A stretch of DNA of 64,000 bases from Bradyrhizobium liaoningense (GTDB lineage: Bacteria; Pseudomonadota; Alphaproteobacteria; Rhizobiales; Xanthobacteraceae): the NCBI RefSeq assembly GCF_018130785.1, contig NZ_JAFCJT010000001.1, positions 558,001 through 622,000 on the forward strand. Reading direction: 5' to 3'. The position numbers and the translations under genes were made by a program. Numbering within the stretch: the stretch's first letter is position 1; each line of letters starts with the position of its first letter. The notes under the pieces are model-generated. The model made no database searches. It saw only the letters and a list, made by a program, of their open reading frames with translations, and had not been told where the DNA came from. Positions 1 through 64,000 of this stretch are shown here, piece by piece.

Positions 1-551
1 AACGCTTCCTGGACGACGCCGTAAAGCAGACGGACGCGCAGTTCGCTACGCTCAAGAAGCAACAGGAAGGTGAAGAGAAGGGCGTGCAGGCCGACGAAGA
101 GGAACTCGAACGGGTCATGAAGGCGTTCGGCTCCGGCCTGCTGGCAAGTCCTCGTGTCAGCGAAAGCCGGCGCGCCCTGTTGCTGTCCTCGACCCGGCGC
201 CTGCAGACGAGCGTCGAGCTCATGCGGCTACAGCGTCAGCGTGAGGACTTCGTGCGGCAAACGGGGCGTGTCACCAGTCAGCGCACGATCAATCTGCTCA
301 GAGAGCAGAAAGACTCGAATGTTCGTTTGGCGGACCTGCGCGTGAGAATGCAGGCGCTCAGTCAAAAATTGCAGCCTATCGGCGGCTCGGGTGCCATCCC
401 CGTCAATTCAGGCGAGCTCAATCCCGACGTGGTCGTCGTGCGGCGGCTCGGTCAACAGTGGGACAGGATACCCGCATCCGTCGACTTCGACGTGGAGCCA
501 GGCGACGTGATCGAAGTCACACTGCGCCCTCAGGCGGCCTTCTCGAACTGA
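1..551 (+). CDS. Polysaccharide export protein, C-terminal part (ExoF/Wza-like), 5' end outside window
   Basis: The reading frame is open from the left edge (codons begin at position 3) and ends at TGA 549-551, so only the last 182 or so residues are visible. What is seen is a long charged helical stretch with heptad-like Leu/Arg spacing, then a short domain ending in a D-x-x-x-EPGDVIEVTLR segment. Rhizobial ExoF-type outer-membrane export proteins of the OPX family typically end with such a coiled coil followed by a beta-rich 'PGDVVEV' (SLBB-like) repeat. The downstream genes (glycosyltransferase, Wzy-type, Wzz-type) fit a Wzx/Wzy-dependent polysaccharide locus in which this protein would form the export channel. 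The signal peptide and Poly_export domain would lie upstream of the window, so the family call rests on the C-terminus and context only. Confidence 0.7.
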   Translation, partial: RFLDDAVKQTDAQFATLKKQQEGEEKGVQADEEELERVMKAFGSGLLASPRVSESRRALLLSSTRRLQTSVELMRLQRQREDFVRQTGRVTSQRTINLLREQKDSNVRLADLRVRMQALSQKLQPIGGSGAIPVNSGELNPDVVVVRRLGQQWDRIPASVDFDVEPGDVIEVTLRPQAAFSN

Positions 552-597
552 GCACGAACAGAGGTACTCCCTTCAGAGTAAACAGGGCGCTGCTTCC

Positions 598-630
598 GGA
601 GTAGCTTCCGCATACCCCCATGGCTACTCC
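598..630. promoter_or_regulatory. 8-bp inverted repeat upstream of LuxR-type gene
   Basis: GGAGTAGC (598-605) and its exact complement GCTACTCC (623-630) are separated by 17 bp in the 289-bp space between the export gene and the regulator. The half-site spacing suits either a dimeric regulator or a weak hairpin downstream of the export gene. No T-tract follows, so an operator is somewhat more likely than a terminator. Function is inferred. Confidence 0.35.
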
Positions 631-641
631 CGCGAGGCTTA

Positions 642-683
642 AACCCGCCTTGCTACCCCTTCAACCCGCCTTGCTACCTCTTC
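642..683. repeat. 21-bp tandem direct repeat, two copies
   Basis: Units 642-662 and 663-683 differ at one base (AACCCGCCTTGCTACC followed by CCTTC or TCTTC). Both carry a GCTACC element resembling the half-site of the adjacent inverted repeat. The repeat ends about 160 bp before the regulator's start codon, so it may be part of its control region or a recent slippage duplication. Confidence 0.6.
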
Positions 684-840
684 GTTGATCACGACCGGGG
701 CGATGCCCGAAAGATCGGCGACTTTCACCCCCTCCGACGGTTGCGGGGTTACCCCCCATTCAACGTTTACAGGCTTGGCAGAAGTTGGGAATCTTTGTGG
801 CACGTTCACTCCATCGGGTCAGCGCGGCCGGGGGAATAAA

Positions 841-1503
841 ATGTTGAACTTAAGCCAAGCATTGCCAAGGTCTACCATTGCTCTACAGCGTCATTCTTCT
901 GAATCGATATTCAATATTTCCGGTCCCGTTTCATCTGCTCACTCTGAAGCCCAGAACCCCAAGCAGGACGGCTTGCGCGGGGTGCTCGCGCGGATCGGCT
1001 GCGGACAAGTCTTGCTCAGGCGCGGCAAGGTCATCGAACTCAGTCCGGCCGGCCGCGCAATATTGGAGCGCGAAGCGCGCGTGGATGCGAGCCACGAAAC
1101 GCTCTATGGCGCCGTCAAGCAACTGGTCCACCGCGCCGGCGCACAGTTTCCGGCCGGCTCGACTTCCTGGTTGGCAACATCCACCAAGGAAGGATTTACC
1201 GCGCTGATCAACCAGGTCGCGAATGCGTGGTCCGACGAGACCATCGCATTGATCCTGCTGGATCTCGACGCGCATCCGGAGCCCTCACCGCGGACGCTTC
1301 AGCGGTTGTTTGGATTCACCGCTGCCGAAACTCAGCTGGCTCTCGAGTTGGCGCGAGGCAACAACCTGATCGACATTGCTCGTTCGCGACGATTGAGTCG
1401 AACGACAGTACGCTCCCAGTTGGCTTCCCTGTTTGTCAAAACACAGACACGCCGGCAGGCAGACCTGATCGCGTTGCTGGGCCGCCTCGCCGTCCTGCCC
1501 TAG
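841..1503 (+). CDS. LuxR-family helix-turn-helix transcriptional regulator (short form)
   Basis: A 220-residue protein whose last 65 residues form a LuxR/GerE-type HTH: after a 'LFGFTAAETQLALELARG' entry helix come the recognition-helix residues LSRTTVRSQLASLFVKT. The N-terminal part has no receiver phosphorylation site and no obvious autoinducer domain. It resembles the second half of the longer PAS-LuxR regulators common in Bradyrhizobium, so the gene may be a shortened member. ATG 841 was preferred over the upstream TTG 685 because GGGGGA lies 5 bases ahead of it and the extra 52 residues look non-coding. It sits between the export gene and the glycosyltransferase, so local control of EPS genes is plausible but not shown. 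Confidence 0.75.
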   Translation: MLNLSQALPRSTIALQRHSSESIFNISGPVSSAHSEAQNPKQDGLRGVLARIGCGQVLLRRGKVIELSPAGRAILEREARVDASHETLYGAVKQLVHRAGAQFPAGSTSWLATSTKEGFTALINQVANAWSDETIALILLDLDAHPEPSPRTLQRLFGFTAAETQLALELARGNNLIDIARSRRLSRTTVRSQLASLFVKTQTRRQADLIALLGRLAVLP

Positions 1504-1778
1504 CGTGGACGCGGAATACGGTGTCGCGTTGTCTCGACTGGTTGAACATCGACGTGCTTCGCGGCGCGTTCAGCAAACATGCACTCGCGCCGCGTCGTCA
1601 TTTCAGCCCTGTTCGAGCACGTCCGCCAACCGCTCACTTCCGCTGTCATGCGAATGAATGAAGACAGCCCGCGGCCACGTCCTAACCTGATCCTGTCAAA
1701 CTTTCGCCGGGAAAACCGGGGGTCTCCGCAAAGATCAACATCTTGGCGGGATTGCTCAAAGGGCTGGAAGGAACCAAC

Positions 1779-2966
1779 ATGGCGCTGCACTTGCTTTGCG
1801 TAGGAGGCGAGGATCACGCTCTGCGTATCCCGTTCCTGGCGGCTCTGCAGAACCGCGGCCTGCGCGTGAGCGCGGCCGGCACTGGTGCAGTATCTGCATT
1901 CGCGAAGACCGGAATCCCCTATCATCAATATCAGTTCGACAGATTTGGCGTGGGCTTTGCCGATCGCGCGGCCATGGGTCAGCTGGCGCGGCTCGTGAAG
2001 AGCGCTCGGCCCGACGTGATCCAGACGTTTGATACCAAGCCCAACCTGTTTGCGCCGCTGGCGCTACGCGGCTCCGTACCGGTTGTGCGCACGATCAACG
2101 GAATGGGATGGGTATTCTCGTCGACAGAACTGAGAGCCTTGGCCTTCCGCCCCGTCTATCTCGCGATGCAACGCCTGGCTGCCTGCTGGACCGCGGCGAC
2201 GGTTTTCCAGAACAAGGCCGACAGCAGCTTCTTTCAACGACACCGCCTGCTTGGCAAGAGCTCATCTGTCATCATCGGAAGCTCGGGGATCGATGTCGGC
2301 GCTTTCGAAGCGGCGCAAGCGCGAACGTCCTCGCCTGCCGAGCTGCGCGCCGAACTCGGGGTGGGCGATGCCGAGATTGTCCTGACAGTAAGCCGATTAA
2401 CTATCCAAAAAGGAATCACGACGCTCCTCGAAGCGGCGAAGCTCGTGCATGAGGTCCGTCCGAATGTCCGCTTTCTGCTCGTCGGTCCGCGCGAAAGCGA
2501 GGGTCCGTTTGCCGTAGGTCAGGCGTTGATCGAGGCGCACGCACCATATGTGATTGCGACCGGCGCCAGATCGGATATTCCCGCACTTCTGGGTATCGCC
2601 GACCTCTTCGCCTTTCCGACCGAATATCGTGAAGGCATTCCCCGTGTTCTTTTGGAAGCCGGATTGGCTGGCGTGCCAATCGTCGCCTCCCGCATGCCGG
2701 GGTGCGATGACGTGGTCCGCGAGGACTGGAACGGCAAACTTGTAGCGCCGCGCGACCCGCGCGCGCTCGCCGCCTCAATTCTCGACCTCCTTCAGGATTC
2801 CGCGCGTGCAAAGACGATGGGTCAACGCTCGATCAACGTGGTGCGCAAGGAGTTCGACCTAAACGTCGTCGCCGATCGCTATGCAGAGCTATACACGCAG
2901 CTGCTTTCCCGCAGCCATTCCAGTGGCTCGCGGGCTGCGGCGCACAGCATCAGTGAAGTACAATGA
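1779..2966 (+). CDS. Glycosyltransferase family 4
   Basis: A 395-residue GT-B-fold enzyme predicted to transfer a nucleotide-activated sugar to a lipid-linked EPS precursor at the inner membrane. The C-terminal domain has the GT4 pattern: a 'VSRLTIQKG' strand-loop, then 'EYREGIPRVLLEAGLAGVP' containing the E-x7-E donor-binding motif, followed by a typical terminal helix. ATG 1779 is chosen because GGAAGGA precedes it and the next residues (MALHLLCVGG) match the usual first beta strand; a TTG at 1743 would add 12 unlikely residues. Its stop overlaps the next gene's start (ATGA at 2963-2966), indicating translational coupling with the Wzy-type gene. Donor and acceptor sugars cannot be read from sequence. 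Confidence 0.88.
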   Translation: MALHLLCVGGEDHALRIPFLAALQNRGLRVSAAGTGAVSAFAKTGIPYHQYQFDRFGVGFADRAAMGQLARLVKSARPDVIQTFDTKPNLFAPLALRGSVPVVRTINGMGWVFSSTELRALAFRPVYLAMQRLAACWTAATVFQNKADSSFFQRHRLLGKSSSVIIGSSGIDVGAFEAAQARTSSPAELRAELGVGDAEIVLTVSRLTIQKGITTLLEAAKLVHEVRPNVRFLLVGPRESEGPFAVGQALIEAHAPYVIATGARSDIPALLGIADLFAFPTEYREGIPRVLLEAGLAGVPIVASRMPGCDDVVREDWNGKLVAPRDPRALAASILDLLQDSARAKTMGQRSINVVRKEFDLNVVADRYAELYTQLLSRSHSSGSRAAAHSISEVQ

Positions 2967-4219
2967 TCGGAAGTGCCATTCTTGCGCTTGGCCTCGTGCT
3001 TGGCACAGCCTCGCAGCTGCGTCTTCCCGGCTTCCCCCTGGGCATCGGGGAAGCCTGCCTCGTCCTCTGGCTCGGTCTCGCATCCCTGCATCTCCTGGTG
3101 AGTTCAAGAATTTGCAACCCGCAAGCTCTGCTCTGGCTCGTTACATTCTGGGGCTGCTTTGTCTTGATTCAGAGTTTCGGGGGCTTCCTTGCATTGCTGC
3201 GCCCGGAGATCGTTGACCCAGAGCTCGTCGTGCACGACATCTTCGCATATCTCCTCGTGGCGGCCCTCACTTGCCTGGTGGCTGCAACGTTGAGACCTGA
3301 GGGTGCCCTGCGCCAATCGCTGTGGTTCCTGATCGGCTTCTGGATCGTCGCCGTGGCGGCGCAACTTGCATTGGGCTGGGGCTACCTCAGCATCTCGTCG
3401 GTCGACCCATGGTATTGGGACCGGTTTCGCGGGTGGTCGGAGAATCCAAACCAGCTTGCAATCTACTGCGCGGTTTTGACACCACTCTCGCTTCACATGG
3501 CTCTGACCGCCAAGGGATTTGGCCGGCTCGTTGCAGTGTTGAGCTGCATCGCAACGTTCGTCGTGGGCCGGCTGACGAAGAGCGATACCTTTCTTATCTC
3601 GATGTCGCTGTCGATACCGCTGCTCATTGCGCTGCGCTTGCGAAGCTGGCTCACGTCACCCGAACATCGGTGGAGTCTGCGTTTCGCAGCTGCAACGATC
3701 GTCGTTATAGCTATCGTTCCCCTTTCGCTCTCACTCCTTCCCTACGGGATGGCAACCGCGAATGATGTCGAGGGGCTGGCCGCCGGTATGATGAAGGATC
3801 GTGGCGGTGAGGCAACGAAGGCAACCGCCAATCTGCGGCTAAGCCTTTGGCAAGACGCTTTGCATGCTGGACTGGAGTCCGGATCGCTCGGCCTTGGGCC
3901 CGGGCCGCATCTGGAGAAACCGACCGGAATCACAGACAAGGGCGTAGCACTCCCGGTGGAAGCTCACAGCACCCTCCTTGACGTGTTTACCCAAGGCGGA
4001 CTGCCTGGCGTGATCGCCATTGTCAGCCTGCTTGCTGGCGCGTTTGCGCTCCTGCTCCGCGCACGGCTCGACGCCTTGGCCGTCTTAATCTTTGCGCTCG
4101 CCATCTTCAGCATCAGCCATTTCATTCTGCGGCACCCGACCGTGTGGTTTGCCGTCACGCTGGGCCTCATCCTAGGCTCGGATCGGCGCTCATTGGCGCA
4201 TGCGCGAGTTGGAAGTTAA
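2963..4219 (+). CDS. O-antigen polymerase/ligase-type membrane protein (Wzy/ExoQ-like)
   Basis: A 418-residue integral membrane protein with about ten to twelve hydrophobic segments and a large periplasmic loop before the last helices. The loop contains 'EAHSTLLDVFTQGGLPGV', which matches the Wzy_C pattern of O-antigen polymerases and ligases (conserved His, then G-x-x-G just before a membrane segment). Enzymes of this family polymerise lipid-linked repeat units or ligate glycans on the periplasmic face. It is coupled to the GT4 gene by ATGA and followed three bases later by the AsnB-type gene. With a Wzz-type gene in the same locus, polymerase is the likeliest role. Ligase cannot be excluded. 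Confidence 0.8.
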   Translation: MIGSAILALGLVLGTASQLRLPGFPLGIGEACLVLWLGLASLHLLVSSRICNPQALLWLVTFWGCFVLIQSFGGFLALLRPEIVDPELVVHDIFAYLLVAALTCLVAATLRPEGALRQSLWFLIGFWIVAVAAQLALGWGYLSISSVDPWYWDRFRGWSENPNQLAIYCAVLTPLSLHMALTAKGFGRLVAVLSCIATFVVGRLTKSDTFLISMSLSIPLLIALRLRSWLTSPEHRWSLRFAAATIVVIAIVPLSLSLLPYGMATANDVEGLAAGMMKDRGGEATKATANLRLSLWQDALHAGLESGSLGLGPGPHLEKPTGITDKGVALPVEAHSTLLDVFTQGGLPGVIAIVSLLAGAFALLLRARLDALAVLIFALAIFSISHFILRHPTVWFAVTLGLILGSDRRSLAHARVGS

Positions 4220-4222
4220 GCC

Positions 4223-6211
4223 ATGTGTGGAATTACAGGGATACTTCAGACGCAGCATGCTTCTCGATCCGCTGACCTGGCGGCGATCGGGCCGATGACG
4301 GCTCGCCTGCGCCACCGCGGTCCCGATGCGGACGGGTTCTGGAGCGATCGCGACGCCGGCGTTGCGTTCGGACATCGCAGGCTGTCCATCATCGATCTTT
4401 CCGATGCGGGCCGGCAGCCAATGCTTTCGAGCGACGGCCGCTTCGTCATTACGTTCAACGGCGAGATCTACAACTACAAGTCATTGCGGCAAGAGCTCGA
4501 GTGCGCGGGCAAGCGCTTCACCGGCAATAGCGATACTGAGGTCTTGCTGGGCTTGATCGAGAGATGGGGCCTCGAGAAGGCCCTCCAGCGCTGCAATGGC
4601 ATGTTCGCAATCGGCCTGTGGGACCGCAGGAATCGGACGCTGCATCTGGCCCGCGATCGAATGGGGAAAAAGCCGCTCTACGTCGCGCGGACATCGAGCG
4701 CGGTCGTGTTCGCGTCGGAGTTGAAGGCCATCGCGGCATTCCCCGACTTTTACCAGGAGATCGACCCAGGCGCGGTTGCGGAGTTTTTAACTCGCGGATG
4801 GTTGCCGGAAAACCAGTGCATATGGCGCGGCGTCTTCAAGATTCCACCCGGGGGCGCCCTATCGATCCGTGCCGAGGACCTCTCGGTCTGCCGGGATGCC
4901 GCAGCGCTACAAGAGCGCGCGCGCTCCTGGTGGTCGTTGGCCGATGCCGCGCAAACGGGCCGCGCAGCGCTGGCCACTGCGGATGACCAGCAGCTCGTCT
5001 CCCAGGCTTGCGATCTGCTCAAGGCCGCGGTCGCCGACCGAATGGTTGCCGACGTTCCGGTCGGGCTGTTCCTGTCCGGCGGAATAGACAGTTCGACCGT
5101 CGTGGCCCTGATGCAGGCCCAATCGGCGCGCCCGGTACGGACCTTTACGATCGGATTCGGTGAGCGCGCCTTTGATGAAACGGCTAACGCTGCGGCCGTG
5201 GCGCGGCACCTCGGCACCAGCCATACCGAGCTACGTCTCACCTCCGCGGACGCCAGAGCGGTCATCCCCGAACTTCCAACCATCTGGGACGAGCCGTTTG
5301 CCGATGAGTCGCAGATCCCGACACTGCTTCTATCACGACTTGCACGGCAGGACGTCACCGTTGCGCTTTCCGGCGACGGGGGTGACGAGTGCTTCGGAGG
5401 GTATTCCAGGCACGTGCTCTCCGCCCGTTTAGCGCCTCTGCTGAACTCCAACCGATCGATACGGACGATGGCCGCAAGCGGTGTGGCGCTGCTCGGGCGC
5501 GGCATGCGCGAAAGCGTCGTCGAGACACTTCGTCTTCCGGGTTGGTTGCAGCGGATGACACACGGCGACCGGATCAACCGCCTGGCAGACCTTATTGGCA
5601 GCAACGACGTCGGCGAGATGTACGGTCGGTCGACGCGGCTCTCCGAACTCCAGTTGACGGGAACGCAAGCAGGCGCCGAGCCTGACTCGATCCCGCCGCT
5701 CAACGATCTGCTGTCTGATTTCATCGTTCGGGATATGCTTGGATATCTCCCGAGTGATATTCTCGTGAAACTCGATCGCGCGAGCATGGCCACGAGCCTC
5801 GAGGCCCGCTGCCCGCTTCTGGATCACCGCGTCGTTGAGTTCAGCTGGGCGCTACCGAACTCCGCGAAGGTGCGTCATGGTCAGGGAAAATGGCTCCTGC
5901 GCCAGGTCCTTGGCCGTTACGTGCCGCGCCACCTCTTCGAGCGACCAAAGCAGGGCTTTGACGTACCGATCGGCTCCTGGCTGAAGGGACCTCTTCGTTC
6001 GTGGGCGTCAGACCTCATTTCCGAGTCGCGTCTTCGTAACCAGCATCTTCTGGACGCTTCCCGCGTGCAGGACTGCTGGCACCAACATCTTAGCGGTCGC
6101 CGCGATTTCTCACGACCGCTGTGGGCTGTCTTGATGCTGCAGTCCTGGCTCGACTCAGCAATTGCCGCCGGGCCTTCCCGAACAGCGGGCGTGATGGAAC
6201 CGGCGCAGTAA
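4223..6211 (+). CDS. asnB: Glutamine-dependent asparagine synthetase-type amidotransferase
   Basis: 662 residues, the usual length for the family. The N-terminal Ntn glutaminase starts MCGITGI with the catalytic Cys2 and contains the NGEIYN motif. The C-terminal synthetase domain has the ATP pyrophosphatase loop LSGGIDSS (residues 284-291). The class-II reaction moves ammonia from glutamine to an adenylated carboxylate. In EPS and O-antigen loci such enzymes often amidate uronic-acid residues rather than making free asparagine (known for WbpS-type proteins). Its position between Wzy-type and Wzz-type genes favours that role, though this is inference. ATG 4223 directly follows the previous stop and has a GGAAG upstream. 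Confidence 0.85.
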   Translation: MCGITGILQTQHASRSADLAAIGPMTARLRHRGPDADGFWSDRDAGVAFGHRRLSIIDLSDAGRQPMLSSDGRFVITFNGEIYNYKSLRQELECAGKRFTGNSDTEVLLGLIERWGLEKALQRCNGMFAIGLWDRRNRTLHLARDRMGKKPLYVARTSSAVVFASELKAIAAFPDFYQEIDPGAVAEFLTRGWLPENQCIWRGVFKIPPGGALSIRAEDLSVCRDAAALQERARSWWSLADAAQTGRAALATADDQQLVSQACDLLKAAVADRMVADVPVGLFLSGGIDSSTVVALMQAQSARPVRTFTIGFGERAFDETANAAAVARHLGTSHTELRLTSADARAVIPELPTIWDEPFADESQIPTLLLSRLARQDVTVALSGDGGDECFGGYSRHVLSARLAPLLNSNRSIRTMAASGVALLGRGMRESVVETLRLPGWLQRMTHGDRINRLADLIGSNDVGEMYGRSTRLSELQLTGTQAGAEPDSIPPLNDLLSDFIVRDMLGYLPSDILVKLDRASMATSLEARCPLLDHRVVEFSWALPNSAKVRHGQGKWLLRQVLGRYVPRHLFERPKQGFDVPIGSWLKGPLRSWASDLISESRLRNQHLLDASRVQDCWHQHLSGRRDFSRPLWAVLMLQSWLDSAIAAGPSRTAGVMEPAQ

Positions 6212-6222
6212 AGGAGTACGCG

Positions 6223-8103
6223 ATGGAAGCGTTCACAAGTAAACGGATTCTCCCGGTGACTGTTCTGTCCCAGGGGCGGTCAAAAGCAGACGAGTCTGCT
6301 CCCGATGACGCCATCGCGGCATTCAAGCATGTCTTCGAGAGCATCAGGCGATACAAGCTCTTCATTTTCAAAATGATCAGCGCGGGTGCGCTGCTCGCAG
6401 TGCTCGGTAGTCTTTTTATGTCCCCCTCCTATCTCGCGACGGCACAGCTTGTCGTGAGCGCTCGAGGCGGCGGAGCAGCCGACAATGCCGGCGCGCCCGG
6501 CAATTCCACGCCGACTGGCGGTTCGGACGACCCGACGATCGATACACACGTAACGGTCATGTCATCCGATGCCTATCTGCGGCGGCTCCTACCTGCATTG
6601 AGGATGCTCGACAACCCGGCCAACGAGAACGGTTCGGTGCTCCGCACTGCCTTGTCAAAGATAAAGGGGTTCCTCTCCTTCCGGAAGGACCCGAGCGACG
6701 GCACGGCGGTGACGGCATTAAAGGCGCGTTTGAAGGTCAGTCAGGAGCGCCGGTCCAGAGTTATCAGCGTAATTGCCAGCGACGCCAATCCGCAACGGGC
6801 CGCAGACGTCGCAAACCTGGTCGCCCGGTCCTACGCTGACGAGTTGGTCCGGCAAAAGCGGGCTGTGGAGCTCCAGGCTCTGGACGCCATCGCAGCACAA
6901 TCGGCGAATGTTCAGCGCGAATTGGCGACGGCGAAAGCGGAATGGGACGCCAGTCACTCCGGTCAGACCTCGTCATCACCGGCAGCCGCACAGGCCGCCG
7001 CCGCGTTGGAGTGGAAAATCACCACTCTGGCCCAGCAATATGAAACACTGATACGAAAGCGGCAGGATCTCACCACGAAGGGCGTGGTCGCCGAGCCAGA
7101 CGTGACCGTCATCGCGGACGCCTCGCCACCCGACTTTCCCAGCTCGTTGAACCCGTTCCTCCTCGTCCCGCCAATTACGATTATCTTCGCTCTGCTGGCG
7201 TGTCTCATCGCGATCATCCTGAGGCACTTCGATCGAAGTCTGCACACCGAGGCAGAAGCTGCAGAGGCACTGGACATCCCATGCGTCGGGTTGATCCCTT
7301 CGATCCCGCCGGAGCTGAGCATCTCGCCGCAGCGGTTCGTAGAGCAATCGGCTGTATCGCATAACAGGGCCGTTCGCTCGACCGTGGTATCTCTCATGGC
7401 CGCCGATCCAGTCTCGCCACAGCCGCCGCATGTCGTCCTGGTGACATCCAGCTTGCACGGTGAAGGCAAGAGCGCGATCGCGTGGAGTTTCAGCTTTTGC
7501 GCCGCGCAGCTCGGACAGCGCGTTCTGCTCCTTGATTTTTCCCAAGTCCCCCGGCGCGTCGGTGGCGAGGCTGCAGATCTCTTCAAGCTGCTGGCGCAGG
7601 ACGGAGCGGCGGCCAAGGCCATCCAGCACATCCCGGAGCTCGGAATCGATTACATATCGTCAAGATTGTCCGAGGGCAGTCGCCTGGGGCCGTTAGCGGG
7701 TCCGAAAGTCGCCTCGCTGTTCGAGCACTTCAGAAACACCTACGATCTCGTCGTCATCAACGCACCATCGCTGGATGATGCGCCGGAAGTGCGACTTCTC
7801 GCTTCCTGGGCAGATCACGTTCTACTTGCAATCCGCGCCGGAAGCACGAGCCGCGACGTCGTACGGAGCACTCTGAACCGGTTTGCCGGGACATCGGATC
7901 TCGACGCTCGTGTCAAGCTCTGGTGTGTCCTGACGCACGGACTACCGTCCGAGCTCACGCCCTCGGATCTGGAGCCGTCATCAACATCGACTTTGATGCA
8001 TTACTATCGCCGCCTCAAAACAGCGGCGGTACGGTGGACAAGCATCGAACCTGTAATCAATGTTTCCGAGCACGCTGAACCTGGCCTGAGACCACGGCAA
8101 TGA
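6223..8103 (+). CDS. ExoP/GumC-type polysaccharide co-polymerase with C-terminal BY-kinase-like domain
   Basis: 626 residues. A Wzz domain is framed by membrane segments at about 46-66 and 310-333, with a periplasmic coiled region between them. A cytoplasmic P-loop domain follows. Walker A is nearly canonical (SSLHGEGKS, 409-417, with His for the usual Pro). Walker A' reads LLLDFSQVP around D438, lacking the second Asp and Arg of the usual D-x-D-x-R. Walker B reads VVINAPS with Asn513 where Asp is expected. The C-terminus has only one Tyr pair rather than a tyrosine cluster. The family sets chain length with Wzy. This copy may bind nucleotide without acting as a tyrosine kinase. ATG 6223 has an AAGGAG 7 bases upstream. 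Confidence 0.82.
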   Translation: MEAFTSKRILPVTVLSQGRSKADESAPDDAIAAFKHVFESIRRYKLFIFKMISAGALLAVLGSLFMSPSYLATAQLVVSARGGGAADNAGAPGNSTPTGGSDDPTIDTHVTVMSSDAYLRRLLPALRMLDNPANENGSVLRTALSKIKGFLSFRKDPSDGTAVTALKARLKVSQERRSRVISVIASDANPQRAADVANLVARSYADELVRQKRAVELQALDAIAAQSANVQRELATAKAEWDASHSGQTSSSPAAAQAAAALEWKITTLAQQYETLIRKRQDLTTKGVVAEPDVTVIADASPPDFPSSLNPFLLVPPITIIFALLACLIAIILRHFDRSLHTEAEAAEALDIPCVGLIPSIPPELSISPQRFVEQSAVSHNRAVRSTVVSLMAADPVSPQPPHVVLVTSSLHGEGKSAIAWSFSFCAAQLGQRVLLLDFSQVPRRVGGEAADLFKLLAQDGAAAKAIQHIPELGIDYISSRLSEGSRLGPLAGPKVASLFEHFRNTYDLVVINAPSLDDAPEVRLLASWADHVLLAIRAGSTSRDVVRSTLNRFAGTSDLDARVKLWCVLTHGLPSELTPSDLEPSSTSTLMHYYRRLKTAAVRWTSIEPVINVSEHAEPGLRPRQ

Positions 8104-8242
8104 CCACCGGACGGCTTGGGTTAATCACCCGGGCCTTTCGATACGGTCGGAAGCCGATCGACCATACGGTGGCTGCGAACCCAGCATCCTTCATTTGAAG
8201 TATGCGTGCCCAAGCCTGATTAACATATGTTGGGGCAAGAAA

Positions 8243-10975
8243 ATGACGGGGACGGTGATGCGGCTTCAGAAACTTGGCGATCCGTCTGGTGGTCCTTGCG
8301 ACGCCCTTGACACGCACCTGCCCTCGATCGTTCAGCAACTTCCCGCGACGCTGAGCTGGTTGAGCCCTGTGGAAGTGCCTCTCGATCTGAATGGCCCGGT
8401 CGATCGACCATTCGATCCTCTGGAAGCCGGCTTTGCCGGCGTCTCCGCCATCGAACACCTGATTGCGGTGACGGCGAAGTATGCCAACAGGGTCGCAATC
8501 AGCGACGGCACTCACAGCTTCACGTACTCACAGCTGTTGTCTCGAGTCTTGAGCTTGGCCCAGGTGATCAGCGCTCTGATCCCGGAGCAGGAGGCCGTCG
8601 GGTGGCTATTGCGCAGCTCGGCCTGGCAGCCGATCGCCATGCTGGCATGCATGGCAGCCGGACGAGTCCTCGTCCCACTCAATCCCCGCGATCCAGTTCA
8701 ACGGCTCACGGCCATCGCCGCTGCCGCTCGGATTTCCGTGCTGATCGGGCAAGACGGCGACAATTCTACCGCTTGGGTCAAGCAGCACGGCCTATTCTGG
8801 CTTGACGTTGCCAGCAGCAGCGACTCTTCCGCGGCAACTTCAACAATTGCCAAGGTTTCGGTCGATGCACCCGCCGTCGTGCTCTATACCTCCGGCAGCA
8901 CCGGAGCGCCGAAGGGAGTCGTGAACAGCCAACGCAACCTGCTCCAGCGCGTCCAGCAATATGTGGACGCGTGTCACATAGGTGCGGCAGACGTCTTCAT
9001 GCCTCTGAGCGGCCCCACAACGATCGCCGGTTGCCGGGAGATGTTGTCGGCTTTGTTGACGGGGGCGAAACTGCACATCGTCGACGTCGAGGCGCTCGGA
9101 TTGCGCGGCGTTCTTCGCCAGATCACCGCGCAACAGGTGACGATTACATACGTTGTGCCAGCCCTGGTGCGTGCATTGATCAACGCAAGCCGGCAAGGCG
9201 ATCTCGATTCGCTCCGCATGATTCGCATCGGCGGGGAGAAGGTCCTGTGGACCGATATCGCGCTCGTCCGACGAGCCGTAAAACCGGCTTGCTTCATCCA
9301 GGTCAGCTATTTGTCGACGGAAACCACTGGCACCCAGTGGTTTCTCCCCAAGCAATGGCAAGAGGACGACGTCAGCGTCCCTGTTGGCTACCTGCTTCCC
9401 GGCATATCGTACGCCGTTGTCGACGACAGTGGGAAACCCGTCCCACACGGTGAAGTCGGCGAACTGGTGATCAAGAGCAGGTACGTCATGCTCGGATACT
9501 GGGAAGGCGGACGGCTTGCTCCCGCATTGCCCGCCCCGGATGACCCGAAGTCTCGCATCTATCAGACCGGCGACCTCGTCATCGTGGATACGCACGGACT
9601 GATGCGGATCGTTGGACGGAAAGGACGCCAGCTCAAGATCAATGGTCAGCGTGTCGAGCCGGCCGAACTCGAGAGTGCGCTGCGCAAGCTCACCTATGTG
9701 AGGGACGCTGTCGCCGTCGTGTCGGACTCCAACGAGTTGGTCCTGTTTGCATCGCCGGCCGATCCGCCAAGAGCGCACTTCCAGACCGACGTTCGCAACA
9801 GCATCCGACAGTCTGTTCCTGCGGCTTTGCATCCGACCAGGCTGCACGAGATACCGGAGATTCCGCGCCTTCCAGGGGGTAAGATCGATCACGCCAAGCT
9901 GAAACTGCTGGATCTCGAGAGCAAAACGACCTCCCCCGCGCCTGTGCCGACGATGCAAGGAATGGCTGAGGCCAACAGGATCGTGCAGCAGGTGTGGAGC
10001 AGCATCCTCGGCGTGCCGGAAGCTGCCGGCCGCTGGGATGAGGCCGGCGGTGATTCCCTAAAGCTCCTGCGCTGCGTAATGGATCTCGAAGACCTCATCG
10101 GCCGCGAAGTCCGCATGGAAGCGTTCACGGTCGATATGAGCGCGGAAGACATGGTCCGGGCTATCGCGACGGTGGATTCACCGGTGCGACAGTGCCTGAA
10201 CGACCAGATTCTTCCATGTCTTGTAATACTGCCCGGCTCCATGGGGTATGGCCCGAGCATGGCAGCATTTGGCGCTCAACTCGGCAAGGTGGCGCGGGTG
10301 ATACCAATTCGCTATCCAGACCTGAGCTGGAGCCTAGCGGGACGCGATTCCGTCCAGGAGATGGCTGCGATGGCCGTCGAACAGATCAATGCAGCCCAAC
10401 CGCGCGGCGATGTCCGAATGATCGGCTATTCCCTGGGTGGCGGCGTCGCCTTCGAAGTCGCAAGCCGATTGATCGAACAAGGTCGCGAAGTCAAATTCCT
10501 GGGCATCCTCGACACTAATGTCGGCCCTCGCAGGGCAAATCACCGAGAAGCCCTTTCTCGCACGCTACAGCGGATTCGATCCCATCGGGTGACGATCTAC
10601 CGCATGCTTTGTCGTTCCGTGGCGAAGTTCGCCGCTCGCTTGGGCCAAGAGGTACGATTCTGCAGGCTCCTCGACACCATCACATGGCCTCGCCTGGCAA
10701 ACACGCGCTTCATGCTCAGGCTCGAGCTCGAGGAAATTCTCCGGATGCGCGCGTTCGGACGCTGGGTTGAGGATACCAAGCCTCGTCTAGCCATCAAGGG
10801 TACTGTCTTCGCCTGCCATCGGCCTGGCGTGACGCCGCGCCTCGGATGGGACTCCCTGTTTGAGGAACTGGACGTGATTCCGATAGCCGGTGGCCATCTT
10901 GATCTGGTGGTCGAGCCCCACCTCTCGGTCAATAGACCCGTCATCGAGCGCGCGATCGGAGCGTCCTGCTCCTGA
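8243..10975 (+). CDS. Single-module NRPS-like enzyme: adenylation-carrier-thioesterase (A-T-TE)
   Basis: 910 residues. The A domain shows motif A3 (YTSGSTGAPKG, about 215-225), A5 (STETTGTQW, 358-366), A7 (YQTGDL), A8 (GRKGRQLKINGQRVEPAE from 458) and A10 (GGKIDHAKL). The carrier domain has GGDSL with phosphopantetheine Ser605. The thioesterase has GYSLGG with nucleophile Ser730 and a GGH motif with His885. There is no condensation domain. In the A4 region, aligned by hand on the following SALLTG, the position of the conserved Asp that holds the amino group in amino-acid A domains appears to be Ile. This suggests an alpha-keto, hydroxy or aryl acid substrate. A-T-TE enzymes of this size include fungal atromentin and bacterial ralfuranone synthetases. 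The gene is last in the EPS run, so acyl decoration of the polymer is the main alternative. ATG 8243 is preferred over TTG 8195. Confidence 0.82.
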   Translation: MTGTVMRLQKLGDPSGGPCDALDTHLPSIVQQLPATLSWLSPVEVPLDLNGPVDRPFDPLEAGFAGVSAIEHLIAVTAKYANRVAISDGTHSFTYSQLLSRVLSLAQVISALIPEQEAVGWLLRSSAWQPIAMLACMAAGRVLVPLNPRDPVQRLTAIAAAARISVLIGQDGDNSTAWVKQHGLFWLDVASSSDSSAATSTIAKVSVDAPAVVLYTSGSTGAPKGVVNSQRNLLQRVQQYVDACHIGAADVFMPLSGPTTIAGCREMLSALLTGAKLHIVDVEALGLRGVLRQITAQQVTITYVVPALVRALINASRQGDLDSLRMIRIGGEKVLWTDIALVRRAVKPACFIQVSYLSTETTGTQWFLPKQWQEDDVSVPVGYLLPGISYAVVDDSGKPVPHGEVGELVIKSRYVMLGYWEGGRLAPALPAPDDPKSRIYQTGDLVIVDTHGLMRIVGRKGRQLKINGQRVEPAELESALRKLTYVRDAVAVVSDSNELVLFASPADPPRAHFQTDVRNSIRQSVPAALHPTRLHEIPEIPRLPGGKIDHAKLKLLDLESKTTSPAPVPTMQGMAEANRIVQQVWSSILGVPEAAGRWDEAGGDSLKLLRCVMDLEDLIGREVRMEAFTVDMSAEDMVRAIATVDSPVRQCLNDQILPCLVILPGSMGYGPSMAAFGAQLGKVARVIPIRYPDLSWSLAGRDSVQEMAAMAVEQINAAQPRGDVRMIGYSLGGGVAFEVASRLIEQGREVKFLGILDTNVGPRRANHREALSRTLQRIRSHRVTIYRMLCRSVAKFAARLGQEVRFCRLLDTITWPRLANTRFMLRLELEEILRMRAFGRWVEDTKPRLAIKGTVFACHRPGVTPRLGWDSLFEELDVIPIAGGHLDLVVEPHLSVNRPVIERAIGASCS

Positions 10976-10998
10976 TCCACAACACAATGCTTTTTGAG

Positions 10999-11018
10999 GT
11001 GGCGGTCCTGCCCGCCAC
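10999..11018. terminator. Weak hairpin between EPS locus and DsrE-like gene
   Basis: GTGGCGG (10999-11005) and CCGCCAC (11012-11018) form a 7-bp GC-rich stem with a 6-nt loop, just after the A-T-TE gene and between two convergent genes. There is no T-tract on the plus-strand downstream side, so intrinsic termination is uncertain. Confidence 0.3.
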
Positions 11019-11103
11019 AGGACAGCACAGAGAGATCACACGGATTCCACCCAAACCTGGCTCGGAGGCGCCGTCTCGCGCTTGGGAGTGCCGAGCACGA
11101 CTG

Positions 11104-11640
11104 TCAGGGCCGCAGGTAGCTCCAGCCTTGCTCCTGAAGCTCCATCAGGCGGACAACCCCGGATTTGGTGACCTTCGCTTGCGAGATAAGCGGAACTTCC
11201 TTGCCCTCGTTCTTGGTCATGTTCTCTCGCGTATTTCCACACGCCGAGAACGTAAGCTCAGGTGTCGTTTCACTCATCGCCTTGATGCGCCCCTTCACAG
11301 GCGAGGTATCGTCTCGCAGCATGTGCAGTCCCGGCCCATATGCGACGACTTCTATTTCGACTTTTTGACTGAGCTCGCCGTAGTGCTGAACGACGTTGCT
11401 GGCGTTGTTGAGAGCGAGATTCATGACGGCCGGATCGTTGACGTCGACGTGGATGACAAGTCGATGTGGCGGCTGCTTTCGAGATGTTGCAACAGCCATC
11501 TTGGCATTTGCGTTCCTGGCGACAGCGCCGGGATTTTTGGTCGAGAGGCTGGACTGCGCAGAGCCGTAGGTTTCGACGCCGCTTATGAGGACCAGTCCGA
11601 CAGCCGCCACGCCGGCAAAAATGGCAAGTGATCTGCTCAT
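11104..11640 (-). CDS. Exported DsrE/DsrF-fold protein
   Basis: 178 residues from ATG 11640, which is preceded by AGGAAG. It begins with a hydrophobic signal segment (about residues 4-22) followed by a low-complexity linker. The rest resembles the DsrE-type fold: 'HRLVIHVDVNDPAVMNLALNNASNVVQHYG' in outline, then a 'VEIEVVAYGPGLHML' strand-loop and a conserved Cys near 'FSACGNTR'. Members of this superfamily include sulfur-relay proteins and many uncharacterised periplasmic ones. The single Cys in an ACGNT context is the expected active-site position. No sulfur-oxidation genes are nearby, so its role here is unknown. The gene is divergent from the coiled-coil protein gene. Confidence 0.7.
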   Translation of the reverse strand: MSRSLAIFAGVAAVGLVLISGVETYGSAQSSLSTKNPGAVARNANAKMAVATSRKQPPHRLVIHVDVNDPAVMNLALNNASNVVQHYGELSQKVEIEVVAYGPGLHMLRDDTSPVKGRIKAMSETTPELTFSACGNTRENMTKNEGKEVPLISQAKVTKSGVVRLMELQEQGWSYLRP

Positions 11641-11834
11641 GGCTGTGCTTCCTGCGTGAGTGACGAAGCGTGCACGTCCCAAGCTATTTAAGCGCAACCG
11701 CCGGGGTCAAGAATCTTTGGGCAAAGGCCCGTCCGATCTACTTAATTCCCATTGTCGGCGCACTACTCCGTTTTGGCTACCACGACTGCGACATCGACAT
11801 CGCGTCGACGAAAGCGGTGTCATAAATGACATGC

Positions 11835-11872
11835 CATGATCCCTACCAGGCATCATGATCCCTACCAAGCAT
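11835..11872. repeat. 19-bp tandem direct repeat at a start codon
   Basis: Units 11835-11853 and 11854-11872 (CATGATCCCTACCAGGCAT and the same with A for one G) are adjacent. The second copy supplies the ATG (11855) of the coiled-coil gene, while the first copy's ATG is out of frame. Either a slippage duplication or a leader element. Confidence 0.55.
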
Positions 11873-13804
11873 TTGGGCGTCGCAATGGGGGTACAAGGAT
11901 TCGATTTGTCAAAAGGAAGGGCTGTCGCGCTGAGCACAACTGCGCACCGGCCCGGGCACCGACAATTTGCGTTCCGGGGCCTCGGATTGTTCGCCGTCGC
12001 TGACAGCTCGCGCGCTTGCGAAAGGACCGGTCGGCTCGCAGTGGTTCTGATCACCTGCTTTCTGTCGGTTCTGATTGAAACTGCCGATGCGAAATCCCGG
12101 GACGACGGCGACCGTGGCGCCTCCTACGTCACTCCGGCGACGCTCGATCAGTGCAGATGCACGCGCGGGCGAGAGCAGGTCGACGAGGTCAAACAGAGGC
12201 TGAAGCTAGCCCAACGCGCGGACGAGGCTCAGCCTGTCGCGACACAGCCCGCCGGAAGCGGGCCCGCGGCGGCCGGATCACGCGGAGCGAGGACCGCGAC
12301 AGAGCAGCGCCGCGCCGCCGATGCCCCTGCGCACGAAACGACGTCTACGCCGCTCCCGGTGACAAATGCGGTTCAAGCCGTTTCCGAGGCGGAACGGCTC
12401 AACCAGAACCTGTTGCTGGATCAGGAGCGGCAACGAGCGAACAAGCTTGCGCGCGAATTGGCTGCAGCTCGAGTGGAACTCGACGCGGCGCGACAGACCC
12501 AGACGCACACTGTCCGCGCCATCGAGATTGGTATTCAGCAAACGCAGGCGCTCGAACAGGAGCGGGAAAAGACCGACAAGCTGTCACGTGAGCTCTCCTT
12601 CCTCAAGGCGGAGCTCGACGTCTCACGGGTCGCGGCTTCGAAGGCCATGCAGGCACCCGAACCCGAGCCGAAGCAGGAGCGTCCGGTTGACCGACGTAAT
12701 GGGGCCAAACGCTTTGCTCTCGAGCTTGCTTCGCTTCGCTCGGAGCTGGAGGCCTCGCGCAGCGCAGCATCCGAAGCCACCAAGTCCGCTGCGGTGGAGA
12801 CCGCACAAAGGCAGGCGCTCGAGCGCGAACTAAAGCAGGAGCAAGACAAGACAGAAGCCCTGATCAGCGAAGTCGGCACCCTTCGGATCGCGGCCTCCGA
12901 GACCGCGAAGGCCAGCGCTGCAGACGTCGGTCAAAGGTCGGCGCTGACACGCGAGCTCGAGAAGCAGCGAGGCAGAGCTGAAAGCGGGGACCGCCTGCTG
13001 CATTCCCTCCAGGCTGAACTCCGTGCAGCGCGAACCGCGAGCTCCGAGTTGGCTGCGGGCCGAGCTGCAGACGCCGAGCAAAAACTGGCACTGAAACGAG
13101 AGGCCGAAGAGCAGCGCGGCCGCGCGGACGCTCTCGCGCGCGAGGCCGCGTCGCTAAAGGATCAACGCGACCTGGCGCGGGCTGAAAAGTCAGAGGCTAT
13201 ACGGGCCGTCGAGGCCGCCGCAAAGGCCGAAGCCAAGCGCGAAAAGGAGCAACCGGGCAACGGCGCGGCGCTGCTTCCCACGTTCGCATCCGTCCGGGAT
13301 CATCTGGCCGCATGGAATGCTTCCGCGGTTGTGGCGGCGCCCTCGCGCGAGCCCTCCAGCCGCGCACCGAACCAGAGCAGCCAGCCTACCGCTTCGCTCC
13401 CGTCCGCGCCTTCAGCCTCCGCCTCGATGCAGCCTAGCGCGCAGATCGCAAAGGGCACTGCCCTGCCCGGCCCCAACTCGAAGGCCAAAGCAGCGGCGGA
13501 GCGACAAGTAGCTGCGAGCGGAGCGCAGCGCCCGCTCGCAAATGAGGAGCGACTGCTCGCTCGCGCCAGCGCATTGTTGCGGCAGGCGGACATCAACGGT
13601 GCCCGCGGATTGCTGGAATATGTTCTTGGACATGGCAGCGCGCAAGCGGCCTTCATGCTGGCCGAAACTTACGATCCTCACATGCTGCAATCTTGGGACG
13701 CCCGCGGCGTCGCCGGCGATTCCGCGAAGGCGCGCGAGCTGTATGAACGAGCCCAGGTTGGCGGCATTCACGATGCAGAAGGACGGATCAAGGGGCTCAA
13801 ATAG
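11855..13804 (+). CDS. Coiled-coil protein with C-terminal Sel1-like region
   Basis: 649 residues from ATG 11855; ATG 11885 is an equally possible start. One hydrophobic segment lies near residues 61-77 (GRLAVVLITCFLSVLIE), so it is probably a signal anchor. Residues 180-465 form a long Ala/Glu/Arg/Leu coiled coil built of imperfect units of about 45-50 residues that restart with LERE/LKQEQ-like and ELxxLRxELEAxR-like phases. A Pro/Ser/Ala-rich linker follows. The last 85 residues look like one or two Sel1-type alpha-alpha repeats (AAFMLAETYDPHMLQSW, then KARELYERA). The family is not assigned. It probably shares a transcript with the TAXI and TagO-like genes, suggesting an envelope complex, which is inference. 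Confidence 0.7.
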   Translation: MIPTKHLGVAMGVQGFDLSKGRAVALSTTAHRPGHRQFAFRGLGLFAVADSSRACERTGRLAVVLITCFLSVLIETADAKSRDDGDRGASYVTPATLDQCRCTRGREQVDEVKQRLKLAQRADEAQPVATQPAGSGPAAAGSRGARTATEQRRAADAPAHETTSTPLPVTNAVQAVSEAERLNQNLLLDQERQRANKLARELAAARVELDAARQTQTHTVRAIEIGIQQTQALEQEREKTDKLSRELSFLKAELDVSRVAASKAMQAPEPEPKQERPVDRRNGAKRFALELASLRSELEASRSAASEATKSAAVETAQRQALERELKQEQDKTEALISEVGTLRIAASETAKASAADVGQRSALTRELEKQRGRAESGDRLLHSLQAELRAARTASSELAAGRAADAEQKLALKREAEEQRGRADALAREAASLKDQRDLARAEKSEAIRAVEAAAKAEAKREKEQPGNGAALLPTFASVRDHLAAWNASAVVAAPSREPSSRAPNQSSQPTASLPSAPSASASMQPSAQIAKGTALPGPNSKAKAAAERQVAASGAQRPLANEERLLARASALLRQADINGARGLLEYVLGHGSAQAAFMLAETYDPHMLQSWDARGVAGDSAKARELYERAQVGGIHDAEGRIKGLK

Positions 13805-13850
13805 CTGCTGGAGCGAGCCTCGGAAGCCAGACCAGAGAGTGGAGAGGCCC

Positions 13851-14873
13851 ATGTCATTGAGCAAGCTCGCGTTCACGGTCGCATTCGCACTGGTCGGCCT
13901 GCAGCTTGCTGCCAGCGCCCAATCCCGATCACCGCGCGACCCGCCGGCGCCCTCCGCGCAACGGAATGCTGATACGGCCGCAAAGGAGCGCATCAATGCA
14001 TGGACGGTGGGCCTCGCCGGAGGCCTTATCGAGGGCGCACCGCTTCGGCTCGCCGCAGAGATCGCACGCGTCGTTAATGAGGAGGACAAGCTTCACGTCA
14101 TTCCGATCGTGACGACCGGCGCGACCGAGAACGTCAACTCGCTGCTCTATCTCAGGGGCGTTGATGCCGCGATCATCAACATGGATGCCCTCGACGAGTA
14201 CAAGGCGCAGGTTCCGTCGATCGAACGGCGCATCGTCTATGTTCTCAACCTCTTCCCGGCCGAACTGCACGTCTTCGTGCGTCCAGAGATCAAGTCGCTC
14301 GATGACCTCAAGGGAAAGAAGGTCAACTTCAACACCCAGGGTACAGCAGCCGCTTATTCTGGTCCGCTGATCTTCAGCCGGCTGGGACTGAATGTCGAAA
14401 AGATGTTCATCCCCCACCAGGTCGCGTTGCAGCAGATGAAGAGCGGCGAAATCGCAGCGGTCGTCTTCATCACATCAAAGCCGGTCGATGCCTTCCTGAA
14501 AGGACGCTGGGATGATGGCTTCAAGTTTCTGCCGGTCGAATACGACCCCAGATTTGAAGACTACTATCTTCCGTCTTCCCTCGATTCAAAGGATTATCCA
14601 AACCTCGTGCCAGAGGGCAAGCGGATCGCGACCATTGCCGTTCCCACGATTCTTGCCGCCTACAATTGGCAGCCGCAAACCGAGCGCTATCGGCGCATGG
14701 CGCGCTTTGTGGAGCACCTGTTCGGACGGCTCGACCGACTGCAGTCCGCTGGCTTCGATACAAAATGGAGAGACGTGAATCTCCGTGCCGGCGTCCCCAC
14801 TCTGGCTCGATTTGGTGCGGCGCAGGAATGGCTCGATCGCTCGCCCAGCGCGACAGTCGGACTATCGCGATGA
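13851..14873 (+). CDS. TAXI-family TRAP-type solute-binding protein
   Basis: 340 residues with a cleavable signal peptide (about 1-23, ending LAASAQ). The mature part fits the TAXI family: an early 'WTVGLAGGLIEGAPLRLAAEIARV' segment, the 'PIVTTGATENVNSLLYLRGVDAAIINMDAL' region, and a 'SLDDLKGKKVNFNTQGTAA' hinge. TAXI proteins bind small ligands in the periplasm and normally hand them to a fused TRAP permease. No such permease is nearby, so this is an orphan that may have been recruited to sensing or to envelope work with its neighbours. Its TGA overlaps the ATG of the next gene (14870-14873), so the two are translationally coupled. Confidence 0.85.
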   Translation: MSLSKLAFTVAFALVGLQLAASAQSRSPRDPPAPSAQRNADTAAKERINAWTVGLAGGLIEGAPLRLAAEIARVVNEEDKLHVIPIVTTGATENVNSLLYLRGVDAAIINMDALDEYKAQVPSIERRIVYVLNLFPAELHVFVRPEIKSLDDLKGKKVNFNTQGTAAAYSGPLIFSRLGLNVEKMFIPHQVALQQMKSGEIAAVVFITSKPVDAFLKGRWDDGFKFLPVEYDPRFEDYYLPSSLDSKDYPNLVPEGKRIATIAVPTILAAYNWQPQTERYRRMARFVEHLFGRLDRLQSAGFDTKWRDVNLRAGVPTLARFGAAQEWLDRSPSATVGLSR

Positions 14874-15490
14874 AGCGAACCGGTACCCTTGCGGCCTCCT
14901 TGCTCGCGGGTATCGGTTGTCTAAGCTGTGCGCAAGCCGGCGACACGCCGGATCGTCTGAAGGCATGTGCGCGATTTGAGGGAATGGAGCACATGACCTG
15001 CGTCGACGACCAGATCGGGGAAGCACCCGAGCAAACCTTCCAAGCTCCGCCACCAAGTCCGAACTGGATCGTGAGCGAAACGACATCACCGGTGGACCAC
15101 AAGCCGCAGATCGCCGCCCGAACCACCGCACGAGCCGGCTCGAAGGATGGGCTCTCGTCGCTCGCCATCCATTGTCGCGCCAATCGGACCGAGCTGCTGC
15201 TCTCCGCGTCGAGCTCCTGGACCAACACTCCGGTCACCGAAATCAGGGTCGTATTCCAGATCAATGATCAACCTCCTGTCGATCAACGCTGGAAGGTTGC
15301 CGAAGGCGGACGAAGTCTTGCCTTTCCGGGCGACGCCGCCCGCTTCATAAACTCCATGCCAGGGGTAGGCCGGCTTCTGGCCAAAGTGTATGCTGGAACG
15401 GCTCCGCCCTACGAGGAAACATTTGAACTGACCGGTCTGGACGCCGTTCGCCGGAGATTTGCAAAAGTGTGCGTCTGGCCGCCTGGCTGA
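14870..15490 (+). CDS. TagO/VasI-like periplasmic protein
   Basis: 206 residues with a signal peptide (1-23, ending CAQAG). The body follows the pattern of type VI secretion-associated TagO/VasI proteins: an N-terminal Cys pair (LKACARFEGMEHMTC), 'W-x-x-S-x-x-x-SP-x-D', a central 'LAIHCRANRTELLLS' strand pair, 'DQRWKVAEGGRS', and a terminal 'FELTGLDAVRRRFAKVCVW'. No T6SS structural gene is present in the window, so a T6SS role is doubtful. Coupling to the TAXI gene suggests joint periplasmic function. The family call is based on recall of the pattern and would need a profile search. Confidence 0.65.
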   Translation: MKRTGTLAASLLAGIGCLSCAQAGDTPDRLKACARFEGMEHMTCVDDQIGEAPEQTFQAPPPSPNWIVSETTSPVDHKPQIAARTTARAGSKDGLSSLAIHCRANRTELLLSASSSWTNTPVTEIRVVFQINDQPPVDQRWKVAEGGRSLAFPGDAARFINSMPGVGRLLAKVYAGTAPPYEETFELTGLDAVRRRFAKVCVWPPG

Positions 15491-15551
15491 ATAGCCACAA
15501 GTCGGGCTGAACGGCTGACAGGGAATGCGTTGCGCGTGAGGTCTGAATGCG

Positions 15552-16238
15552 ATGAGCGAAAAGATCAATGTCGCCGAGGCTTACGAGCGAGGACGTACCC
15601 AGTTCATGGGAATCGAACTGCTGGTTGGTCCCGGCGCGCTAGTGCCCCGGCCGGAGACGGAGTTGCTTGGCAGGACAGCGGTTGAAGCACTGCGCCGAAC
15701 ACGCCTCCCTGCGCCACGGGTCGTCGATATGTGCTGCGGCGCCGGCAATCTGGCCTGCGCGATCTCACTCAATATTCCCGGCGCTCACGTCTGGGCGAGC
15801 GATCTGACCGACGGATGTGTCGAGCTCTCCCGGCGTAATGCCGCGTGCCAGGGCGTCGATTCGCATATCACCGTGCTCCAGGGTGATCTGTTCGAGGCTT
15901 TGTCAGGCCTGCAACTCGAGCGAACGATCGATATGATCGTCTGCAATCCACCCTATATCTCGGAATCCCGGCTCAAGGGCGATCGCGCTTCCCTGCTCAC
16001 AGACGAGCCGCGCGAGGCTTTCGCCGCCGGGCCCTACGGACTGAGCATCCATATGCGCGTTACGAAAGACTCACCTCGCTACTTGCGGCCGGGAGGACTG
16101 CTGTTGTTCGAGGTCGGCCGCGGCCAGGATCGACAAGTGGCAACCCTGCTCGAACGCAACGACGCTTACGAAAATGTTCGCGTTGTCCTGGACGAGACGG
16201 GCGCCGGTCGCGTCGTTATGGCGTACGCGAAGGAATAG
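15552..16238 (+). CDS. HemK/PrmC-type class I SAM-dependent methyltransferase
   Basis: 228 residues with the HemK-type landmarks: 'LVPRPETELL' before the SAM fold, glycine-rich motif I 'VVDMCCGAGNLACAIS', and the NPPY catalytic tetrapeptide (CNPPYISES) that positions a side-chain amide or ring nitrogen for methylation. PrmC itself methylates release-factor glutamine. This protein lacks the usual PrmC N-terminal helical domain (about 70 residues shorter), so its substrate is probably different. It stands 61 bases after the TagO-like gene on the same strand and ends the run before a convergent gene. Confidence 0.8.
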   Translation: MSEKINVAEAYERGRTQFMGIELLVGPGALVPRPETELLGRTAVEALRRTRLPAPRVVDMCCGAGNLACAISLNIPGAHVWASDLTDGCVELSRRNAACQGVDSHITVLQGDLFEALSGLQLERTIDMIVCNPPYISESRLKGDRASLLTDEPREAFAAGPYGLSIHMRVTKDSPRYLRPGGLLLFEVGRGQDRQVATLLERNDAYENVRVVLDETGAGRVVMAYAKE

Positions 16239-16340
16239 CCAGGTTCGAGCACTTCCCCACAATGATGGTTGGCATTGCAGCGTAGTGCTCTGAACCCAGC
16301 GACCCTTCCACGGGCCGGTCAGCGTACGGCCAACACGCTC

Positions 16341-17864
16341 TCAGCTCTCCCGCATCCCGCGCCGGATCGCATCCGTGATCGGCTGGGTCAGATAAGCAAG
16401 AATTGTGCGTTCGCCGGTCGCGATCAGGACGTCGGCCATCATGCCAGGCTTGAGCTTCTCACGGACCTTCTCCGGGAATTGCGTCACCTGGACCGAGACC
16501 TTCACCTCATAATAGGGCTGATGGGTGGCTTCGTCACGAGCGGAGTCGGCCGAGATCGAAAGAACCTCGCCGAGAGCGATCGGGGTGGAGCGCGCCTTGA
16601 ACGAGGGAAGCCGCACCTCTGTCGGAAGGCCGAGCTGGACGTGGTTGATATCAAGCGCCGACACCCTTGCGGCCACCACGAGAACGTCGTTGTCCGGCAC
16701 GATCTCCATCAGCACGTCGCCCGCCTTGATCACGGCACCGATCGTGTGAACCTTCAGGTTCACGATCCGCCCCGATCGCGGTGCGCGTACTTCCATCCGG
16801 GCCAGGACGTCGACCGCGACGCGCAGCTTCTCCCGCGCATCAGCAAGCTGGGCGCGCGTGTCGGCGAGCTTGCCGGTCGATTCCTCCAGCACCTTCTGTC
16901 CGACCTGGTCGATCTGGAGCCGCGACTCGTCGATGATGCGGCCGTAGCGAGCGATATCCGCTTCATAGGCGCCGATCTTGCCCTCGAGATCGGCTCTGGA
17001 GCGCTCAAGCGTGGCGACGCGCGCGAACGGTACGATGCCCTGATCAACGAGCGGCTTGAGCTTGGTGTATTCCTGGCTCACACTGTCGAACTGCGCGCGC
17101 GCCCCCTTGTTCTGCGCGGTATTTCCCTGGATCTGCCGTTGCGCCTGCGCGATACGCTCCTCGAGGATCGAGATCTCGATCTTTCGCGCAGCGCGACGTT
17201 CATCGAATCGCCGCTTCTGGTCACCCATTGCGCGCATCGCGTTCGGATCGGAAGCCTTCTGGAGCAGCTCGGCCGGAAACGTGATGCTGTCCTTTCCTTC
17301 GGCTTCCGCCTGCAGGCGTGCCTCCTCGGCAACCGCGGAGTACACCGCCGAGCGCGCGATCTCTTCCTTGGCCCGCTCCTGGGTCGGATCGAGCCGCAAC
17401 AGGACCTGACCTTCCGCCACATGAGCATCGCCTGTGACCAACAGGTTCTGGACGATTCCACCCTCGAGGTGCTGCACCACCTTACGGTCGCTCTCGACGA
17501 CGACGGAGCCGGCCGCCACCACGGCACCATCGATCGACGCGAGAGCGGTCCAGCCGCCAAATACGCCGAAGGTGAGGAAGACGACCAGGAAGCCTCGCCG
17601 CGCGGGTGTCTGCCAATCGCCCGAGGGGTCTTCATTGTTGCCCACTGGCCAACCGGACCACAAGGTCGGCAGTTTCGCCTTGGCGAGGTGGACCAGCGAC
17701 TTTGTCGTCCCTTCCGCCCTGGCGAGGAATCCTTCCGCCCTAGCGAGGAATTTGCTCGGAGGTCGCGGCGCCCGCGCCGCTTCATCGGTTCTGTTGAACT
17801 GCTTCAAAAGCTCCGCCAATTCGTCGTGAAGAGCGTCCGTTCCCCGCTGCAACATCTTGTCCAT
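16341..17864 (-). CDS. prsE: Type I secretion membrane-fusion protein, HlyD family
   Basis: 507 residues: a cytoplasmic N-terminus, one membrane segment at about 90-110 (GFLVVFLTFGVFGGW), a biotinyl-lipoyl-like strand ('VVQHLEGGIVQNLLV'), a long alpha-helical hairpin rich in Ala/Glu/Arg, and a C-terminal beta domain ending with the usual 'PGMMADVLIATGERTILAYLTQPI' strand. Such adaptors bridge the inner-membrane ABC exporter to a TolC-type outer-membrane channel. Its ATG shares one base with the TAA of the upstream ABC gene (TAATG), so the pair is coupled. The N-terminus carries a duplicated FLARAEG heptapeptide from a 21-bp DNA repeat. The symbol follows rhizobial PrsE by similarity and context. 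Confidence 0.88.
   Translation of the reverse strand: MDKMLQRGTDALHDELAELLKQFNRTDEAARAPRPPSKFLARAEGFLARAEGTTKSLVHLAKAKLPTLWSGWPVGNNEDPSGDWQTPARRGFLVVFLTFGVFGGWTALASIDGAVVAAGSVVVESDRKVVQHLEGGIVQNLLVTGDAHVAEGQVLLRLDPTQERAKEEIARSAVYSAVAEEARLQAEAEGKDSITFPAELLQKASDPNAMRAMGDQKRRFDERRAARKIEISILEERIAQAQRQIQGNTAQNKGARAQFDSVSQEYTKLKPLVDQGIVPFARVATLERSRADLEGKIGAYEADIARYGRIIDESRLQIDQVGQKVLEESTGKLADTRAQLADAREKLRVAVDVLARMEVRAPRSGRIVNLKVHTIGAVIKAGDVLMEIVPDNDVLVVAARVSALDINHVQLGLPTEVRLPSFKARSTPIALGEVLSISADSARDEATHQPYYEVKVSVQVTQFPEKVREKLKPGMMADVLIATGERTILAYLTQPITDAIRRGMRES
17710..17751. repeat. 21-bp in-frame tandem duplication in prsE-like gene
   Basis: Units 17710-17730 and 17731-17751 are identical except one base and encode FLARAEG twice (minus strand) in the cytoplasmic tail of the adaptor. 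High identity and intact frame suggest a recent slippage event. Confidence 0.65.
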
Positions 17865-19756
17865 TATTGCCTCGTCGCGTGCGCCTGACGCACCTGATTT
17901 GAAAGCTGCGCCGGTCGGTGAGCGCCATCGGCACGATGGTTGCCGTCAGCATGGTGATGACGATCGGCACGATGATGTTCAGCAGGCTCGCGCACGTCAC
18001 GCCGCATCGGCGCGACCGTTTTCCCGAGCAGCGCAGGCAGCATCTCCTCGCGCGTGCCGATTTGCCCGATCCGCCCCTCGTGCATGAACACGATCTTGTC
18101 GACCGCGGCGAGCAGGTTCGGGCGGTGATTGATGATCACGATCGTCACCTTGTGCTGCCTCAGTCGCTGGATCGCATCGGCCAGCGCGCGATCGCCGTCG
18201 CCGTCGAGATTCGCGTTCGGCTCGTCGAGCACGATCAGCACCGGTTTGCCGAACAATGCGCGCGCGAGCCCGATGCGCTGCCGCTGACCGCCGGAAAGAC
18301 CTGCGCCGTTATCCCCGATCACGGTGTCATAGCCCTTCGGAAGACGCTGGATCATCGCGTGCGCCGAGGCCAATTGCGCCGCCTCGACGACCGCCTCGTC
18401 GGAGGCGTCGTCGCGGAAACGCGCAATGTTGTCACGCACGGTACCGGCGAACAGTTCTACGTCCTGCGGGAGGTAGCCGAGATTCTGTCCAAGGAAATTG
18501 GGATCGAAATGCCTGACGTCGTTGCCGTCGATGCGCACGCAGCCGTGCACCAGCGGCCAGGCACCGACCAGGGCCCGCGCCAACGACGATTTTCCGGAGC
18601 CGGACTGCCCAACCACGGCGACGACTTCGCCAGGGGCCAGCCGGAACGTGACATCGGCGATGGCCGGCAATTGCGATCCTGGGACGAGCACCGTCGCGGC
18701 CTCGACAGAGATTTCGCCGACCAGGGGCGGCAGCCGTGTCGGCCGTCCCTCAGTCGCACGGTTCGCAAGCGCGCGGTCCAGCCGGGCATATGATGTGCGC
18801 GCGGCAACCAGCGCCTTCCATTGCGATACCGCAGCCTCGACGGGCGCGAGCGCGCGTCCCATGATCAGCGAAGCGGCGAACAGAACGCCCCCCGAAATCT
18901 CCTGCTGGATCGCGAGATACGCGCCCACCCCCATGATGGCCACCTGAATCGCCATGCGCAGGAATTTGGAGATGGCGAGCAACGTCCCGCCCCGCTCTCC
19001 GGCCGTCGCGCTTTCCAGCAGCGCTTGATTATGAGTTTCCGCCCAGGCGCCGCGGACCGCGGGTCCCATTCCAAGCGCGCGGATCGCTTCTGCGTTGCGC
19101 AGCGAGGAGGTCAACCGGTCCAGTGCGTGAAGGTTCTTCGATGCGGCTGCATTCAGCGGCGCCTTCGTAACACGCTCGTTGAGGAAGGCGAGCGTCAGGA
19201 TGATCATCGCACCGATCAGCGCGACCAGACCGATCAGCGGATGGAGCAGGAAGCACATCGCGAGGAAGATCGGCGTCCACGGCACGTCCATCAGCGACGT
19301 GATGACGCCGCCCGACAGCACCTCACGCAAGGTGTCGACATCGCGCAGCAGCTGAACATGATGCGAGCTGCTCGTGCTCAGCGCCTGTCCGAGCGCGGTC
19401 TCGAACGTCTCGCCCGAGACGAACCGGTCGAAGCGCAATCCGGTTTGCACGAGAACCCGGCTGCGAAAATGCTCGAGCGTCGCGTAGCTGATGAAGAGCA
19501 CCAGCGCGATGAGCGAGAGCAATAGCAGCGTCATCCCGTTTCGGCTCGTCAGCACCCGATCGTAGATCTGCATAGTGTAGAGCGGCGACACGAATACCAG
19601 CAGATTGATGAAGATGGATAGTCCGCCGGCCGCGAGCAGGCCGGGACGTATCCGACGGAACGCGTCCGCGAGCGCAGACTGTTTTGCCGAAGCGTGCATG
19701 TGCATATCCGGGCCGCCCTTGGCCGGGCGGCGGTAAGCGGTTGAAAAAAATTGCAT
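17864..19756 (-). CDS. prsD: Type I secretion ABC transporter (permease/ATPase)
   Basis: 630 residues. An N-terminal six-helix permease (about 25-300) has the PrtD/PrsD feel ('FINLLVFVSPLYTMQIYDRVLTS' in outline). The ATPase has Walker A GQSGSGKSS with Lys389, the signature LSGGQRQR and Walker B VLIVLDEPNANLD. It would drive export of unfolded substrates across both membranes with the HlyD-type partner. Downstream of the ATPase, the last 46 residues form a His/Asp/Arg-rich tail with repeated HRADxxH units, absent from standard family members. ATG 19756 lacks a clear ribosome site; ATG 19705 (MHMHASAKQ) is an alternative start. The probable substrate gene lies 156 bp upstream. Confidence 0.88.
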   Translation of the reverse strand: MQFFSTAYRRPAKGGPDMHMHASAKQSALADAFRRIRPGLLAAGGLSIFINLLVFVSPLYTMQIYDRVLTSRNGMTLLLLSLIALVLFISYATLEHFRSRVLVQTGLRFDRFVSGETFETALGQALSTSSSHHVQLLRDVDTLREVLSGGVITSLMDVPWTPIFLAMCFLLHPLIGLVALIGAMIILTLAFLNERVTKAPLNAAASKNLHALDRLTSSLRNAEAIRALGMGPAVRGAWAETHNQALLESATAGERGGTLLAISKFLRMAIQVAIMGVGAYLAIQQEISGGVLFAASLIMGRALAPVEAAVSQWKALVAARTSYARLDRALANRATEGRPTRLPPLVGEISVEAATVLVPGSQLPAIADVTFRLAPGEVVAVVGQSGSGKSSLARALVGAWPLVHGCVRIDGNDVRHFDPNFLGQNLGYLPQDVELFAGTVRDNIARFRDDASDEAVVEAAQLASAHAMIQRLPKGYDTVIGDNGAGLSGGQRQRIGLARALFGKPVLIVLDEPNANLDGDGDRALADAIQRLRQHKVTIVIINHRPNLLAAVDKIVFMHEGRIGQIGTREEMLPALLGKTVAPMRRDVREPAEHHRADRHHHADGNHRADGAHRPAQLSNQVRQAHATRQ

Positions 19757-19855
19757 GCGATCGAGCGTCGAAACGCCCGCATTTCAACATTCCGCGTGCG
19801 CGGAATGGCACCCCGCCTCTCGACCGCCCCGTGGTCGCGAGGGTCTCCCCAGAGC

Positions 19856-19887
19856 GGACATGCGCGCGGCGCACCGCGCGCATGTCC
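19856..19887 (-). terminator. Perfect 14-bp hairpin between secreted glycosidase gene and exporter genes
   Basis: GGACATGCGCGCGG (19856-19869), a CGCA loop, and its exact complement (19874-19887) lie 25 bases after the glycosidase stop codon on the minus strand and about 100 bases before the exporter start. There is no T-tract, so this is more likely a partial terminator or RNA-stabilising stem. It would let the substrate be made in excess over the exporter, as in other type I secretion operons. Confidence 0.6.
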
Positions 19888-19912
19888 TTGTTGATGTAGA
19901 CGACCTACGTGC

Positions 19913-21322
19913 TTACGAGTGCCACCCGTGATGATCGTTGTGGTGAGACATCCAATCGGCCAGATGCGCTACGAACGAGCCTGTGTCCGGCGTATCCGTC
20001 TGCCCAGAATCGGCATCCGCAGTCGTGTTCGACGTCGCATTGTGACCACGCCACCAGGAATGATCTCCGGATGCGAACGACGTGCTGGCCTTATTGAGCC
20101 ACTGCGAGAAGTCGAGCCCACCACCGTGGTGGTTGTGCCCGCCATCGCCGCCGGCCGTCTGCCAGGACGAACCGCCGGACCAGCCGCCGTGGTGATGGCC
20201 ACCCCAGCCGCCAGTATCGGTCGTACCACCGGTCGACGGATCCGTCGTTCCGTCCGAGCCCGACCCGGTGCTACCGCCAGCATCGGCAACCGGCGGCGTG
20301 GTGCCGTCCGTGCCAGTGCTGCCGCCAGCGTCCGCAACCGGCGGCGTGTCGCCGTCCGTGCCAGTGCTGCCGCCAGCGTCCGCAACCGGCGGCGTGTCGC
20401 CGTCCGTGCCGGTGCTACCGCCAGCATCCGCAACCGGCGGCGTGTTGCCGTCCGTGCCGGTGCTACCGCCAGCGTCCACCGGCGGCGGCGTGTCGGTCAC
20501 CGGATCGGTAACGGGCGGAGGATCGGCAGCGGGCGGAGCGGTTGTGCCACCCGTCGACGTGCCCCCGCTCGTATTGTGGGCAAGGAACACCTGCTGCAGT
20601 TCCGGCAAATTCTCGAGCGCAGTGTCGCCATTCTGCGACCCCCACGCGTAAGCATAGTCAAAGGCCGGATTGGGAACGAGGTCCGCCCAATGATTGATCA
20701 TTGCCTGCTCTTGCGCAGCAGTCGGCACAGCGACCTGGCTGCCAGTTTCGGTGGACCAGCCGCCGCCCCCGAACGCCTGATAAACCGGAACGATGGAGTC
20801 GAGCGGGATTCCGGCTTGCTCAGCGGCAGAGACGTACTTGTCGATCGTGCTTAGGTCGACGTTCGGACGGTCCGTCCACACCGGATACCAATCGAGACCG
20901 AAGTAGTCGATGTGGGTGTTCGCCTGGTTGTAGCTGTTCATGTAGTTCGGATCGTCCGATGATCCCGTGTTCATCAGGACGGTGAACGTCTTGGCGTTGG
21001 GATCGTGCTGATGAATCCAGTCGGATTCAGCCTTCAGATCCGCGGGGTCGGCTTGCGGTCCCCACTGACCGGTCAGATCGGGCTCATCCACAAGGTAGAA
21101 GCCGAACACTTTCGGATTGTTGAGGAACGGCGTCACCTGGTCGATAAAGTCCTGAGTCACGCCGTGGTACTGATCGAGCCAGACCAGACCCTGCACACCG
21201 TCGGGCAGTGCATTCACCTGGTCGACATACTGGACATCTGCGAGATTAAAGCCAGCTTCAGCTGGTGCGAAGTTACCTTGCGAGTCCAGACCCCCGCCCG
21301 CAGCGTAGTGTAATGTTGCCAA
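19913..21322 (-). CDS. Probable secreted TIM-barrel glycosidase-like protein, type I secretion substrate candidate
   Basis: 469 residues if TTG 21322 is used. AGGGGA lies six bases upstream of it, far better than the upstream TTG 21382. There is no Sec signal. Residues 1-250 look like a clan-A glycosidase barrel, with 'VFGFYLVDEPD' giving a candidate acid/base Glu80, then 'YFGLDWYPVW' and 'YAYAWGSQNG'. Residues 272-352 are five repeats of a 16-residue GTDGDTPPVADAGGST unit. The C-terminus is Gly/His/Trp-rich (HHHGGW, HNHHGGG, SHHNDHHGW). Position directly upstream of the exporter pair and the lack of a Sec signal make it the likely PrsDE-type substrate, as with rhizobial glycanases. The C-terminal part may bind metal or act as the secretion signal. 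Enzyme specificity is unknown. Confidence 0.7.
   Translation of the reverse strand: MATLHYAAGGGLDSQGNFAPAEAGFNLADVQYVDQVNALPDGVQGLVWLDQYHGVTQDFIDQVTPFLNNPKVFGFYLVDEPDLTGQWGPQADPADLKAESDWIHQHDPNAKTFTVLMNTGSSDDPNYMNSYNQANTHIDYFGLDWYPVWTDRPNVDLSTIDKYVSAAEQAGIPLDSIVPVYQAFGGGGWSTETGSQVAVPTAAQEQAMINHWADLVPNPAFDYAYAWGSQNGDTALENLPELQQVFLAHNTSGGTSTGGTTAPPAADPPPVTDPVTDTPPPVDAGGSTGTDGNTPPVADAGGSTGTDGDTPPVADAGGSTGTDGDTPPVADAGGSTGTDGTTPPVADAGGSTGSGSDGTTDPSTGGTTDTGGWGGHHHGGWSGGSSWQTAGGDGGHNHHGGGLDFSQWLNKASTSFASGDHSWWRGHNATSNTTADADSGQTDTPDTGSFVAHLADWMSHHNDHHGWHS
20268..20507. repeat. 48-bp tandem repeat array, five units, inside glycosidase-like gene
   Basis: Units begin at 20268, 20316, 20364, 20412 and 20460 (GTGCTGCCGCCAGCGTCCGC...). 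The third is nearly identical to the second, the first and fourth differ at a few bases, and the fifth is shortened and diverged. Each encodes 16 residues on the minus strand (Gly/Asp/Thr/Pro-rich). The 48-bp period keeps frame, so unit number can vary between strains without breaking the protein. Confidence 0.85.
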
Positions 21323-21964
21323 TGATATTCCCCTGTCTGTGTTGAAAGCCCCCAGTGACCTGTAGGTCCGAGCGCCCGACAACCGATCGTGCGTCCCACC
21401 GAGGTGAACGTATGTTTACGTTTGAGGCAGGAATCTCCGTTCCATTGGGCGTAACCAAGGGATTATTGTGCTGAAAGTTTGCACAATAACTCGCCAGCGT
21501 TTACCGCCAGATCTGAGGGAAAACTTGTTTTGAAAGACGATTCAACGATATGCGGCCGACGGGCCGGAGAAGATCAATGTTAAATCTGGCACAACGCCGA
21601 CGAATTTGTTCAATGCCGGGAGCGGCAGCGAACCGGATTGATTTATGTCCGGATTACCCCCGATGACGGATGTTCTCATCGAAGCGTTTCCGTTGTTCAG
21701 TAAAGGCGTGCGTGGATTGATCGAGAATTCAAGCGGATCGGCGCTAGTATAAGCCGGTATCTTAGCACCGAAGTCCAGATCGTTTGCGGGGACAATTTCG
21801 AATTACGGAAGCATTGGGCGTCGGCTTGTCTTGCCTCTTTAGCACCGATGCCGGAGACCTTTTTCAGCTAGCGCGCGCGATCGAATTTCTGCAACCCGTT
21901 CGTTCACTGTGCCGCGCGCTAGCGATTTTCGAGTTGAATTGGCTCACTCGCTGCCGAGGACGTC
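21323..21964. other. 642-bp intergenic region between divergent genes
   Basis: No convincing gene is seen. It separates the minus-strand secretion operon from the plus-strand small gene and is locally AT-richer than its neighbours, as expected for promoters. Besides the dyad at 21463-21489, no consensus sigma-70 pair was convincing. Confidence 0.5.
21463..21489. promoter_or_regulatory. 27-bp dyad (9-9-9) upstream of the secretion operon
   Basis: TTATTGTGC (21463-21471), a 9-bp spacer, and the exact complement GCACAATAA (21481-21489) lie 141 bases upstream of the glycosidase start. The AT-rich arms ending in TGC/GCA and the 18-bp centre-to-centre half-site spacing suit a dimeric DNA-binding protein. 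It could also fold as a hairpin. The regulator is unknown. Confidence 0.5.
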
Positions 21965-22168
21965 ATGTCAGGGTCGGCCCAAACGAACCTTAAGTTTCCG
22001 CCGGGCTCACGAATTCAGGTAAAGCCAGCAGCCGGTCCTCGCTTAGCTGGAAAGACCGGGACCGTGGTTGGGGCCGGATACTATCCGAAGAGCCTCCGCG
22101 TCATTTTGGACGGATCGAAGGGACCAATTACTCTTCACATGGACTACTTGGCTAAGATCAACACGTGA
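21965..22168 (+). CDS. Small hypothetical protein with KOW-like segment
   Basis: 67 residues from ATG 21965, with GAGGA 4 bases upstream. The central part (RLAGKTGTVVGAGYYPKSLRV) resembles a KOW/SH3-like beta-barrel turn with an invariant-type Gly after a basic patch, as in some ribosome- or RNA-binding proteins. It is followed by 'LDGSKGPITLHMDYL'. No partner gene is evident. The good ribosome site and coherent composition support a real gene; function is unknown. Confidence 0.6.
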   Translation: MSGSAQTNLKFPPGSRIQVKPAAGPRLAGKTGTVVGAGYYPKSLRVILDGSKGPITLHMDYLAKINT

Positions 22169-22355
22169 AGCGGGCGCCACGTTCACGGCGCATTGCCAGC
22201 AAGCGGCGGTCTTCAACGACCGACACGGTTGGAGTTACCCCAGAAGTATGGCCGGCCTCTGATCCAGCATTAGGCCGCTCTTCTGACCCATTTCGGCCAA
22301 TCTGTTGTTAGCTGTTCGCTGCTGGGGGCAGGATCCTTCAATCCCGGAGCCTGCG

Positions 22356-22907
22356 ATGTTCAAGCAAGTTATTTCTGCGTGTTGCTTCGTTGTGATCACC
22401 TCTCTCAATTCGGAAGCACGACCGTATCGCATAGAGCACGCCTCCGAATGCAACGTCACCATGCCATGCGACTTCTCGTACCGCTCGCAAATCTCGAACC
22501 GAGGACAAGAGTTGCGACACTCATTACGGATACATCGATCCAAACAACTCTCTGCCGTCACCAGTACGAATATTGCGGCGCTTGATATTCCCACCAGCAC
22601 TCGGATCGTTGGCGGCCGCCCCGCGGGCTGCCCCTCCTCGTTTTGCGGTTGTGCCGCAGCCCTGCGCTTGTTTGGTCGCATCGTGCCGGAATTAAATCTC
22701 GCGGCAAACTGGCTGCGATTTCCGCGTACGCCACCAGCGCCAGGAATGGTCGCGGCAAGACGCGGGCACGTTTTCGTCCTGGAGCAGCACGTCGGGGGCG
22801 ACGTTTGGATGGCATACGACGGCAACTCAGGTGGACACGCAACGAGAATACACGCGCGTTCCTTGCGAGGGTACACAGTTGTGAATCCGCGCGGTGCGTC
22901 GACATGA
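22356..22907 (+). CDS. Secreted CHAP-like/TIGR02594-type hypothetical protein
   Basis: 183 residues from ATG 22356, with GGAG 7 bases upstream. A short signal sequence (1-21) is followed by a Cys-containing linker. The second half has 'SFCGCAAALRLFG...LNLAANWLRF', then 'APGMVAARRGHVFVLEQHVGGDVWMAYDGNSGG'. This is the arrangement of small Cys/His peptidase-like proteins common in Bradyrhizobium (catalytic Cys in the xCGC turn, His in RGHVFVLE). Such folds cut peptidoglycan or are inactive relatives. The ribosome site, start and conserved-looking C-terminal half favour this strand over the long antisense frame. Confidence 0.6.
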   Translation: MFKQVISACCFVVITSLNSEARPYRIEHASECNVTMPCDFSYRSQISNRGQELRHSLRIHRSKQLSAVTSTNIAALDIPTSTRIVGGRPAGCPSSFCGCAAALRLFGRIVPELNLAANWLRFPRTPPAPGMVAARRGHVFVLEQHVGGDVWMAYDGNSGGHATRIHARSLRGYTVVNPRGAST

Positions 22908-23128
22908 ATTGAGCCTTTCATCGCATCGGCAACGCATTTGCCGAGCACCGGCATGCTTCAACGGGGGCAACGGCAAGCTCTCGTCGCCAAGCCGCCCTTA
23001 TTATCCCTGGTCGAAATACTACCTGGCAGCTCCGCGCAATCATATTGGCTCGTCGGGGAGCTGCCGCAAATGTGCTGGCGGCGCCGATCGGCAGCCGCCA
23101 GCCGGCGACTATAGAAGCTCCAGCAAGC

Positions 23129-25411
23129 TCACGCACTCTTTGGCCGAAAGGCGACGACAGATCTCGTGTGCTCTCGCATCGCTCCCTCGATTGCCTTCTC
23201 GAGGGCAGCCTGATCGAACGGCTTCGACAAGCGTTGCAGGTTAGAACGCGCTTCGATGGGAAGCTCCGCGTACCCGGTGCTCAGGAGGATGACCGTATCG
23301 GGACGCTCCACCACCACCGCTTCAGCAAGCTGCAGGCCGGTCATGCCCGGCATCGCATAGTCGGTGACAACGAGTTCGATGGTCCGCGTGCGGCGAAGTA
23401 GATTCAATGCCTCTTCGCCCGAGCGTGCCTCGACCACCGCATGCCCGAGATCCTCTAGCATTGCCGCCGTATTCTCGAGCACGAGAGGGTCGTCGTCGAC
23501 CAGAAGCACGGAAAGCCGACGGTTGGCCCGAAGTATGGGGGCCGGAGCCTCCGCGCGCGGTGCTGGCAACACGGCCTCCTTCTCGGCTACTGGCAACCAT
23601 ATCTCAGCCGTCGTGCCCACCCCAAGGCGGCTCTTCAAGACGAGCCTGCCGCCGGACTGCTCGGCGAGGCCGTGAACCATTGATAGTCCGAGCCCGGTGC
23701 CTTTGCCGATGCCCTTCGTCGTAAAGAACGGCTCCTGAGCGTGCTTGAGCGTTTCCTCGTCCATGCCGCAGCCGGTGTCGCTGACCGAGAGTGCGACGTA
23801 GCGAGGGGCGCCAGCTTCGTGCTGCTCGTCTCGGGCGGATATGGTTATCAGGCCGCCGGCCGGCATCGCATCACGAGCGTTCACGGCGAGATTTAGGATA
23901 GCCAGCTCGAGTTGGTTGGCGTCAATCTTTACGTTTGGCAGGTCCAACGGAAATAGTGTGTCGATACGGACGCCCGCCTCGAACTTCAGCAGTGACGTCA
24001 TGCCCCGCACCAGTGCGGCGATATCGACGACGGCCGGCTTGAGATCCTGTTTGCGAGCGAAGGCGAGCAAGCGCTGGGTTAGCAGAGCGCCCCGCTGCGC
24101 ACCCTGCGTCGCGTTGTCCACGAGACGCTGTATCCTTGGATCATCCGTTTGCAGGCGCTTTTTCAAGAGCTCAAGGCTGCCGAGAACGGCGGCCAGCAGA
24201 TTGTTAAAATCGTGAGCCACGCCGCCGGTAAGTTGACCGATGGTCTCCATTTTCTGCGATAGCGTCAGCGCTTCGCGCGCCCGCTCCAGAGCTTCCTGTG
24301 CCCGCCTTCTCTCGCTGATGTCGCGCACGATCTTGGCAAACCCAGTGATCAAGCCGCTTTCGTTCCGTACCGCGACCAGGGTTGCTTCCGCCCAGAAACG
24401 GCTGCCGTCTCGGCGAACGCGCCAGCCTTCTCCTGCTGACTTACCGTCCCGCTCCGCCTCGATGAGAGCACGTGCTGGTGCCCCGGACGCGCGGTCTTCG
24501 TCGGTATGAAGGATCGCGTAGCTCGTCCCTACAATGTCGTCGCCATAACCCATCAGCCGGCGCGCCCCGAGATTCCAGTTTCCCACGGACCCATTCGGCT
24601 CGAGCATGAACATGGCATGATCGGCGATGCCCTCCACCAGGAGCCGAAAGCGTTCTTCACTCCGCCTCAGCGCGCTGGCCTCGCGTTGGGCGCGCTCCGC
24701 CGAGGCCCTATCGTAGACGGCAGCGGCAATCCCAATGCTCAGGATCAGGATGGTGGCGCCGGCGAGGAGAAATGCCAGCGGCGCTCGACCCACGAGATGT
24801 CCAGCGTGTCCCGCCATGGTGTTCGCAGGCACGAACAGGGCACCTTCCATAGCCGCGTAATGCATGCCGGAGATCGCGAGACCCATTACGAGTCCTGCGA
24901 ACAGCCGCTGCGTCGCATTTGTATGGCGAAAGGCGAGCCAGAGCGCCACGACCGAAGCGCACATCGCGATCACGACCGAGAGCACGACCCATCGTGGATC
25001 GTATTCGACAGATGCCGCCGTTCTCATTGCGCCCATGCCCGTATAGTGCATGCCGGATATGCCAAGCCCCATCGCCAAGCCGGACGCCAGGAGTGCCTGC
25101 GGGCGTCTTCCGACCACAGCAAATGCCGCGGCCGCGACAACAATGGGGACGACAAGCGATAGAAAGGTGAGGAATGGATCGTAGGAGATCTCGACCCCGG
25201 GCAGCCTGAAAGCCAGCATGCCAACGAAATGCATGGACCAAATGCCGCCGCCCATGGCGGTGGCCGCGGCTGCAAGCCAAGCCGGACGAGCCCGCCCGGA
25301 CGCGGCACGCATCCGGGTCGCGAGGTCGAGCGCTGTGTAGGAGGCAAGCGCGGCGATCAGGATCGACAGCGCGACAAGAACGGGATCGTGAGAGGCCGTA
25401 TGGTGATTCAT
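23129..25411 (-). CDS. MHYT-PAS hybrid sensor histidine kinase with receiver domain
   Basis: About 760 residues. The N-terminal seven-helix MHYT sensor (about 10-235) repeats the hallmark pattern SMHFVGM, GMHYTGM and GMHYAAM, thought to bind copper or sense oxygen, CO or NO. A PAS domain follows (about 260-375, ending in 'GFAKIVRDISERR'). HisKA has phospho-acceptor His400 in GGVAHDFNN. The ATPase domain has NARDAMP, DTGCGM and GKGTGLGLS. The C-terminal receiver has VDDDP, phospho-acceptor Asp684 (VVTDYAMPG) and a conserved Lys (LSKPFD). GTG 25417 could be used instead of ATG 25411. No separate response regulator or output gene lies next to it, so its target is unknown. Confidence 0.9.
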   Translation of the reverse strand: MNHHTASHDPVLVALSILIAALASYTALDLATRMRAASGRARPAWLAAAATAMGGGIWSMHFVGMLAFRLPGVEISYDPFLTFLSLVVPIVVAAAAFAVVGRRPQALLASGLAMGLGISGMHYTGMGAMRTAASVEYDPRWVVLSVVIAMCASVVALWLAFRHTNATQRLFAGLVMGLAISGMHYAAMEGALFVPANTMAGHAGHLVGRAPLAFLLAGATILILSIGIAAAVYDRASAERAQREASALRRSEERFRLLVEGIADHAMFMLEPNGSVGNWNLGARRLMGYGDDIVGTSYAILHTDEDRASGAPARALIEAERDGKSAGEGWRVRRDGSRFWAEATLVAVRNESGLITGFAKIVRDISERRRAQEALERAREALTLSQKMETIGQLTGGVAHDFNNLLAAVLGSLELLKKRLQTDDPRIQRLVDNATQGAQRGALLTQRLLAFARKQDLKPAVVDIAALVRGMTSLLKFEAGVRIDTLFPLDLPNVKIDANQLELAILNLAVNARDAMPAGGLITISARDEQHEAGAPRYVALSVSDTGCGMDEETLKHAQEPFFTTKGIGKGTGLGLSMVHGLAEQSGGRLVLKSRLGVGTTAEIWLPVAEKEAVLPAPRAEAPAPILRANRRLSVLLVDDDPLVLENTAAMLEDLGHAVVEARSGEEALNLLRRTRTIELVVTDYAMPGMTGLQLAEAVVVERPDTVILLSTGYAELPIEARSNLQRLSKPFDQAALEKAIEGAMREHTRSVVAFRPKSA

Positions 25412-25902
25412 TTCCACCAGATTGTAATGGAAGTCCGGTCCAAATCCACCCTGAGTTGAATTGCGGCGGCGGGATCAGAGCCCGGCCGACCGCGATCAGG
25501 TCGAATTCGTCGTCCTCCATCCGGCCGTGGCACCCGTCGGAAAATTCAAGCTGGATCCAGCCGTCGGGGGCCGTTCAGATTCAACATTTCCACCCCAGCT
25601 ACCCATGGGGATTTGAACCGGACCAGACCTGTGCTGGGTCAAGCTCGATGCATGGGCCGTTCGGAGGGCCGCGCCCGTCACGCACCGTCCCACAACTTCG
25701 GCAAGCCGTCCGCCTATTGCACCGCGATGCCAATTGCGCCGCAACATTCAAAATGAGACTGCTCGTCAAGCCACACGATGCGCCCACACGTGCACTGCAT
25801 CCGACTTCGGTTAGCCTTCATTCAACAGCCGGGAGCCTTTCGAAAGCCACGGGGGCCGCGCCAATTCAGCAGGAAAACCTCGGCTACACAGGGAGGAGTG
25901 CA
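25412..25902. other. 491-bp intergenic region upstream of the large catabolic operon
   Basis: No supported gene. It lies between a divergent kinase gene and the binding-protein gene and should contain the promoter of the operon that follows. A GGTTCAAATCCCC-like string on the minus strand near 25608-25620 resembles a tRNA T-arm, but no acceptor or anticodon stem pairs around it. Confidence 0.5.
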
Positions 25903-27153
25903 ATGTTGAAATGCAGTGTGGGACTGATCGCGCTGAGCAGCCTTTTTCTTTCAGGCGCGGCAATCGCCCAGGAAAAGATCAGGGTCGGCGTCACGGCAAC
26001 GTTGGAGGGCACCTACACGGTGCTCGGCGAGGACGGCATGCGCGGCCACCAGACGGCGCTCAATGTGCTTGGCAAGAAGGTCGGGGACAAGGAGCTTGAA
26101 TTCATCGTTGCTTCGACCGACGCGACGCCGGACTCCGCGGTGCGCGCCGTACGCAAGCTGATCGAGCAGGACAAGGTGCAGATCCTGTTGTCGCCGCTCT
26201 CCGGCGACGAGGGCATTGCGGTCAAGAACTTCGCCAAGACCCATCCCGAGCTGACCTTCATCAACGCGGCATCCGGCGCGCAGGAAACGACCTATGTCGA
26301 CCCCGCCCCGAACTTCTTCCGCTACAACATGGATGGCGCGCAGTGGCAGGTCGGCCTCGGCAAATACGCCTATGAGGAAAAGAAGTATCGCAAGATCGCG
26401 ACTGTCGGCGAAGACTATTCCTTCATCTACACGCAGGTTTTCGGCCTCGTGCTCGAATTCTGCGGCGCCGGCGGGCAGGTCACCAACCGGCAATGGGTGC
26501 CACTCGGCACCAAGGATTTTGCTTCCGTCATCGCGGCCTTGCCCGATGATGTCGACGCCATCTATCTCGGGCTCGGCGGGGCCGATGCCGTCAACTTCCT
26601 GAACCAGTACCAGCAGGCCGGCGGCAAGGCGCATCTGATGGGTGGTTCCATCATGATCGACCAGACCATCCTGTCCTCGAAAGGCAACGCAAAAAATGCG
26701 CTGGTCGGCACCATCGCGGCGAGCGGTCAAGCCGACACCTGGGAGGATCCGGGCTGGCAGAAGTTCGTGAAGGCCTATCAGGATGCCTTCCCGCCCAACA
26801 AGCGCTTCCCAAGCCCTTCCTTGCTTGCGACCAATTATTACGGCTCGACCATGGCGCTGATCCTCGCGCTGCGCGAGGTCAACGGCGATCTTTCCAATAA
26901 CCAGGCCAAATACAGGGCGGCGCTTGCGAAGATCGAGCTTGATGCACCGAACGGCAAGATCAAGCTCGACTCCAATCGTCAGGCGATCGGCACCAACTTC
27001 GTCACGGAAGTCGTCGACGATGGCAAGGGCGCGTTGTTTTCGAAGGTCGTCAAGGTGATCCCAAACGTCAACCAGACGCTGGGCTACGACCCCGCGGTGT
27101 TCGCCAAGATCGGTTTGCCAAGCCGTACAGTACCGGAATGTAAGAAGTACTGA
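25903..27153 (+). CDS. Branched-chain amino-acid-type ABC transporter substrate-binding protein
   Basis: 416 residues with signal peptide 1-22 (ending AAIAQ). It belongs to the periplasmic-binding type I (LivJ/HAAT) family: 'KIRVGVTATLEGTYTVLGEDGMRG' at the N-terminus, 'LLSPLSGDEGIAVKNFAKTHPELTFINAASGAQETTY' lining the ligand cleft, and an 'LMGGSIMIDQTILSSKGNAKNALVGTIAASG' hinge segment. HAAT proteins of Bradyrhizobium bind amino acids, aromatics and other small acids. The linked catabolic genes argue for a non-amino-acid ligand. ATG 25903 has GGGAGGAG upstream. It heads the operon and is separated from the permeases by a regulator gene and a strong hairpin. Confidence 0.88.
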   Translation: MLKCSVGLIALSSLFLSGAAIAQEKIRVGVTATLEGTYTVLGEDGMRGHQTALNVLGKKVGDKELEFIVASTDATPDSAVRAVRKLIEQDKVQILLSPLSGDEGIAVKNFAKTHPELTFINAASGAQETTYVDPAPNFFRYNMDGAQWQVGLGKYAYEEKKYRKIATVGEDYSFIYTQVFGLVLEFCGAGGQVTNRQWVPLGTKDFASVIAALPDDVDAIYLGLGGADAVNFLNQYQQAGGKAHLMGGSIMIDQTILSSKGNAKNALVGTIAASGQADTWEDPGWQKFVKAYQDAFPPNKRFPSPSLLATNYYGSTMALILALREVNGDLSNNQAKYRAALAKIELDAPNGKIKLDSNRQAIGTNFVTEVVDDGKGALFSKVVKVIPNVNQTLGYDPAVFAKIGLPSRTVPECKKY

Positions 27154-27180
27154 CGTAGTCTCGTTCGCGAGCGATGACTG

Positions 27181-27237
27181 ACCGGGGAGAGATTTGCAAG
27201 GTGCGGACATTGTGCGCCCTTGCATTCTCTCCCCGGT
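27181..27237 (+). terminator. Long imperfect hairpin after the binding-protein gene
   Basis: ACCGGGGAGAGA (27181-27192) pairs exactly with TCTCTCCCCGGT (27226-27237). A TTT/TA internal bulge then separates it from an inner GCAAGG/CCTTGC stem. It starts 27 bases after the binding-protein stop and ends 46 bases before the AraC-type start. There is no T-tract, so it probably limits read-through or protects the 3' end, giving more binding protein than transporter and enzymes. Confidence 0.65.
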
Positions 27238-27283
27238 TGTTGAACGCTACCAAAAAAAGACAAGAACTTTTGGGAGGGAAGGC

Positions 27284-28111
27284 ATGAGCCGGGCGCTCGC
27301 CGTCTTCCACGGCCGCTTTGGCCGGGCGACGGTCTATCAATTGAACCGCCCTTTCAACATCCACGCACATCGCGAAGGTCATCTGATCTTCCATGTCGGG
27401 GGACGTCCCGCGTGCATTGATGTCAACGATGGCCGCTACGAGCTCACTGAAGGCTCCGTCGTCGCGATCAATCCATGGGAGCCGCATAATTTCCTGCCGT
27501 CCGATCTCGAAGGCGGCGCCGTTTTCTTCGTGCTTTATGTCAATGCGGAGTGGTTCGCGCCCGATGCACCCGGCGCCGACCGCTTGCGCTTCGGCCGTAC
27601 CCAGTTCACGCGGTCGGCTGCGCTGGACAAGCATATCCGGCACGCAGCCGCTCTCGTGTGCGGCGCACCCTCGCTCAATAGCCTCGATGGCGAGCTGAGA
27701 CGGCTGATCGACGTCTGCTACGACGAAAGCTGGCAACAGGCGGAGACCTCGCGCGACCCGCGTGCAAACGGCTCGGTCACCGATTTTCGCGTACGCAAGT
27801 GCATCAAGATGATGTCGGAGAGCCCCGGCGCTGAGATCGAGCTCGACACCATCGCGCGCGAATCCGGCTTGTCCCGCCCGCATTTCTACCGGCTGTTCCG
27901 CACGCAGACGGGCGTGACGCCGCACCTCTATCTCAACACGCTGATGATGGAGCAGGCGCTGGAAGCGCTGGTGGCGAGTGAAGCACCGATCGCCGATATC
28001 GGCTTCGATCTCGGCTTCTCATCGCAGAGCGGTTTCACCCGGTTCTTCGCCGCCAATGTCGGGATGGCGCCGACCGATTATCGTCGCGCGGCCAAGGTTT
28101 TGCGCACCTGA
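27284..28111 (+). CDS. AraC-family transcriptional regulator with N-terminal cupin
   Basis: 275 residues. Residues 10-100 look like an AraC-type ligand-binding cupin ('NIHAHREGHLIFHVGGRPACIDVNDGRYEL' in outline, then 'INPWEPHNF'). The C-terminus has two HTH motifs, 'LDTIARESGLSRPHFYRLFR' and 'IADIGFDLGFSSQSGFTRFF', matching the AraC signature. ATG 27284 has GGGAGGG 6 bases upstream. It is embedded between the importer's binding protein and permease genes, so it most likely activates this operon in response to the imported compound or a product, which is an inference from position. Confidence 0.88.
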   Translation: MSRALAVFHGRFGRATVYQLNRPFNIHAHREGHLIFHVGGRPACIDVNDGRYELTEGSVVAINPWEPHNFLPSDLEGGAVFFVLYVNAEWFAPDAPGADRLRFGRTQFTRSAALDKHIRHAAALVCGAPSLNSLDGELRRLIDVCYDESWQQAETSRDPRANGSVTDFRVRKCIKMMSESPGAEIELDTIARESGLSRPHFYRLFRTQTGVTPHLYLNTLMMEQALEALVASEAPIADIGFDLGFSSQSGFTRFFAANVGMAPTDYRRAAKVLRT

Positions 28112-28252
28112 CGGGCGCGCGAAAAGATACTCACGATCAAACGCCCCCCTTACACCCCGATTAGGATGTGCGGGACGCGGTCCCGATAAGAGGATCGCGG
28201 TCGATAGGGAGCGCACGTTCATGGCAGGGCTTGCGGCCGGTAACGGTCAGCG

Positions 28253-28290
28253 TGCCCCCTCGCCCCGCTTGCGGGAAGAGGGCTGGGGTA
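28253..28290. repeat. Intergenic palindromic element (REP-like)
   Basis: GCCCCCTCGCCCCGCTTGCGGG followed by AAGAGGG holds an inner CCCGC-TT-GCGGG stem flanked by CCCTC/GAGGG arms. This form is commonly scattered between genes in Bradyrhizobium and related genomes. It lies 23 bases before the permease start. Only one copy was seen in this window. Confidence 0.5.
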
Positions 28291-28312
28291 AAGTGGAGAC
28301 GGAGCGGCGATC

Positions 28313-29323
28313 ATGACCCGCTTTGTCGAACGCCATCCAGCCTGGGCACTGATCATCATCATCGCGATCGCGGTGGCACTGTGGCTGATCTTCGCTGTGT
28401 GGCCGCCTGGCCTTGAAGACGCGATCGGGCGCAAGCGCGTCTTCCTCAACGCCGTGTTCAACGGCATCACGCTCGGCGGTCTCTACTTCCTGGTCGCCAG
28501 CGGTTTCACCCTGATTTTCGGCCTGATGCGCAACGTCAATCTCGCGCACGGCTCGCTCTATTTGTTCGGAGGCTATGTCGGCTACGCCATCAGCGCCTCG
28601 ACCGGCTCGTGGCTCCTCAGCTTCATCATCGCCTTCATTCTGACGGCGTTGGTCGGCGTCCTGCTTCAGCTCATCGTCTTCCGCCGCATGGAGGGCCAGG
28701 ACTTGCGGCAGACCATGGTGACGATCGGGCTCTCGATCGTTTTCGCCGACCTCATGCTGTGGGCTTGCGGCGGCGACTTCTACCAGATCCAGACGCCGAA
28801 CTGGCTGATCGGCCCCGTGGAGCTGCCTCTGATCACTGCGGTCAAGTCCTCGGGCGAGCCGGTTTATCTGCGCTATCCGCTGGTCCGGCTGGTGATCTTC
28901 GTCGCCTCCGTCGTGATCGGCGTGGCGATGTGGCTGGCGCTCAACCGCACGCGCATCGGCATGATCATCCGCGCCGGCGTCGACGATCGCGACATCCTGG
29001 CTGCGACCGGGGTGCGGATCCAGCTCGTCTTCGTGGGGGTCTTTGCGCTGGGCGCCGGGCTTGCCGGCATCGCCGGCGTCGTCGGCGGTACCTTCCAGTC
29101 ACTGTCCCCCGGCGAAGACATCCGCTTCCTGCTCGCCTCGCTCGTGGTTGTCATCGTCGGCGGCATGGGCTCGATTCCGGGGGCTGCCCTGGGCGCACTG
29201 ATTATCGGCCTCGCAGAACAGCTCGGCTCGGTCTACATCCCCACCTATGCCATCGTCGTGACCTTCCTGATCATGGTGCTGGTCCTGGCAATCCGGCCGC
29301 AAGGCCTGGTGGCGAGGCGCTGA
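28313..29323 (+). CDS. livH: Branched-chain-type ABC transporter permease, LivH family
   Basis: 336 residues with about eight to nine membrane helices. The LivH hallmark appears as 'NAVFNGITLGGLYFLVASGFTLIFGLMRNVNLAHGSLYLFGGYVG', where the GLxRxxNxAHG loop is diagnostic, plus the coupling-loop region 'RTRIGMIIRAGVDDRDILAATGV' that contacts the ATPases. An N-terminal extension of about 40 residues carries one extra helix. The next gene begins one base after the stop. It would form the membrane channel with the LivM-type partner. Confidence 0.9.
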   Translation: MTRFVERHPAWALIIIIAIAVALWLIFAVWPPGLEDAIGRKRVFLNAVFNGITLGGLYFLVASGFTLIFGLMRNVNLAHGSLYLFGGYVGYAISASTGSWLLSFIIAFILTALVGVLLQLIVFRRMEGQDLRQTMVTIGLSIVFADLMLWACGGDFYQIQTPNWLIGPVELPLITAVKSSGEPVYLRYPLVRLVIFVASVVIGVAMWLALNRTRIGMIIRAGVDDRDILAATGVRIQLVFVGVFALGAGLAGIAGVVGGTFQSLSPGEDIRFLLASLVVVIVGGMGSIPGAALGALIIGLAEQLGSVYIPTYAIVVTFLIMVLVLAIRPQGLVARR

Positions 29324-29324
29324 G

Positions 29325-30455
29325 ATGTCGCTCGCCCACGATGCTCGCGTTGCCGTTCACCCCGCCGGGGTGGCGCAGCGATCCGCGCGGGGTTGGCCGG
29401 AGATCAACAATCCTGCAGCCTGGATCGTCGCGGCCATTCTCCTGATCATGCCGCTGATCGCCAACGGCTTCTTCCTGATCGAGATCTTTGCGACCACGCT
29501 GATCCTCGGCACGATGGCGCTGAGCCTGATGTTCCTCGCCGGCTATGGCGGCATGGTCAGTCTGATGCAGCTCACCATCGCGGGTTTCTCCGCCTACATG
29601 GTCGCGGTGTTCGGCGTCAGCGGCAACGCCAATATCAGCCTGGGCTGGCCGTGGTGGCTTGCAGTCCCGATGGCGCTCGCGCTCGCGACCATCTTCGGCA
29701 CGCTCGGCGGCGCGCTAGCGGTGCGCACCGAGGGCATCTACACCATCATGATCACGCTCGCGATCGGCGCGGCATTCTATTACTTCACCAACCAAAACTG
29801 GGCGATCTTCAACGGCCATACCGGCATCAACACTGTTGCAACGCCGCATTTCTGGGGCGTCAACTGGCGCGCCGACATTCCCTTCTACTATATCGTGCTC
29901 GCGGTCGCTGCGCTGTGCTACTTCGCCGTCGAATACGTCTCTCGCGCACCGTTCGGCTTGGCACTGCAGGGTGTCCGCGACAATCCCCGCCGCATGGCGG
30001 CGCTCGGCTTCAACGTCAATGCGCATCGCGTTGCCGCCTACGCCTTCGCGTCCTTTGTCGCGGCGCTGGCCGGCGTGCTTCAGGTCTGGAATTACCGGCA
30101 GATCTCGCCAGGCTCGGTCAGCGTCGGTGCCTGCATTGACATCCTCATCATCGCTGTCGTCGGCGGCATCACGCGGCCGATCGGCCCCTTTATCGGCGCG
30201 CTGATTTTCGTGCTGCTCCGCACCTTCGCAATCGACTTCCTGGTCAAGCTCGGGCTCGACGGCAACCGCTTCCGGCTGCTGATCGGCCTCGGCTTCCTCG
30301 CGATCGTGTTCTGGTCCTCGGACGGCGTCATCGGGCTTTGGCAGAGCTGGTGGAGACGCCAACGATCCGGCGCGGCCCGTTCAAGCGGACGTCACGGCCG
30401 AGGATCTGGCCAAGGATCTGGCCAAGCATCTGGCCAAGGATCCGGTCATGGATAG
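29325..30455 (+). CDS. livM: Branched-chain-type ABC transporter permease, LivM family
   Basis: 376 residues with around nine membrane helices. LivM features include 'LATIFGTLGGALAVRTEGIYTIMITLAIGAAFYYF' and the coupling loop 'RAPFGLALQGVRDNPRRMAALGFNVNAHR'. The last 20 residues are a Gly/Ser/Gln-rich tail (RGSGQGSGQASGQGSGHG) made by a 12-bp repeat that is absent from ordinary LivM. The stop lies eight bases inside the next gene. The tail is read in a second frame immediately upstream of the LivG start. Confidence 0.9.
   Translation: MSLAHDARVAVHPAGVAQRSARGWPEINNPAAWIVAAILLIMPLIANGFFLIEIFATTLILGTMALSLMFLAGYGGMVSLMQLTIAGFSAYMVAVFGVSGNANISLGWPWWLAVPMALALATIFGTLGGALAVRTEGIYTIMITLAIGAAFYYFTNQNWAIFNGHTGINTVATPHFWGVNWRADIPFYYIVLAVAALCYFAVEYVSRAPFGLALQGVRDNPRRMAALGFNVNAHRVAAYAFASFVAALAGVLQVWNYRQISPGSVSVGACIDILIIAVVGGITRPIGPFIGALIFVLLRTFAIDFLVKLGLDGNRFRLLIGLGFLAIVFWSSDGVIGLWQSWWRRQRSGAARSSGRHGRGSGQGSGQASGQGSGHG
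30403..30450. repeat. 12-bp tandem repeat at the livM-livG overlap
   Basis: Four units start at 30403, 30415, 30427 and 30439 (GATCTGGCCAAG, same, CATCTGGCCAAG, GATCCGGTCATG). In the livM frame they encode repeated Gly-Ser-Gly-Gln; in the livG frame they read Asp-Leu-Ala-Lys, and the last unit supplies the livG ATG. The 12-bp period is in phase for both frames. Confidence 0.75.
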
Positions 30456-31230
30456 CGTCGCGCAACGCCTCTCTGCCGTCGGCGCCGGCGCGGCGCTGGA
30501 GCTCCGTGGGGTGACCCGGCTGTTTGGCGCGCTCGCGGCGCTCACCGACGTCACCATTACCGTTCGCCCCGGCGAACGGCGCGCCGTGCTCGGCTCCAAC
30601 GGCGCCGGAAAGACCACCCTGTTCAACTGCATCACCGGTGATTTCCCACCCTCCTCCGGCACCATCCGCTTCTTCGGCGAGGACGTCACGCACTTCCCGC
30701 CCTATGAGCGGATCCGCCGTGGCCTGCGCCGGACTTACCAGATCTCCGCGCTGTTCCCCGGCCTCACGGTGCAGGACAATGTCTATCTCGCTTGCCGCGG
30801 CGTCTCGCGGGGGCGCTTCTCGTTTCTCCGCCCCGGTCAGAACGATGCGCTGATGCACGCAGCCGACAATCTCGTGCAGGCCGTCCATCTCACGAGCGTG
30901 AAGGATCAGCACGTTGCCGAGCTCGCGCATGGCCAGCAACGCCAGCTCGAGATCGCGCTGGCGCTTGCCGGCGCGCCTCGCTTCGTGCTGTTCGACGAGC
31001 CAGCGGCGGGCCTGTCGCCGACCGAGCGCACCGAGCTGATCGAGATATTGACTTCGCTGCCGGCGCATATCGGCTACATCATCATCGAGCACGACATGGA
31101 TGTCGCCTTGCGCGTCGTCGAAAGCGTCACGATGATGCACAACGGCCGCATCTTCAAGGAAGGCCTGCCGCAGGAAATCCAATCCGATCCTGAGGTGCAG
31201 GAACTTTACCTCGGAGGCAGCCATGAATGA
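30448..31230 (+). CDS. livG: Branched-chain-type ABC transporter ATPase, LivG family
   Basis: 260 residues: Walker A GSNGAGKTT (49-57), the LivG-type signature 'ELAHGQQRQLEIALAL' (His in place of Ser-Gly), Walker B 'FVLFDEPAAGLSPTE', and the switch His in 'IIIEHDMDVALRVVESVTMMHNGRI'. It powers the importer together with the ATPase encoded next. The ATG falls inside the livM 3' repeat. The frame continues open upstream, so a slightly longer N-terminus cannot be ruled out. It overlaps the next gene by eight bases. Confidence 0.9.
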   Translation: MDSVAQRLSAVGAGAALELRGVTRLFGALAALTDVTITVRPGERRAVLGSNGAGKTTLFNCITGDFPPSSGTIRFFGEDVTHFPPYERIRRGLRRTYQISALFPGLTVQDNVYLACRGVSRGRFSFLRPGQNDALMHAADNLVQAVHLTSVKDQHVAELAHGQQRQLEIALALAGAPRFVLFDEPAAGLSPTERTELIEILTSLPAHIGYIIIEHDMDVALRVVESVTMMHNGRIFKEGLPQEIQSDPEVQELYLGGSHE

Positions 31231-33436
31231 GGCCCGCCGCACCGCCGCCGCGCTCGAGGTCCGCGGGCTCGATGTCTACTACGGGCATTCGCATGCGCTG
31301 CAAGGAGTCGACCTGACACTCGATAGGGGCGTGTTCTCGGTGGTCGGCCGCAACGGCATGGGCAAGACTACGCTGTGCAAGGCGGTCATGGGACTGGTGC
31401 CGGTCAGCGGCGGTTCGATCCGTGTCCACGGTGACGACGTCACCCGGCGGCCGCCCGCCCACATAGCCCGGCTTGGCGTCGGCTACGTGCCGCAGGGCCG
31501 GCGGTTGTGGCGCTCGCTCAGCGTCGACGAGCACCTGCAGCTTGCCGCCGGCTTGCGTCGCGGCGCCTGGACGGTCGAGCGCATCTACGAGACGTTTCCG
31601 CGGCTGGCCGAGCGCAAGGACCATGGCGGCGGCCAGCTCTCCGGCGGCGAGCAGCAGATGCTCGCCATCTCCCGCGCGCTGCTCACCAATCCGCAGCTCC
31701 TGATCATGGACGAGCCCACCGAGGGGCTCGCGCCGGTCATCGTCGCCCAGGTCGAGGAGATGCTGCTGCGGCTTGGCGAGGACGGCGACATGTCCGTACT
31801 CGTGATCGAGCAGAATATCGGCGTGGCGACGGCCGTCTCGCGCAACGTCGCGATCATGGTCAACGGCCGCATCAACCGCATCATCGATTCTGCGCGGCTT
31901 GCCGCCGACCGCGCATTGCAGCAGCGCCTGCTCGGTGTCGGGCTGCACGCCGAGCTCGAACCCGACATCGAGGCGCCAGCGACCGGGAACGCGGCGAGAC
32001 CCGCCCCGCAGCCGGCCCGTCCCAGCGGCCCGATCCGAATCTACATCTCCAACCCGATACCGCCCACTCGCTGGTCGCAGCCGGTGCCGATCGCCCGCAT
32101 CGAGGCCGCGGCGCGGACGCTCTCGACACAGGTGATGCGTCTCGACGAGACCTCCCGGCGCAGGCGCGAGCCGGCTGCGGCGCAAACGCAGGGACCGCCG
32201 GTCGTCCTCGTCGTCGGCACGCTCGACACCAAGGCCACGGAGCTTCGCTTCATCCGCGACATCATTGCTGGCAGCGGTCTGCGCACACGGTTAGTGGACG
32301 TCTCCACCAGCGGCAGGCATTCCACCTGCGACGTCTCCGCCCAGGAGATCGCCCTGAACCATGGGCGCGGCGGATCGGCGGTGTTCGGACCCGACCGCGG
32401 CGCCGCCGTCACCGCGATGGCCGAGGCCTTCGCCAGCTGGCTGCGACGCCAGAGCAATATTGCCGGCGTGATTTCGGCGGGCGGCTCGGGCGCTGCATCG
32501 CTGGTCGCGCCTGGGATGCGGACCCTTCCGGTCGGGGTGCCCAAACTGATCATCTCCTCCGTCGCCTCCGGCGACGTCGGGCCCTATGTCGGCCCCGCCG
32601 ACATTACCATGATGCATTCGGTCACTGACGTGCAGGGCCTCAACTCGATCTCACGTGCCGTGCTCGCCAATGGCGCCAATGCGCTGGCCGGCATGGTCAG
32701 GGCGCGTCTCGATCAGCACGCGCGGAACGACCGCAGCGACGGCGGATTGCCGTCGGTCGGCATCACCATGTTCGGCGTCACCACGCCGGCAGTGCAGAAG
32801 ATCGCGGCCGACCTGCGCGAGGATTTCGAGTGCCTCGTCTTCCACGCCACCGGCGTTGGCGGCCGCTCAATGGAGACGCTCGTCGATTCCGGACAGCTCG
32901 CCGGAGTCATCGACCTCACCACGACGGAGGTCTGCGATCTCCTGATGGGCGGCGTGTTTCCGGCGACCGACGACCGCTTCGGCGCCATCATCCGCAGCCG
33001 CCTACCCTATGTCGCTTCGGTCGGCGCGCTCGACATGGTCAATTTCGGCGCCGCCGAGACCATTCCGGAGCGCTACCGCGGCCGGAAATTCCACGTCCAC
33101 AACCCGCAGGTCACTCTGATGCGGACTACCGCCGAGGAGAACGAGCGCATGGGCCGCTGGATCGCCGATCGGCTTAACCAGATGGATGGGCCGGTGCGCT
33201 TCTTCCTGCCCGAGGGCGGGGTGTCCGCGCTCGACGCGCGAGGGCAGCCGTTCTGGGATCCGGAGGCCGATTCTGCCCTGTTCCGGGCACTGGAGCGCAC
33301 GGTTCGGCAGACCACCAATCGTCAGCTCATCCGCGTCCCCAAGAACATCAACGATCCCGAGTTCGCCTCCACCATTGTCGGCGCGTTCCGAACCTTGTTC
33401 GGCCGCTCCGGGGCGCGCCGGAGACTAGCGAGGTGA
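31223..33436 (+). CDS. LivF-type ABC ATPase fused to a Tm-1-like (UPF0261) ATP-binding domain
   Basis: 737 residues with two clear halves. Residues 10-245 are a LivF ATPase: Walker A GRNGMGKTT with Lys48, signature LSGGEQQ (139-145), Walker B LLIMDEPTEGLAP with Asp163-Glu164. A Pro/Arg-rich linker (about 250-320) follows. From residue 327 the UPF0261 signature VVLVVGTLDTKATE opens a domain homologous to the N-terminal half of plant Tm-1, including 'GVISAGGSGAASLVAPGMRTLPVG' and 'VTDVQGLNSISRAVLANGANALAGM'. LivF alone is about 235 residues, so this is a genuine fusion with no sign of frameshift. It physically ties importer energisation to a domain of unknown bacterial function. The partner Tm-1 C-terminal homologue is encoded three bases downstream. 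Confidence 0.88.
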   Translation: MNEARRTAAALEVRGLDVYYGHSHALQGVDLTLDRGVFSVVGRNGMGKTTLCKAVMGLVPVSGGSIRVHGDDVTRRPPAHIARLGVGYVPQGRRLWRSLSVDEHLQLAAGLRRGAWTVERIYETFPRLAERKDHGGGQLSGGEQQMLAISRALLTNPQLLIMDEPTEGLAPVIVAQVEEMLLRLGEDGDMSVLVIEQNIGVATAVSRNVAIMVNGRINRIIDSARLAADRALQQRLLGVGLHAELEPDIEAPATGNAARPAPQPARPSGPIRIYISNPIPPTRWSQPVPIARIEAAARTLSTQVMRLDETSRRRREPAAAQTQGPPVVLVVGTLDTKATELRFIRDIIAGSGLRTRLVDVSTSGRHSTCDVSAQEIALNHGRGGSAVFGPDRGAAVTAMAEAFASWLRRQSNIAGVISAGGSGAASLVAPGMRTLPVGVPKLIISSVASGDVGPYVGPADITMMHSVTDVQGLNSISRAVLANGANALAGMVRARLDQHARNDRSDGGLPSVGITMFGVTTPAVQKIAADLREDFECLVFHATGVGGRSMETLVDSGQLAGVIDLTTTEVCDLLMGGVFPATDDRFGAIIRSRLPYVASVGALDMVNFGAAETIPERYRGRKFHVHNPQVTLMRTTAEENERMGRWIADRLNQMDGPVRFFLPEGGVSALDARGQPFWDPEADSALFRALERTVRQTTNRQLIRVPKNINDPEFASTIVGAFRTLFGRSGARRRLAR

Positions 33437-33439
33437 CCG

Positions 33440-34273
33440 ATGGCCCGGTTTGAACGCGCAGCACTGTTGAAACGCTTCCGCGAGATGGCAAGGCGCGGCG
33501 AGCCCATCGTCGGCGGCGGCGCCGGCACTGGCTTGTCGGCCAAGTGCGAGGAAGCCGGCGGCGTCGACCTCATCGTCATCTACAATTCCGGTCGCTACCG
33601 CATGGCCGGCCGCGGCTCGCTCGCCGGGCTGATGGCTTACGGTGACGCGAACGCGATCGTGCTGGAGATGGCCGGCGAGGTCCTACCCGTCGTGACCAGC
33701 ACGCCGGTGCTGGCCGGCGTCAACGGTACCGATCCTTTCCGTGACATGGATGTTTTCCTGGATCAGTTGAAGGCACTCGGTTTCGCCGGCGTGCAGAACT
33801 TTCCGACGGTCGGCCTGATCGACGGTGTATTCCGCGCCAATCTCGAAGAGACCGGCATGTCCTATGCGCTGGAGATCGACATGATCGCAAAGGCGCGCGA
33901 CAAGGACCTGCTGACGACGCCCTACGTCTTCAGCGAGAAGGAAGCCGCTGCGATGGCGATCGCGGGCGCGGATATCATCGTCTGTCACCTGGGCCTGACC
34001 ACCGGCGGCACGATCGGCGCACAGACCGCACCGAGGCTCATGGATTGCCCGGCACGCATCGACACCTGGGCCTCCGCCGCGCTCAGCGTCAATCCGGACA
34101 TTCTGGTGCTCGCCCATGGCGGCCCGATCGCCGATCCGGACGATGCCGATTTCATCATGAAGAACACGCGCTACTGCCACGGCTTTTACGGTGCCTCCTC
34201 GATGGAGCGGCTGCCGGTCGAGCGAGCGCTGACGGATCAGGTACGCAAATTCAAGGCGATCGGCGCGCGATAA
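33440..34273 (+). CDS. Tm-1 C-terminal-type TIM-barrel protein (phosphoenolpyruvate hydrolase family)
   Basis: 277 residues. The pattern '[53 protein letters not shown]', then '[11 protein letters not shown]', '[15 protein letters not shown]' and '[10 protein letters not shown]' is that of the PEP_hydrolase/TIM-barrel 'signal transduction' family. It matches the C-terminal half of plant Tm-1. In plants and fungi both halves are fused; here the N-terminal half is fused to LivF and this half is separate. Homologues resemble isocitrate lyase/PEP mutase barrels, so a C-C or C-P bond lyase or hydrolase reaction on a small acid is plausible, though unproved. Confidence 0.85.
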
Positions 34274-34298
34274 CGCCGGAAGGTCGAGGGAGGGAAGC

Positions 34299-37220
34299 AT
34301 GTCAGGGATTCTGGTCGGTGAATTGATCCTCTGGCTGATCGTCGCGATCGTGGTGATCGTGGTCGGCGTCTACATCGTGAACTGGCTCTACCACCGCTCG
34401 TCCAAGGAGACCTCGTTCGTCCGCACCGGCTTCCTCGGCGAGCGCGTGGTGATCAACGGTGGCGCCTTCGTGCTGCCCTTCATCCACGACTACACACCCG
34501 TCAACATGAACGTACTGCCAATGGGCATCGTGCGCTCCCGGCAGGACGCCGTGATCACTCGAGACCGCATGCGCGTCGACATCGAGGCCGACTTCTATGT
34601 CCGCGTTCAGGCGACGCGCGAAGCCGTGTCCATCGCCGCCGCCACGCTCGGCCGCCGCACCATGGAGCCCGAGCAGCTCCACGCCCTCCTCGCCGGCAAA
34701 TTCATCTCCGCGATCCGTTCAATCGCCTCCGAAATGACTCTGGAGCAGATGCACGAGCAGCGCGGCGAGTATGTCGCCCGCGTCAAGGCCAACGCGGCGG
34801 AGGCCCTCGCCCAGAACGGACTCGAGCTGGAATCCGTCGCGATCACCGATCTCGACCAGACCGACCTCGAATTCTTCAACCCCTCGAACCGCTTCGACGC
34901 CGAAGGTCTGACCCGCCTGATGGAGGACATCGAGGCCAAGCGCAAGCTGCGCAACGACATCGAGCAGGATTCGATGATCAAGATCCGCTCCCGCAATCTG
35001 GAGGCCGAGCGCCAGGCCCTTGAGATCGAGCGCGAAAGCGAGACGGCTCGCCTCGAACAGGAACGCGACATCGAGATGCGTCGCGCCCTGCAACGCACTG
35101 AGGTCGCGCGTGAGCGGGCCCTGCGCGAGACCGAGGCCGAGCAGGCGCAGATTTCCGCGCGCGAGACCATCGAGAAGGCGCGCATCGCCAACGACCAGGC
35201 GATCGCGGAAGCGCGCATCGCGTCCGAGCGCGAGACACGCCAGCGCGAGATCGAACGCACCCGCACCATCGAAGAGAAGGAATTGCTCGCACGCGAGGAG
35301 ATCGAGAAGACCCGGATCGCCAACCAGCGTTCGATCGACACCAGCCGCATCGCCTCTGAGCGCGAGGTGCGCCAGCGCGAAATCGAGCGGATGCGTACCG
35401 TCGAGGAAGCCGAGATCGCCGCCCGCGAGGCGATCGAGAAGGCGCGCATCCAGCAGGATCGGGTGGTGACCGACGCCCGTATTGCCAACGAGGAAGAGAC
35501 ACGGCGCCGCGAGATCGAGCGGACCCGCGCCGTGGACGAAGCCGAGATCGCCGCCCGCGAAGCGACCGAAAAGGCCCGCATCGCGCAAACCATGATCGTC
35601 AATGTCGAGCGCATCTCGTCGGACGAGCGCACCCGCGCGCTGGAGATCCAGCAGGTGCGTACGATCCAGGAGGCCGAGATCGAGGCGCAGCGCGCGGTCG
35701 AGGCCGCGCGCATCGCCCGCGAGCGGACGCTTGCCGCCGAGCGCATCGCGGCCGAGCAGAACACGCGGCAACTCGAGATCGAGCGCAACCAGGCCCTCGA
35801 TGTCGCTGGCATCAGCGCGCGCGAAGTCACCGAAGCCTCCCGCATCGCCCAGGAGGAACGAGTTCGTTCACTTGAGATCGCCCGCAACCGCGCCGTCGAG
35901 GAAGCCGACATCGCCTCGCGCGAAGCGATCGAAGCCGCGCGGGTTGCGCAGGAGAAGACCATCGCGGCCGAGCGGATCCAGGCCGACAGGGAGACCAAGG
36001 CGCTGGAGATCGAGCGGACCGCTGCAATCGAGGCGGCCGACCTCAAGCGGCGCGACGTGATCGAGCGCCAGCGCATCGGCGTCGATCTCGCGCTGGAGTC
36101 CGAGCGGATCAATTCGTCCAAGAAGCGCGAAGTGCTCAACATCGAGCAGAAGAAGGCGATCGAGATCGCGGACGAGGACCGCGTCATCGCGCTCTCCACC
36201 AAGCGCTCCGAACGCATCGACGCCGACCGTCAGGTCAAGCAGGCCGAGATCGTCGCGCGCAAGGACGTCGAGACCACCGACGTCTCGCGAGAGCAAGCCC
36301 TGGAGGCGGCACGGATCGAACGTCGTCGCTCGATCGAGCAGCTCGAAGTTGCCCGCGTCCAGTCGCTGCAGGAAGCCGAGATTGCCGCGCGCGAAGAGGT
36401 CGAGCGAGCCCGCATTTCGTCGGATCGCGGCCTGGATGAAGCCCGCATCGGCCGCGAGCGCGAGCTGCGCAAGCTCGAAGTCAACCGCGAGAAGGAGGTG
36501 GAGACTGTTCTGATGGAGAAGGCGATCGCGATCCACCTGAAGTCGCTGGAGGAGTCCGCAGCCAGGGCCTCGGCCGAGGAGGCGCGGATGCATGCGACGG
36601 AGGCTACCGAGCGCGTCATCACTGCGCGCGAAAACGAGATCGCCAAGCGTCGCAAGAGCGTGGAAATCGTGCTGGCCGAGAAGCAGGCCGAGGAAACCCG
36701 AATTGCCGCCGAAGCCGAGCGCGTACGCGCGGCCGTCGAGGCCGAAGCGCAGCGGCTGCTCAACGAGGCCGAGAACGTGCTGACCGACCAGGCCCGCTAC
36801 TCGCTGTTTCGCCGAAAGCTGCTCGATCGCATCGAAGGCATCGTGCGCGAGAGCGTCAAGCCGATGGAGAAGATCGAGGGCATCCGCATCCTCCAGGTCG
36901 ACGGCCTCAACGGCAACGGCCATGGCGGCGGCAACGGTGGCCGCAGCGCCACCGACGAGGTGATCGACTCGGCGCTGCGCTACCGCGTCCAGGCGCCGCT
37001 GATCGACTCCATCCTCTCCGACATTGGCGTCGAAGGCGGCAGTCTCGCCAAGATGCCAGGTCTGATCCGCGAGGCGCGCGACATGCAGGGCATCAAGGAG
37101 TCCGCCCGCAAAGGCGGCGGTGGAAGCGGAGGCGGAGGCGGCGAGAAGCCGACTGCTGCCTCCTCGCCTTCCACCGAGGGCGAGCCGCCCGCGGAGCGCA
37201 GCCCGCGGAAGAAGAGCTGA
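34299..37220 (+). CDS. Giant flotillin-like SPFH protein with 44-residue hendecad repeats
   Basis: 973 residues. An N-terminal membrane helix (about 7-28) precedes an SPFH/band-7 domain ('TRDRMRVDIEADFYVRVQATREAVSIAAATLG', then 'ELESVAITDLDQTDLEFFNPSNRFDAEGL'). From about residue 280 to 620 come seven to eight imperfect 44-residue units, each four 11-residue hendecads of the type EIAAREAIEKA / RIQQDRVVTDA / RIANEEETRRR / EIERTRAVDEA. A further charged coiled coil follows, then a Gly/Ser/Pro-rich tail ending in RKKS. Ordinary flotillins are about 430-500 residues. It probably forms a membrane-anchored oligomeric scaffold. Its place inside a transport-catabolic operon suggests it organises the importer or enzymes at the membrane, which is inference. 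Long antisense frames in this gene are mirror images of the repeats. Confidence 0.85.
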   Translation: MSGILVGELILWLIVAIVVIVVGVYIVNWLYHRSSKETSFVRTGFLGERVVINGGAFVLPFIHDYTPVNMNVLPMGIVRSRQDAVITRDRMRVDIEADFYVRVQATREAVSIAAATLGRRTMEPEQLHALLAGKFISAIRSIASEMTLEQMHEQRGEYVARVKANAAEALAQNGLELESVAITDLDQTDLEFFNPSNRFDAEGLTRLMEDIEAKRKLRNDIEQDSMIKIRSRNLEAERQALEIERESETARLEQERDIEMRRALQRTEVARERALRETEAEQAQISARETIEKARIANDQAIAEARIASERETRQREIERTRTIEEKELLAREEIEKTRIANQRSIDTSRIASEREVRQREIERMRTVEEAEIAAREAIEKARIQQDRVVTDARIANEEETRRREIERTRAVDEAEIAAREATEKARIAQTMIVNVERISSDERTRALEIQQVRTIQEAEIEAQRAVEAARIARERTLAAERIAAEQNTRQLEIERNQALDVAGISAREVTEASRIAQEERVRSLEIARNRAVEEADIASREAIEAARVAQEKTIAAERIQADRETKALEIERTAAIEAADLKRRDVIERQRIGVDLALESERINSSKKREVLNIEQKKAIEIADEDRVIALSTKRSERIDADRQVKQAEIVARKDVETTDVSREQALEAARIERRRSIEQLEVARVQSLQEAEIAAREEVERARISSDRGLDEARIGRERELRKLEVNREKEVETVLMEKAIAIHLKSLEESAARASAEEARMHATEATERVITARENEIAKRRKSVEIVLAEKQAEETRIAAEAERVRAAVEAEAQRLLNEAENVLTDQARYSLFRRKLLDRIEGIVRESVKPMEKIEGIRILQVDGLNGNGHGGGNGGRSATDEVIDSALRYRVQAPLIDSILSDIGVEGGSLAKMPGLIREARDMQGIKESARKGGGGSGGGGGEKPTAASSPSTEGEPPAERSPRKKS

Positions 37221-37229
37221 GGTCGCATC

Positions 37230-37667
37230 ATGGCCCGCGTCTATGTCTCAACCGTCGTCAATGCGCGCAACGATCGCGTCTGGGCGCGGGTGCGCGACTT
37301 CAATGGCATGCCGAACTGGCATCCCGCGATAGCGGAAAGCCGCATCGAGGGCGGCGAGCCCTCGGACAAGATCGGCTGTGTCAGGGATTTTCGCCTGCGC
37401 AACGGCGACCGCATCCGCGAAAAGCTGCTCGGCCTTTCCGACTACGACATGTTCTGCACCTATTCGATCCTGGAATCCCCCATGGGCGTCGAGAACTATG
37501 TCGCGACGTTGCGGCTGACGCCGGTCACCGACGGCGACCAGACCTTCATGGAATGGACCGCCGAGTTCGACTGCGCACCCGAACGGGAAGCGGAGCTCGT
37601 CGGCAATATCGGCGGCGGCGTGTTCCAGGGCGGCTTCGACGCCCTCAAGCGCCAGTTCGGAGGGTGA
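37230..37667 (+). CDS. SRPBCC-family protein (first copy)
   Basis: 145 residues with the helix-grip SRPBCC pattern: 'DRVWARVRDFNGMPNWHPAIAES' near the N-terminus, 'DKIGCVRDFRLRNGDRIREKLLGLSDYD' and a C-terminal amphipathic helix ending 'GGFDALKRQF'. The family binds hydrophobic ligands and includes CoxG-type proteins linked to molybdenum hydroxylases. The second copy follows after five bases and is clearly paralogous, sharing DKIGCVR and LRL/RLLPVTDGD strings. Together with the hydroxylase genes this suggests substrate handling or enzyme maturation at the membrane. Confidence 0.8.
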   Translation: MARVYVSTVVNARNDRVWARVRDFNGMPNWHPAIAESRIEGGEPSDKIGCVRDFRLRNGDRIREKLLGLSDYDMFCTYSILESPMGVENYVATLRLTPVTDGDQTFMEWTAEFDCAPEREAELVGNIGGGVFQGGFDALKRQFGG

Positions 37668-37672
37668 GCTGC

Positions 37673-38116
37673 GTGCCGCATATCGTGAAAAGCACGATCC
37701 TGGATGCGCCCACCGATGCGGTGTGGAACGTGCTGCGCGATTTCAACGGACACGATCGCTGGCATCCGGCGGTCGCAAGTTCCACGATCGAGCGTGCGCA
37801 CTCGCCCGACAAGATCGGCTGTGTCAGGCGCTTCAAGCTGCAGGACGGATCGGAGCTGCGCGAGCAATTGCTGGCGCTATCCGATCTCGAGCAGACCTTC
37901 AGCTATTGCCTGCTCGATACGCCGGTCCCGCTGTTCAACTACGTGGCGCACGTCCGTCTGCTGCCGGTGACCGACGGCGACCGCACCTTCTGGCACTGGG
38001 AGTCGCGCTTCAGCACCAGGCCGGAGGACCGCGATCGCATCGTCCACATGGTCGCGGAAGACATCTACCAAGCCGGCTTCGAGGCGATCCGCCGGCACCT
38101 GAAGGAGGCGGCGTAG
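37673..38116 (+). CDS. SRPBCC-family protein (second copy)
   Basis: 147 residues from GTG 37673, with CGGAGG upstream; longer frames opening inside the previous gene are out-of-frame readings of it. It repeats the motifs of the first copy ('DAVWNVLRDFNGHDRWHPAVASSTIE', 'SPDKIGCVRRFKLQDGSELREQLLALSDLEQ') and ends in a helix 'GFEAIRRHLKEAA'. The tandem arrangement suggests duplication followed by divergence, perhaps forming a heterodimer. Two bases separate it from the FAD-subunit gene. Confidence 0.8.
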   Translation: MPHIVKSTILDAPTDAVWNVLRDFNGHDRWHPAVASSTIERAHSPDKIGCVRRFKLQDGSELREQLLALSDLEQTFSYCLLDTPVPLFNYVAHVRLLPVTDGDRTFWHWESRFSTRPEDRDRIVHMVAEDIYQAGFEAIRRHLKEAA

Positions 38117-38118
38117 CA

Positions 38119-38937
38119 ATGGCCGTGACAGTGAAGACTTTTGCCAGCACCAGCGAAGCGGTCGGCGCGCTGTCGGCAGATCGCGGCGCACGCTATCTCG
38201 GCGGCGGCACGCTGGTGATGCGGGCGCTGAATGAGGGTGACGTCTCCGTCTCGACCGTCATCCGCGCCAGCGACAAGGCCTTGACCCGGATCGACGCGTC
38301 GGGCCCGCGCGTGATGCTCGGGGCAGGCATCACCTTCGCAAGAATCCTCGCCGAGCGCGACCTCGGCTTCCTGCACGCCCCTGCCCGCTCGATCGGCGGA
38401 CCTGCGGTGCGCAACATGGGCACGGTCGGGGGCAACCTGTTCGCGCCAAGTCCCTATGGCGACTTCACGGTGGCGCTGCTTGCGCTCGAGGCCACCATCG
38501 CCGTGCAAGGCGGCTTTGGCACGCGCGACATCGCCATCGAAGAGTTCTTGCAGTCGCGCGAGCGGCAGGCCGGCACGCTGGTGCTCTCGGTGTCCTTTGC
38601 ACGGCCGGCGAGCGCGGACGCCTTCCGCTACCACAAAGTCGCCCGCATCAAGCCAAAGGGCGGCTCCGTCATCACGCTCGCAGCCCATCTGCCGATCAGC
38701 GGCGGACGGATCGCCGGGGCACGGATCGCGCTGGGTTCGATGGCGCCGACCCAGATTCGCGCACGCGCCGCCGAGCGTGTGCTCGAGGGACGTTCGCTGG
38801 ATGCCGCGACCATCGCGGCCGCGGCGGCCGCCGTCACCGAGGGCACCTCTCCCTCCGACAACGCGCTCGGCAGCGCCTGGTATCGCCGCGAGATCGCCGG
38901 CGTGCATTTGCGCCGTCTCCTCTCGGGTCAGGACTAG
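38119..38937 (+). CDS. Molybdenum hydroxylase FAD-binding (medium) subunit, CoxM-like
   Basis: 272 residues. The FAD-binding pattern is 'RYLGGGTLVMRAL' near the N-terminus and 'SIGGPAVRNMGTVGGNLFAPSPYGDFTVALLALEATI', in which the NMGTVGGN motif contacts FAD. A C-terminal CO_deh_flav_C-like domain follows ('FRYHKVARIKPKGGSVITLAA'). It passes electrons from the iron-sulfur subunit to an acceptor. The order FAD, iron-sulfur, molybdopterin subunit is the cox/xdh-type arrangement. Confidence 0.88.
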   Translation: MAVTVKTFASTSEAVGALSADRGARYLGGGTLVMRALNEGDVSVSTVIRASDKALTRIDASGPRVMLGAGITFARILAERDLGFLHAPARSIGGPAVRNMGTVGGNLFAPSPYGDFTVALLALEATIAVQGGFGTRDIAIEEFLQSRERQAGTLVLSVSFARPASADAFRYHKVARIKPKGGSVITLAAHLPISGGRIAGARIALGSMAPTQIRARAAERVLEGRSLDAATIAAAAAAVTEGTSPSDNALGSAWYRREIAGVHLRRLLSGQD

Positions 38938-38942
38938 TTGTC

Positions 38943-39419
38943 ATGGCCAAGACCGCCCTGCAATTTCGTCACAACGGCCGCGACGTCGCGATCTTCGCCG
39001 ATGGCGGCACCAATCTGCTGGTCGCCTTGCGCGAACTGATCGGCGATATGACGCCGAAATTCGGCTGCGGCCAGGGCGGTTGCGGCACCTGCAGTGTCCT
39101 GATCGACGGCGAGTTGCACCTGTCATGCCTGACGCTGGCGGAGACCGTCGCCGGCCGATCGGTGGAGACGCTTGACGGCCTGAAGCAAGGCCCGAACCTG
39201 CATCCGCTCCAGCGCGCCTTCGCCGACAATTTCGCCGCCCAATGCGGCTATTGCACGCCGGGCATGCTGATGGCGGCAAAGGCGCTGCTCGATCGCAATC
39301 CTCAGCCTAGCCGCGCCGAGGTCGTCGAGGCAATCTCCGGCAACATCTGCCGCTGCACCGGCTACGAACCCATCATCGACGCCATCCTCGCCGCTTCGGG
39401 CGGCCGGGCCAGCGCCTAA
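38943..39419 (+). CDS. Molybdenum hydroxylase [2Fe-2S] (small) subunit, CoxS-like
   Basis: 158 residues with both expected clusters. The plant-ferredoxin type has Cys42, Cys47, Cys50 and Cys62 (GCGQGGCGTC, then C). The proximal all-helical type has Cys101, Cys104, Cys136 and Cys138 (CGYC, CRC). All eight ligands are present, so the electron path should be functional. The length is typical. Confidence 0.92.
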   Translation: MAKTALQFRHNGRDVAIFADGGTNLLVALRELIGDMTPKFGCGQGGCGTCSVLIDGELHLSCLTLAETVAGRSVETLDGLKQGPNLHPLQRAFADNFAAQCGYCTPGMLMAAKALLDRNPQPSRAEVVEAISGNICRCTGYEPIIDAILAASGGRASA

Positions 39420-39430
39420 AGGATTTTGTC

Positions 39431-41023
39431 ATGCTGGAACTGCGCAAGGACATTTTCGCCGACGAGCGCGACGACAATCTCAAGGAAATCGGCAAGGGCA
39501 CGCAGCGCCAGGACATGCTCGGCCATGTCACGGGCACGTCGAGCTATTTCAACGACCACAAGCTTCAGGGCATGCTGCATCTGAAGGTGGTCCGCTCGAC
39601 CCAGGCGCACGCGCAGCTGCGCCACATCGACACCACGGAAGCCGAACGCTTGTCCGGCGTGCGCCGGATCATCCGCGGCGCCGACGTGCCGCGCAATCTC
39701 AACACGCTTCTCAGCCTCATCAACTTCGGCAAGGACGATGAGCCCACGCTGGCGGCGGACAAGGTCCGCTACAAGGGCGAGCCCGTCGTCGCCATCGTCG
39801 CGGACAGCGAGCGCGAGGCGTTCGAGGCCATCGCAAAGGTGCGGATCGACTACGCGCCACTTCCGGTCGTGCTCGACGTCGAGGACGCGCTCAAGGCCGG
39901 GGCGCCCGTGGTCAACGAGACCTATCCGAAGAACGCCTTCATCTATCACGACGTCCATGATCACCAGAAGCTGCGATTCGGTGATGCCGACGCCGCGCTC
40001 GCGACAGCCGACCACGTGCTCGAACAGCGTTACCAGATGTCGCCGATCGAGCACGCGCCGACCGAAACCAATGGCGCGATCGCCGCGCCCGACACCAATG
40101 GCCGCTACGTCGTCTACACGTCGACGCAGGCGCTGTTCTTCTCGGTCGACACCTGCGCCAAGATTTTGGACCTGCCATCCAATACCTTCCACTTCATCGG
40201 CGGCACGGTCGGCGGGGGCTTCGGCGGCAAGGTGGATACGCTGACCGAGCCGCTCGCGATCCTGGGGGCGATTCTGACCGGGCGTCCCGTCCGCTATGTG
40301 TTCGGGCGTGAGGAGGAGATGCAGTACGGCCCGCCCCGCGGCGCCGAGCGGATCTACATCAAGGACGGCGTGATGCGCGACGGCCGCATCGTCGCGCGCA
40401 AGATCCGCGCCTATTTCGACAGCGGCGCCTATACGAGACTTTCCAGCTACGCCGCGGTGAAATGCGCCGCGCATCTGCCCGGGCCCTACACGATCCCCAA
40501 TGTCTGTGGCGACGTCTATTGCGTCTTCACCAACAGGACGCCCGCCACGGCGATGCGCGGTTTCGGCGTCACCGCGATGGATTTCGCGATCGAGTGCCAG
40601 ATGGACAAGCTGGCAAACCTCGTCGGCATGGACCCGATGGAGTTCCGGATCCTCAACGCCTATCGCGACGGCGACATGAAGGCGCATCGGCGCGAAGCCA
40701 AGAACACCGCGCTGATCGAATGCGTCCAGGTCGCCGCCGAAAAGGCAAAATGGCCGATCCGCGACGAGTTCAAACGCGCCTCCTCGCGCAAGGACGGCGG
40801 CGGCAGCCGGGCTGTCATTCCATCGACACCGAGCGATGCGCGCGCACGCCCCGCCGTGCCGGCGCAACAGCGCACGACCTATGACCGGCTCCCACCGACA
40901 GTCACCCGCGAACCACCCCGCGAGCCGCCTCCCCCTGCGCCGCCGCCACCTCCTCCGCGGCCCGCGGCACCCTCGCATGGTGCGACCCGCTTCTCCTCCG
41001 TTTTCGGCACCAGGAGGCGCTAG
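39431..41023 (+). CDS. Molybdenum hydroxylase large subunit, N-terminal half with Pro-rich tail
   Basis: 530 residues. It contains the Ald_Xan_dh_C-type first domain (about 20-130) and the first Moco-binding domain with GGGFGGK (261-267) and the 'TAMRGFGVTAMDFAIECQMDKLA' region (373-395). The aerobic CO dehydrogenase Cu-binding Cys loop is absent, so the enzyme belongs to the general xanthine-dehydrogenase/hydroxylase type. After residue 455 a disordered tail rich in Pro, Arg and Ala (including runs of up to six Pro) leads to TAG 41021-41023. The next gene continues in the same frame immediately after it. The usual large subunit is a single chain of about 770-800 residues. Confidence 0.85.
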   Translation: MLELRKDIFADERDDNLKEIGKGTQRQDMLGHVTGTSSYFNDHKLQGMLHLKVVRSTQAHAQLRHIDTTEAERLSGVRRIIRGADVPRNLNTLLSLINFGKDDEPTLAADKVRYKGEPVVAIVADSEREAFEAIAKVRIDYAPLPVVLDVEDALKAGAPVVNETYPKNAFIYHDVHDHQKLRFGDADAALATADHVLEQRYQMSPIEHAPTETNGAIAAPDTNGRYVVYTSTQALFFSVDTCAKILDLPSNTFHFIGGTVGGGFGGKVDTLTEPLAILGAILTGRPVRYVFGREEEMQYGPPRGAERIYIKDGVMRDGRIVARKIRAYFDSGAYTRLSSYAAVKCAAHLPGPYTIPNVCGDVYCVFTNRTPATAMRGFGVTAMDFAIECQMDKLANLVGMDPMEFRILNAYRDGDMKAHRREAKNTALIECVQVAAEKAKWPIRDEFKRASSRKDGGGSRAVIPSTPSDARARPAVPAQQRTTYDRLPPTVTREPPREPPPPAPPPPPPRPAAPSHGATRFSSVFGTRRR

Positions 41024-42046
41024 ATGACCCGGCATCGCGGACGCGGCATGGCGTCGATCAACTATCCCATCGGCATGAATCTCGGCGGCGATCCCAGCCA
41101 GGCGCTGGTTCATTCCAACCCGAGCGGCAAGTTCACGGTGGCGCTGTCGTCGATCGACCTCGGCCAGGGCATGAAGTCGGTGACCCGGCAGATCTGCGCG
41201 GAGACGCTGGGCGTTCCCGTCGAGGACGTCTATGTCGACACCGCGGACTCAGACACCGGTCCGCATTGCATGGGCTCCTTCGCCTCGCGCGGCACCCATC
41301 GCGTCGGCAATGCGGTGATGGCCGCGGCGCGCGAGGCACGCGGCGTGATGATGGAGGCGGCCGCCGAGGAGCTCGAGGTCAACGCCGCCGATCTCGAAAC
41401 CGACGGACGCGGCAACATCCACGTCAAGGGTGCGCCGCATCGCTCGATCTCGACCAAGGACGTCGCCATCGCCGCCCAGTTCAAGCAGGGCAAGACCATC
41501 TCCGGCCGCGGCATATTCCTGGTGCCTCTGTCCAACGTCGACCCCGAAACCGGCGAGATGTCGCCGGCGACCTGCTACGCCCATGCCTGTCTCGTGGCGG
41601 AGGTCGAGGTCGACGACGAGACCGGTGAAGTCGCGATGGTCCGCATGGACTCCGCCTATGAGCTAGGCCGCGCGCTGAATCCGCGCCTGGTCGAGCAGCA
41701 GCTCGTCGGCGGCGCCTGGATGGGCATCAGCCACGCGCTCTACGAGACGACGGAGCCTCATTATCCCGACCCCGTTCACGGCCCCCGCGACTTCGTCGAA
41801 TATCTGATGCCCGGCCCGGGCGACATTTGCCCGCACGATATCGCCGTGCTGGAGCGCCCTGCGCCGGACGGTCCGTTCGGCGCCAAGGGACCGGGCGAGA
41901 TGTGCGCCAATCCCGTGCTGCCGGCGGTCGCGAATGCGATTTTCAACGCCGTCGGCGTGCGCATCGACGATCTGCCGATTACGCCGGAAAAGGTGCTGCG
42001 CGCGATCAAGACCCAGGGCGGCGCGCGGCCACAGGCGCGACGCTGA
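41024..42046 (+). CDS. Molybdenum hydroxylase large subunit, C-terminal half
   Basis: 340 residues equal to the second Moco-binding domain. It opens with RGRGMASINYPIG, the usual start of that domain, has 'VALSSIDLGQGMKSVTRQICAETLG', and contains the catalytic Glu292 in GAKGPGEMC. ATG 41024 follows the previous TAG directly and has a perfect AGGAGG seven bases ahead, so it is probably translated as a separate polypeptide that assembles with the N-terminal half. A single in-frame stop is all that separates the halves; sequencing error or strain-specific mutation is the alternative. Confidence 0.85.
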   Translation: MTRHRGRGMASINYPIGMNLGGDPSQALVHSNPSGKFTVALSSIDLGQGMKSVTRQICAETLGVPVEDVYVDTADSDTGPHCMGSFASRGTHRVGNAVMAAAREARGVMMEAAAEELEVNAADLETDGRGNIHVKGAPHRSISTKDVAIAAQFKQGKTISGRGIFLVPLSNVDPETGEMSPATCYAHACLVAEVEVDDETGEVAMVRMDSAYELGRALNPRLVEQQLVGGAWMGISHALYETTEPHYPDPVHGPRDFVEYLMPGPGDICPHDIAVLERPAPDGPFGAKGPGEMCANPVLPAVANAIFNAVGVRIDDLPITPEKVLRAIKTQGGARPQARR

Positions 42047-42054
42047 GACTGGCC

Positions 42055-42936
42055 ATGGCAGTTCGCAGCAACATCGTCGGCATCGACAACCCCGAAGCGC
42101 TGGAGAAGGCGCTTCGGGCGGCCTATTACCTCGCAGATGATGGGCTCGCGACCGCGGCCTATCTCGGCCTTGCCCTCGGCAAACCGCTCCTGCTCGAAGG
42201 CGCCCCCGGTGTCGGCAAGACCGAGGCCGCGAAAGCCATCGCCGCCGTCCTCGGCCGCCGCCTCATTCGCCTGCAATGCTACGAGGGCATCGACGCCTCG
42301 GCCGCGCTCTACGAGTGGAACTATCCACGCCAGATGCTCGCGATCCGCCAGGCCGGCGACGAGAGCATCGACATCTATGGCGAGACGTTTCTGATTGAGC
42401 GGCCGATGCTGGCGACGCTCCGCGCGCCCGACTCGACCGTGCTGCTGATCGATGAGATCGACCGCGCCGACCAGGAATTTGAGGCATTTCTGCTCGAATT
42501 TCTCTCGGATTTCCAGATCTCGATCCCGGAACGTGGCACCGTGCGCGCGGCCGAACGTCCTGTCGTCGTGCTGACGTCGAACCGGACGCGCGACCTGCAC
42601 GAGGCCCTGCGCCGCCGCTGTGTCTATCACTGGATCGACTATCCCACCGAAGAGCGGGAGGCGCGTATCGTGATGCTGCGGGCCTCGAGCGTCGCCGAGG
42701 CGACCGCGCGGGCCGTCGTCGCGGCCGTCGGCAAATTGCGCCGCGAGCCGCTCAGCAAGGCACCGGGCATCGCGGAAGCCGTCGACTGGGCCGAAGCGGC
42801 GACGCTCCTTCACAAGGGCGGTGCGCGCTGGCCCGACGCCTTCAAACGCTCGATCGGCGTGGCGCTGAAAGACGAGGAAGACCTGCACTTCATCTCGCCA
42901 CGGCTCGACGTCATGCTCGCGGAGGCGACGGCATGA
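42055..42936 (+). CDS. MoxR-family AAA+ ATPase, CoxD-like
   Basis: 293 residues with Walker A EGAPGVGKT (48-56), Walker B VLLIDEIDRAD with Asp133-Glu134, and sensor-1 'VVVLTSNRTRDLHEALRRRC'. It ends in a C-terminal lid. MoxR ATPases act as chaperones with VWA proteins to activate metalloenzymes. In cox operons CoxD works with CoxE and CoxF in maturing the Mo-containing active site. Its stop overlaps the start of the VWA gene (ATGA), the standard MoxR-VWA pairing. Here it most likely matures the split hydroxylase. Confidence 0.88.
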   Translation: MAVRSNIVGIDNPEALEKALRAAYYLADDGLATAAYLGLALGKPLLLEGAPGVGKTEAAKAIAAVLGRRLIRLQCYEGIDASAALYEWNYPRQMLAIRQAGDESIDIYGETFLIERPMLATLRAPDSTVLLIDEIDRADQEFEAFLLEFLSDFQISIPERGTVRAAERPVVVLTSNRTRDLHEALRRRCVYHWIDYPTEEREARIVMLRASSVAEATARAVVAAVGKLRREPLSKAPGIAEAVDWAEAATLLHKGGARWPDAFKRSIGVALKDEEDLHFISPRLDVMLAEATA

Positions 42937-44054
42937 GCACCGGGCCGGAGCTTCCGCGCGCTGCCCGCATCTTCGTCTCCTTCGTCGCGCTGCTGCGCGC
43001 CAACGGCTTCGCCGTCGCGCCCGAGCAGACCACCTCCTATCTCGCCGCGATCGAGCTGCTCGGGCCGCGCGACCTCAACGACATCAGGCAATCGGCACTG
43101 GCCACACTCGCCCCGCCACCCGAGCGCCGCTCGACCTTCGACCGGCTGTTCGACCTGCACTTCCGCGGCAGCGAAGCCATCGAACATGTCGATGACGGCG
43201 AGGACGACGAGACCGTCCGGCTTCAGGAAGAAGGCCGCGGCGACGAGGAGCCGCTGCGCTCCGACGACGCCAACGAATCCGGCCTTACTGCGACGCGCAC
43301 CGAGGCGCTGGTGGAGCGTCGCTTCGCCCAGCTCTCCACCACCGACGCGCTCCGGCGCCTGGCGCGCGAGGCCTCCCGTCGCCTGCCGCAGCGGCGCGGC
43401 CACCGGCGCATGCGCGCCCGCCGCGGGCCGTTTGCCGACCTTCGCCGGACCCTACGCGACAGCGTGCGGAGCGACGGCGAGATCCTGCGGCTCGGGCACC
43501 TGAAGCGGCGCCAGCGCCGGCGAAAACTCCTGCTGCTGATCGACGTCTCCGGCTCGATGAAGACGCGCACCGAGGAGAACATGAAGCTGGCGCATACGCT
43601 GGTACAGGCCGCGCCCAATGTCGAGGTCTTCACCTTCGGCACGCGGCTGACCCGCGTCACCCGCCCGTTGCGGCTCAAGCGTCGCGAGCAGGCGCTGAGC
43701 GCGGCGGCGCACCTCGCCAGCGACTGGGATGGCGGCACCCGCATCGGCGACGCGCTGCAAGCCTTCTTAGCGGTGCCGCGGTTCGGCGGCTACGCGCGAG
43801 GCGCGGCCGTCATCGTCGTGTCGGACGGGCTGGAGCGCGGCGAACCCGATGCGTTGCGCGACGCGGTCGCAAGGCTGTCGCGGCGCGCCTGGCGCGTGAG
43901 CTGGCTGACGCCGCTCGCGACGGGCCCGGACTTCCGCCCGCAGACTGAGGCGCTGGTTGCCATCGAGCGCTTCGTCGATGATCTCGTGGATGGCGGTTCA
44001 AGCGCGTCGATTGTCGCGCACATTCTGACGTTGGGACGGAGGAGAGCAGCGTGA
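42933..44054 (+). CDS. VWA-domain protein, CoxE-like
   Basis: 373 residues. A charged N-terminal helical region is followed by an Arg-rich stretch (about 145-190) and a von Willebrand A domain. Its MIDAS motif is LLLIDVSGSM (Asp204, Ser206, Ser208) with a later 'VIVVSDGLERGE' strand. This fits the CoxE family that acts with CoxD-type MoxR ATPases. It overlaps by four bases with genes on both sides, so it is translated in step with the MoxR protein. Confidence 0.88.
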   Translation: MSTGPELPRAARIFVSFVALLRANGFAVAPEQTTSYLAAIELLGPRDLNDIRQSALATLAPPPERRSTFDRLFDLHFRGSEAIEHVDDGEDDETVRLQEEGRGDEEPLRSDDANESGLTATRTEALVERRFAQLSTTDALRRLAREASRRLPQRRGHRRMRARRGPFADLRRTLRDSVRSDGEILRLGHLKRRQRRRKLLLLIDVSGSMKTRTEENMKLAHTLVQAAPNVEVFTFGTRLTRVTRPLRLKRREQALSAAAHLASDWDGGTRIGDALQAFLAVPRFGGYARGAAVIVVSDGLERGEPDALRDAVARLSRRAWRVSWLTPLATGPDFRPQTEALVAIERFVDDLVDGGSSASIVAHILTLGRRRAA

Positions 44055-44935
44055 GCGACATTGTCGACGGCCATCATCACATCTGGCGACAGGCCGACCT
44101 GCCCTGGCTGACCGGTCCGATGCAGCCGCGCATTTTTGGACCCTACGAGCCGATCCGTCGCGATTACCCGATCCGGGAATATCTCGACGATCTCAAGGGC
44201 ACCGGCGTCACCCGCTCGATCTATGTCCAGACCAACTGGGCGAACGACCGCTTCGAGGATGAGACCGCCTGGGTGCAGCAGACCGCCGATGCGCACGGCT
44301 GGCCGCATGCCATCGTCGCCTACGCCGATTTCGCCGTCGACGACGTGCGACCGCAACTCGATCGCCTGAAGCGCTATCCGCTCGTGCGCGGCGTGCGCAT
44401 GCAGCTGCACTGGCACGAGAACCCGCTCTATCGCTTCGCGGCCAGGCCCGATCTCTGCGTCGATCCCACGGTCCGCCGCAACATCGCGCGCCTGGCGGAC
44501 TACGGCTGGAGCTTTGACCTCCAGGTCTTCACGCCGCAGATGCCGGATGCGGCGCAGCTCGCCGAATCCTGCCCCCGGGTGACCTTCATCCTCCAGCATG
44601 CCGGTATGCTGGAGGACCTCTCGCCCGCGGGCCGAGCCGCCTGGCGCGCCGGAATGGCCCGGCTCGCGGCCTGTCCGAACGTGGTCTCAAAACTCTCCGG
44701 GCTCGGCACCTTCATCCATCGCAACGATCCCGCGCACATCGCGGCCGTCCTTACCGATACCGTCGCGATTTACGGCGCGGAGCGCTGCCTGTTCGGCTCC
44801 AACTTTCCGATTGAGAAATTGTGGACCAGCTATCGGGAGCTCGTCGATGCCTTTCGTGCCTCGGCGGCGAAGCTGACGACCGAGCAGCAGGACGCAATTT
44901 TCAGGACGACGGCGACCCGCGTCTATCGGCTTTGA
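44051..44935 (+). CDS. Amidohydrolase-family TIM-barrel metal hydrolase (COG3618-type)
   Basis: 294 residues. It begins 'DIVDGHHHIW', with the H-x-H metal ligands of the amidohydrolase_2 fold, and contains 'GVRMQLHWHENP', 'FILQHAGM' and a terminal 'YGAERCLFGSNFPIEKLW', where the Asp/Asn position near the end normally ligates metal. Relatives hydrolyse lactones such as L-fuconolactone or 2-pyrone-4,6-dicarboxylate. In this operon it may open a ring or lactone formed after hydroxylation. The final 'GSNFP' has Asn where many relatives have Asp, as in several COG3618 lactonases. Confidence 0.85.
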   Translation: MSDIVDGHHHIWRQADLPWLTGPMQPRIFGPYEPIRRDYPIREYLDDLKGTGVTRSIYVQTNWANDRFEDETAWVQQTADAHGWPHAIVAYADFAVDDVRPQLDRLKRYPLVRGVRMQLHWHENPLYRFAARPDLCVDPTVRRNIARLADYGWSFDLQVFTPQMPDAAQLAESCPRVTFILQHAGMLEDLSPAGRAAWRAGMARLAACPNVVSKLSGLGTFIHRNDPAHIAAVLTDTVAIYGAERCLFGSNFPIEKLWTSYRELVDAFRASAAKLTTEQQDAIFRTTATRVYRL

Positions 44936-44965
44936 CAGACAAGAACAGAACAGGGAGGGAGACGA

Positions 44966-45814
44966 ATGGCGCTGGAGATCAAGATCCTGGACTACGGCGA
45001 TATCGAACTGGAATCGAGCTTTCTGGTTCTCGGCCGCGACTGCGGCCGAACCCGCCGTGTCCTCACCCTCGGTTTTCTGATCCTCGGCGGCAAATATCCG
45101 GTCGTGGTCGATACCGGTTACCGCTCCAACCAGATCATGGAAACGCTGGGGATGCGCGGCCTGCAATACCACGAGCACATGATCGAGAACCAGCTCGCCC
45201 GCCACGGCGTGCGCATGGGCGACGTCCGCTTCGTCTGCCATACCCATCTGCACATCGACCACGCCGGCAAGGACGATCTGTTTCCGATGAACACGACCGT
45301 CGTCCTCAACCGGAAAGAACTCGAATATTCCGTCTCCGGCCTGATGCATCCGCAGTATCCGGCGCCCGACATCAAGCATCTCATCGACCGACTGCACACC
45401 AAGAGTGCGCTGCGGTTCCTCGACCTCGAGATCACGGGTCCTATCGAGCTGATGCCCGGCGTCTATTGCGATGCGGCCAATGCACATACCGAAGGATCGA
45501 TGAACATCATCGTCGAGACTGCCGATGGGATCGCAACGATCTGCGGCGACGTGATCTACGACTTCAACGACCAGATCGTCACGCCCTTCAACGAGATCCA
45601 CGACTGGGAGCCGCGGACGACCGGCAACCACGGCACCAGCAAGCGGGCCGAGAAGGCCTCGATCAAGAAGCTGCTGAGCAATTCGCGCTATCTGCTGCCG
45701 GTGCACGACAGGCCGGCCAAGATCGAAGGCGGCATGGTCGTCGGACGGTTGCACGACCAGGTCCCCGGCCCGATCGTGCAGTCGCTGCCGGCGCGCAACT
45801 GGTTCCCCGCCTGA
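44966..45814 (+). CDS. Metallo-beta-lactamase-fold hydrolase, N-acyl-homoserine-lactonase family
   Basis: 282 residues. The metal site H-x-H-x-D-H lies at 94-99 (HLHIDH). A further ligand His sits in 'DAANAHTEGSMNI', Asp in 'ICGDVIYDFND', and a late His in 'LPVHDRPAK'. Family members include quorum-quenching AHL lactonases and lactonases in catabolic operons. Co-location with another lactonase and an SMP-30 domain makes a catabolic role likelier than quorum quenching. GGGAGG precedes ATG 44966. Confidence 0.85.
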   Translation: MALEIKILDYGDIELESSFLVLGRDCGRTRRVLTLGFLILGGKYPVVVDTGYRSNQIMETLGMRGLQYHEHMIENQLARHGVRMGDVRFVCHTHLHIDHAGKDDLFPMNTTVVLNRKELEYSVSGLMHPQYPAPDIKHLIDRLHTKSALRFLDLEITGPIELMPGVYCDAANAHTEGSMNIIVETADGIATICGDVIYDFNDQIVTPFNEIHDWEPRTTGNHGTSKRAEKASIKKLLSNSRYLLPVHDRPAKIEGGMVVGRLHDQVPGPIVQSLPARNWFPA

Positions 45815-45836
45815 CGTGACCTGAGGATATCGACCG

Positions 45837-47411
45837 ATGACGCACGTCACCTTGCGCTCCGAATTCGAGACCCTGATCGACCCCTACGCGCCGGTCGCGC
45901 AGGTCGGAACAGGTTTTGACTTCACGGAAGGGCCGATCTGGCATCCGGTCGATCATTATCTCCTGTTCTCGGACATGCCGGGCGACGTGCGGCGGCGCTG
46001 GGATGCGCGGCGCGGCATCGCGGAGGTCAGGCGCCCGTCGAACAAATGCAACGGCATGACCTATGACGCCGAGCTCAATCTGATCGTCTGCGAGCACGCG
46101 ACCTCGTCGCTGATCCGTGAGCGGCCGGACGGGCGGCGCGAAGTGCTGGCCTCGCACTTCCAGGGACAGGAGCTCAACAGCCCCAACGACGTCTGCGTGC
46201 ACTCCTCCGGCGCCATCTATTTCTCCGATCCCTGGTATGGCCGCATGCCGGTCTATGGTGTAGAGCGCCCGCGCCAGCTCGGCTTCCAGGGAGTCTATCG
46301 CCTCGTGCCGGGTGGAGACCCGAAGCTCGTGGTCGATCGCAACTTGTTCGATCAACCGAACGGGCTGTGCTTCTCGCCCGACGAAAAGCTGCTCTATGTC
46401 AACGACACCGTGCAGGCGCTGATCCGCGTGTTCGATGCAAATGTCGACGGTACACTGTCGAACGCACGCGTGTTTGCAAGCGGCATCCGCTCCGAGCTGG
46501 AGCCGGGCCTGCCCGACGGCATGAAGTGCGACCAGCATGGCAATGTCTGGGTCACCGCGCCCGGCGGCGTCTGGGTCTATTCAGCGCGCGGCGAGCTGCT
46601 CGGGAAAGTCCGCGTGCCTGAGCTGGTCGCCAACCTTGCCTGGGGTGGTCCGGATTTCCGCACCCTCTATTTGACGTCGACGCATTCGGTCTATGCCATC
46701 CCGACCAAGGTTGGGCCGCGCCACGAGCCCTTTATGAGCGGCAAACATGGCAGCGTCGGCACAAGCGCCGGCCCCGCGGCTGCAGCGCCCATCCTCGCCG
46801 ACGGCGAGATGCGGCTCGATCCAAGCCGCTGCGCCATGATCATCCAGGATCTCCAGAACGACGTCATCATGGATGGCGGCGCATTCGCCGAGTCGGGCGC
46901 ACCAGGTCATGCGAAGCAACAGCATGTGGTCGAGAACGTACGGCGCTTGGCTGAGACAGCGCGCGCGCGCGGCGTCGCCATCATCCATGTCTGGTTCGTA
47001 GTCGAGCCCGGTGCGCCCGGCGTGACGCTGAATGCGCCGCTGTTCGAGGGCCTCGTCGATAGCAAGGCGATGGTGCGCGGAAGCTGGGGTGCCTCCCCGG
47101 TCTCCGGCCTCGAGCCGCGGCCCGGCGATTTCGTCGTCGAGAAGATGCGGATGAGCGCCTGGGAGGGCACCCGGCTGGAGACCATCCTCAAAGCCACCGG
47201 GCGCGACATGATCATCAACACCGGCGCATGGACCAACATGTCGGTCGAGCACACCGCGCGCACCGGCGCCGACAAGGGCTATTTCATGATCGTGCCGGAA
47301 GACTGCTGCTCGACCATGAATGCCGACTGGCACTCCGCCTCGATCAACTTCGCCATGCAGAACGTCGCAATCGTCACCCGGGCGGATGCCGTCATCAGAG
47401 CGTTGGGATGA
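45837..47411 (+). CDS. Fusion of SMP-30/gluconolactonase and isochorismatase-fold domains
   Basis: 524 residues. Residues 15-300 form a six-bladed SMP-30 beta-propeller with the metal-site pattern 'FTEGPIWHP', 'SPNDVCVHSSGAIYFSDP' and 'LPDGMKCDQHGNVWV'. A Ser/Ala/Gly-rich linker (about 305-320) joins it to a cysteine-hydrolase/isochorismatase fold with catalytic-type Asp in 'MIIQDLQND'. At the place of the nucleophilic Cys in the usual TNxCVExTAR motif the sequence reads TNMSVEHTAR, with Ser469. The second domain may therefore bind rather than hydrolyse, or use another mechanism. The fusion implies consecutive lactone and amide steps or channelling, as inference. Confidence 0.85.
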   Translation: MTHVTLRSEFETLIDPYAPVAQVGTGFDFTEGPIWHPVDHYLLFSDMPGDVRRRWDARRGIAEVRRPSNKCNGMTYDAELNLIVCEHATSSLIRERPDGRREVLASHFQGQELNSPNDVCVHSSGAIYFSDPWYGRMPVYGVERPRQLGFQGVYRLVPGGDPKLVVDRNLFDQPNGLCFSPDEKLLYVNDTVQALIRVFDANVDGTLSNARVFASGIRSELEPGLPDGMKCDQHGNVWVTAPGGVWVYSARGELLGKVRVPELVANLAWGGPDFRTLYLTSTHSVYAIPTKVGPRHEPFMSGKHGSVGTSAGPAAAAPILADGEMRLDPSRCAMIIQDLQNDVIMDGGAFAESGAPGHAKQQHVVENVRRLAETARARGVAIIHVWFVVEPGAPGVTLNAPLFEGLVDSKAMVRGSWGASPVSGLEPRPGDFVVEKMRMSAWEGTRLETILKATGRDMIINTGAWTNMSVEHTARTGADKGYFMIVPEDCCSTMNADWHSASINFAMQNVAIVTRADAVIRALG

Positions 47412-48041
47412 GTGGTGGCAAAGCTTTTGCACCTCTCCTGTTCGCCCCGTGCCGACTCCGAGTCGAGCGCCGGCGCGCGCGTCTTTCTTGACGGGTTTCG
47501 GCAGGTCCGTCCGGACTGGGATATCGACGTCGTGGATCTCTGGCGGGAGCACCTGCCGGAATTTTCAGGCCCCATCGTCGAGGCCAAATACGCACGGATG
47601 AACGCGCAAGCCTTCAACGACGCGCAGCGCGACAGCTTTGCCGAGGCCGAGCGGATGGCGCTGCGCTTTTCACTGGCCGATCGCGTGCTGATCTCGACGC
47701 CGATGTGGAACTTCAGCATTCCCTACAAGCTCAAGCAATGGTTCGATGTCATCGTCCAGCCCGGGCTCACTTTTCGGTTCGACCCCTCCCTGGGATACGT
47801 CCCGCTGCTGAAGGACCGGCCGACCACGGTGATCCTCGCCAGTGGCAGCGATTTCGCCACCGGAATGAACCGCGGGCGCATCGACATGGCGACGCCCTAC
47901 CTGCGGGAAATCTTGCGATTTGTCGGTATCAGCAATGTCCGTTTCGTGCCGATCGGGCCAACCACCGGACCGCAACAACCGATCGAGGCTGCCCGGGAAA
48001 GAGCCCATCAGCACCTCGCCGCAATGGCAACGAATTTCTGA
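47412..48041 (+). CDS. azoR: FMN-dependent NADH-azoreductase (AzoR-type flavodoxin-fold)
   Basis: 209 residues. It has the phosphate-binding 'SCSPRADSESSAGA' at the N-terminus and the FMN-site 'ISTPMWNFSIPYKLKQWFD', diagnostic for AzoR-type reductases. GTG 47412, directly after the previous stop, or GTG 47415 is the start; none of the nearby ATGs is in frame. Physiologically these enzymes reduce quinones and other electrophiles. As the last gene of the operon it may detoxify a quinone-type intermediate. Confidence 0.88.
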   Translation: MVAKLLHLSCSPRADSESSAGARVFLDGFRQVRPDWDIDVVDLWREHLPEFSGPIVEAKYARMNAQAFNDAQRDSFAEAERMALRFSLADRVLISTPMWNFSIPYKLKQWFDVIVQPGLTFRFDPSLGYVPLLKDRPTTVILASGSDFATGMNRGRIDMATPYLREILRFVGISNVRFVPIGPTTGPQQPIEAARERAHQHLAAMATNF

Positions 48042-48112
48042 TCTGGCGGGAAGACGCGGGGGCGCTCCCCGCTTCGCGACACCCATCGAAGCAAGCTGCG
48101 CATCACCTGCGA

Positions 48113-48340
48113 ACCAAACGCGACCGCGCGCGGCATGTATTTCGTGCCGCAATCGGGGGCTGCGACGAGACGATCAGCCGACACATATTTCAGTCCGTTG
48201 CGGATGCGATCAGCCACGGTCTCGACGCTCTCGATGACGGGATCAGCGAGGTCGAGTACGCGCAGCATGATCTTCTTCGACGAGAGCTCCTTGAGCACGC
48301 CGAGGTCGAGCCTTGGCTGTGCGGCAGGCGCGGATTGACC
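48113..48340 (-). pseudogene. Remnant of cobalamin-independent methionine synthase-like gene (3' part)
   Basis: On the minus strand, reading from about 48340 down to 48113, the frame gives 'AQPRLDLGVLKELSSKKIML', 'LADPVIESVETVADRI', 'GLKYVSADRLVAAPDCGTKYMPRAVAFG'. That is the C-terminal segment of MetE-II-type proteins, including the Cys metal-ligand context APDCG. Before it the frame becomes unrecognisable, and after AFG the homology stops although the frame runs on to 48008. The rest of the gene is missing. It is therefore a deletion relic, perhaps left by the insertion or rearrangement that joined the catabolic operon to the helicase gene. Confidence 0.65.
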
Positions 48341-48580
48341 ATACCGGTGCGCGTCAGCACGTCCCGCGGCGCCAGGAGTTGCGTTCCGCCCTTCTCGCCC
48401 CCCTAGGAATGAGCAGGTCCGGACGGCGGCACATCGAGGCGAACTGCAACGCCGCTCAGGCTCGCGCTTGGCGCCGGGTACAGCTTCATCACGAGCGGAT
48501 CATGGCCAAAGGCGGAGATCGGCAAATGGGGGCGGATCATCAAGGCAGCCGGAATCGAGCCGCAATAGGTCCCGTCTTCT
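48341..48580 (-). other. Non-coding or relic segment between pseudogene and helicase
   Basis: No intact gene. On the minus strand, 48540 to 48403 reads a coherent 45-residue string (MIRPHLPISAFGHDP then LVMKLYPAPSASLSG...) that ends with a stop and could be the tail of another broken gene. No ribosome site or family was recognised. Confidence 0.35.
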
Positions 48581-51500
48581 TCACTCGTCCAGAAGCTCCA
48601 GGAACTCCTCGATGCGACCGAACGGGTCCTCGTGCCCGCGGGCAGCGTAGACGACGCGATCGCCGTCGCGTTGCAGCGATCGCGCTCTGGATTTCCGCAG
48701 CCGCCCGGGAAGGAAAGTCGCGGCGACGGCCTCCGGCCCGACATCGAGCCTGACGATGCCACGCCGCTTGCAATCGATCCTGAGCCTGGCGGCCGCAAAG
48801 AAATCGCGCGCCTCCGGCGGGAGCCTGCCGAAACGGCGCGAGGTCTCCTCCTCCAGGTCTTCCAGATCGTCGTCGCTCCGGCATCTGGCGGCGCGGCCAT
48901 AGATCTCGAGCCGCACTGCTTCCGATTGCACATAGCCTTCAGGCAACATGTCGCCTACGGGCAGATTCAAATCGGGCACCCACAGAAAGGCGCCGGAGTC
49001 GCTTACTCTTTCCGAGGCGAGCTTCAGGAGATGACTGTAGAGCACCGGTCCGAACACCTGCACGTGCCCGGACTGCTGTTCCGAGAACAGATCGCCGGCG
49101 CCCCGGAGGTCCAGGTCGCGCTCGCTGATGGCGAAGCCGGCGCCGGGCTTGCTGAACTCCTCGAGCACGGCCAGACGCTTCTCTGACTGCTCCGAGGCCG
49201 ATTCCGTCAACAGATAGGCGAAGGCGCGCGTTCCGCCGCGTCCCACCCGCCCCCTGAGCTGATGGAGCTGCGCGAGGCCGAATTTTTCGGGCCAGCACAC
49301 CACGATAGTGTTCGCGCGCGGGATATCGAGACCGCTTTCCACGATGTTGGTGGCCAGGAGGACGTCCGCTTCGCCGTCGACGAAACCCATCATGCGGTCG
49401 TCGAGTTCGTCGACAGGCATTTTGCCATGAAGGCAGACGATGCGGAGGTCGGGCGCCAGCGCCTGCACACGCGCGAGCATCGGCTCCAGATCCTGGATGC
49501 GCGGGCAGATCAGAAAACTCTGTCCGTGCCGCCGCCGCTCGCGAAGCAATGCTCCGGCGATCGCTGCATCCGAAAGCGGAGCGATCTTGGTCACGATCGG
49601 AAGCCGGTGGACCGGCGGCGTTGCGATCACGCTGAGATCCCGGAAGCCCGCAAGCCCCGCCGCGAGCGTGCGCGGGATCGGCGTCGCGCTCATCCAGAGC
49701 GTATGAGCATTCTTCGCCAAGCCTGAAAGCTTCGCCTTCTCGGCCGCCCCGAAATGCTGCTCCTCGTCGATGATGACGAGGCCAAGATCGGCGAACTTCA
49801 CGTCCTTTGCGGAGAGCGCCTGCGTGCCGACAACGACTTTCAACCTGCCGCTTCGCAAGCCCTCTTTGGTCTCTCGCGTCTCCGGGCCGGAGGTCGCCCG
49901 CGACAGGCTTCCGACGTCGATACCGAGAGGACCGAAGCGTTTGCGGAAGGTTTCGACATGCTGCCGGGCCAGCACCGTCGTCGGCACCGCGATCGCCACC
50001 TGTTTCCCAGACAGCGCCACGGCGGCGGCCGCGCGCAGCGCCACCTCGGTCTTTCCAAATCCGACGTCGCCGCACACCACCCTGTCCATGGGGTGACCCG
50101 CCGCGAGATCGTCGAGCACGTCCTGAATGGCCTTCGCCTGGTCCACCGTCGTGAAATACGGGAAGCGCGCAACGAACCTCTCATAGATCGGTCCCGGCGC
50201 AACCAGCTTGGGTGCGCGGCGGCGGTGGCGCTGGCTGATGTGCTTGGCGAGAGCCTTGGCGGCTACCTGAATTTCCGCCTCGGCCGCGGTGCGCCGCGCC
50301 CACCATGTGCTGCCGTCGGCCTTGTCCCGCGCCAGCTTGCCGGGCTCGGCCGCATACGGCCAGATCAGGGCAAGATCGGCCGGAGGAACGAGAACGGCAT
50401 TGTCGCCCGCGAACGCAAGCCTGACCATCTCGCGGCGCGATCCCTTTCCCATGGCGAAGGTCTGCAAGCCGTCGAGCACAGCCAGCCCACGCTGCAAATG
50501 AACCACCGCCGTGCCGCGCTCCGGTACATCCGGATGATCGAAGGCAGCCGTCCAGGCCCTCGCCATCGGCTGCGGATGGTGCGCTCTGCTACCAAGCACG
50601 TCGGACGCCGTCACGACGACCAGAGGCTTGCGCCCGGCCCCGACGAAGCCGGCGTCGAAGTCGGCCAGGAACGCCGTCTCGCGATCCCGCCCGCTCGTCG
50701 CCTCGCTCCAATCGGCACAGCGTTCAGCCTTGATGCCGCTCATCCGCTCGATCGCGCGCAGGTCATCCTCGACGGCCGCGACGAACAGCAGCCGCGACCC
50801 GGCGCGTTGCATATCGTCGATAAAGGCGCGGAGGATCTTTCTTGGCGAAGAGGCCTTCGAGAAATCCGGCGTCGGCGTGAAGGCCGATTTTTGCGGCAGA
50901 ACGCTGATGCGTTTCTTCAGCCGCTTCCAGTCATCCCGTCCGAGGTACTCGCGCTCGGCGTCCCTGCGACCGGCCGCCTCCTCGATCGTACCGAGCCAGC
51001 TATCGGCATGGGCCAGCACGCCGGCATCCACGATCCACCGCGCGCCACTGCAATAGTCCTGCAGCGTGGCCCGCTGTCCGCGCTTGCTTCCGAGCGCAAC
51101 CTGCTCGGACATGGGATCGATGATCAGTTCCCTGGTGTCGAAGACGACCTCATGCTCGATCGGATCGACGGCGACAATCCTGCGGAGCACCCCCTCGGCA
51201 TGCTCAATTCGAAAAGGACCAAGTGCACCCGCGGGAAACACCTCGAACGTCTTGCCGTGGAACAGGACGCCTCCCGGATATTCCGCCTCTTCGTCGAGGT
51301 CGTAGCCGAGAGCTTCCAGACGGCTCTCCAGCTCGGCTTCCGAATAGGCCGCGCCCACCTTCAGGCTGAGGCTGGTCTTTGACCAGCTCGCCGGCAGCGG
51401 CAGCCGCTCCATGATGGCCTCTGCGGTCGATACGAGGAAGACCGGCTTCCTTGCCCTGGCAAGGCGCCGCAACACCGAACTCCGCCTGCCCGCGATCTCG

Positions 51501-51829
51501 CGCGACGGCTCCAGACCATCGAATGGCAGATTGTTCAGTCGCGGGAACACCAGCACGTCGACCGAAGGATCGAGCGCGTGGATCACGCCCCCAAGCCGCT
51601 CCGCCCTGTTCTCATTCTCACAGAGGAAGACAAGACCGTCTCGGCCGGACTTCCCCCATTGCTCGAGCAGATGCAGCGCAAGCATGCCGAGCGGCGATGA
51701 GGACGAGACCGCGGGACGCGACGAGCTCTTGCCTTTTGAGCCCTTGGCTTTTGGGCTCTTGCCTTTCGAGCTCTTGGCCTTTGTCTTTTTCGCGCCGGTG
51801 GTGGCCCGGGCTTTCCTGGTGGGCGCCAA
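48581..51829 (-). CDS. Mfd-like (TRCF-type) DEAD/DEAH helicase, divergent paralogue
   Basis: 1082 residues from TTG 51829. The N-terminus is a Lys/Ser/Gly-rich tail built by a 15-bp repeat. Then come a UvrB-homology-like region ('[32 protein letters not shown]'), a reduced CarD-like RNA-polymerase-interaction domain ('[18 protein letters not shown]', then '[17 protein letters not shown]'), and RecG-type motor motifs: '[12 protein letters not shown]', Walker [10 protein letters not shown] with Lys593, [14 protein letters not shown] and '[20 protein letters not shown]'. A TRCF C-terminal domain follows. Standard Mfd displaces stalled RNA polymerase and recruits UvrA. The weak CarD-like part suggests a second, specialised copy rather than the housekeeping gene. 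Confidence 0.82.
51723..51782. repeat. 15-bp tandem repeat, four units, in Mfd-like gene N-terminus
   Basis: Units at 51723, 51738, 51753 and 51768 (GAGCTCTTGCCTTTT and variants) encode, on the minus strand, Lys/Gly/Ser-rich pentapeptides ([20 protein letters not shown]). The result is a basic tail that could bind nucleic acid. Confidence 0.7.
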
Positions 51830-52003
51830 TTTGTATCCAACTTTGTTTCTTGAATCGAGGCGAGCGACAGCGAGCCCTCCCGCTGAGCTCGGTCGATAAC
51901 GCGCGTCGGGCCTGAGCGCCCAACGACGTCATTACAGTTTCACGATTGCGTTGAAAAGCAGGGATGCAAGCCTAGTCGACCGGCCTGCACGCCAAAATAA
52001 GGC

Positions 52004-52264
52004 CTATTGCAGGACCTTCGGCAGCACCACGACCACGTCGACACTCTGTCCGAGGATTTGCGTCGCGACCACAGCGAGGTGATGCGAGAATTCGTCTTCG
52101 ATCTCGGACGCGCAGTCCTCGTCCCTGGCGATCGCGAACAGCAGATTGCCGTCGATTTCGTCGAATCGGATACCGGCGAAGAGACGGTCAAACGTCTCGG
52201 CGCCAGCGATGAACGCGATTCGCGCCTGGATGGCCTGATCTTCGACGAGTGACAGCTTGATCAT
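52004..52264 (-). CDS. Small hypothetical protein
   Basis: 86 residues from ATG 52264: acidic, with an alpha/beta look ('VEDQAIQARIAFIAGAETFDRLFAG', 'EIDGNLLFAIARDEDCASEIEDEFSHHLAVVA'). There is no signal peptide and no recognised domain. The ribosome site is weak and the start lies only 28 bases from the divergent DUF3750 start, so one of the two starts may be wrong. The amphipathic pattern and non-random composition favour this strand over the antisense 81-residue frame. Confidence 0.5.
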   Translation of the reverse strand: MIKLSLVEDQAIQARIAFIAGAETFDRLFAGIRFDEIDGNLLFAIARDEDCASEIEDEFSHHLAVVATQILGQSVDVVVVLPKVLQ

Positions 52265-52292
52265 AGCGGGAACATGGGGGCGCACCTCCCAA

Positions 52293-53117
52293 ATGCAAGA
52301 GCGCAAGCGTGCTGGCGCGACCCGCCGGGCGAACTATATTCATCGTGTTGTCCCGCCTGACCGCCGTCTGCCCTTGAGGAAACTCTTGATTCTCTTCCTG
52401 CTGCTGGTCTTCGTGCCGATAGGACTGTCGGCCGGACGCTATTATGTGCTCGGCGACGGCCGCAGCAATTGGCAGACGGCGGATCGCTCGAGCGCCGGCC
52501 TCCTGCCGACGGCATCCGCCAATCCGGACGCGCTGATCCGGGTCTTTGCGGCGCGCACGGTGCGGTGGCGCAGCATTTTCGCCGTCCACACCTGGATCGT
52601 CGTCAAGGAGAAAGGTGCCAGCACCTACAGCCGATACGACTATACGGCGTGGGGCGACCCGATCCGGAGCAACGGATTTGCACCCGACGGCCGCTGGTTC
52701 GGTGCCATGCCCGAAACCGTCGTGGCGGTTGACGGCGCGCGCGCAGAAGCGCTGATCCCCAGGATCCGCCACGTCGTCGAGACCTACAAGTTCCGCACCT
52801 ACGGCGATTACAGCGCCTGGCCCGGACCGAACTCCAACACCTTCGTGCAGGCAGCCCTGGACGCCGCTCCCGAGCTTCGTGCCATCCTGCCGCCCACCGC
52901 GGTCGGCAAGGATTATCCCTACAGCGGGCGCTGGGCTGGCATCACCCCTTCCCGCACCGGCCTCTACGCCTCGCTGTCGGGTTACCTCGGCATGACGGTC
53001 GGCTGGGTCGAAGGGTTCGAGATCAATTTCTTCGGCGTGGTGCTGGGCATCGACATCCGGCGGCCGGCGCTCAAGCTCCCCGGCATCGGCCGCCTGGGCG
53101 TCGCGGCCGGCTTGTAG
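52293..53117 (+). CDS. DUF3750-family membrane-anchored protein
   Basis: 274 residues from ATG 52293. A membrane helix at about 30-48 (LLILFLLLVFVPIGLSAGRYYV) is followed by an extracytoplasmic domain with the DUF3750 pattern: 'FAVHTWIVVKEKG', 'RYDYTAWG', 'GARAEALIPRI', 'YRTYGDYSAWPGPNSNTF' in outline, and a terminal Gly-rich segment. The conserved His in HTW and Asn in GPNSNTF resemble a papain-like/NlpC-type active-site arrangement, though no enzyme activity is established. The start is uncertain because TTG 52373 lies nearer the helix. Confidence 0.75.
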   Translation: MQERKRAGATRRANYIHRVVPPDRRLPLRKLLILFLLLVFVPIGLSAGRYYVLGDGRSNWQTADRSSAGLLPTASANPDALIRVFAARTVRWRSIFAVHTWIVVKEKGASTYSRYDYTAWGDPIRSNGFAPDGRWFGAMPETVVAVDGARAEALIPRIRHVVETYKFRTYGDYSAWPGPNSNTFVQAALDAAPELRAILPPTAVGKDYPYSGRWAGITPSRTGLYASLSGYLGMTVGWVEGFEINFFGVVLGIDIRRPALKLPGIGRLGVAAGL

Positions 53118-53416
53118 AACGCCCACCAGCGACCTCGCCAAACAAAAAACCGAAAAACAACCCCATGCACAGTAGAACCGCCATTGGCCGGTTGGTCGCG
53201 GTGGCGCGGCCTAAGTCGAGATGAGGCCTGGTTGAATCGTTCCGCGGGCGCAGAGCGCGCGGCCTCCCTCCCGAAACGCAAATTGAGCTGCCGGACGAGC
53301 CCAGATTCACCAGGCTGCAGCCGTTTGACTCGTCGGGCAAAACACTGGCAGAATCGCATCGTGGCGATCATGCCAGCCGATATGATCCAGAGCGATCATG
53401 GCTCGCTGATACGCCG
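53118..53416. other. 299-bp intergenic region between convergent genes
   Basis: Convergent space between the DUF3750 gene and the LacI-type gene. No gene, T-tract terminator or strong repeat was recognised. Confidence 0.4.
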
Positions 53417-54472
53417 CTAGCTTCCAAGCGCCGGAATATTCTCGCGAAAGATGATCTCGCTGCGCGGCGCCTCGATGCCGTGCATGGCGCTGCGGCCGGC
53501 GCGCAGATTGTCGAAGATGCCGACACAGTTCATCATCGTGTTGAGCTGATTTTGAGTGATGACAGCATCCATCGTCCCATCGAGCAGAAAGCTGCGCGTA
53601 TCCGAGGTCAGACCATGACCGATGAAGACCACGTCGCGCGCCCGGTTCATTTCCTTCAGGGCGCGAGCGACACCGTCGGCGGCGCCGCCGATGTTGTAGA
53701 TTCCGGCAAGATCCGGATGCTGGCCTAGCAGCATGCGCGTCTGGCGATAGTTGCGGTCGGCATCATCGTGGCCTTCGCGCAAGCCCACGACCTTGATGGA
53801 CGGGAACAGTTCTTCGAAGACGTGCAGGAAGCCCATTTCGCGCTCTTCATGCGCACGGTAGCTGCGGCTGCCCGCGATCATCGCGACCTTGGCCGGACGT
53901 TCGCCCAGAAAGCGCGCGATCAGATAGCCGGCGGTGCGCCCGATCGAGCGATTGTCCAGTCCGATATAGGCCGCGCGGCGCGCATTCAGGATATCCGAGA
54001 TCAGCGTGACCGTCGGCACGCCGCGCTCGGCCAACCTGTCGACGGCTTCCCTCACGACAGGATGCTCGAGCGCCATGAAGGCGATCCCGTCGGCCTTGTC
54101 GCGGGACTCCCAGAGCCGGCGTGCGAGGAGCTCAGGATTGAAGCTCTTGATGGTATCGACCCGGCAATGGACGTTGAAAGGGGCGAGCCGCCCGTCCGAA
54201 TGCGCGATCAGCTGTCCGAGCGTGGACAGGAAACGGTTGGTGCCCGCCGGCAGCAGGAACAGCAGCCGCATCGGCTTGGAGCGCATCGCCGCCAGGAGAT
54301 TCTCGGCCGGCATGTAGTCGAGCTCGGATGCGGCGGCGAGCACGCGCTGCTGCGTAATCGCCCGTACACCGGGCCGGCGATTGAGCACGCGGTCGACCGT
54401 CGCCGTGGAGACGCCAGCCCGGCGCGCCACATCGACGATGCGGCTCAGCGAAGGAGCCACTGGTTTATCCAT
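53417..54472 (-). CDS. LacI-family transcriptional regulator
   Basis: 351 residues. The N-terminal HTH reads 'SRIVDVARRAGVSTATVDRVLNRRPGV', a standard LacI recognition helix and hinge. A periplasmic-binding-protein-like sensor domain follows, with 'FLLPAGTNRFLSTLGQLI' and a C-terminal 'FIGHGLTSDTRSFLLDGTMDAVITQNQ' typical of sugar-responsive members. It is divergent from the TRAP/RuBisCO-like operon and shares a 136-bp control region with it, so it very probably represses that operon until the imported sugar acid or an intermediate is present. Confidence 0.9.
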   Translation of the reverse strand: MDKPVAPSLSRIVDVARRAGVSTATVDRVLNRRPGVRAITQQRVLAAASELDYMPAENLLAAMRSKPMRLLFLLPAGTNRFLSTLGQLIAHSDGRLAPFNVHCRVDTIKSFNPELLARRLWESRDKADGIAFMALEHPVVREAVDRLAERGVPTVTLISDILNARRAAYIGLDNRSIGRTAGYLIARFLGERPAKVAMIAGSRSYRAHEEREMGFLHVFEELFPSIKVVGLREGHDDADRNYRQTRMLLGQHPDLAGIYNIGGAADGVARALKEMNRARDVVFIGHGLTSDTRSFLLDGTMDAVITQNQLNTMMNCVGIFDNLRAGRSAMHGIEAPRSEIIFRENIPALGS

Positions 54473-54493
54473 TCCGGGGCTTCACCCTCGAAT

Positions 54494-54588
54494 ACATCAA
54501 AAACCATCATCTTTATCGTTTGACATGGTAGCTCTAAGTCGCAATTTTCGCATCAACATTATCTCAGAAACATCAAATAACATCAAAT
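54494..54588 (+). promoter_or_regulatory. Shared LacI/TRAP control region with repeated ACATCAAA motifs
   Basis: ACATCAAA occurs at 54494-54501, 54570-54577 and 54580-54587. The last two lie in a perfect 10-bp tandem repeat (AACATCAAAT at 54569-54578 and 54579-54588). A TTGACA at 54520-54525 with AATTTT 17 bases later (54543-54548) could be the promoter of the TRAP operon, with the repeats flanking it as operator sites. The regulator assignment is inferred from position. Confidence 0.45.
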
Positions 54589-54608
54589 CGCTGTTGGAGG
54601 AGAAGCCC

Positions 54609-55625
54609 ATGTCCATGACCCGTCGGCGCGCCCTGCAAGCCCTGTCCGTCCTCCCCGCCGCGGGCCTGATCGGGAGCCTCTCGCGCCCGGCCCGGGCAGC
54701 CGAGTTCTCGCTGAAATACGGTAACAACCTGCCGCTGACGCACCCCCTCAACATCCGCGCCCAGGAAGCTGCCGACCGCATCGCCAAGGAGAGCAATGGC
54801 CGGGTCGAGATCGTCATCTTCCCGAACAACCAGCTCGGCGGCGACACCGACATGCTCGCCCAGGTTCGCAGCGGCGCGCTGAACTTCTTCACGCCCTCCG
54901 CGCTCGTGGTCGCGACTCTGGTGCCGGTCGCCGCGATCAACGCGGTCGGCTTTGCCTTTGCCGATTACGATCAGGTCTGGAACGCGATGGACGGCGGGCT
55001 CGGCGCGCATATCCGTGCCGCCATGGCCAAGGTCGGCCTCCATACGTTCGAGAAGATGTGGGACAACGGCTTCCGCCAGATCACCAGCGGCGCCAAGCCG
55101 ATCGAGAGCGCCAAGGACATGGACGGGCTCAAGATCCGCGTACCCGTGTCTCCGCTCAGCGTCTCCATGTTCAAGGCGCTTTCGTCGTCGCCGACCAGCC
55201 TGCAATTCAGCGAAGTCTACTCGTCGCTCCAGACCCGCATTGTCGACGCGCAGGAAAATCCGCTGCCTATCATCCAGGTGGCAAAGCTCTACGAGGTGCA
55301 GAAGTACTGCGCGATCAGCAACCACATCTGGGACGGCTTCTGGTTCATCGCCAACGCCCGCGCCTTCAACGCCCTGCCCGCCGACCTCAGGACCATCGTC
55401 AGCAACGCCATCAACGATGCCGGGCTGAAGCAGCGCGAGGACATCAAGGCGTTCAATGCGACCGTGCAGGCCGATCTCCAGAGCAAGAGAATGAACTTCA
55501 CCAAACCCGCGCCCGACTCGTTCCGCGCAAGGCTGCGCGATTCCGGCTTCTACGGCGAGTGGAAGGGCCGCTTCGGCGACGAGGCCTGGGCGCTGCTCGA
55601 AGGCGCCGTCGGCAAGCTGGCCTGA
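54609..55625 (+). CDS. TRAP transporter solute-binding protein, DctP family
   Basis: 338 residues. The signal region MSMTRRRALQALSV...ARAAEF carries three Arg before the hydrophobic core and may use the Tat route. The mature protein has the DctP pattern 'LKYGNNLPLTHPLNIRAQEAADRI', 'NNQLGGDTDMLAQVRSGALNFF' and 'DMDGLKIRVPVSPL', where the conserved Arg in KIRVP contacts the ligand carboxylate. TRAP binding proteins of this kind take up sugar acids. GGAGGAG precedes ATG 54609, and the permease gene starts five bases after the stop. Confidence 0.9.
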   Translation: MSMTRRRALQALSVLPAAGLIGSLSRPARAAEFSLKYGNNLPLTHPLNIRAQEAADRIAKESNGRVEIVIFPNNQLGGDTDMLAQVRSGALNFFTPSALVVATLVPVAAINAVGFAFADYDQVWNAMDGGLGAHIRAAMAKVGLHTFEKMWDNGFRQITSGAKPIESAKDMDGLKIRVPVSPLSVSMFKALSSSPTSLQFSEVYSSLQTRIVDAQENPLPIIQVAKLYEVQKYCAISNHIWDGFWFIANARAFNALPADLRTIVSNAINDAGLKQREDIKAFNATVQADLQSKRMNFTKPAPDSFRARLRDSGFYGEWKGRFGDEAWALLEGAVGKLA

Positions 55626-55630
55626 GCACG

Positions 55631-57529
55631 ATGACGATCGCAGAGCATCAGATGACGGACTATCTGGAGGCGGCCGCGCGTCCTGCTTCCAATGCGAGCA
55701 CGAGTGCCGTCCGCACGGTTGACCGGTGGCTCGGTTCCGTGGTCGAGACCGCCGCGGCCGGCCTCGTGCTGCTCGAGATCGGCATCATGCTCGCCGGTGT
55801 GATCATGCGCTATGTCTTCCACAATCCGCTGGTCTGGTCGGACGAGCTGGCCTCGATCCTGTTTCTCTGGCTCTCGATGCTGGGCGCGGTGATCGCGCTG
55901 CGCCGGGGCGAGCACATGCGCATGACGGGCCTCGTCAGCCATGTCGGCCCGGGCGCGCGCGCCTTTCTCGACACAGTCGCGGCCGTGGCGCCGCTGGCGT
56001 TGCTGGCGCTGATCCTGCACCCCGCCTTCGACTATGCGAGCGAGGAGCAGATCATCGTCACCCCGGCGCTGGAGATCAGCAACGCCTGGCGCGCAGCCGC
56101 CATTCCCGTCGGGATGACGCTGATGGCCGTCGTCGCCGCAATCCGGCTCGCGACGCATCACCGCCCCGCGCTGATCGTCGCGGCCTTCATCACCACCGCC
56201 GTCCTGATTGCCGCATTCTGGCTCGCCGGACCGCTGCTCGCCCCGCTCGGACGCTACAACCTGATCATCTTCTTCGTCGGCGTGGTCGCAGCCAACGTGT
56301 TCGCCGGCGTGCCGATTGCCTTCTCCTTTGCGCTCGCGACCTTCGGCTATCTGGCGCTGACGACCAGCGTGCCGATGATGGTGATGGTCGGTCGTCTCGA
56401 TGAAGGCATGTCGCATCTGATCCTGCTCGCGGTGCCGCTGTTCATTTTTCTCGGCGCGCTGATCGAGATGACCGGCATGGCGCGGGCCATGATCCAGTTC
56501 CTGGCTAGCCTGCTCGGGCATGTCAGGGGCGGACTGTCCTACGTGCTGATCGGAGCCATGTATCTGGTCTCCGGCATCTCCGGCTCGAAGATCGCCGACA
56601 TGGCCGCGATCGCGCCGGTGCTGCTGCCGGAAATGCAGCGGCGTGGCGCCAAGCCCGGCGACCTCGTCGCGCTGCTGTCGGCCACCGGCGCGCAGACCGA
56701 GACCATTCCGCCGAGCATCGTGCTGATCACCATCGGCTCGGTGACGGGAGTTTCGATCGCCGCGCTGTTCACCGGCGGGCTGCTGCCGGCGCTGGTCGTC
56801 GGCACCGCGCTCTGCGTGGTGGTGTGGCGGCGCTACCGGCATGAGGATCTCAGCCATGTGCGGCGGGCCTCGAAGCGCGAGATCGCAAAGCTCACAGTGG
56901 TCGCCCTGCCCGCCATCCTGCTGCCCTTCGTGATCCGCACGGCCGTGGTCGAAGGCGTTGCCACCGCGACCGAGGTCTCCACCATCGGGATCGCCTACGC
57001 CGCGCTGATGGGCCTTGTGGTCTATCGTCAGTTTCCCTGGCGGCGGCTGAAACCCATGCTGGTCGAGACGGCCTCGCTGACCGGCGCGATCATCTTCATC
57101 ATCGGCTGCGCCACGGCGATGGCCTGGGGTCTGACGCAATCCGGCTTCTCGCAGCAACTGGCGAAGGCGATGGCGGCGATCCCGGGCGGTTCCTACGGCT
57201 TCCTCGCGATCTCGATCCTGGCCTTCGTCGTGCTCGGCAGCGTGCTCGAAGGTATTCCGGCCATCGTGCTGTTCGGTCCCCTGCTGTTTCCGATCGCCAA
57301 GCAGGCCGGCGTGCATGAAGTGCACTATGCGATGGTCGTGATCCTCGCGATGGGCATCGGGCTGTTCGCGCCGCCGTTCGGCGTCGGCTATTACGGCGCC
57401 TGCGCGATCAGCAAGATATCGCCGGACGAAGGCCTCAAGCACATCTGGGGCTATGTCGCAGCGCTGTTCATCGGCCTCGCCGTCGTCGCAGCCGTGCCGT
57501 GGCTGTCGATCGGTTTCCTCAAATTCTGA
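55631..57529 (+). CDS. Fused TRAP transporter permease (DctQ-DctM)
   Basis: 632 residues. Residues 30-185 are the DctQ small subunit ('IMLAGVIMRYVFHNPLVWSDELASILFLWLSMLGAVIALRRGEHM' in outline, with RYVF and WSDE). Further hydrophobic helices lead into DctM from about 215 ('VPIAFSFALATFGYLAL', 'AVPLFIFLGALIEMTGMARAM', 'SGSKIADMAAIAPVLLPEM', 'LFAPPFGVGYYGACAISK'). QM fusions are well known. Transport should be driven by the sodium gradient. Its close coupling to the binding protein and enzymes defines one uptake-catabolism operon. Confidence 0.92.
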   Translation: MTIAEHQMTDYLEAAARPASNASTSAVRTVDRWLGSVVETAAAGLVLLEIGIMLAGVIMRYVFHNPLVWSDELASILFLWLSMLGAVIALRRGEHMRMTGLVSHVGPGARAFLDTVAAVAPLALLALILHPAFDYASEEQIIVTPALEISNAWRAAAIPVGMTLMAVVAAIRLATHHRPALIVAAFITTAVLIAAFWLAGPLLAPLGRYNLIIFFVGVVAANVFAGVPIAFSFALATFGYLALTTSVPMMVMVGRLDEGMSHLILLAVPLFIFLGALIEMTGMARAMIQFLASLLGHVRGGLSYVLIGAMYLVSGISGSKIADMAAIAPVLLPEMQRRGAKPGDLVALLSATGAQTETIPPSIVLITIGSVTGVSIAALFTGGLLPALVVGTALCVVVWRRYRHEDLSHVRRASKREIAKLTVVALPAILLPFVIRTAVVEGVATATEVSTIGIAYAALMGLVVYRQFPWRRLKPMLVETASLTGAIIFIIGCATAMAWGLTQSGFSQQLAKAMAAIPGGSYGFLAISILAFVVLGSVLEGIPAIVLFGPLLFPIAKQAGVHEVHYAMVVILAMGIGLFAPPFGVGYYGACAISKISPDEGLKHIWGYVAALFIGLAVVAAVPWLSIGFLKF

Positions 57530-57548
57530 AGATAATGGGAATCATGCA

Positions 57549-58088
57549 ATGAGCCGCTTTTTTGGCGAGATCCGGCAAGCCGGTTACGTCGTTGACGACA
57601 TCGAGAAGGCCATGGACTATTGGAGCCGCGAGCTCGGCATCGGGCCGTGGTTCTATAATCCGCGCGTGCCGATCGTGAACTACCACTATCGCGGCAAGGC
57701 CTATGAGCCGCACAATTCGGTGGCGCTGGCGAATTCAGGACCGCTGCAGATGGAGCTGATCCAGATCCGCAACGACGTTCCGTCGATGTATGCCGATTTC
57801 CTGAAAGCCGGGAATAAGGGCTTGCAGCACGTCGCCTACTGGACCGAAGATTACGACGCGGATCTGGCGCGCCTCGAGGCCGAGGGTTTCAAGCCGGTCA
57901 TGAGCGGCGAAGTCGGCGCGCGCGGACGCTTCGTCTATTTCGATACGGAATATCATCCGGGAACGGTGATCGAACTGTCTGAAGTCGCGGGACCCAAGGG
58001 CAAGATGTTCGACCTCATCCGAGCAGCCGCCAAGGACTGGGACGGGCGCGACCCCGTGCGCCCCTTCCCCGATCTCACCAAGCTCTAG
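57549..58088 (+). CDS. VOC (glyoxalase/dioxygenase-fold) enzyme
   Basis: 179 residues with two beta-alpha-beta-beta-beta modules. Likely metal ligands are Glu in 'LQMELIQI', His in 'GLQHVAYWTED' and Glu in 'TVIELSEV'. The first canonical His is Gln (IRQAGYVV). The family covers isomerases, epimerases, lyases and dioxygenases on small acids. It is not among the known enzymes of the apionate branch, so it may supply an isomerase or epimerase step that is missing here, or act on a related substrate. ATG 57549 is 19 bases after the permease stop. Confidence 0.75.
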   Translation: MSRFFGEIRQAGYVVDDIEKAMDYWSRELGIGPWFYNPRVPIVNYHYRGKAYEPHNSVALANSGPLQMELIQIRNDVPSMYADFLKAGNKGLQHVAYWTEDYDADLARLEAEGFKPVMSGEVGARGRFVYFDTEYHPGTVIELSEVAGPKGKMFDLIRAAAKDWDGRDPVRPFPDLTKL

Positions 58089-58103
58089 ATTGTCTGCGCG
58101 CCC

Positions 58104-59345
58104 GTGACGCAAAATCCTGTTCGCATCGAAGCCGATTATCTGATCGAAACGCCTGATGATCCGCGGCTTGCCGCGGAAACCATGGCGGGCGAGCAATCGA
58201 GCGGAACGTTCGTAGCAGTCCCCGGCGAGACGCCCGAGCTGAAAGCGCGTGCGGCCGCGCGGGTCGAGAGCCTCGAGCTGCTTGACGCGGTTCGCGCACC
58301 GTCGCTCCCGGTCGCCCGCCCGATCAACCCCGATGGCCCCTGGCAGCGCGCGCGCGTGACGTTGTCATGGCCGCTCGACAATATCGGCGCGTCGCTGCCC
58401 AATCTCGTCACGGCGATCGCAGGCAATCTCTGGGAGTTGCGCCAGCTGACCGGCCTGCGGCTGCTCGACCTGCGCCTGCCGCTCGCGTTTGCCGCCGCCT
58501 ACCCCGGACCGAAATTCGGCGTCGCCGGCACGCGCGAGCTGACCGGCGTCAGCGGCCGTCCGCTGATCGGCACCATCATCAAGCCGAGCATCGGGCTCAG
58601 CCCGGCCGAGACGGCCAATCTCGTCGCCGCGCTGTGCGAGGCCGGCATAGACTTCATCAAGGACGACGAGCTGCAATCGGACGGCGCCTATTGTCCGTTC
58701 GACGCGCGCGTGCGCGCCGTGATGCGCGTCGTCAACGACCACGCCGGTCGGACCGGCAAGAAGGTGATGGTCGCCTTCAACCTCACCGGCGAGATCGACC
58801 AGATGCGCCGCCGCCACGATCTGGTGCTGGCCGAGGGCGGCACGTGCGTGATGGCGAGCATCAACTCGGTCGGGCTCACCGGCATGGTCGAGCTCGGCCG
58901 CCACACGCAGCTTCCCATTCATGCGCACCGCAACGGCTGGGGCGCGCTGAACCGCCATCCCGCGCTCGGCTGGGACTATACGGCGTGGCATAAGATCTGG
59001 CGGCTGGCCGGCGCCGACCACATGCATGTCAACGGCATCGGCAACAAGTTCAGCGAGACCGATGACAGCGTGGCCAAATCCGCAAAGGCCGCGCTGACGC
59101 CGATGTTCGCGCACAAGCCGTGCATCGCGATGCCCGTGTTCTCGTCGGGCCAGTCGCCGACCCAGGCGCTACCTACCTGGCGCGCGCTCGGCTCGACCGA
59201 TCTGATCTTCGCAGCCGGCGGTGGCATTCTCGCCCACCCCGATGGACCAGCCGCCGGCGTTGCCGATCTGCGTGCAGCATGGGACGCGGCGATCGCAAGC
59301 GACGCGGCGATCGCAGGCGACGCGGCGATCGCAGGCAAGCCATGA
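58104..59345 (+). CDS. RuBisCO-like protein (form IV; 3-oxo-isoapionate-4-phosphate lyase type)
   Basis: 413 residues from GTG 58104. The RuBisCO large-subunit fold is marked by GTIIKPSIGLSP (Lys160 in place of RuBisCO Lys175) and IDFIKDDE (carbamylated-type Lys186, with Asp188 and Glu189 as Mg ligands). HAHRNGWGAL follows on a later strand. The second Lys of the KPK motif is Ser162, so it is not a CO2-fixing enzyme. In D-apionate catabolism RuBisCO-like OiaX/OiaT split 3-oxo-isoapionate 4-phosphate by decarboxylation or transcarboxylation/hydrolysis. The adjacent kinase supports that role, but which of the two reactions cannot be told. The C-terminus ends in a threefold DAAIAG-type repeat encoded by an 18-bp tandem repeat. 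Confidence 0.82.
   Translation: MTQNPVRIEADYLIETPDDPRLAAETMAGEQSSGTFVAVPGETPELKARAAARVESLELLDAVRAPSLPVARPINPDGPWQRARVTLSWPLDNIGASLPNLVTAIAGNLWELRQLTGLRLLDLRLPLAFAAAYPGPKFGVAGTRELTGVSGRPLIGTIIKPSIGLSPAETANLVAALCEAGIDFIKDDELQSDGAYCPFDARVRAVMRVVNDHAGRTGKKVMVAFNLTGEIDQMRRRHDLVLAEGGTCVMASINSVGLTGMVELGRHTQLPIHAHRNGWGALNRHPALGWDYTAWHKIWRLAGADHMHVNGIGNKFSETDDSVAKSAKAALTPMFAHKPCIAMPVFSSGQSPTQALPTWRALGSTDLIFAAGGGILAHPDGPAAGVADLRAAWDAAIASDAAIAGDAAIAGKP
59283..59336. repeat. 18-bp tandem repeat, three units, at 3' end of RuBisCO-like gene
   Basis: Units 59283-59300, 59301-59318 and 59319-59336 (GACGCGGCGATCGCAAGC, then twice with GGC at the end) encode DAAIA(S/G) three times just before the stop. The near identity indicates recent expansion that kept frame. 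Confidence 0.8.
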
Positions 59346-60706
59346 GCGGCGCGTCCGCCCTGCCCGACGGCCCACTCGTTGCCTTCTACGGCGACGACTA
59401 CACCGGCTCATCCGCGGCGATGGAGGCCCTCACCTTCGCGGGCCTGCCGACAATCCTGTTCCTGGAGCCGCCGACGCCTGAACGCCTCGCGGCCGCGAGG
59501 CAATTTCGCGGCATCGGCATTGCCGGCACGGCGCGGGCGAAGGACCCGGCCTGGATGGAGCGAAACCTTCCGCCTGTTTTCGACGTGCTCGCCGGCACCG
59601 GCGCGCCGATCGCGCACTACAAGGTGTGCTCGACCTTCGATTCCTCGCCGCAGATCGGCTCGATCGGGCGCGCGATCGATCTCGCCGTACCCAGGCTCGG
59701 CGGCAGTTGGCATCCGCTCCTCGTGGGATCGCCGGCGATGGGCCGCTACCAGATGTTCGGCCATTTGTTCGCGGCCGTGAATGGCGTGGGCCATCGCCTC
59801 GACCGGCATCCAACCATGTCGCGACATCCGGTGACGCCGATGGACGAGTCCGATCTCGGCCGGCATCTCGCCAAGCAGACCGCACGCTCGATCGGACTGA
59901 TCGACTTCGTCACCATGGCCAATGGCTGTGCGGATCTTGCGCTGATGCGCGCGAAGGGCGCCGGCACCGAGATCATCTCGCTCGATGTGCTCGACCGGGC
60001 ATCGCTGATCGAAGCCGGCCGCCTGATCTGGGAATATCGCGGCGAACGCCTCTTTGTCGCCGGTTCGCAAGGCGTCGAGCAGGCGCTGGTCGCCTATTGG
60101 CGGGCGGCGGGCCTGATCCCCGACAGCAAGCCCGATCTGCGCCTCGCCGGTGTCGAGCGCATCGCCTGCGTCTCCGGCTCCTGCTCGCCCGTCACCGCGG
60201 CGCAGATCGCCCATGCCGCGAACAACGGCTTCGATATCGTACGGCTCGATGCGACCCGCGCCGTCGATGCGGCGGAGTGGCCCAAGGAAATCGACCGCGC
60301 CGTCGAGCGCGGGCTCGCCGGACTCTCGTCGGGGCGCGATGCGCTCCTGATCACCGCAAGTGGGCCCGACGATCCCGCGATCGGTGCGCTCAACGCAGCC
60401 ATCAAGGCGAGCGGCGCAACGGCGAGCGCCGTGAACGAGCGCATCGGCGCGGGGCTCGGCCAGGCGCTGGACTCAATTCTGGAAACCGCGCGGCTCCCGC
60501 GCGCCGTGGTCGCCGGCGGCGACACGTCCGGACATGCGCTGCAGGCGATGGGCATCTATGCGCTGACTGCGGTAGCTCCCCTCGCGGAAGGCGCCCCGCT
60601 CAACCGCGCATCGTCGGATCGCGCGCATGCGAGCATCGAGATCGCGCTCAAGGGCGGACAGGTCGGCGGGATCGATCTGTTCTGCCGGGCGAGAGACGGC
60701 GGATAG
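59342..60706 (+). CDS. oiaK: DUF1537 four-carbon/branched sugar-acid kinase (OiaK-like)
   Basis: 454 residues. The N-terminal domain begins 'VAFYGDDYTGSSAAMEALTFAGLPTILFL', where GDDYTGSSAA is the substrate/ATP entry motif of the DUF1537 family. 'KVCSTFDSSPQIGSIGRAIDLA' and 'GSPAMGRYQMFGHLF' follow. The C-terminal nucleotide-binding domain has 'VSGSCSPVTAAQI' and 'AVVAGGDTSGHALQAMGI'. Family members phosphorylate erythronate, threonate, denbinobin-like or 3-oxo-isoapionate sugar acids. Its ATG overlaps the RuBisCO-like stop (ATGA). The pairing of this kinase with a RuBisCO-like protein is the known signature of 3-oxo-isoapionate catabolism, hence the tentative symbol. Confidence 0.8.
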   Translation: MSGASALPDGPLVAFYGDDYTGSSAAMEALTFAGLPTILFLEPPTPERLAAARQFRGIGIAGTARAKDPAWMERNLPPVFDVLAGTGAPIAHYKVCSTFDSSPQIGSIGRAIDLAVPRLGGSWHPLLVGSPAMGRYQMFGHLFAAVNGVGHRLDRHPTMSRHPVTPMDESDLGRHLAKQTARSIGLIDFVTMANGCADLALMRAKGAGTEIISLDVLDRASLIEAGRLIWEYRGERLFVAGSQGVEQALVAYWRAAGLIPDSKPDLRLAGVERIACVSGSCSPVTAAQIAHAANNGFDIVRLDATRAVDAAEWPKEIDRAVERGLAGLSSGRDALLITASGPDDPAIGALNAAIKASGATASAVNERIGAGLGQALDSILETARLPRAVVAGGDTSGHALQAMGIYALTAVAPLAEGAPLNRASSDRAHASIEIALKGGQVGGIDLFCRARDGG

Positions 60707-60758
60707 CCGTCACCGCGGGGGATCGTGATCCGGCCGATATTGGCCGTGAATCGCGGCC

Positions 60759-61784
60759 TCAACGGGCCGGCGGGATCAGGGCGCGCAGGATGTCGGGCTT
60801 CCAGGCCTGACGGGCGCTGTCAAAGGCCGCAAAATCATGGTCGAACTGCCAATAGGCCCATGCCCAGCCGCGTCCGTCGGCGCTTCGCGCCACGAACGAC
60901 AGGTATCTCTGGCGGCTCTCGGATGGAGCCCGTTCGTATACCCCGAACTCGCCGAGATAGACCGGGCGTTTCTCTCTCTCCGACCATCGGCTGACCTTGT
61001 CGAAATCAGCGGCCGCCCTGGCTTCGTCGTCCGGACTGCCCCAATCCAGCGGCCCGATGCGCGCGAACGTCTCGGACCATGGCGCACCCTGATGCGTGAA
61101 GCGTATCGGCGCGTAATAATGAAAGGTCACGATGAGATTCCTGTCGTCGGCGGGGAGAGCCAGATCGTCGATGGGAATCTCGTCTGTGTTGAGGACGGCA
61201 GCAATCACCCGCCGCTCGGAGTTGGTGCGGCGGATGATGCCGATACATTCGTTGAGGAGCGAATTCCAACTGGCGGACGTCATCTGCCCCCCCGGCTCGT
61301 TCAAGACCTCAAAGACGAGCCCGGGATATCTTCCGGCATAGCGCTCGGCGATCTGCCGCCAGAATGCCCTGAGCTTCTCGCCGCATTCGGATACATCACG
61401 CTGACAGACATGCGTGTCGTGCTCGTCGACGATGGGAACGAGGTTCCTGGCGAGGATTTCCTCGATGACGGCATCGAGCCTTCTCAGCACGACCTCATCC
61501 AGCAAATTCACGCGATCCATGAACTTGAAGCCGAAGAAATTGATCCTGACGTGAGAGAATCCGGCCTTTTTGATCGCCGTCAAATTGTCCAGACGGAACG
61601 GCGCGTTCTGACCGCCCTCCCAGATTCCGTCATAACCGAGAATGTTGATCCCGCGCCCCAACCTTGCCGCATCACGAAGCACGACCTGCCCGGCAGCATG
61701 GGCGTCGGAGCAGAGCGATGCGACGACGAAAGCCGCTGCGGCAAGATTGAAGCTTCTCGACCAGCGAGCGCGAGGGGCGACCAT
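60759..61784 (-). CDS. Secreted glycoside hydrolase family 5-type enzyme
   Basis: 341 residues with a signal peptide (1-30, ending DAHA). It shows the GH5/clan-A pattern: 'GRGINILGYDGIWEGG', 'FSHVRINFFGF', acid/base Glu163 in EVLNEPGG, 'VTFHYYAPIRFTHQG' and nucleophile Glu279 in PVYLGEFGVYE. Both catalytic Glu are present, so it should be active on a beta-glucan or EPS. It lies 21 bases after the Wzy-type gene on the same strand, which suggests trimming or release of the polymer made by this locus. Confidence 0.88.
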   Translation of the reverse strand: MVAPRARWSRSFNLAAAAFVVASLCSDAHAAGQVVLRDAARLGRGINILGYDGIWEGGQNAPFRLDNLTAIKKAGFSHVRINFFGFKFMDRVNLLDEVVLRRLDAVIEEILARNLVPIVDEHDTHVCQRDVSECGEKLRAFWRQIAERYAGRYPGLVFEVLNEPGGQMTSASWNSLLNECIGIIRRTNSERRVIAAVLNTDEIPIDDLALPADDRNLIVTFHYYAPIRFTHQGAPWSETFARIGPLDWGSPDDEARAAADFDKVSRWSEREKRPVYLGEFGVYERAPSESRQRYLSFVARSADGRGWAWAYWQFDHDFAAFDSARQAWKPDILRALIPPAR

Positions 61785-61805
61785 CTTGCTTCCATTCCGT
61801 AAGGG

Positions 61806-63092
61806 TTAGAAATCAGTTTCCGGCACCGGCCTGCACGTTGCAAGGAGGAACGCCACCAGGAGCACCGACGTGAACATGGTCGAGCGAAGGAACGTCGTCT
61901 CGGTGAAATTGGTCTGAAAGCTGAGGGCGACAAATCCGATGATGAGGGCACAGTGCGCCCGGTGGATCGATCGCGTGGAAATCAAATAGAGAACCTTGTT
62001 CGAGAACAAAAGAATACTCGCGGCGAAAAGCACGTAACCCAGAAACCCTGTTTCCATCAGAATCGCGATGTAGCCGCTATGATAATTGTCGAGCACCCAG
62101 CCGTGGTTCTGCTCGAAATAATCGTAGATCGACGGGATCGTCCAGAAGCCGTTGATTCCGAAGCCGAGCAGCGGCGCATCGTCGAAATGGCTGATCGCGT
62201 AGTGCCAGATGAAGGTCCGTTCGGTAAAATTGACGGTGGCATCGCCAATGTGGATGGCGTCGTATCCCGTCGCGTAGAAATAGACGATCAGGAGGCCGGC
62301 CAGAATGCACATGACGAACGGCAGGATCGCATAGAGCCTCATGCAGCCGACCGACCACATCGACGTCACGAGCAGTGCACAAGCCGCCAGGGCAACGGCA
62401 CCGGCGCCGCGCGATTCCGACGCGAGGACGCAGGTCGACGCCAGCAGGAACGCGACGAGGAACGCCAACCACCCCTGCCCCGTCATCTTCCGGTAGCAGG
62501 AGAAAAACATCAGATACGCGCCGACAAAGCCCAGCGTCTGCTTCGATTCATAGACGCCTTGCCATTGACCATTGTGCATCCAGCTATGGTCTACCCCGAT
62601 ATCCGGTACGGCGAGTGCGCAAAGCGCCGATGCGGCGACCAATATGAAGAGCCCGGAGGATGTCGCCTTCACGACATCGTCGATATCGATCCGCGTGATC
62701 ATACAGAACGCGCCGAACGTCGTCATTGCAAGAGCAGCGCTCTTCATGATGGCTGCGGCATTTAGAGTGGTCCACAACACCGAGACGACCGCCAGCGTGT
62801 AGAATGCGAGGAGCGCGATCAGATCGGGGTTGAATGCCAGCTGCAGACGCGGGCGCACGAACGCGCTCGCGTAGATCAGGACGCTCCACATCAGCAGAGC
62901 GACCGCCTGTTGCAGATAGGTCAGTCCCGCCGGCAGTATCGCCGTATTGAATGTCCCCATCGACGCGACGACATTGACGGTGATCGATAGGCTGATGACG
63001 AGCCTGGCGACCTTCTCGACGCCGGCACTGCGCGTCTTCCAGATCGCGCTCGTGAGTGCCTCGGAGTCTCTCTCGGTCTGCAGGATGGCCAT
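61806..63092 (-). CDS. O-antigen ligase/polymerase-type membrane protein (Wzy-like)
   Basis: 428 residues with about eleven to twelve hydrophobic helices. A periplasmic loop contains 'VLDNYHSGYIAILMETGFLGYVLFA', matching the conserved Wzy_C segment (His, then E-x-G-x-x-G). It is distinct in sequence from the Wzy-type protein at 2963-4219, so the window holds polymerase-type genes for two different glycans. It is coupled to the GH5 gene and divergent from the GNAT/CelD-like gene. AAGGGAAAG lies upstream of ATG 63092. Confidence 0.82.
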   Translation of the reverse strand: MAILQTERDSEALTSAIWKTRSAGVEKVARLVISLSITVNVVASMGTFNTAILPAGLTYLQQAVALLMWSVLIYASAFVRPRLQLAFNPDLIALLAFYTLAVVSVLWTTLNAAAIMKSAALAMTTFGAFCMITRIDIDDVVKATSSGLFILVAASALCALAVPDIGVDHSWMHNGQWQGVYESKQTLGFVGAYLMFFSCYRKMTGQGWLAFLVAFLLASTCVLASESRGAGAVALAACALLVTSMWSVGCMRLYAILPFVMCILAGLLIVYFYATGYDAIHIGDATVNFTERTFIWHYAISHFDDAPLLGFGINGFWTIPSIYDYFEQNHGWVLDNYHSGYIAILMETGFLGYVLFAASILLFSNKVLYLISTRSIHRAHCALIIGFVALSFQTNFTETTFLRSTMFTSVLLVAFLLATCRPVPETDF

Positions 63093-63209
63093 GAGGTGAC
63101 TTTCCCTTAAGCTTGGTTAATTATCTGCTACTGCGGGTTGATCTCCCGAGCGCCGGCACTACGAAATCTCGAAACTTCGGGGATTGATAACGATACGGCC
63201 CCTGCTCGA

Positions 63210-63221
63210 TGCATTAATGCA
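63210..63221. promoter_or_regulatory. 12-bp perfect palindrome in divergent EPS promoter region
   Basis: TGCATTAATGCA sits 117 bases from the Wzy-type start (minus) and 101 bases from the GNAT/CelD-like start (plus). A TATAAA string follows at 63260-63265. Its place suits an operator controlling both directions. The regulator is unknown. Confidence 0.4.
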
Positions 63222-63322
63222 AATCGCACCCCGCTGGTGCTTCCGCCGTCACGACCCTGCTATAAAAGCGCGAGATCCGGCTCGATCGACTTTTCCGGGT
63301 CATCTGGTTTCTCTGGTCACGC

Positions 63323-64000
63323 ATGAATAAGCCCAGCAATACGTTCGACATCGCCATCGATCAGGCGTTCGACTTCCTGTCTCGGGAATATGCGGCGCTG
63401 TTCGACGGCTCTGCCGCGACCGCGTTTCAGCATCCGCTCTGGCTGGACAGCCTCTACGCCAAGCTCGCATCCCATGCAGGCGCGACGCCGCTGGTCGTCG
63501 TGGTCCGCCACCGTGCGACGGGGGCGCTGGCGATGGTGCTGCCCCTGCTCCGGATCCGGCGCGGGCCGATCCGCACCATCGAATTCGCCGACCTGCGCGT
63601 GTCCGACTATCTGGCGCCGGTCTGCAGCCCCGAGGTGTTTGCCAGCCTGCTGGAGGACGAAGCGGCATCCGCGGAGATCAGGCGCCTCGTCCGCCCGTTC
63701 GATCTGCTTCGCATGACCAAGCTGCCCGACGGACGGCTTCCGATCGAGAGCCTCCTCGGCGCGCCACGCCGGGTCTCGATGGAGACGAACGCCTACGCGA
63801 CCGTTCTCGTTGCTCCGTTCGAGCAATGGCGTGCCAGCGCGCTGGACCGCTCCTATCAGAAAGAGCTCGCCAAGAAATACCGCCAGTTGCAGAAGAAAGG
63901 CGAATTGAGCTTCTTCTGCTGCGAGGACAACGCCTCCATCTTGGAGGCAATGGACGCGATGAAGCAATATCGCGGTCCGCGCTTTCATGCCCAGGGCGAC
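63323..64000 (+). CDS. GNAT/CelD-like acetyltransferase, 3' end outside window
   Basis: An open frame from ATG 63323 to the window edge gives 226 residues with no stop. It begins MNKPSNTFDIAIDQAFDFLS. 'TAFQHPLWLDSLYAKLA' and 'VVVRHRATGALAMVLPLLRIRRG' are typical of the N-terminal half of CelD/BcsL-type proteins (acyltransferase fold related to FemAB), and 'QKELAKKYRQLQKKGEL' matches the central helix of that family. Members are common in rhizobial EPS and cellulose loci, where they probably acylate the polymer. The antisense frame over the same bases is an artefact of GC-rich third positions. Confidence 0.75.
   Translation, partial: MNKPSNTFDIAIDQAFDFLSREYAALFDGSAATAFQHPLWLDSLYAKLASHAGATPLVVVVRHRATGALAMVLPLLRIRRGPIRTIEFADLRVSDYLAPVCSPEVFASLLEDEAASAEIRRLVRPFDLLRMTKLPDGRLPIESLLGAPRRVSMETNAYATVLVAPFEQWRASALDRSYQKELAKKYRQLQKKGELSFFCCEDNASILEAMDAMKQYRGPRFHAQGD

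Follow-up and report, generated by a model that had tools for sequence, protein, structure and literature searches.

Closest Described Systems

The molybdenum hydroxylase of the locus described here resembles two known enzymes. The nicotinate dehydrogenase NdhFSLM of Eubacterium barkeri (3HRD) is the best solved match of both halves of its molybdenum (Mo) subunit (E 6.8e-59 and 5e-47), and its Mo subunit likewise consists of two chains that meet at the same domain boundary. However, NdhL (425 aa) ends 10 residues past the aligned part and lacks the long tail of the first half found here (MoL1). The available part of PMC10331938 makes no mention of importer, Tm-1 or flotillin genes alongside nicotinate dehydrogenase. 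In the cox cluster (coxMSLDEFG), as here, the Mo hydroxylase is adjoined by an AAA+ protein (CoxD), a VWA protein (CoxE) and a member of the SRPBCC superfamily (CoxG); the first two contribute to CO dehydrogenase maturation, and CoxG is a proposed recruiter of CO dehydrogenase to the membrane (PMC4240915, available sections). The cox large subunit is one chain (solved chains about 800 aa), in contrast to the two found here. CoxG binds a hydrophobic partner such as quinone, and the cox cluster is not known to include a Liv importer, the Tm-1 genes or a flotillin.

The plant protein Tm-1, which confers resistance to tomato mosaic virus, has the same two domains as the Tm-1 proteins of the locus (342 bits between the N half, Tm1N, and tomato Tm-1, 3wry). 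In the plant the halves are fused to each other, whereas here Tm1N sits on LivF and the C half (Tm1C) is a separate gene. Bacterial UPF0261 and TIM-barrel proteins co-evolve (PMC5028733, excerpted text). The SPFH cages (flotillin 1/2, HflK/C-FtsH, stomatin-AQP1/UT-B) combine SPFH and flotillin domains with a long charged helical stalk, as does the flotillin encoded here. Those cages wall off membrane patches, with hole-free walls in flotillin cages (PMC11260169) and with domes that surround transporters or FtsH (PMC12407830, a preprint; available parts of both). Its stalk helix is predicted to span about 620 residues vs. 186 in human flotillins and, unlike the known cages, it is encoded in a catabolic-type operon. 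No description of an enzyme tail as a cargo signal for SPFH cages was found in the available parts of PMC11260169 and PMC12407830. Encapsulin-like nanocompartments are comparable only in having tail-docked cargo, and no HK97-fold shell protein occurs among the Pfam matches of the 20 genes of the locus.

Organization of the Locus

The locus occupies positions 25903-48041 of the window (the whole stretch of 64,000 nt that was analyzed) and comprises 20 genes, all on the plus strand. The earlier note counted nineteen, although its own list names twenty; the domain identities that it gave are borne out by Pfam across the full set. The first two genes encode a Liv-type substrate-binding protein (25903-27153; Peripla_BP_6, 3.6e-47; nearest solved chains 4zpj, 4evq, 4ey3) and an AraC-family regulator (27194-28111, with a possible alternative start at ATG 27284; HTH_18, 9.5e-23). 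They are followed by a 201-base gap (28112-28312) that exceeds every gap further down the cluster and may hold a promoter for LivH onward; because of this distance, the first two genes may form a separate transcript. From LivH on, the genes are tightly spaced (gaps of -8 to +30 bases). The permeases LivH (28313-29323) and LivM (29325-30455), both BPD_transp_2, and the ATPases LivG (30448-31230; ABC_tran, BCA_ABC_TP_C) and LivF complete, with the Peripla_BP_6 protein, a Liv/HAAT-type ABC importer according to Pfam. A tRNA called by ARAGORN within LivM is taken as false, since it lies inside coding sequence. LivF continues into Tm1N (UPF0261) in a single chain (31223-33436; ABC_tran with PF06792/PF23189), an arrangement shared by 70 of the 73 loci having both parts. 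Among the NCBIfam matches listed for this fusion (25 of 185 families), only two uncharacterized PRK02399 models lie above their cut-off. Tm1C (33440-34273) is a TIM barrel of the PEP_hydrolase family (PF09370, 2.5e-128; PDB 2p10, E 4e-120).

The flotillin gene (34299-37220; Band_7 and Flot) encodes 973 aa, with an N-terminal hydrophobic helix (predicted 3-33), the SPFH and Flot domains (PF01145, PF15975) and a helix predicted from 203 to 824 with two short breaks; its structural model, of the monomer only, is weak (mean pLDDT 61.9, pTM 0.26). A housekeeping role was rejected, as the genome's other flotillin (564 aa) has a different setting, with YqiJ- and PspA-type genes. The available text of PMC11996625 describes a flotillin that varies between culture fractions and does not state which flotillin it is. 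Two SRPBCC proteins (37230-37667 and 37664-38116; Polyketide_cyc2) precede the FAD subunit (38119-38937; FAD_binding_5, CO_deh_flav_C), the 2Fe-2S subunit (38943-39419; Fer2, Fer2_2) and the two halves of the Mo subunit, MoL1 (39431-41023, 530 aa; Ald_Xan_dh_C, MoCoBD_1; best PDB match 3hrd_A) and MoL2 (41024-42046, 340 aa; MoCoBD_2; best PDB match 3hrd_B). Next come a MoxR/CoxD-type AAA+ ATPase (42055-42936; AAA, AAA_5) and a CoxE-type VWA protein (42933-44054; VWA_CoxE, 1.3e-45).

The three hydrolase genes that follow encode a lactonase-like amidohydrolase-2 protein (44051-44935; Amidohydro_2, 1.9e-52; fuconolactonase model below cut-off), a metallo-beta-lactamase-fold protein (44966-45814; Lactamase_B; nearest NCBIfam models lactonases, below cut-off) and a fusion of a gluconolactonase-type SGL domain with an isochorismatase-like domain (45837-47411; PF08450 and PF00857). 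In the latter domain, Ser replaces the usual Cys in the window and in 21/21 relatives, at what we take to be the Cys motif of isochorismatase-fold amidases (cysteine hydrolases), which makes the amide opening suggested earlier doubtful for this domain. The last gene encodes an AzoR-type flavodoxin-fold reductase (47412-48041; Flavodoxin_2).

The curated NCBIfam models do not assign a substrate: the scores of both Mo halves, of all three hydrolase gene products and of the binding protein, flotillin and AzoR stay below every cut-off. The CO dehydrogenase model gives MoL1 170 of 991 bits and MoL2 119, its cut-off being set for one chain and so out of the halves' reach. With nicotinate dehydrogenase as the nearest solved relative, sequence similarity favors an N-heterocyclic or aromatic acid as the probable substrate. 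The substrate may instead be a sugar-derived aldehyde or lactone, on account of the lactonase-like hydrolases and of the sugar-type neighbors of one tail-less relative (L155). As the earlier note had stated, no named pathway with this gene set was found, here in the open-access literature, where the operon is likewise absent from the listed titles and opening abstract lines.

Two Forms of the Operon

The neighborhood comparison covered 63 named loci long enough to be evaluated, all retrieved through Tm1C, whose presence is therefore given by construction. The order LivH-M-G-(LivF+Tm1N)-Tm1C-flotillin-SRPBCC-SRPBCC is intact in 58 of them, far beyond chance, which upholds the view of one conserved gene set; retrieval through flotillin returned the identical neighbor set (29/29 loci). 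Two forms can be distinguished. Form A (46 loci) joins this core to the split Mo hydroxylase, MoxR and VWA, and is defined by the presence of all six genes. Form B (8 loci) has the core without any of them, and in 7/8 loci a dehydrogenase is fused to the second SRPBCC protein. An enamidase role for the form B amidohydrolase was rejected: among 24 solved matches none is so named. Every locus with a complete core and more than 9 kb downstream belongs to one form or the other (46 A, 8 B, 0 mixed). LivF-Tm1N and flotillin are common to both, in keeping with their earlier designation as core parts. Flotillin is present in 60/63 evaluable Tm1C loci, the exceptions being L095, L108 and L115; Tm1C is missing at its usual place in 4/5 form B-like operons retrieved through flotillin. 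In a further locus, L078, a flotillin ORF of 921 aa and the FAD-subunit gene are present, and the Mo halves were not detected. AzoR comes next in 19/19 Bradyrhizobium-type loci extending to its position (in one of which, L128, the amidohydrolase-2 gene was not detected) and in 0/2 loci of other families extending beyond the isochorismatase gene; it is a Bradyrhizobium-type add-on to the operon.

Flotillin length differs between the forms: 865-1174 aa in form A (46 loci) and 566-784 aa in form B-type loci (14 loci), although the longest form B-like protein, 857 aa (L198), comes close to the shortest of form A, 865 aa. The description of a giant flotillin suits form A; the flotillins of form B are shorter (566-857 aa). 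According to the earlier note, independent occurrence of the genes elsewhere would count against a single pathway operon, and in part they do so occur: the Tm-1 pair without the rest of the operon (L095, L115, L157, L158), the core without the Mo enzyme and the Mo enzyme without the core. Their separate occurrence makes the operon look like two modules that have merged, not like a random assortment of genes, and the earlier interpretation as a whole is partly supported.

The Split Enzyme and Its Tail

All domains of the FAD, 2Fe-2S and Mo subunits are present (PF00941/PF03450, PF00111/PF01799, PF01315/PF02738, PF20256). The Mo large subunit is in two pieces in 48/48 loci having both halves, divided at the MoCoBD_1/MoCoBD_2 boundary, as between 3hrd_A and 3hrd_B. 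In the window a TAG stands immediately 5' of the ATG and both halves share one frame; in relatives the halves are often in different frames, and in two they lie 177 and 582 bases apart. The split noted earlier is thus real, and a sequencing error or nonsense mutation is ruled out.

A newly found feature is the C-terminal tail of MoL1 (40799-41020), a proline-rich linker beyond residue 456 with the end RFSSVFGTRRR; residues 456-530 are poorly modeled (pLDDT <50). RRR closes all 76 complete MoL1 C-termini in operon loci (48/48 in named loci, 28/28 in others), the full tip FSSxxGxRRR fits 64 of them (12 are variant), and its F and G are invariant among 26 aligned tails, on a linker of 67-182 residues. 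A further tailed relative (L186) keeps RRR without the F-S-S part. The best 30 of 60 matches to the enzyme comprise 13 tail-less and 16 tailed relatives and one that is not assessable. In the enzyme tree the tailed proteins form one clade (SH-aLRT 100) nested within the tail-less ones; in another tree, a branch with SH-aLRT 100 sets form A apart. Ten of the 13 tail-less neighborhoods were read: MoxR-VWA occurs in 9/10, LivH, LivM, Tm1N or flotillin in 0/10, and an SRPBCC gene adjoins the enzyme genes in 3/10. This suggests that the tail travels with the core and not with MoxR-VWA. In five genomes a tail-less enzyme coexists with a form B-like operon; the two lie on separate contigs, and the flotillins have 729-857 aa.

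These neighborhoods bear on two explanations of the tail. It could serve as a handle by which the AAA+ ring grips the enzyme for insertion or sulfuration of the Mo site. CoxD and CoxE do share in CO dehydrogenase maturation (PMC4240915, available sections), and in complete-core loci with more than 9 kb downstream the Mo enzyme, if present, always comes with MoxR-VWA (46 have all six genes and 8 none, form A being so defined). Because the pair also accompanies 9/10 tail-less enzymes, it does not need a tail, and such a handle is improbable. Alternatively, the tip may bind the inner membrane, electrons passing to quinone with the help of a CoxG-like SRPBCC protein and flotillin acting as no more than a general membrane organizer. 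The aromatic and basic character of the tip would suit such a tether, as would the SRPBCC genes beside three tail-less enzymes and the proposal that CoxG brings CO dehydrogenase to the membrane (PMC4240915, same sections). However, relatives that have MoxR-VWA, including three that also have an SRPBCC gene, would need equal contact and do without a tail, and a generic basic patch would not require so strictly conserved a tip; we regard the tether as unlikely.

A Predicted Import-and-Oxidation Compartment

We tentatively favor, with a probability of about 0.4, a cage of the unusually long flotillin beside the Liv importer to which the split Mo hydroxylase would be docked via the MoL1 tail, forming a compartment for import and oxidation. 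Observed among its steps are which genes are present and in what order, the fusion of LivF to Tm1N, the natural division of the Mo subunit, the MoL1 tail with its conserved tip, the lack of that tail in the relatives whose core-free neighborhoods were read, and the longer flotillins of form A. The binding protein and LivHMGF would import a small acid, probably aromatic or N-heterocyclic. Tm1N, together with Tm1C where present, may act on or sense the compound at the importer's inner face, a position that follows from the fusion of Tm1N to LivF. Once matured by MoxR-VWA, in the way that CoxD/CoxE mature CO dehydrogenase, the Mo hydroxylase would add oxygen from water; the SRPBCC proteins may bind quinone or another hydrophobic partner, and the lactonase-like hydrolases would open the product.

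Form A appears to descend from two modules that merged, with the enzyme gaining a tail and the flotillin gaining length. A split Mo hydroxylase module that stood alone and had no tail would have joined a form B-like importer-Tm1-flotillin core; the enzyme would then have acquired its tail, and the flotillin stalk would have lengthened. Since tail, long flotillin and merged operon each trace back to about one event, their association is a single coincidence rather than many. A more specific version, which we consider doubtful, has an extra-tall cage over the importer, loaded with Mo hydroxylase through a dedicated docking peptide at its C-terminus (typically F-S-S-x-x-G-x-R-R-R, carried by a proline-rich linker); the imported compound would first meet the LivF-bound Tm-1 domain and be oxidized before reaching the cytosol, and peptide and taller cage would have arisen together at the operon merger. 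A tail tuned in length to the flotillin was rejected, as the two lengths are uncorrelated (Spearman -0.16, p 0.50; 20 form A loci).

This variability also suits a catabolic operon of the ordinary kind, encoding soluble enzymes that degrade an aromatic or heterocyclic acid; flotillin length and the tail would then reflect drift in regions that are coiled-coil or disordered, with no special compartment. An importer, a Mo hydroxylase and hydrolases are typical components of such pathways, flotillins differ in length inside each form, and linker length varies without correlating with theirs. Drift does not readily account for a conserved tip on a variable linker (RRR in 76/76) or for a flotillin retained in all but 3 of 63 evaluable Tm1C loci, which together speak for selection on both; an ordinary operon therefore seems rather unlikely.

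Because flotillin and the Tm-1 halves share a conserved set with importer and enzyme genes, the roles of both could be revealed by one mutant series. Natural controls exist in the relatives whose enzyme lacks the tail and in the form B operons, whose flotillins are shorter. Should the tail serve for docking as in the favored compartment, it would amount to a short targeting tag for flotillin-organized compartments, useful for finding further clients and for placing enzymes at membranes.

Operon layout and conservation of the core

All 20 genes of the operon (25903 to 48041, plus strand) are backed by Pfam domains. They encode a substrate-binding protein, AraC, LivH, LivM, LivG, LivF fused to the N half of Tm-1 (Tm1N, UPF0261), the Tm-1 C half (Tm1C, a TIM barrel), flotillin, two SRPBCC proteins, FAD and FeS subunits, the two halves of a split molybdenum hydroxylase large subunit (MoL1 and MoL2), MoxR, VWA, an amidohydrolase, a Lactamase_B protein, an SGL-isochorismatase protein and AzoR. 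The earlier note described these genes correctly but counted nineteen, although its own list holds twenty. The AraC-LivH spacing is 201 bases, whereas intergenic distances from LivH (28313) to AzoR (48041) range from -8 to +30 bases, which would fit either a single transcript or two. The genome is 8.3 Mb (window at C1:558001-622000), and in a Tm1C scan of genome contigs the nearest of the named loci listed are from Bradyrhizobium. A tRNA-Ala called by ARAGORN within the LivM gene (30304-30399) is probably false. The UPF0261 part (31223-33436) matches tomato Tm-1 (3wry) at 342 bits vs. 192 bits for the solved UPF0261 protein 9mpy, which may help to trace where the plant Tm-1 gene came from. Elsewhere in the window, a LacI-type regulator, the TRAP transporter DctQM, a RuBisCO-like protein and an SBD_N/NBD_C (acid-sugar-kinase-type) protein are grouped at 53417-60706, which looks like a separate sugar-acid cassette. 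Region 1743-10975 (glycosyltransferase, asparagine synthase, a weak Wzz match and an AMP-binding/carrier/thioesterase protein) is possibly a surface-polysaccharide or small-molecule cluster, and a 649-aa ORF with no Pfam match (11855-13804) lies within strong AT skew (0.217).

The scan provided 80 named loci, the best of at least 585 confirmed, in which Tm1C is present by construction; gene content was determined by tblastn of the window proteins and a script count. Among the 63 loci long enough to judge, 58 contain LivH, LivM, LivG, LivF, Tm1N, Tm1C, flotillin and both SRPBCC genes in the same order (exceptions L078, L095, L100, L108 and L115). Of 73 loci carrying LivF and Tm1N, 70 encode them in a single reading frame; the exceptions are L060, L079 and L108. 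When loci were instead reached via flotillin (L003-L031, best matches only), Tm1N, Tm1C, both SRPBCC genes and the FAD gene adjoined in 29/29. Core order and this cross-check bear out the proposal that the gene set is a real unit; no name for it was found in the open-access literature searched.

Flotillin, Tm1C and MoL2 were also surveyed in 100 genomes, the window's own among them. This flotillin occurs in 55 (counted from rows): at 77% identity or more in 44 of 59 same-genus relatives, in 8 of 40 other-family genomes, in the window's own genome, as two contig-end pieces in G052 and at 63-67% identity in G012. Tm1C accompanies it in all 55 and a MoL2 match in 54 (none in G042, partial in G051); the match in G046, which carries a long flotillin and Tm1C, has one in-frame TGA (G046:C1:7033753-7034631). 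Six more of the 100 genomes contain Tm1C and lack this flotillin, and G074 has MoL2 and lacks it.

Two forms of the operon

The core occurs in two forms: form A, with FAD, FeS, MoL1, MoL2, MoxR and VWA all present, and form B, with none of the six. The named loci that contain the whole core and extend >9 kb downstream of it comprise 46 of form A, 8 of form B and no mixed cases. In a tree of LivG, LivF, Tm1N and Tm1C (42 rows, Bradyrhizobium thinned, quick method, midpoint root), form A falls entirely on one side of a single branch (SH-aLRT 100). In form B-type loci, SRPBCC2 and a zinc-type dehydrogenase/quinone reductase (MDR) form a fusion, encoded in a single frame in 13/13 loci with both; no MDR was found in L081. 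Where the locus reaches, FAA hydrolase (no match in L113), alpha/beta hydrolase and amidohydrolase genes are located at either end of these operons. At L078, 10001-17659 holds Tm1C, a 921-aa flotillin ORF and the SRPBCC pair, followed after 2 kb without assignment by a FAD-subunit gene; the Mo halves were looked for there and none was detected.

Several form B operons have a regulator combining a Tm1C-like barrel with a Fis-type HTH. Such genes lie beside a form B operon or a stand-alone Tm-1 pair, at L109 21-1640 (identified by Pfam) and at L084 4-1533 and L158 10.6-12.2 kb (by similarity). This suggests that Tm1C-like barrels bind a small ligand, and in the regulators the barrel may be the ligand sensor. 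Of five additional form B-like operons, four (L198, L200, L201, L202) have no Tm1C between Tm1N and flotillin, so Tm1C is not essential to every such operon; G152 and G218, the genomes of two of these four, carry it on a separate contig.

The split Mo hydroxylase and its tail

MoL1 and MoL2 are separate genes in all 48 named loci holding both, with -1 to +12 bases from MoL1 stop to MoL2 start in 46 and 177 and 582 in the other two. By precomputed domains, MoCoBD_2 is absent from 118 of the best 120 of 5394 MoL1 homologues; P0051 (872 aa) and P0095 (869 aa) are single chains including it. The best solved matches of MoL1 and MoL2 are NdhL and NdhM of nicotinate dehydrogenase, divided at the same point and described in a review as two molybdenum-binding proteins (PMC10331938).

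Beyond residue 456, MoL1 continues as a proline- and alanine-rich tail ending in RFSSVFGTRRR, for which AlphaFold gives pLDDT <50 (456-530) in a model that is poor overall (mean 60.0). C-terminal RRR is found in 48/48 named and 28/28 unnamed complete ends; four named loci stopping short of the MoL1 stop codon were left out, and some of the 28 genomes may share species with named ones. The motif FSSxxGxRRR fits 64 of the 76 ends and varies in 12. In 26 aligned proteins the tail spans 67-182 residues, with the F and G of the tip invariant and the linker variable.

Relatives without the tail were reached from G074, a genome that combines Tm1C with a split Mo hydroxylase and gave no flotillin match. 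In its enzyme cluster (L155) MoL1 ends in SESSGKGG, and Tm1C lies ~11 kb beyond. A search with its MoL2 matched 60 of 397 genomes from the order; the best 30 loci comprise 13 tail-less (L159-L171), 16 tailed with an RRR end and one not assessable (L185). L186 is tailed and ends in RRR, with the F-S-S part missing. Neighborhoods were read for 10 of the 13 tail-less enzymes: none contains LivH, LivM, Tm1N or flotillin, and nine have MoxR, VWA and amidohydrolase (L196 lacks all three). Of the 13 genomes, seven gave no hit to flotillin at 1e-20, five carry a form B-like operon on a different contig from the enzyme (flotillins 729-857 aa), and G509 has distant flotillins only. In the MoL2 tree, the 35 rows labeled tailed (including L185, its tail unseen) form one clade (SH-aLRT 100) nested inside the tail-less ones, with a root on five unsplit paralogues of the window's own genome that is unsure given long outgroup branches.

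Flotillin length

Form A flotillins measure 865-1174 aa (median 966, 46 loci) and form B-type flotillins 566-784 aa (14 loci), with five more at 729-857. Aligning 15 form A with 6 form B sequences places the extra length in the helical stalk: at about residues 420-660 the form B sequences consist mainly of gaps. A weak structure model renders residues 203-824 of the window flotillin almost one helix; at 0.15 nm per residue the stalk would extend ~90 nm, which is arithmetic and not measurement. The human flotillin stalk has 186 residues and forms a wall without holes (PMC11260169). MoL1 tail length and flotillin length showed no correlation.

Substrate, proposed working and origin

An aromatic or N-heterocyclic acid is favored as substrate because nicotinate dehydrogenase is the nearest relative and because of the solved relatives of the binding protein, 4evq, 4ey3 and 4f06, which presumably bind aromatic acids. 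A sugar-derived aldehyde or lactone is possible, since the amidohydrolase resembles fuconolactonase (score below cut-off) and genes for a sugar-type binding protein and an aldo/keto reductase lie near the tail-less L155. In the isochorismatase-like part (45837-47411, residues about 325-524), Ser occupies what we take to be the position of the catalytic Cys in amidases of this fold, in 21/21 relatives' sequences, two other families included; this domain may target a different bond or lack catalytic activity.

The compound would be imported via the binding protein and LivHMGF. Being part of the LivF chain, Tm1N would sit at the importer's inner face, with Tm1C as partner. The Mo hydroxylase would be matured by MoxR-VWA and would oxidize the compound, and the hydrolases would open a ring or lactone. 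The SRPBCC proteins would bind a hydrophobic partner; the ligand of CoxG is a quinone. PMC4240915 gives CoxG an SRPBCC site for a hydrophobic ligand and proposes that it recruits CO dehydrogenase to the membrane. Flotillin would gather importer and enzymes at a single membrane spot, where the MoL1 tail would dock the Mo hydroxylase; the model for this role is the SPFH dome enclosing transporters or FtsH (PMC12407830).

The operon makes better sense as the product of a merger between two modules, accompanied by two matching changes: the enzyme tail and the longer flotillin. The sequence of events may have been merger, tail and then longer stalk, supported by one branch of each tree. A further reading is given with slightly reduced confidence because of the form B-like operons without Tm1C and the variable tips, and is the most interesting that the data allow: the operon may encode a membrane compartment built on flotillin and holding a docked enzyme.
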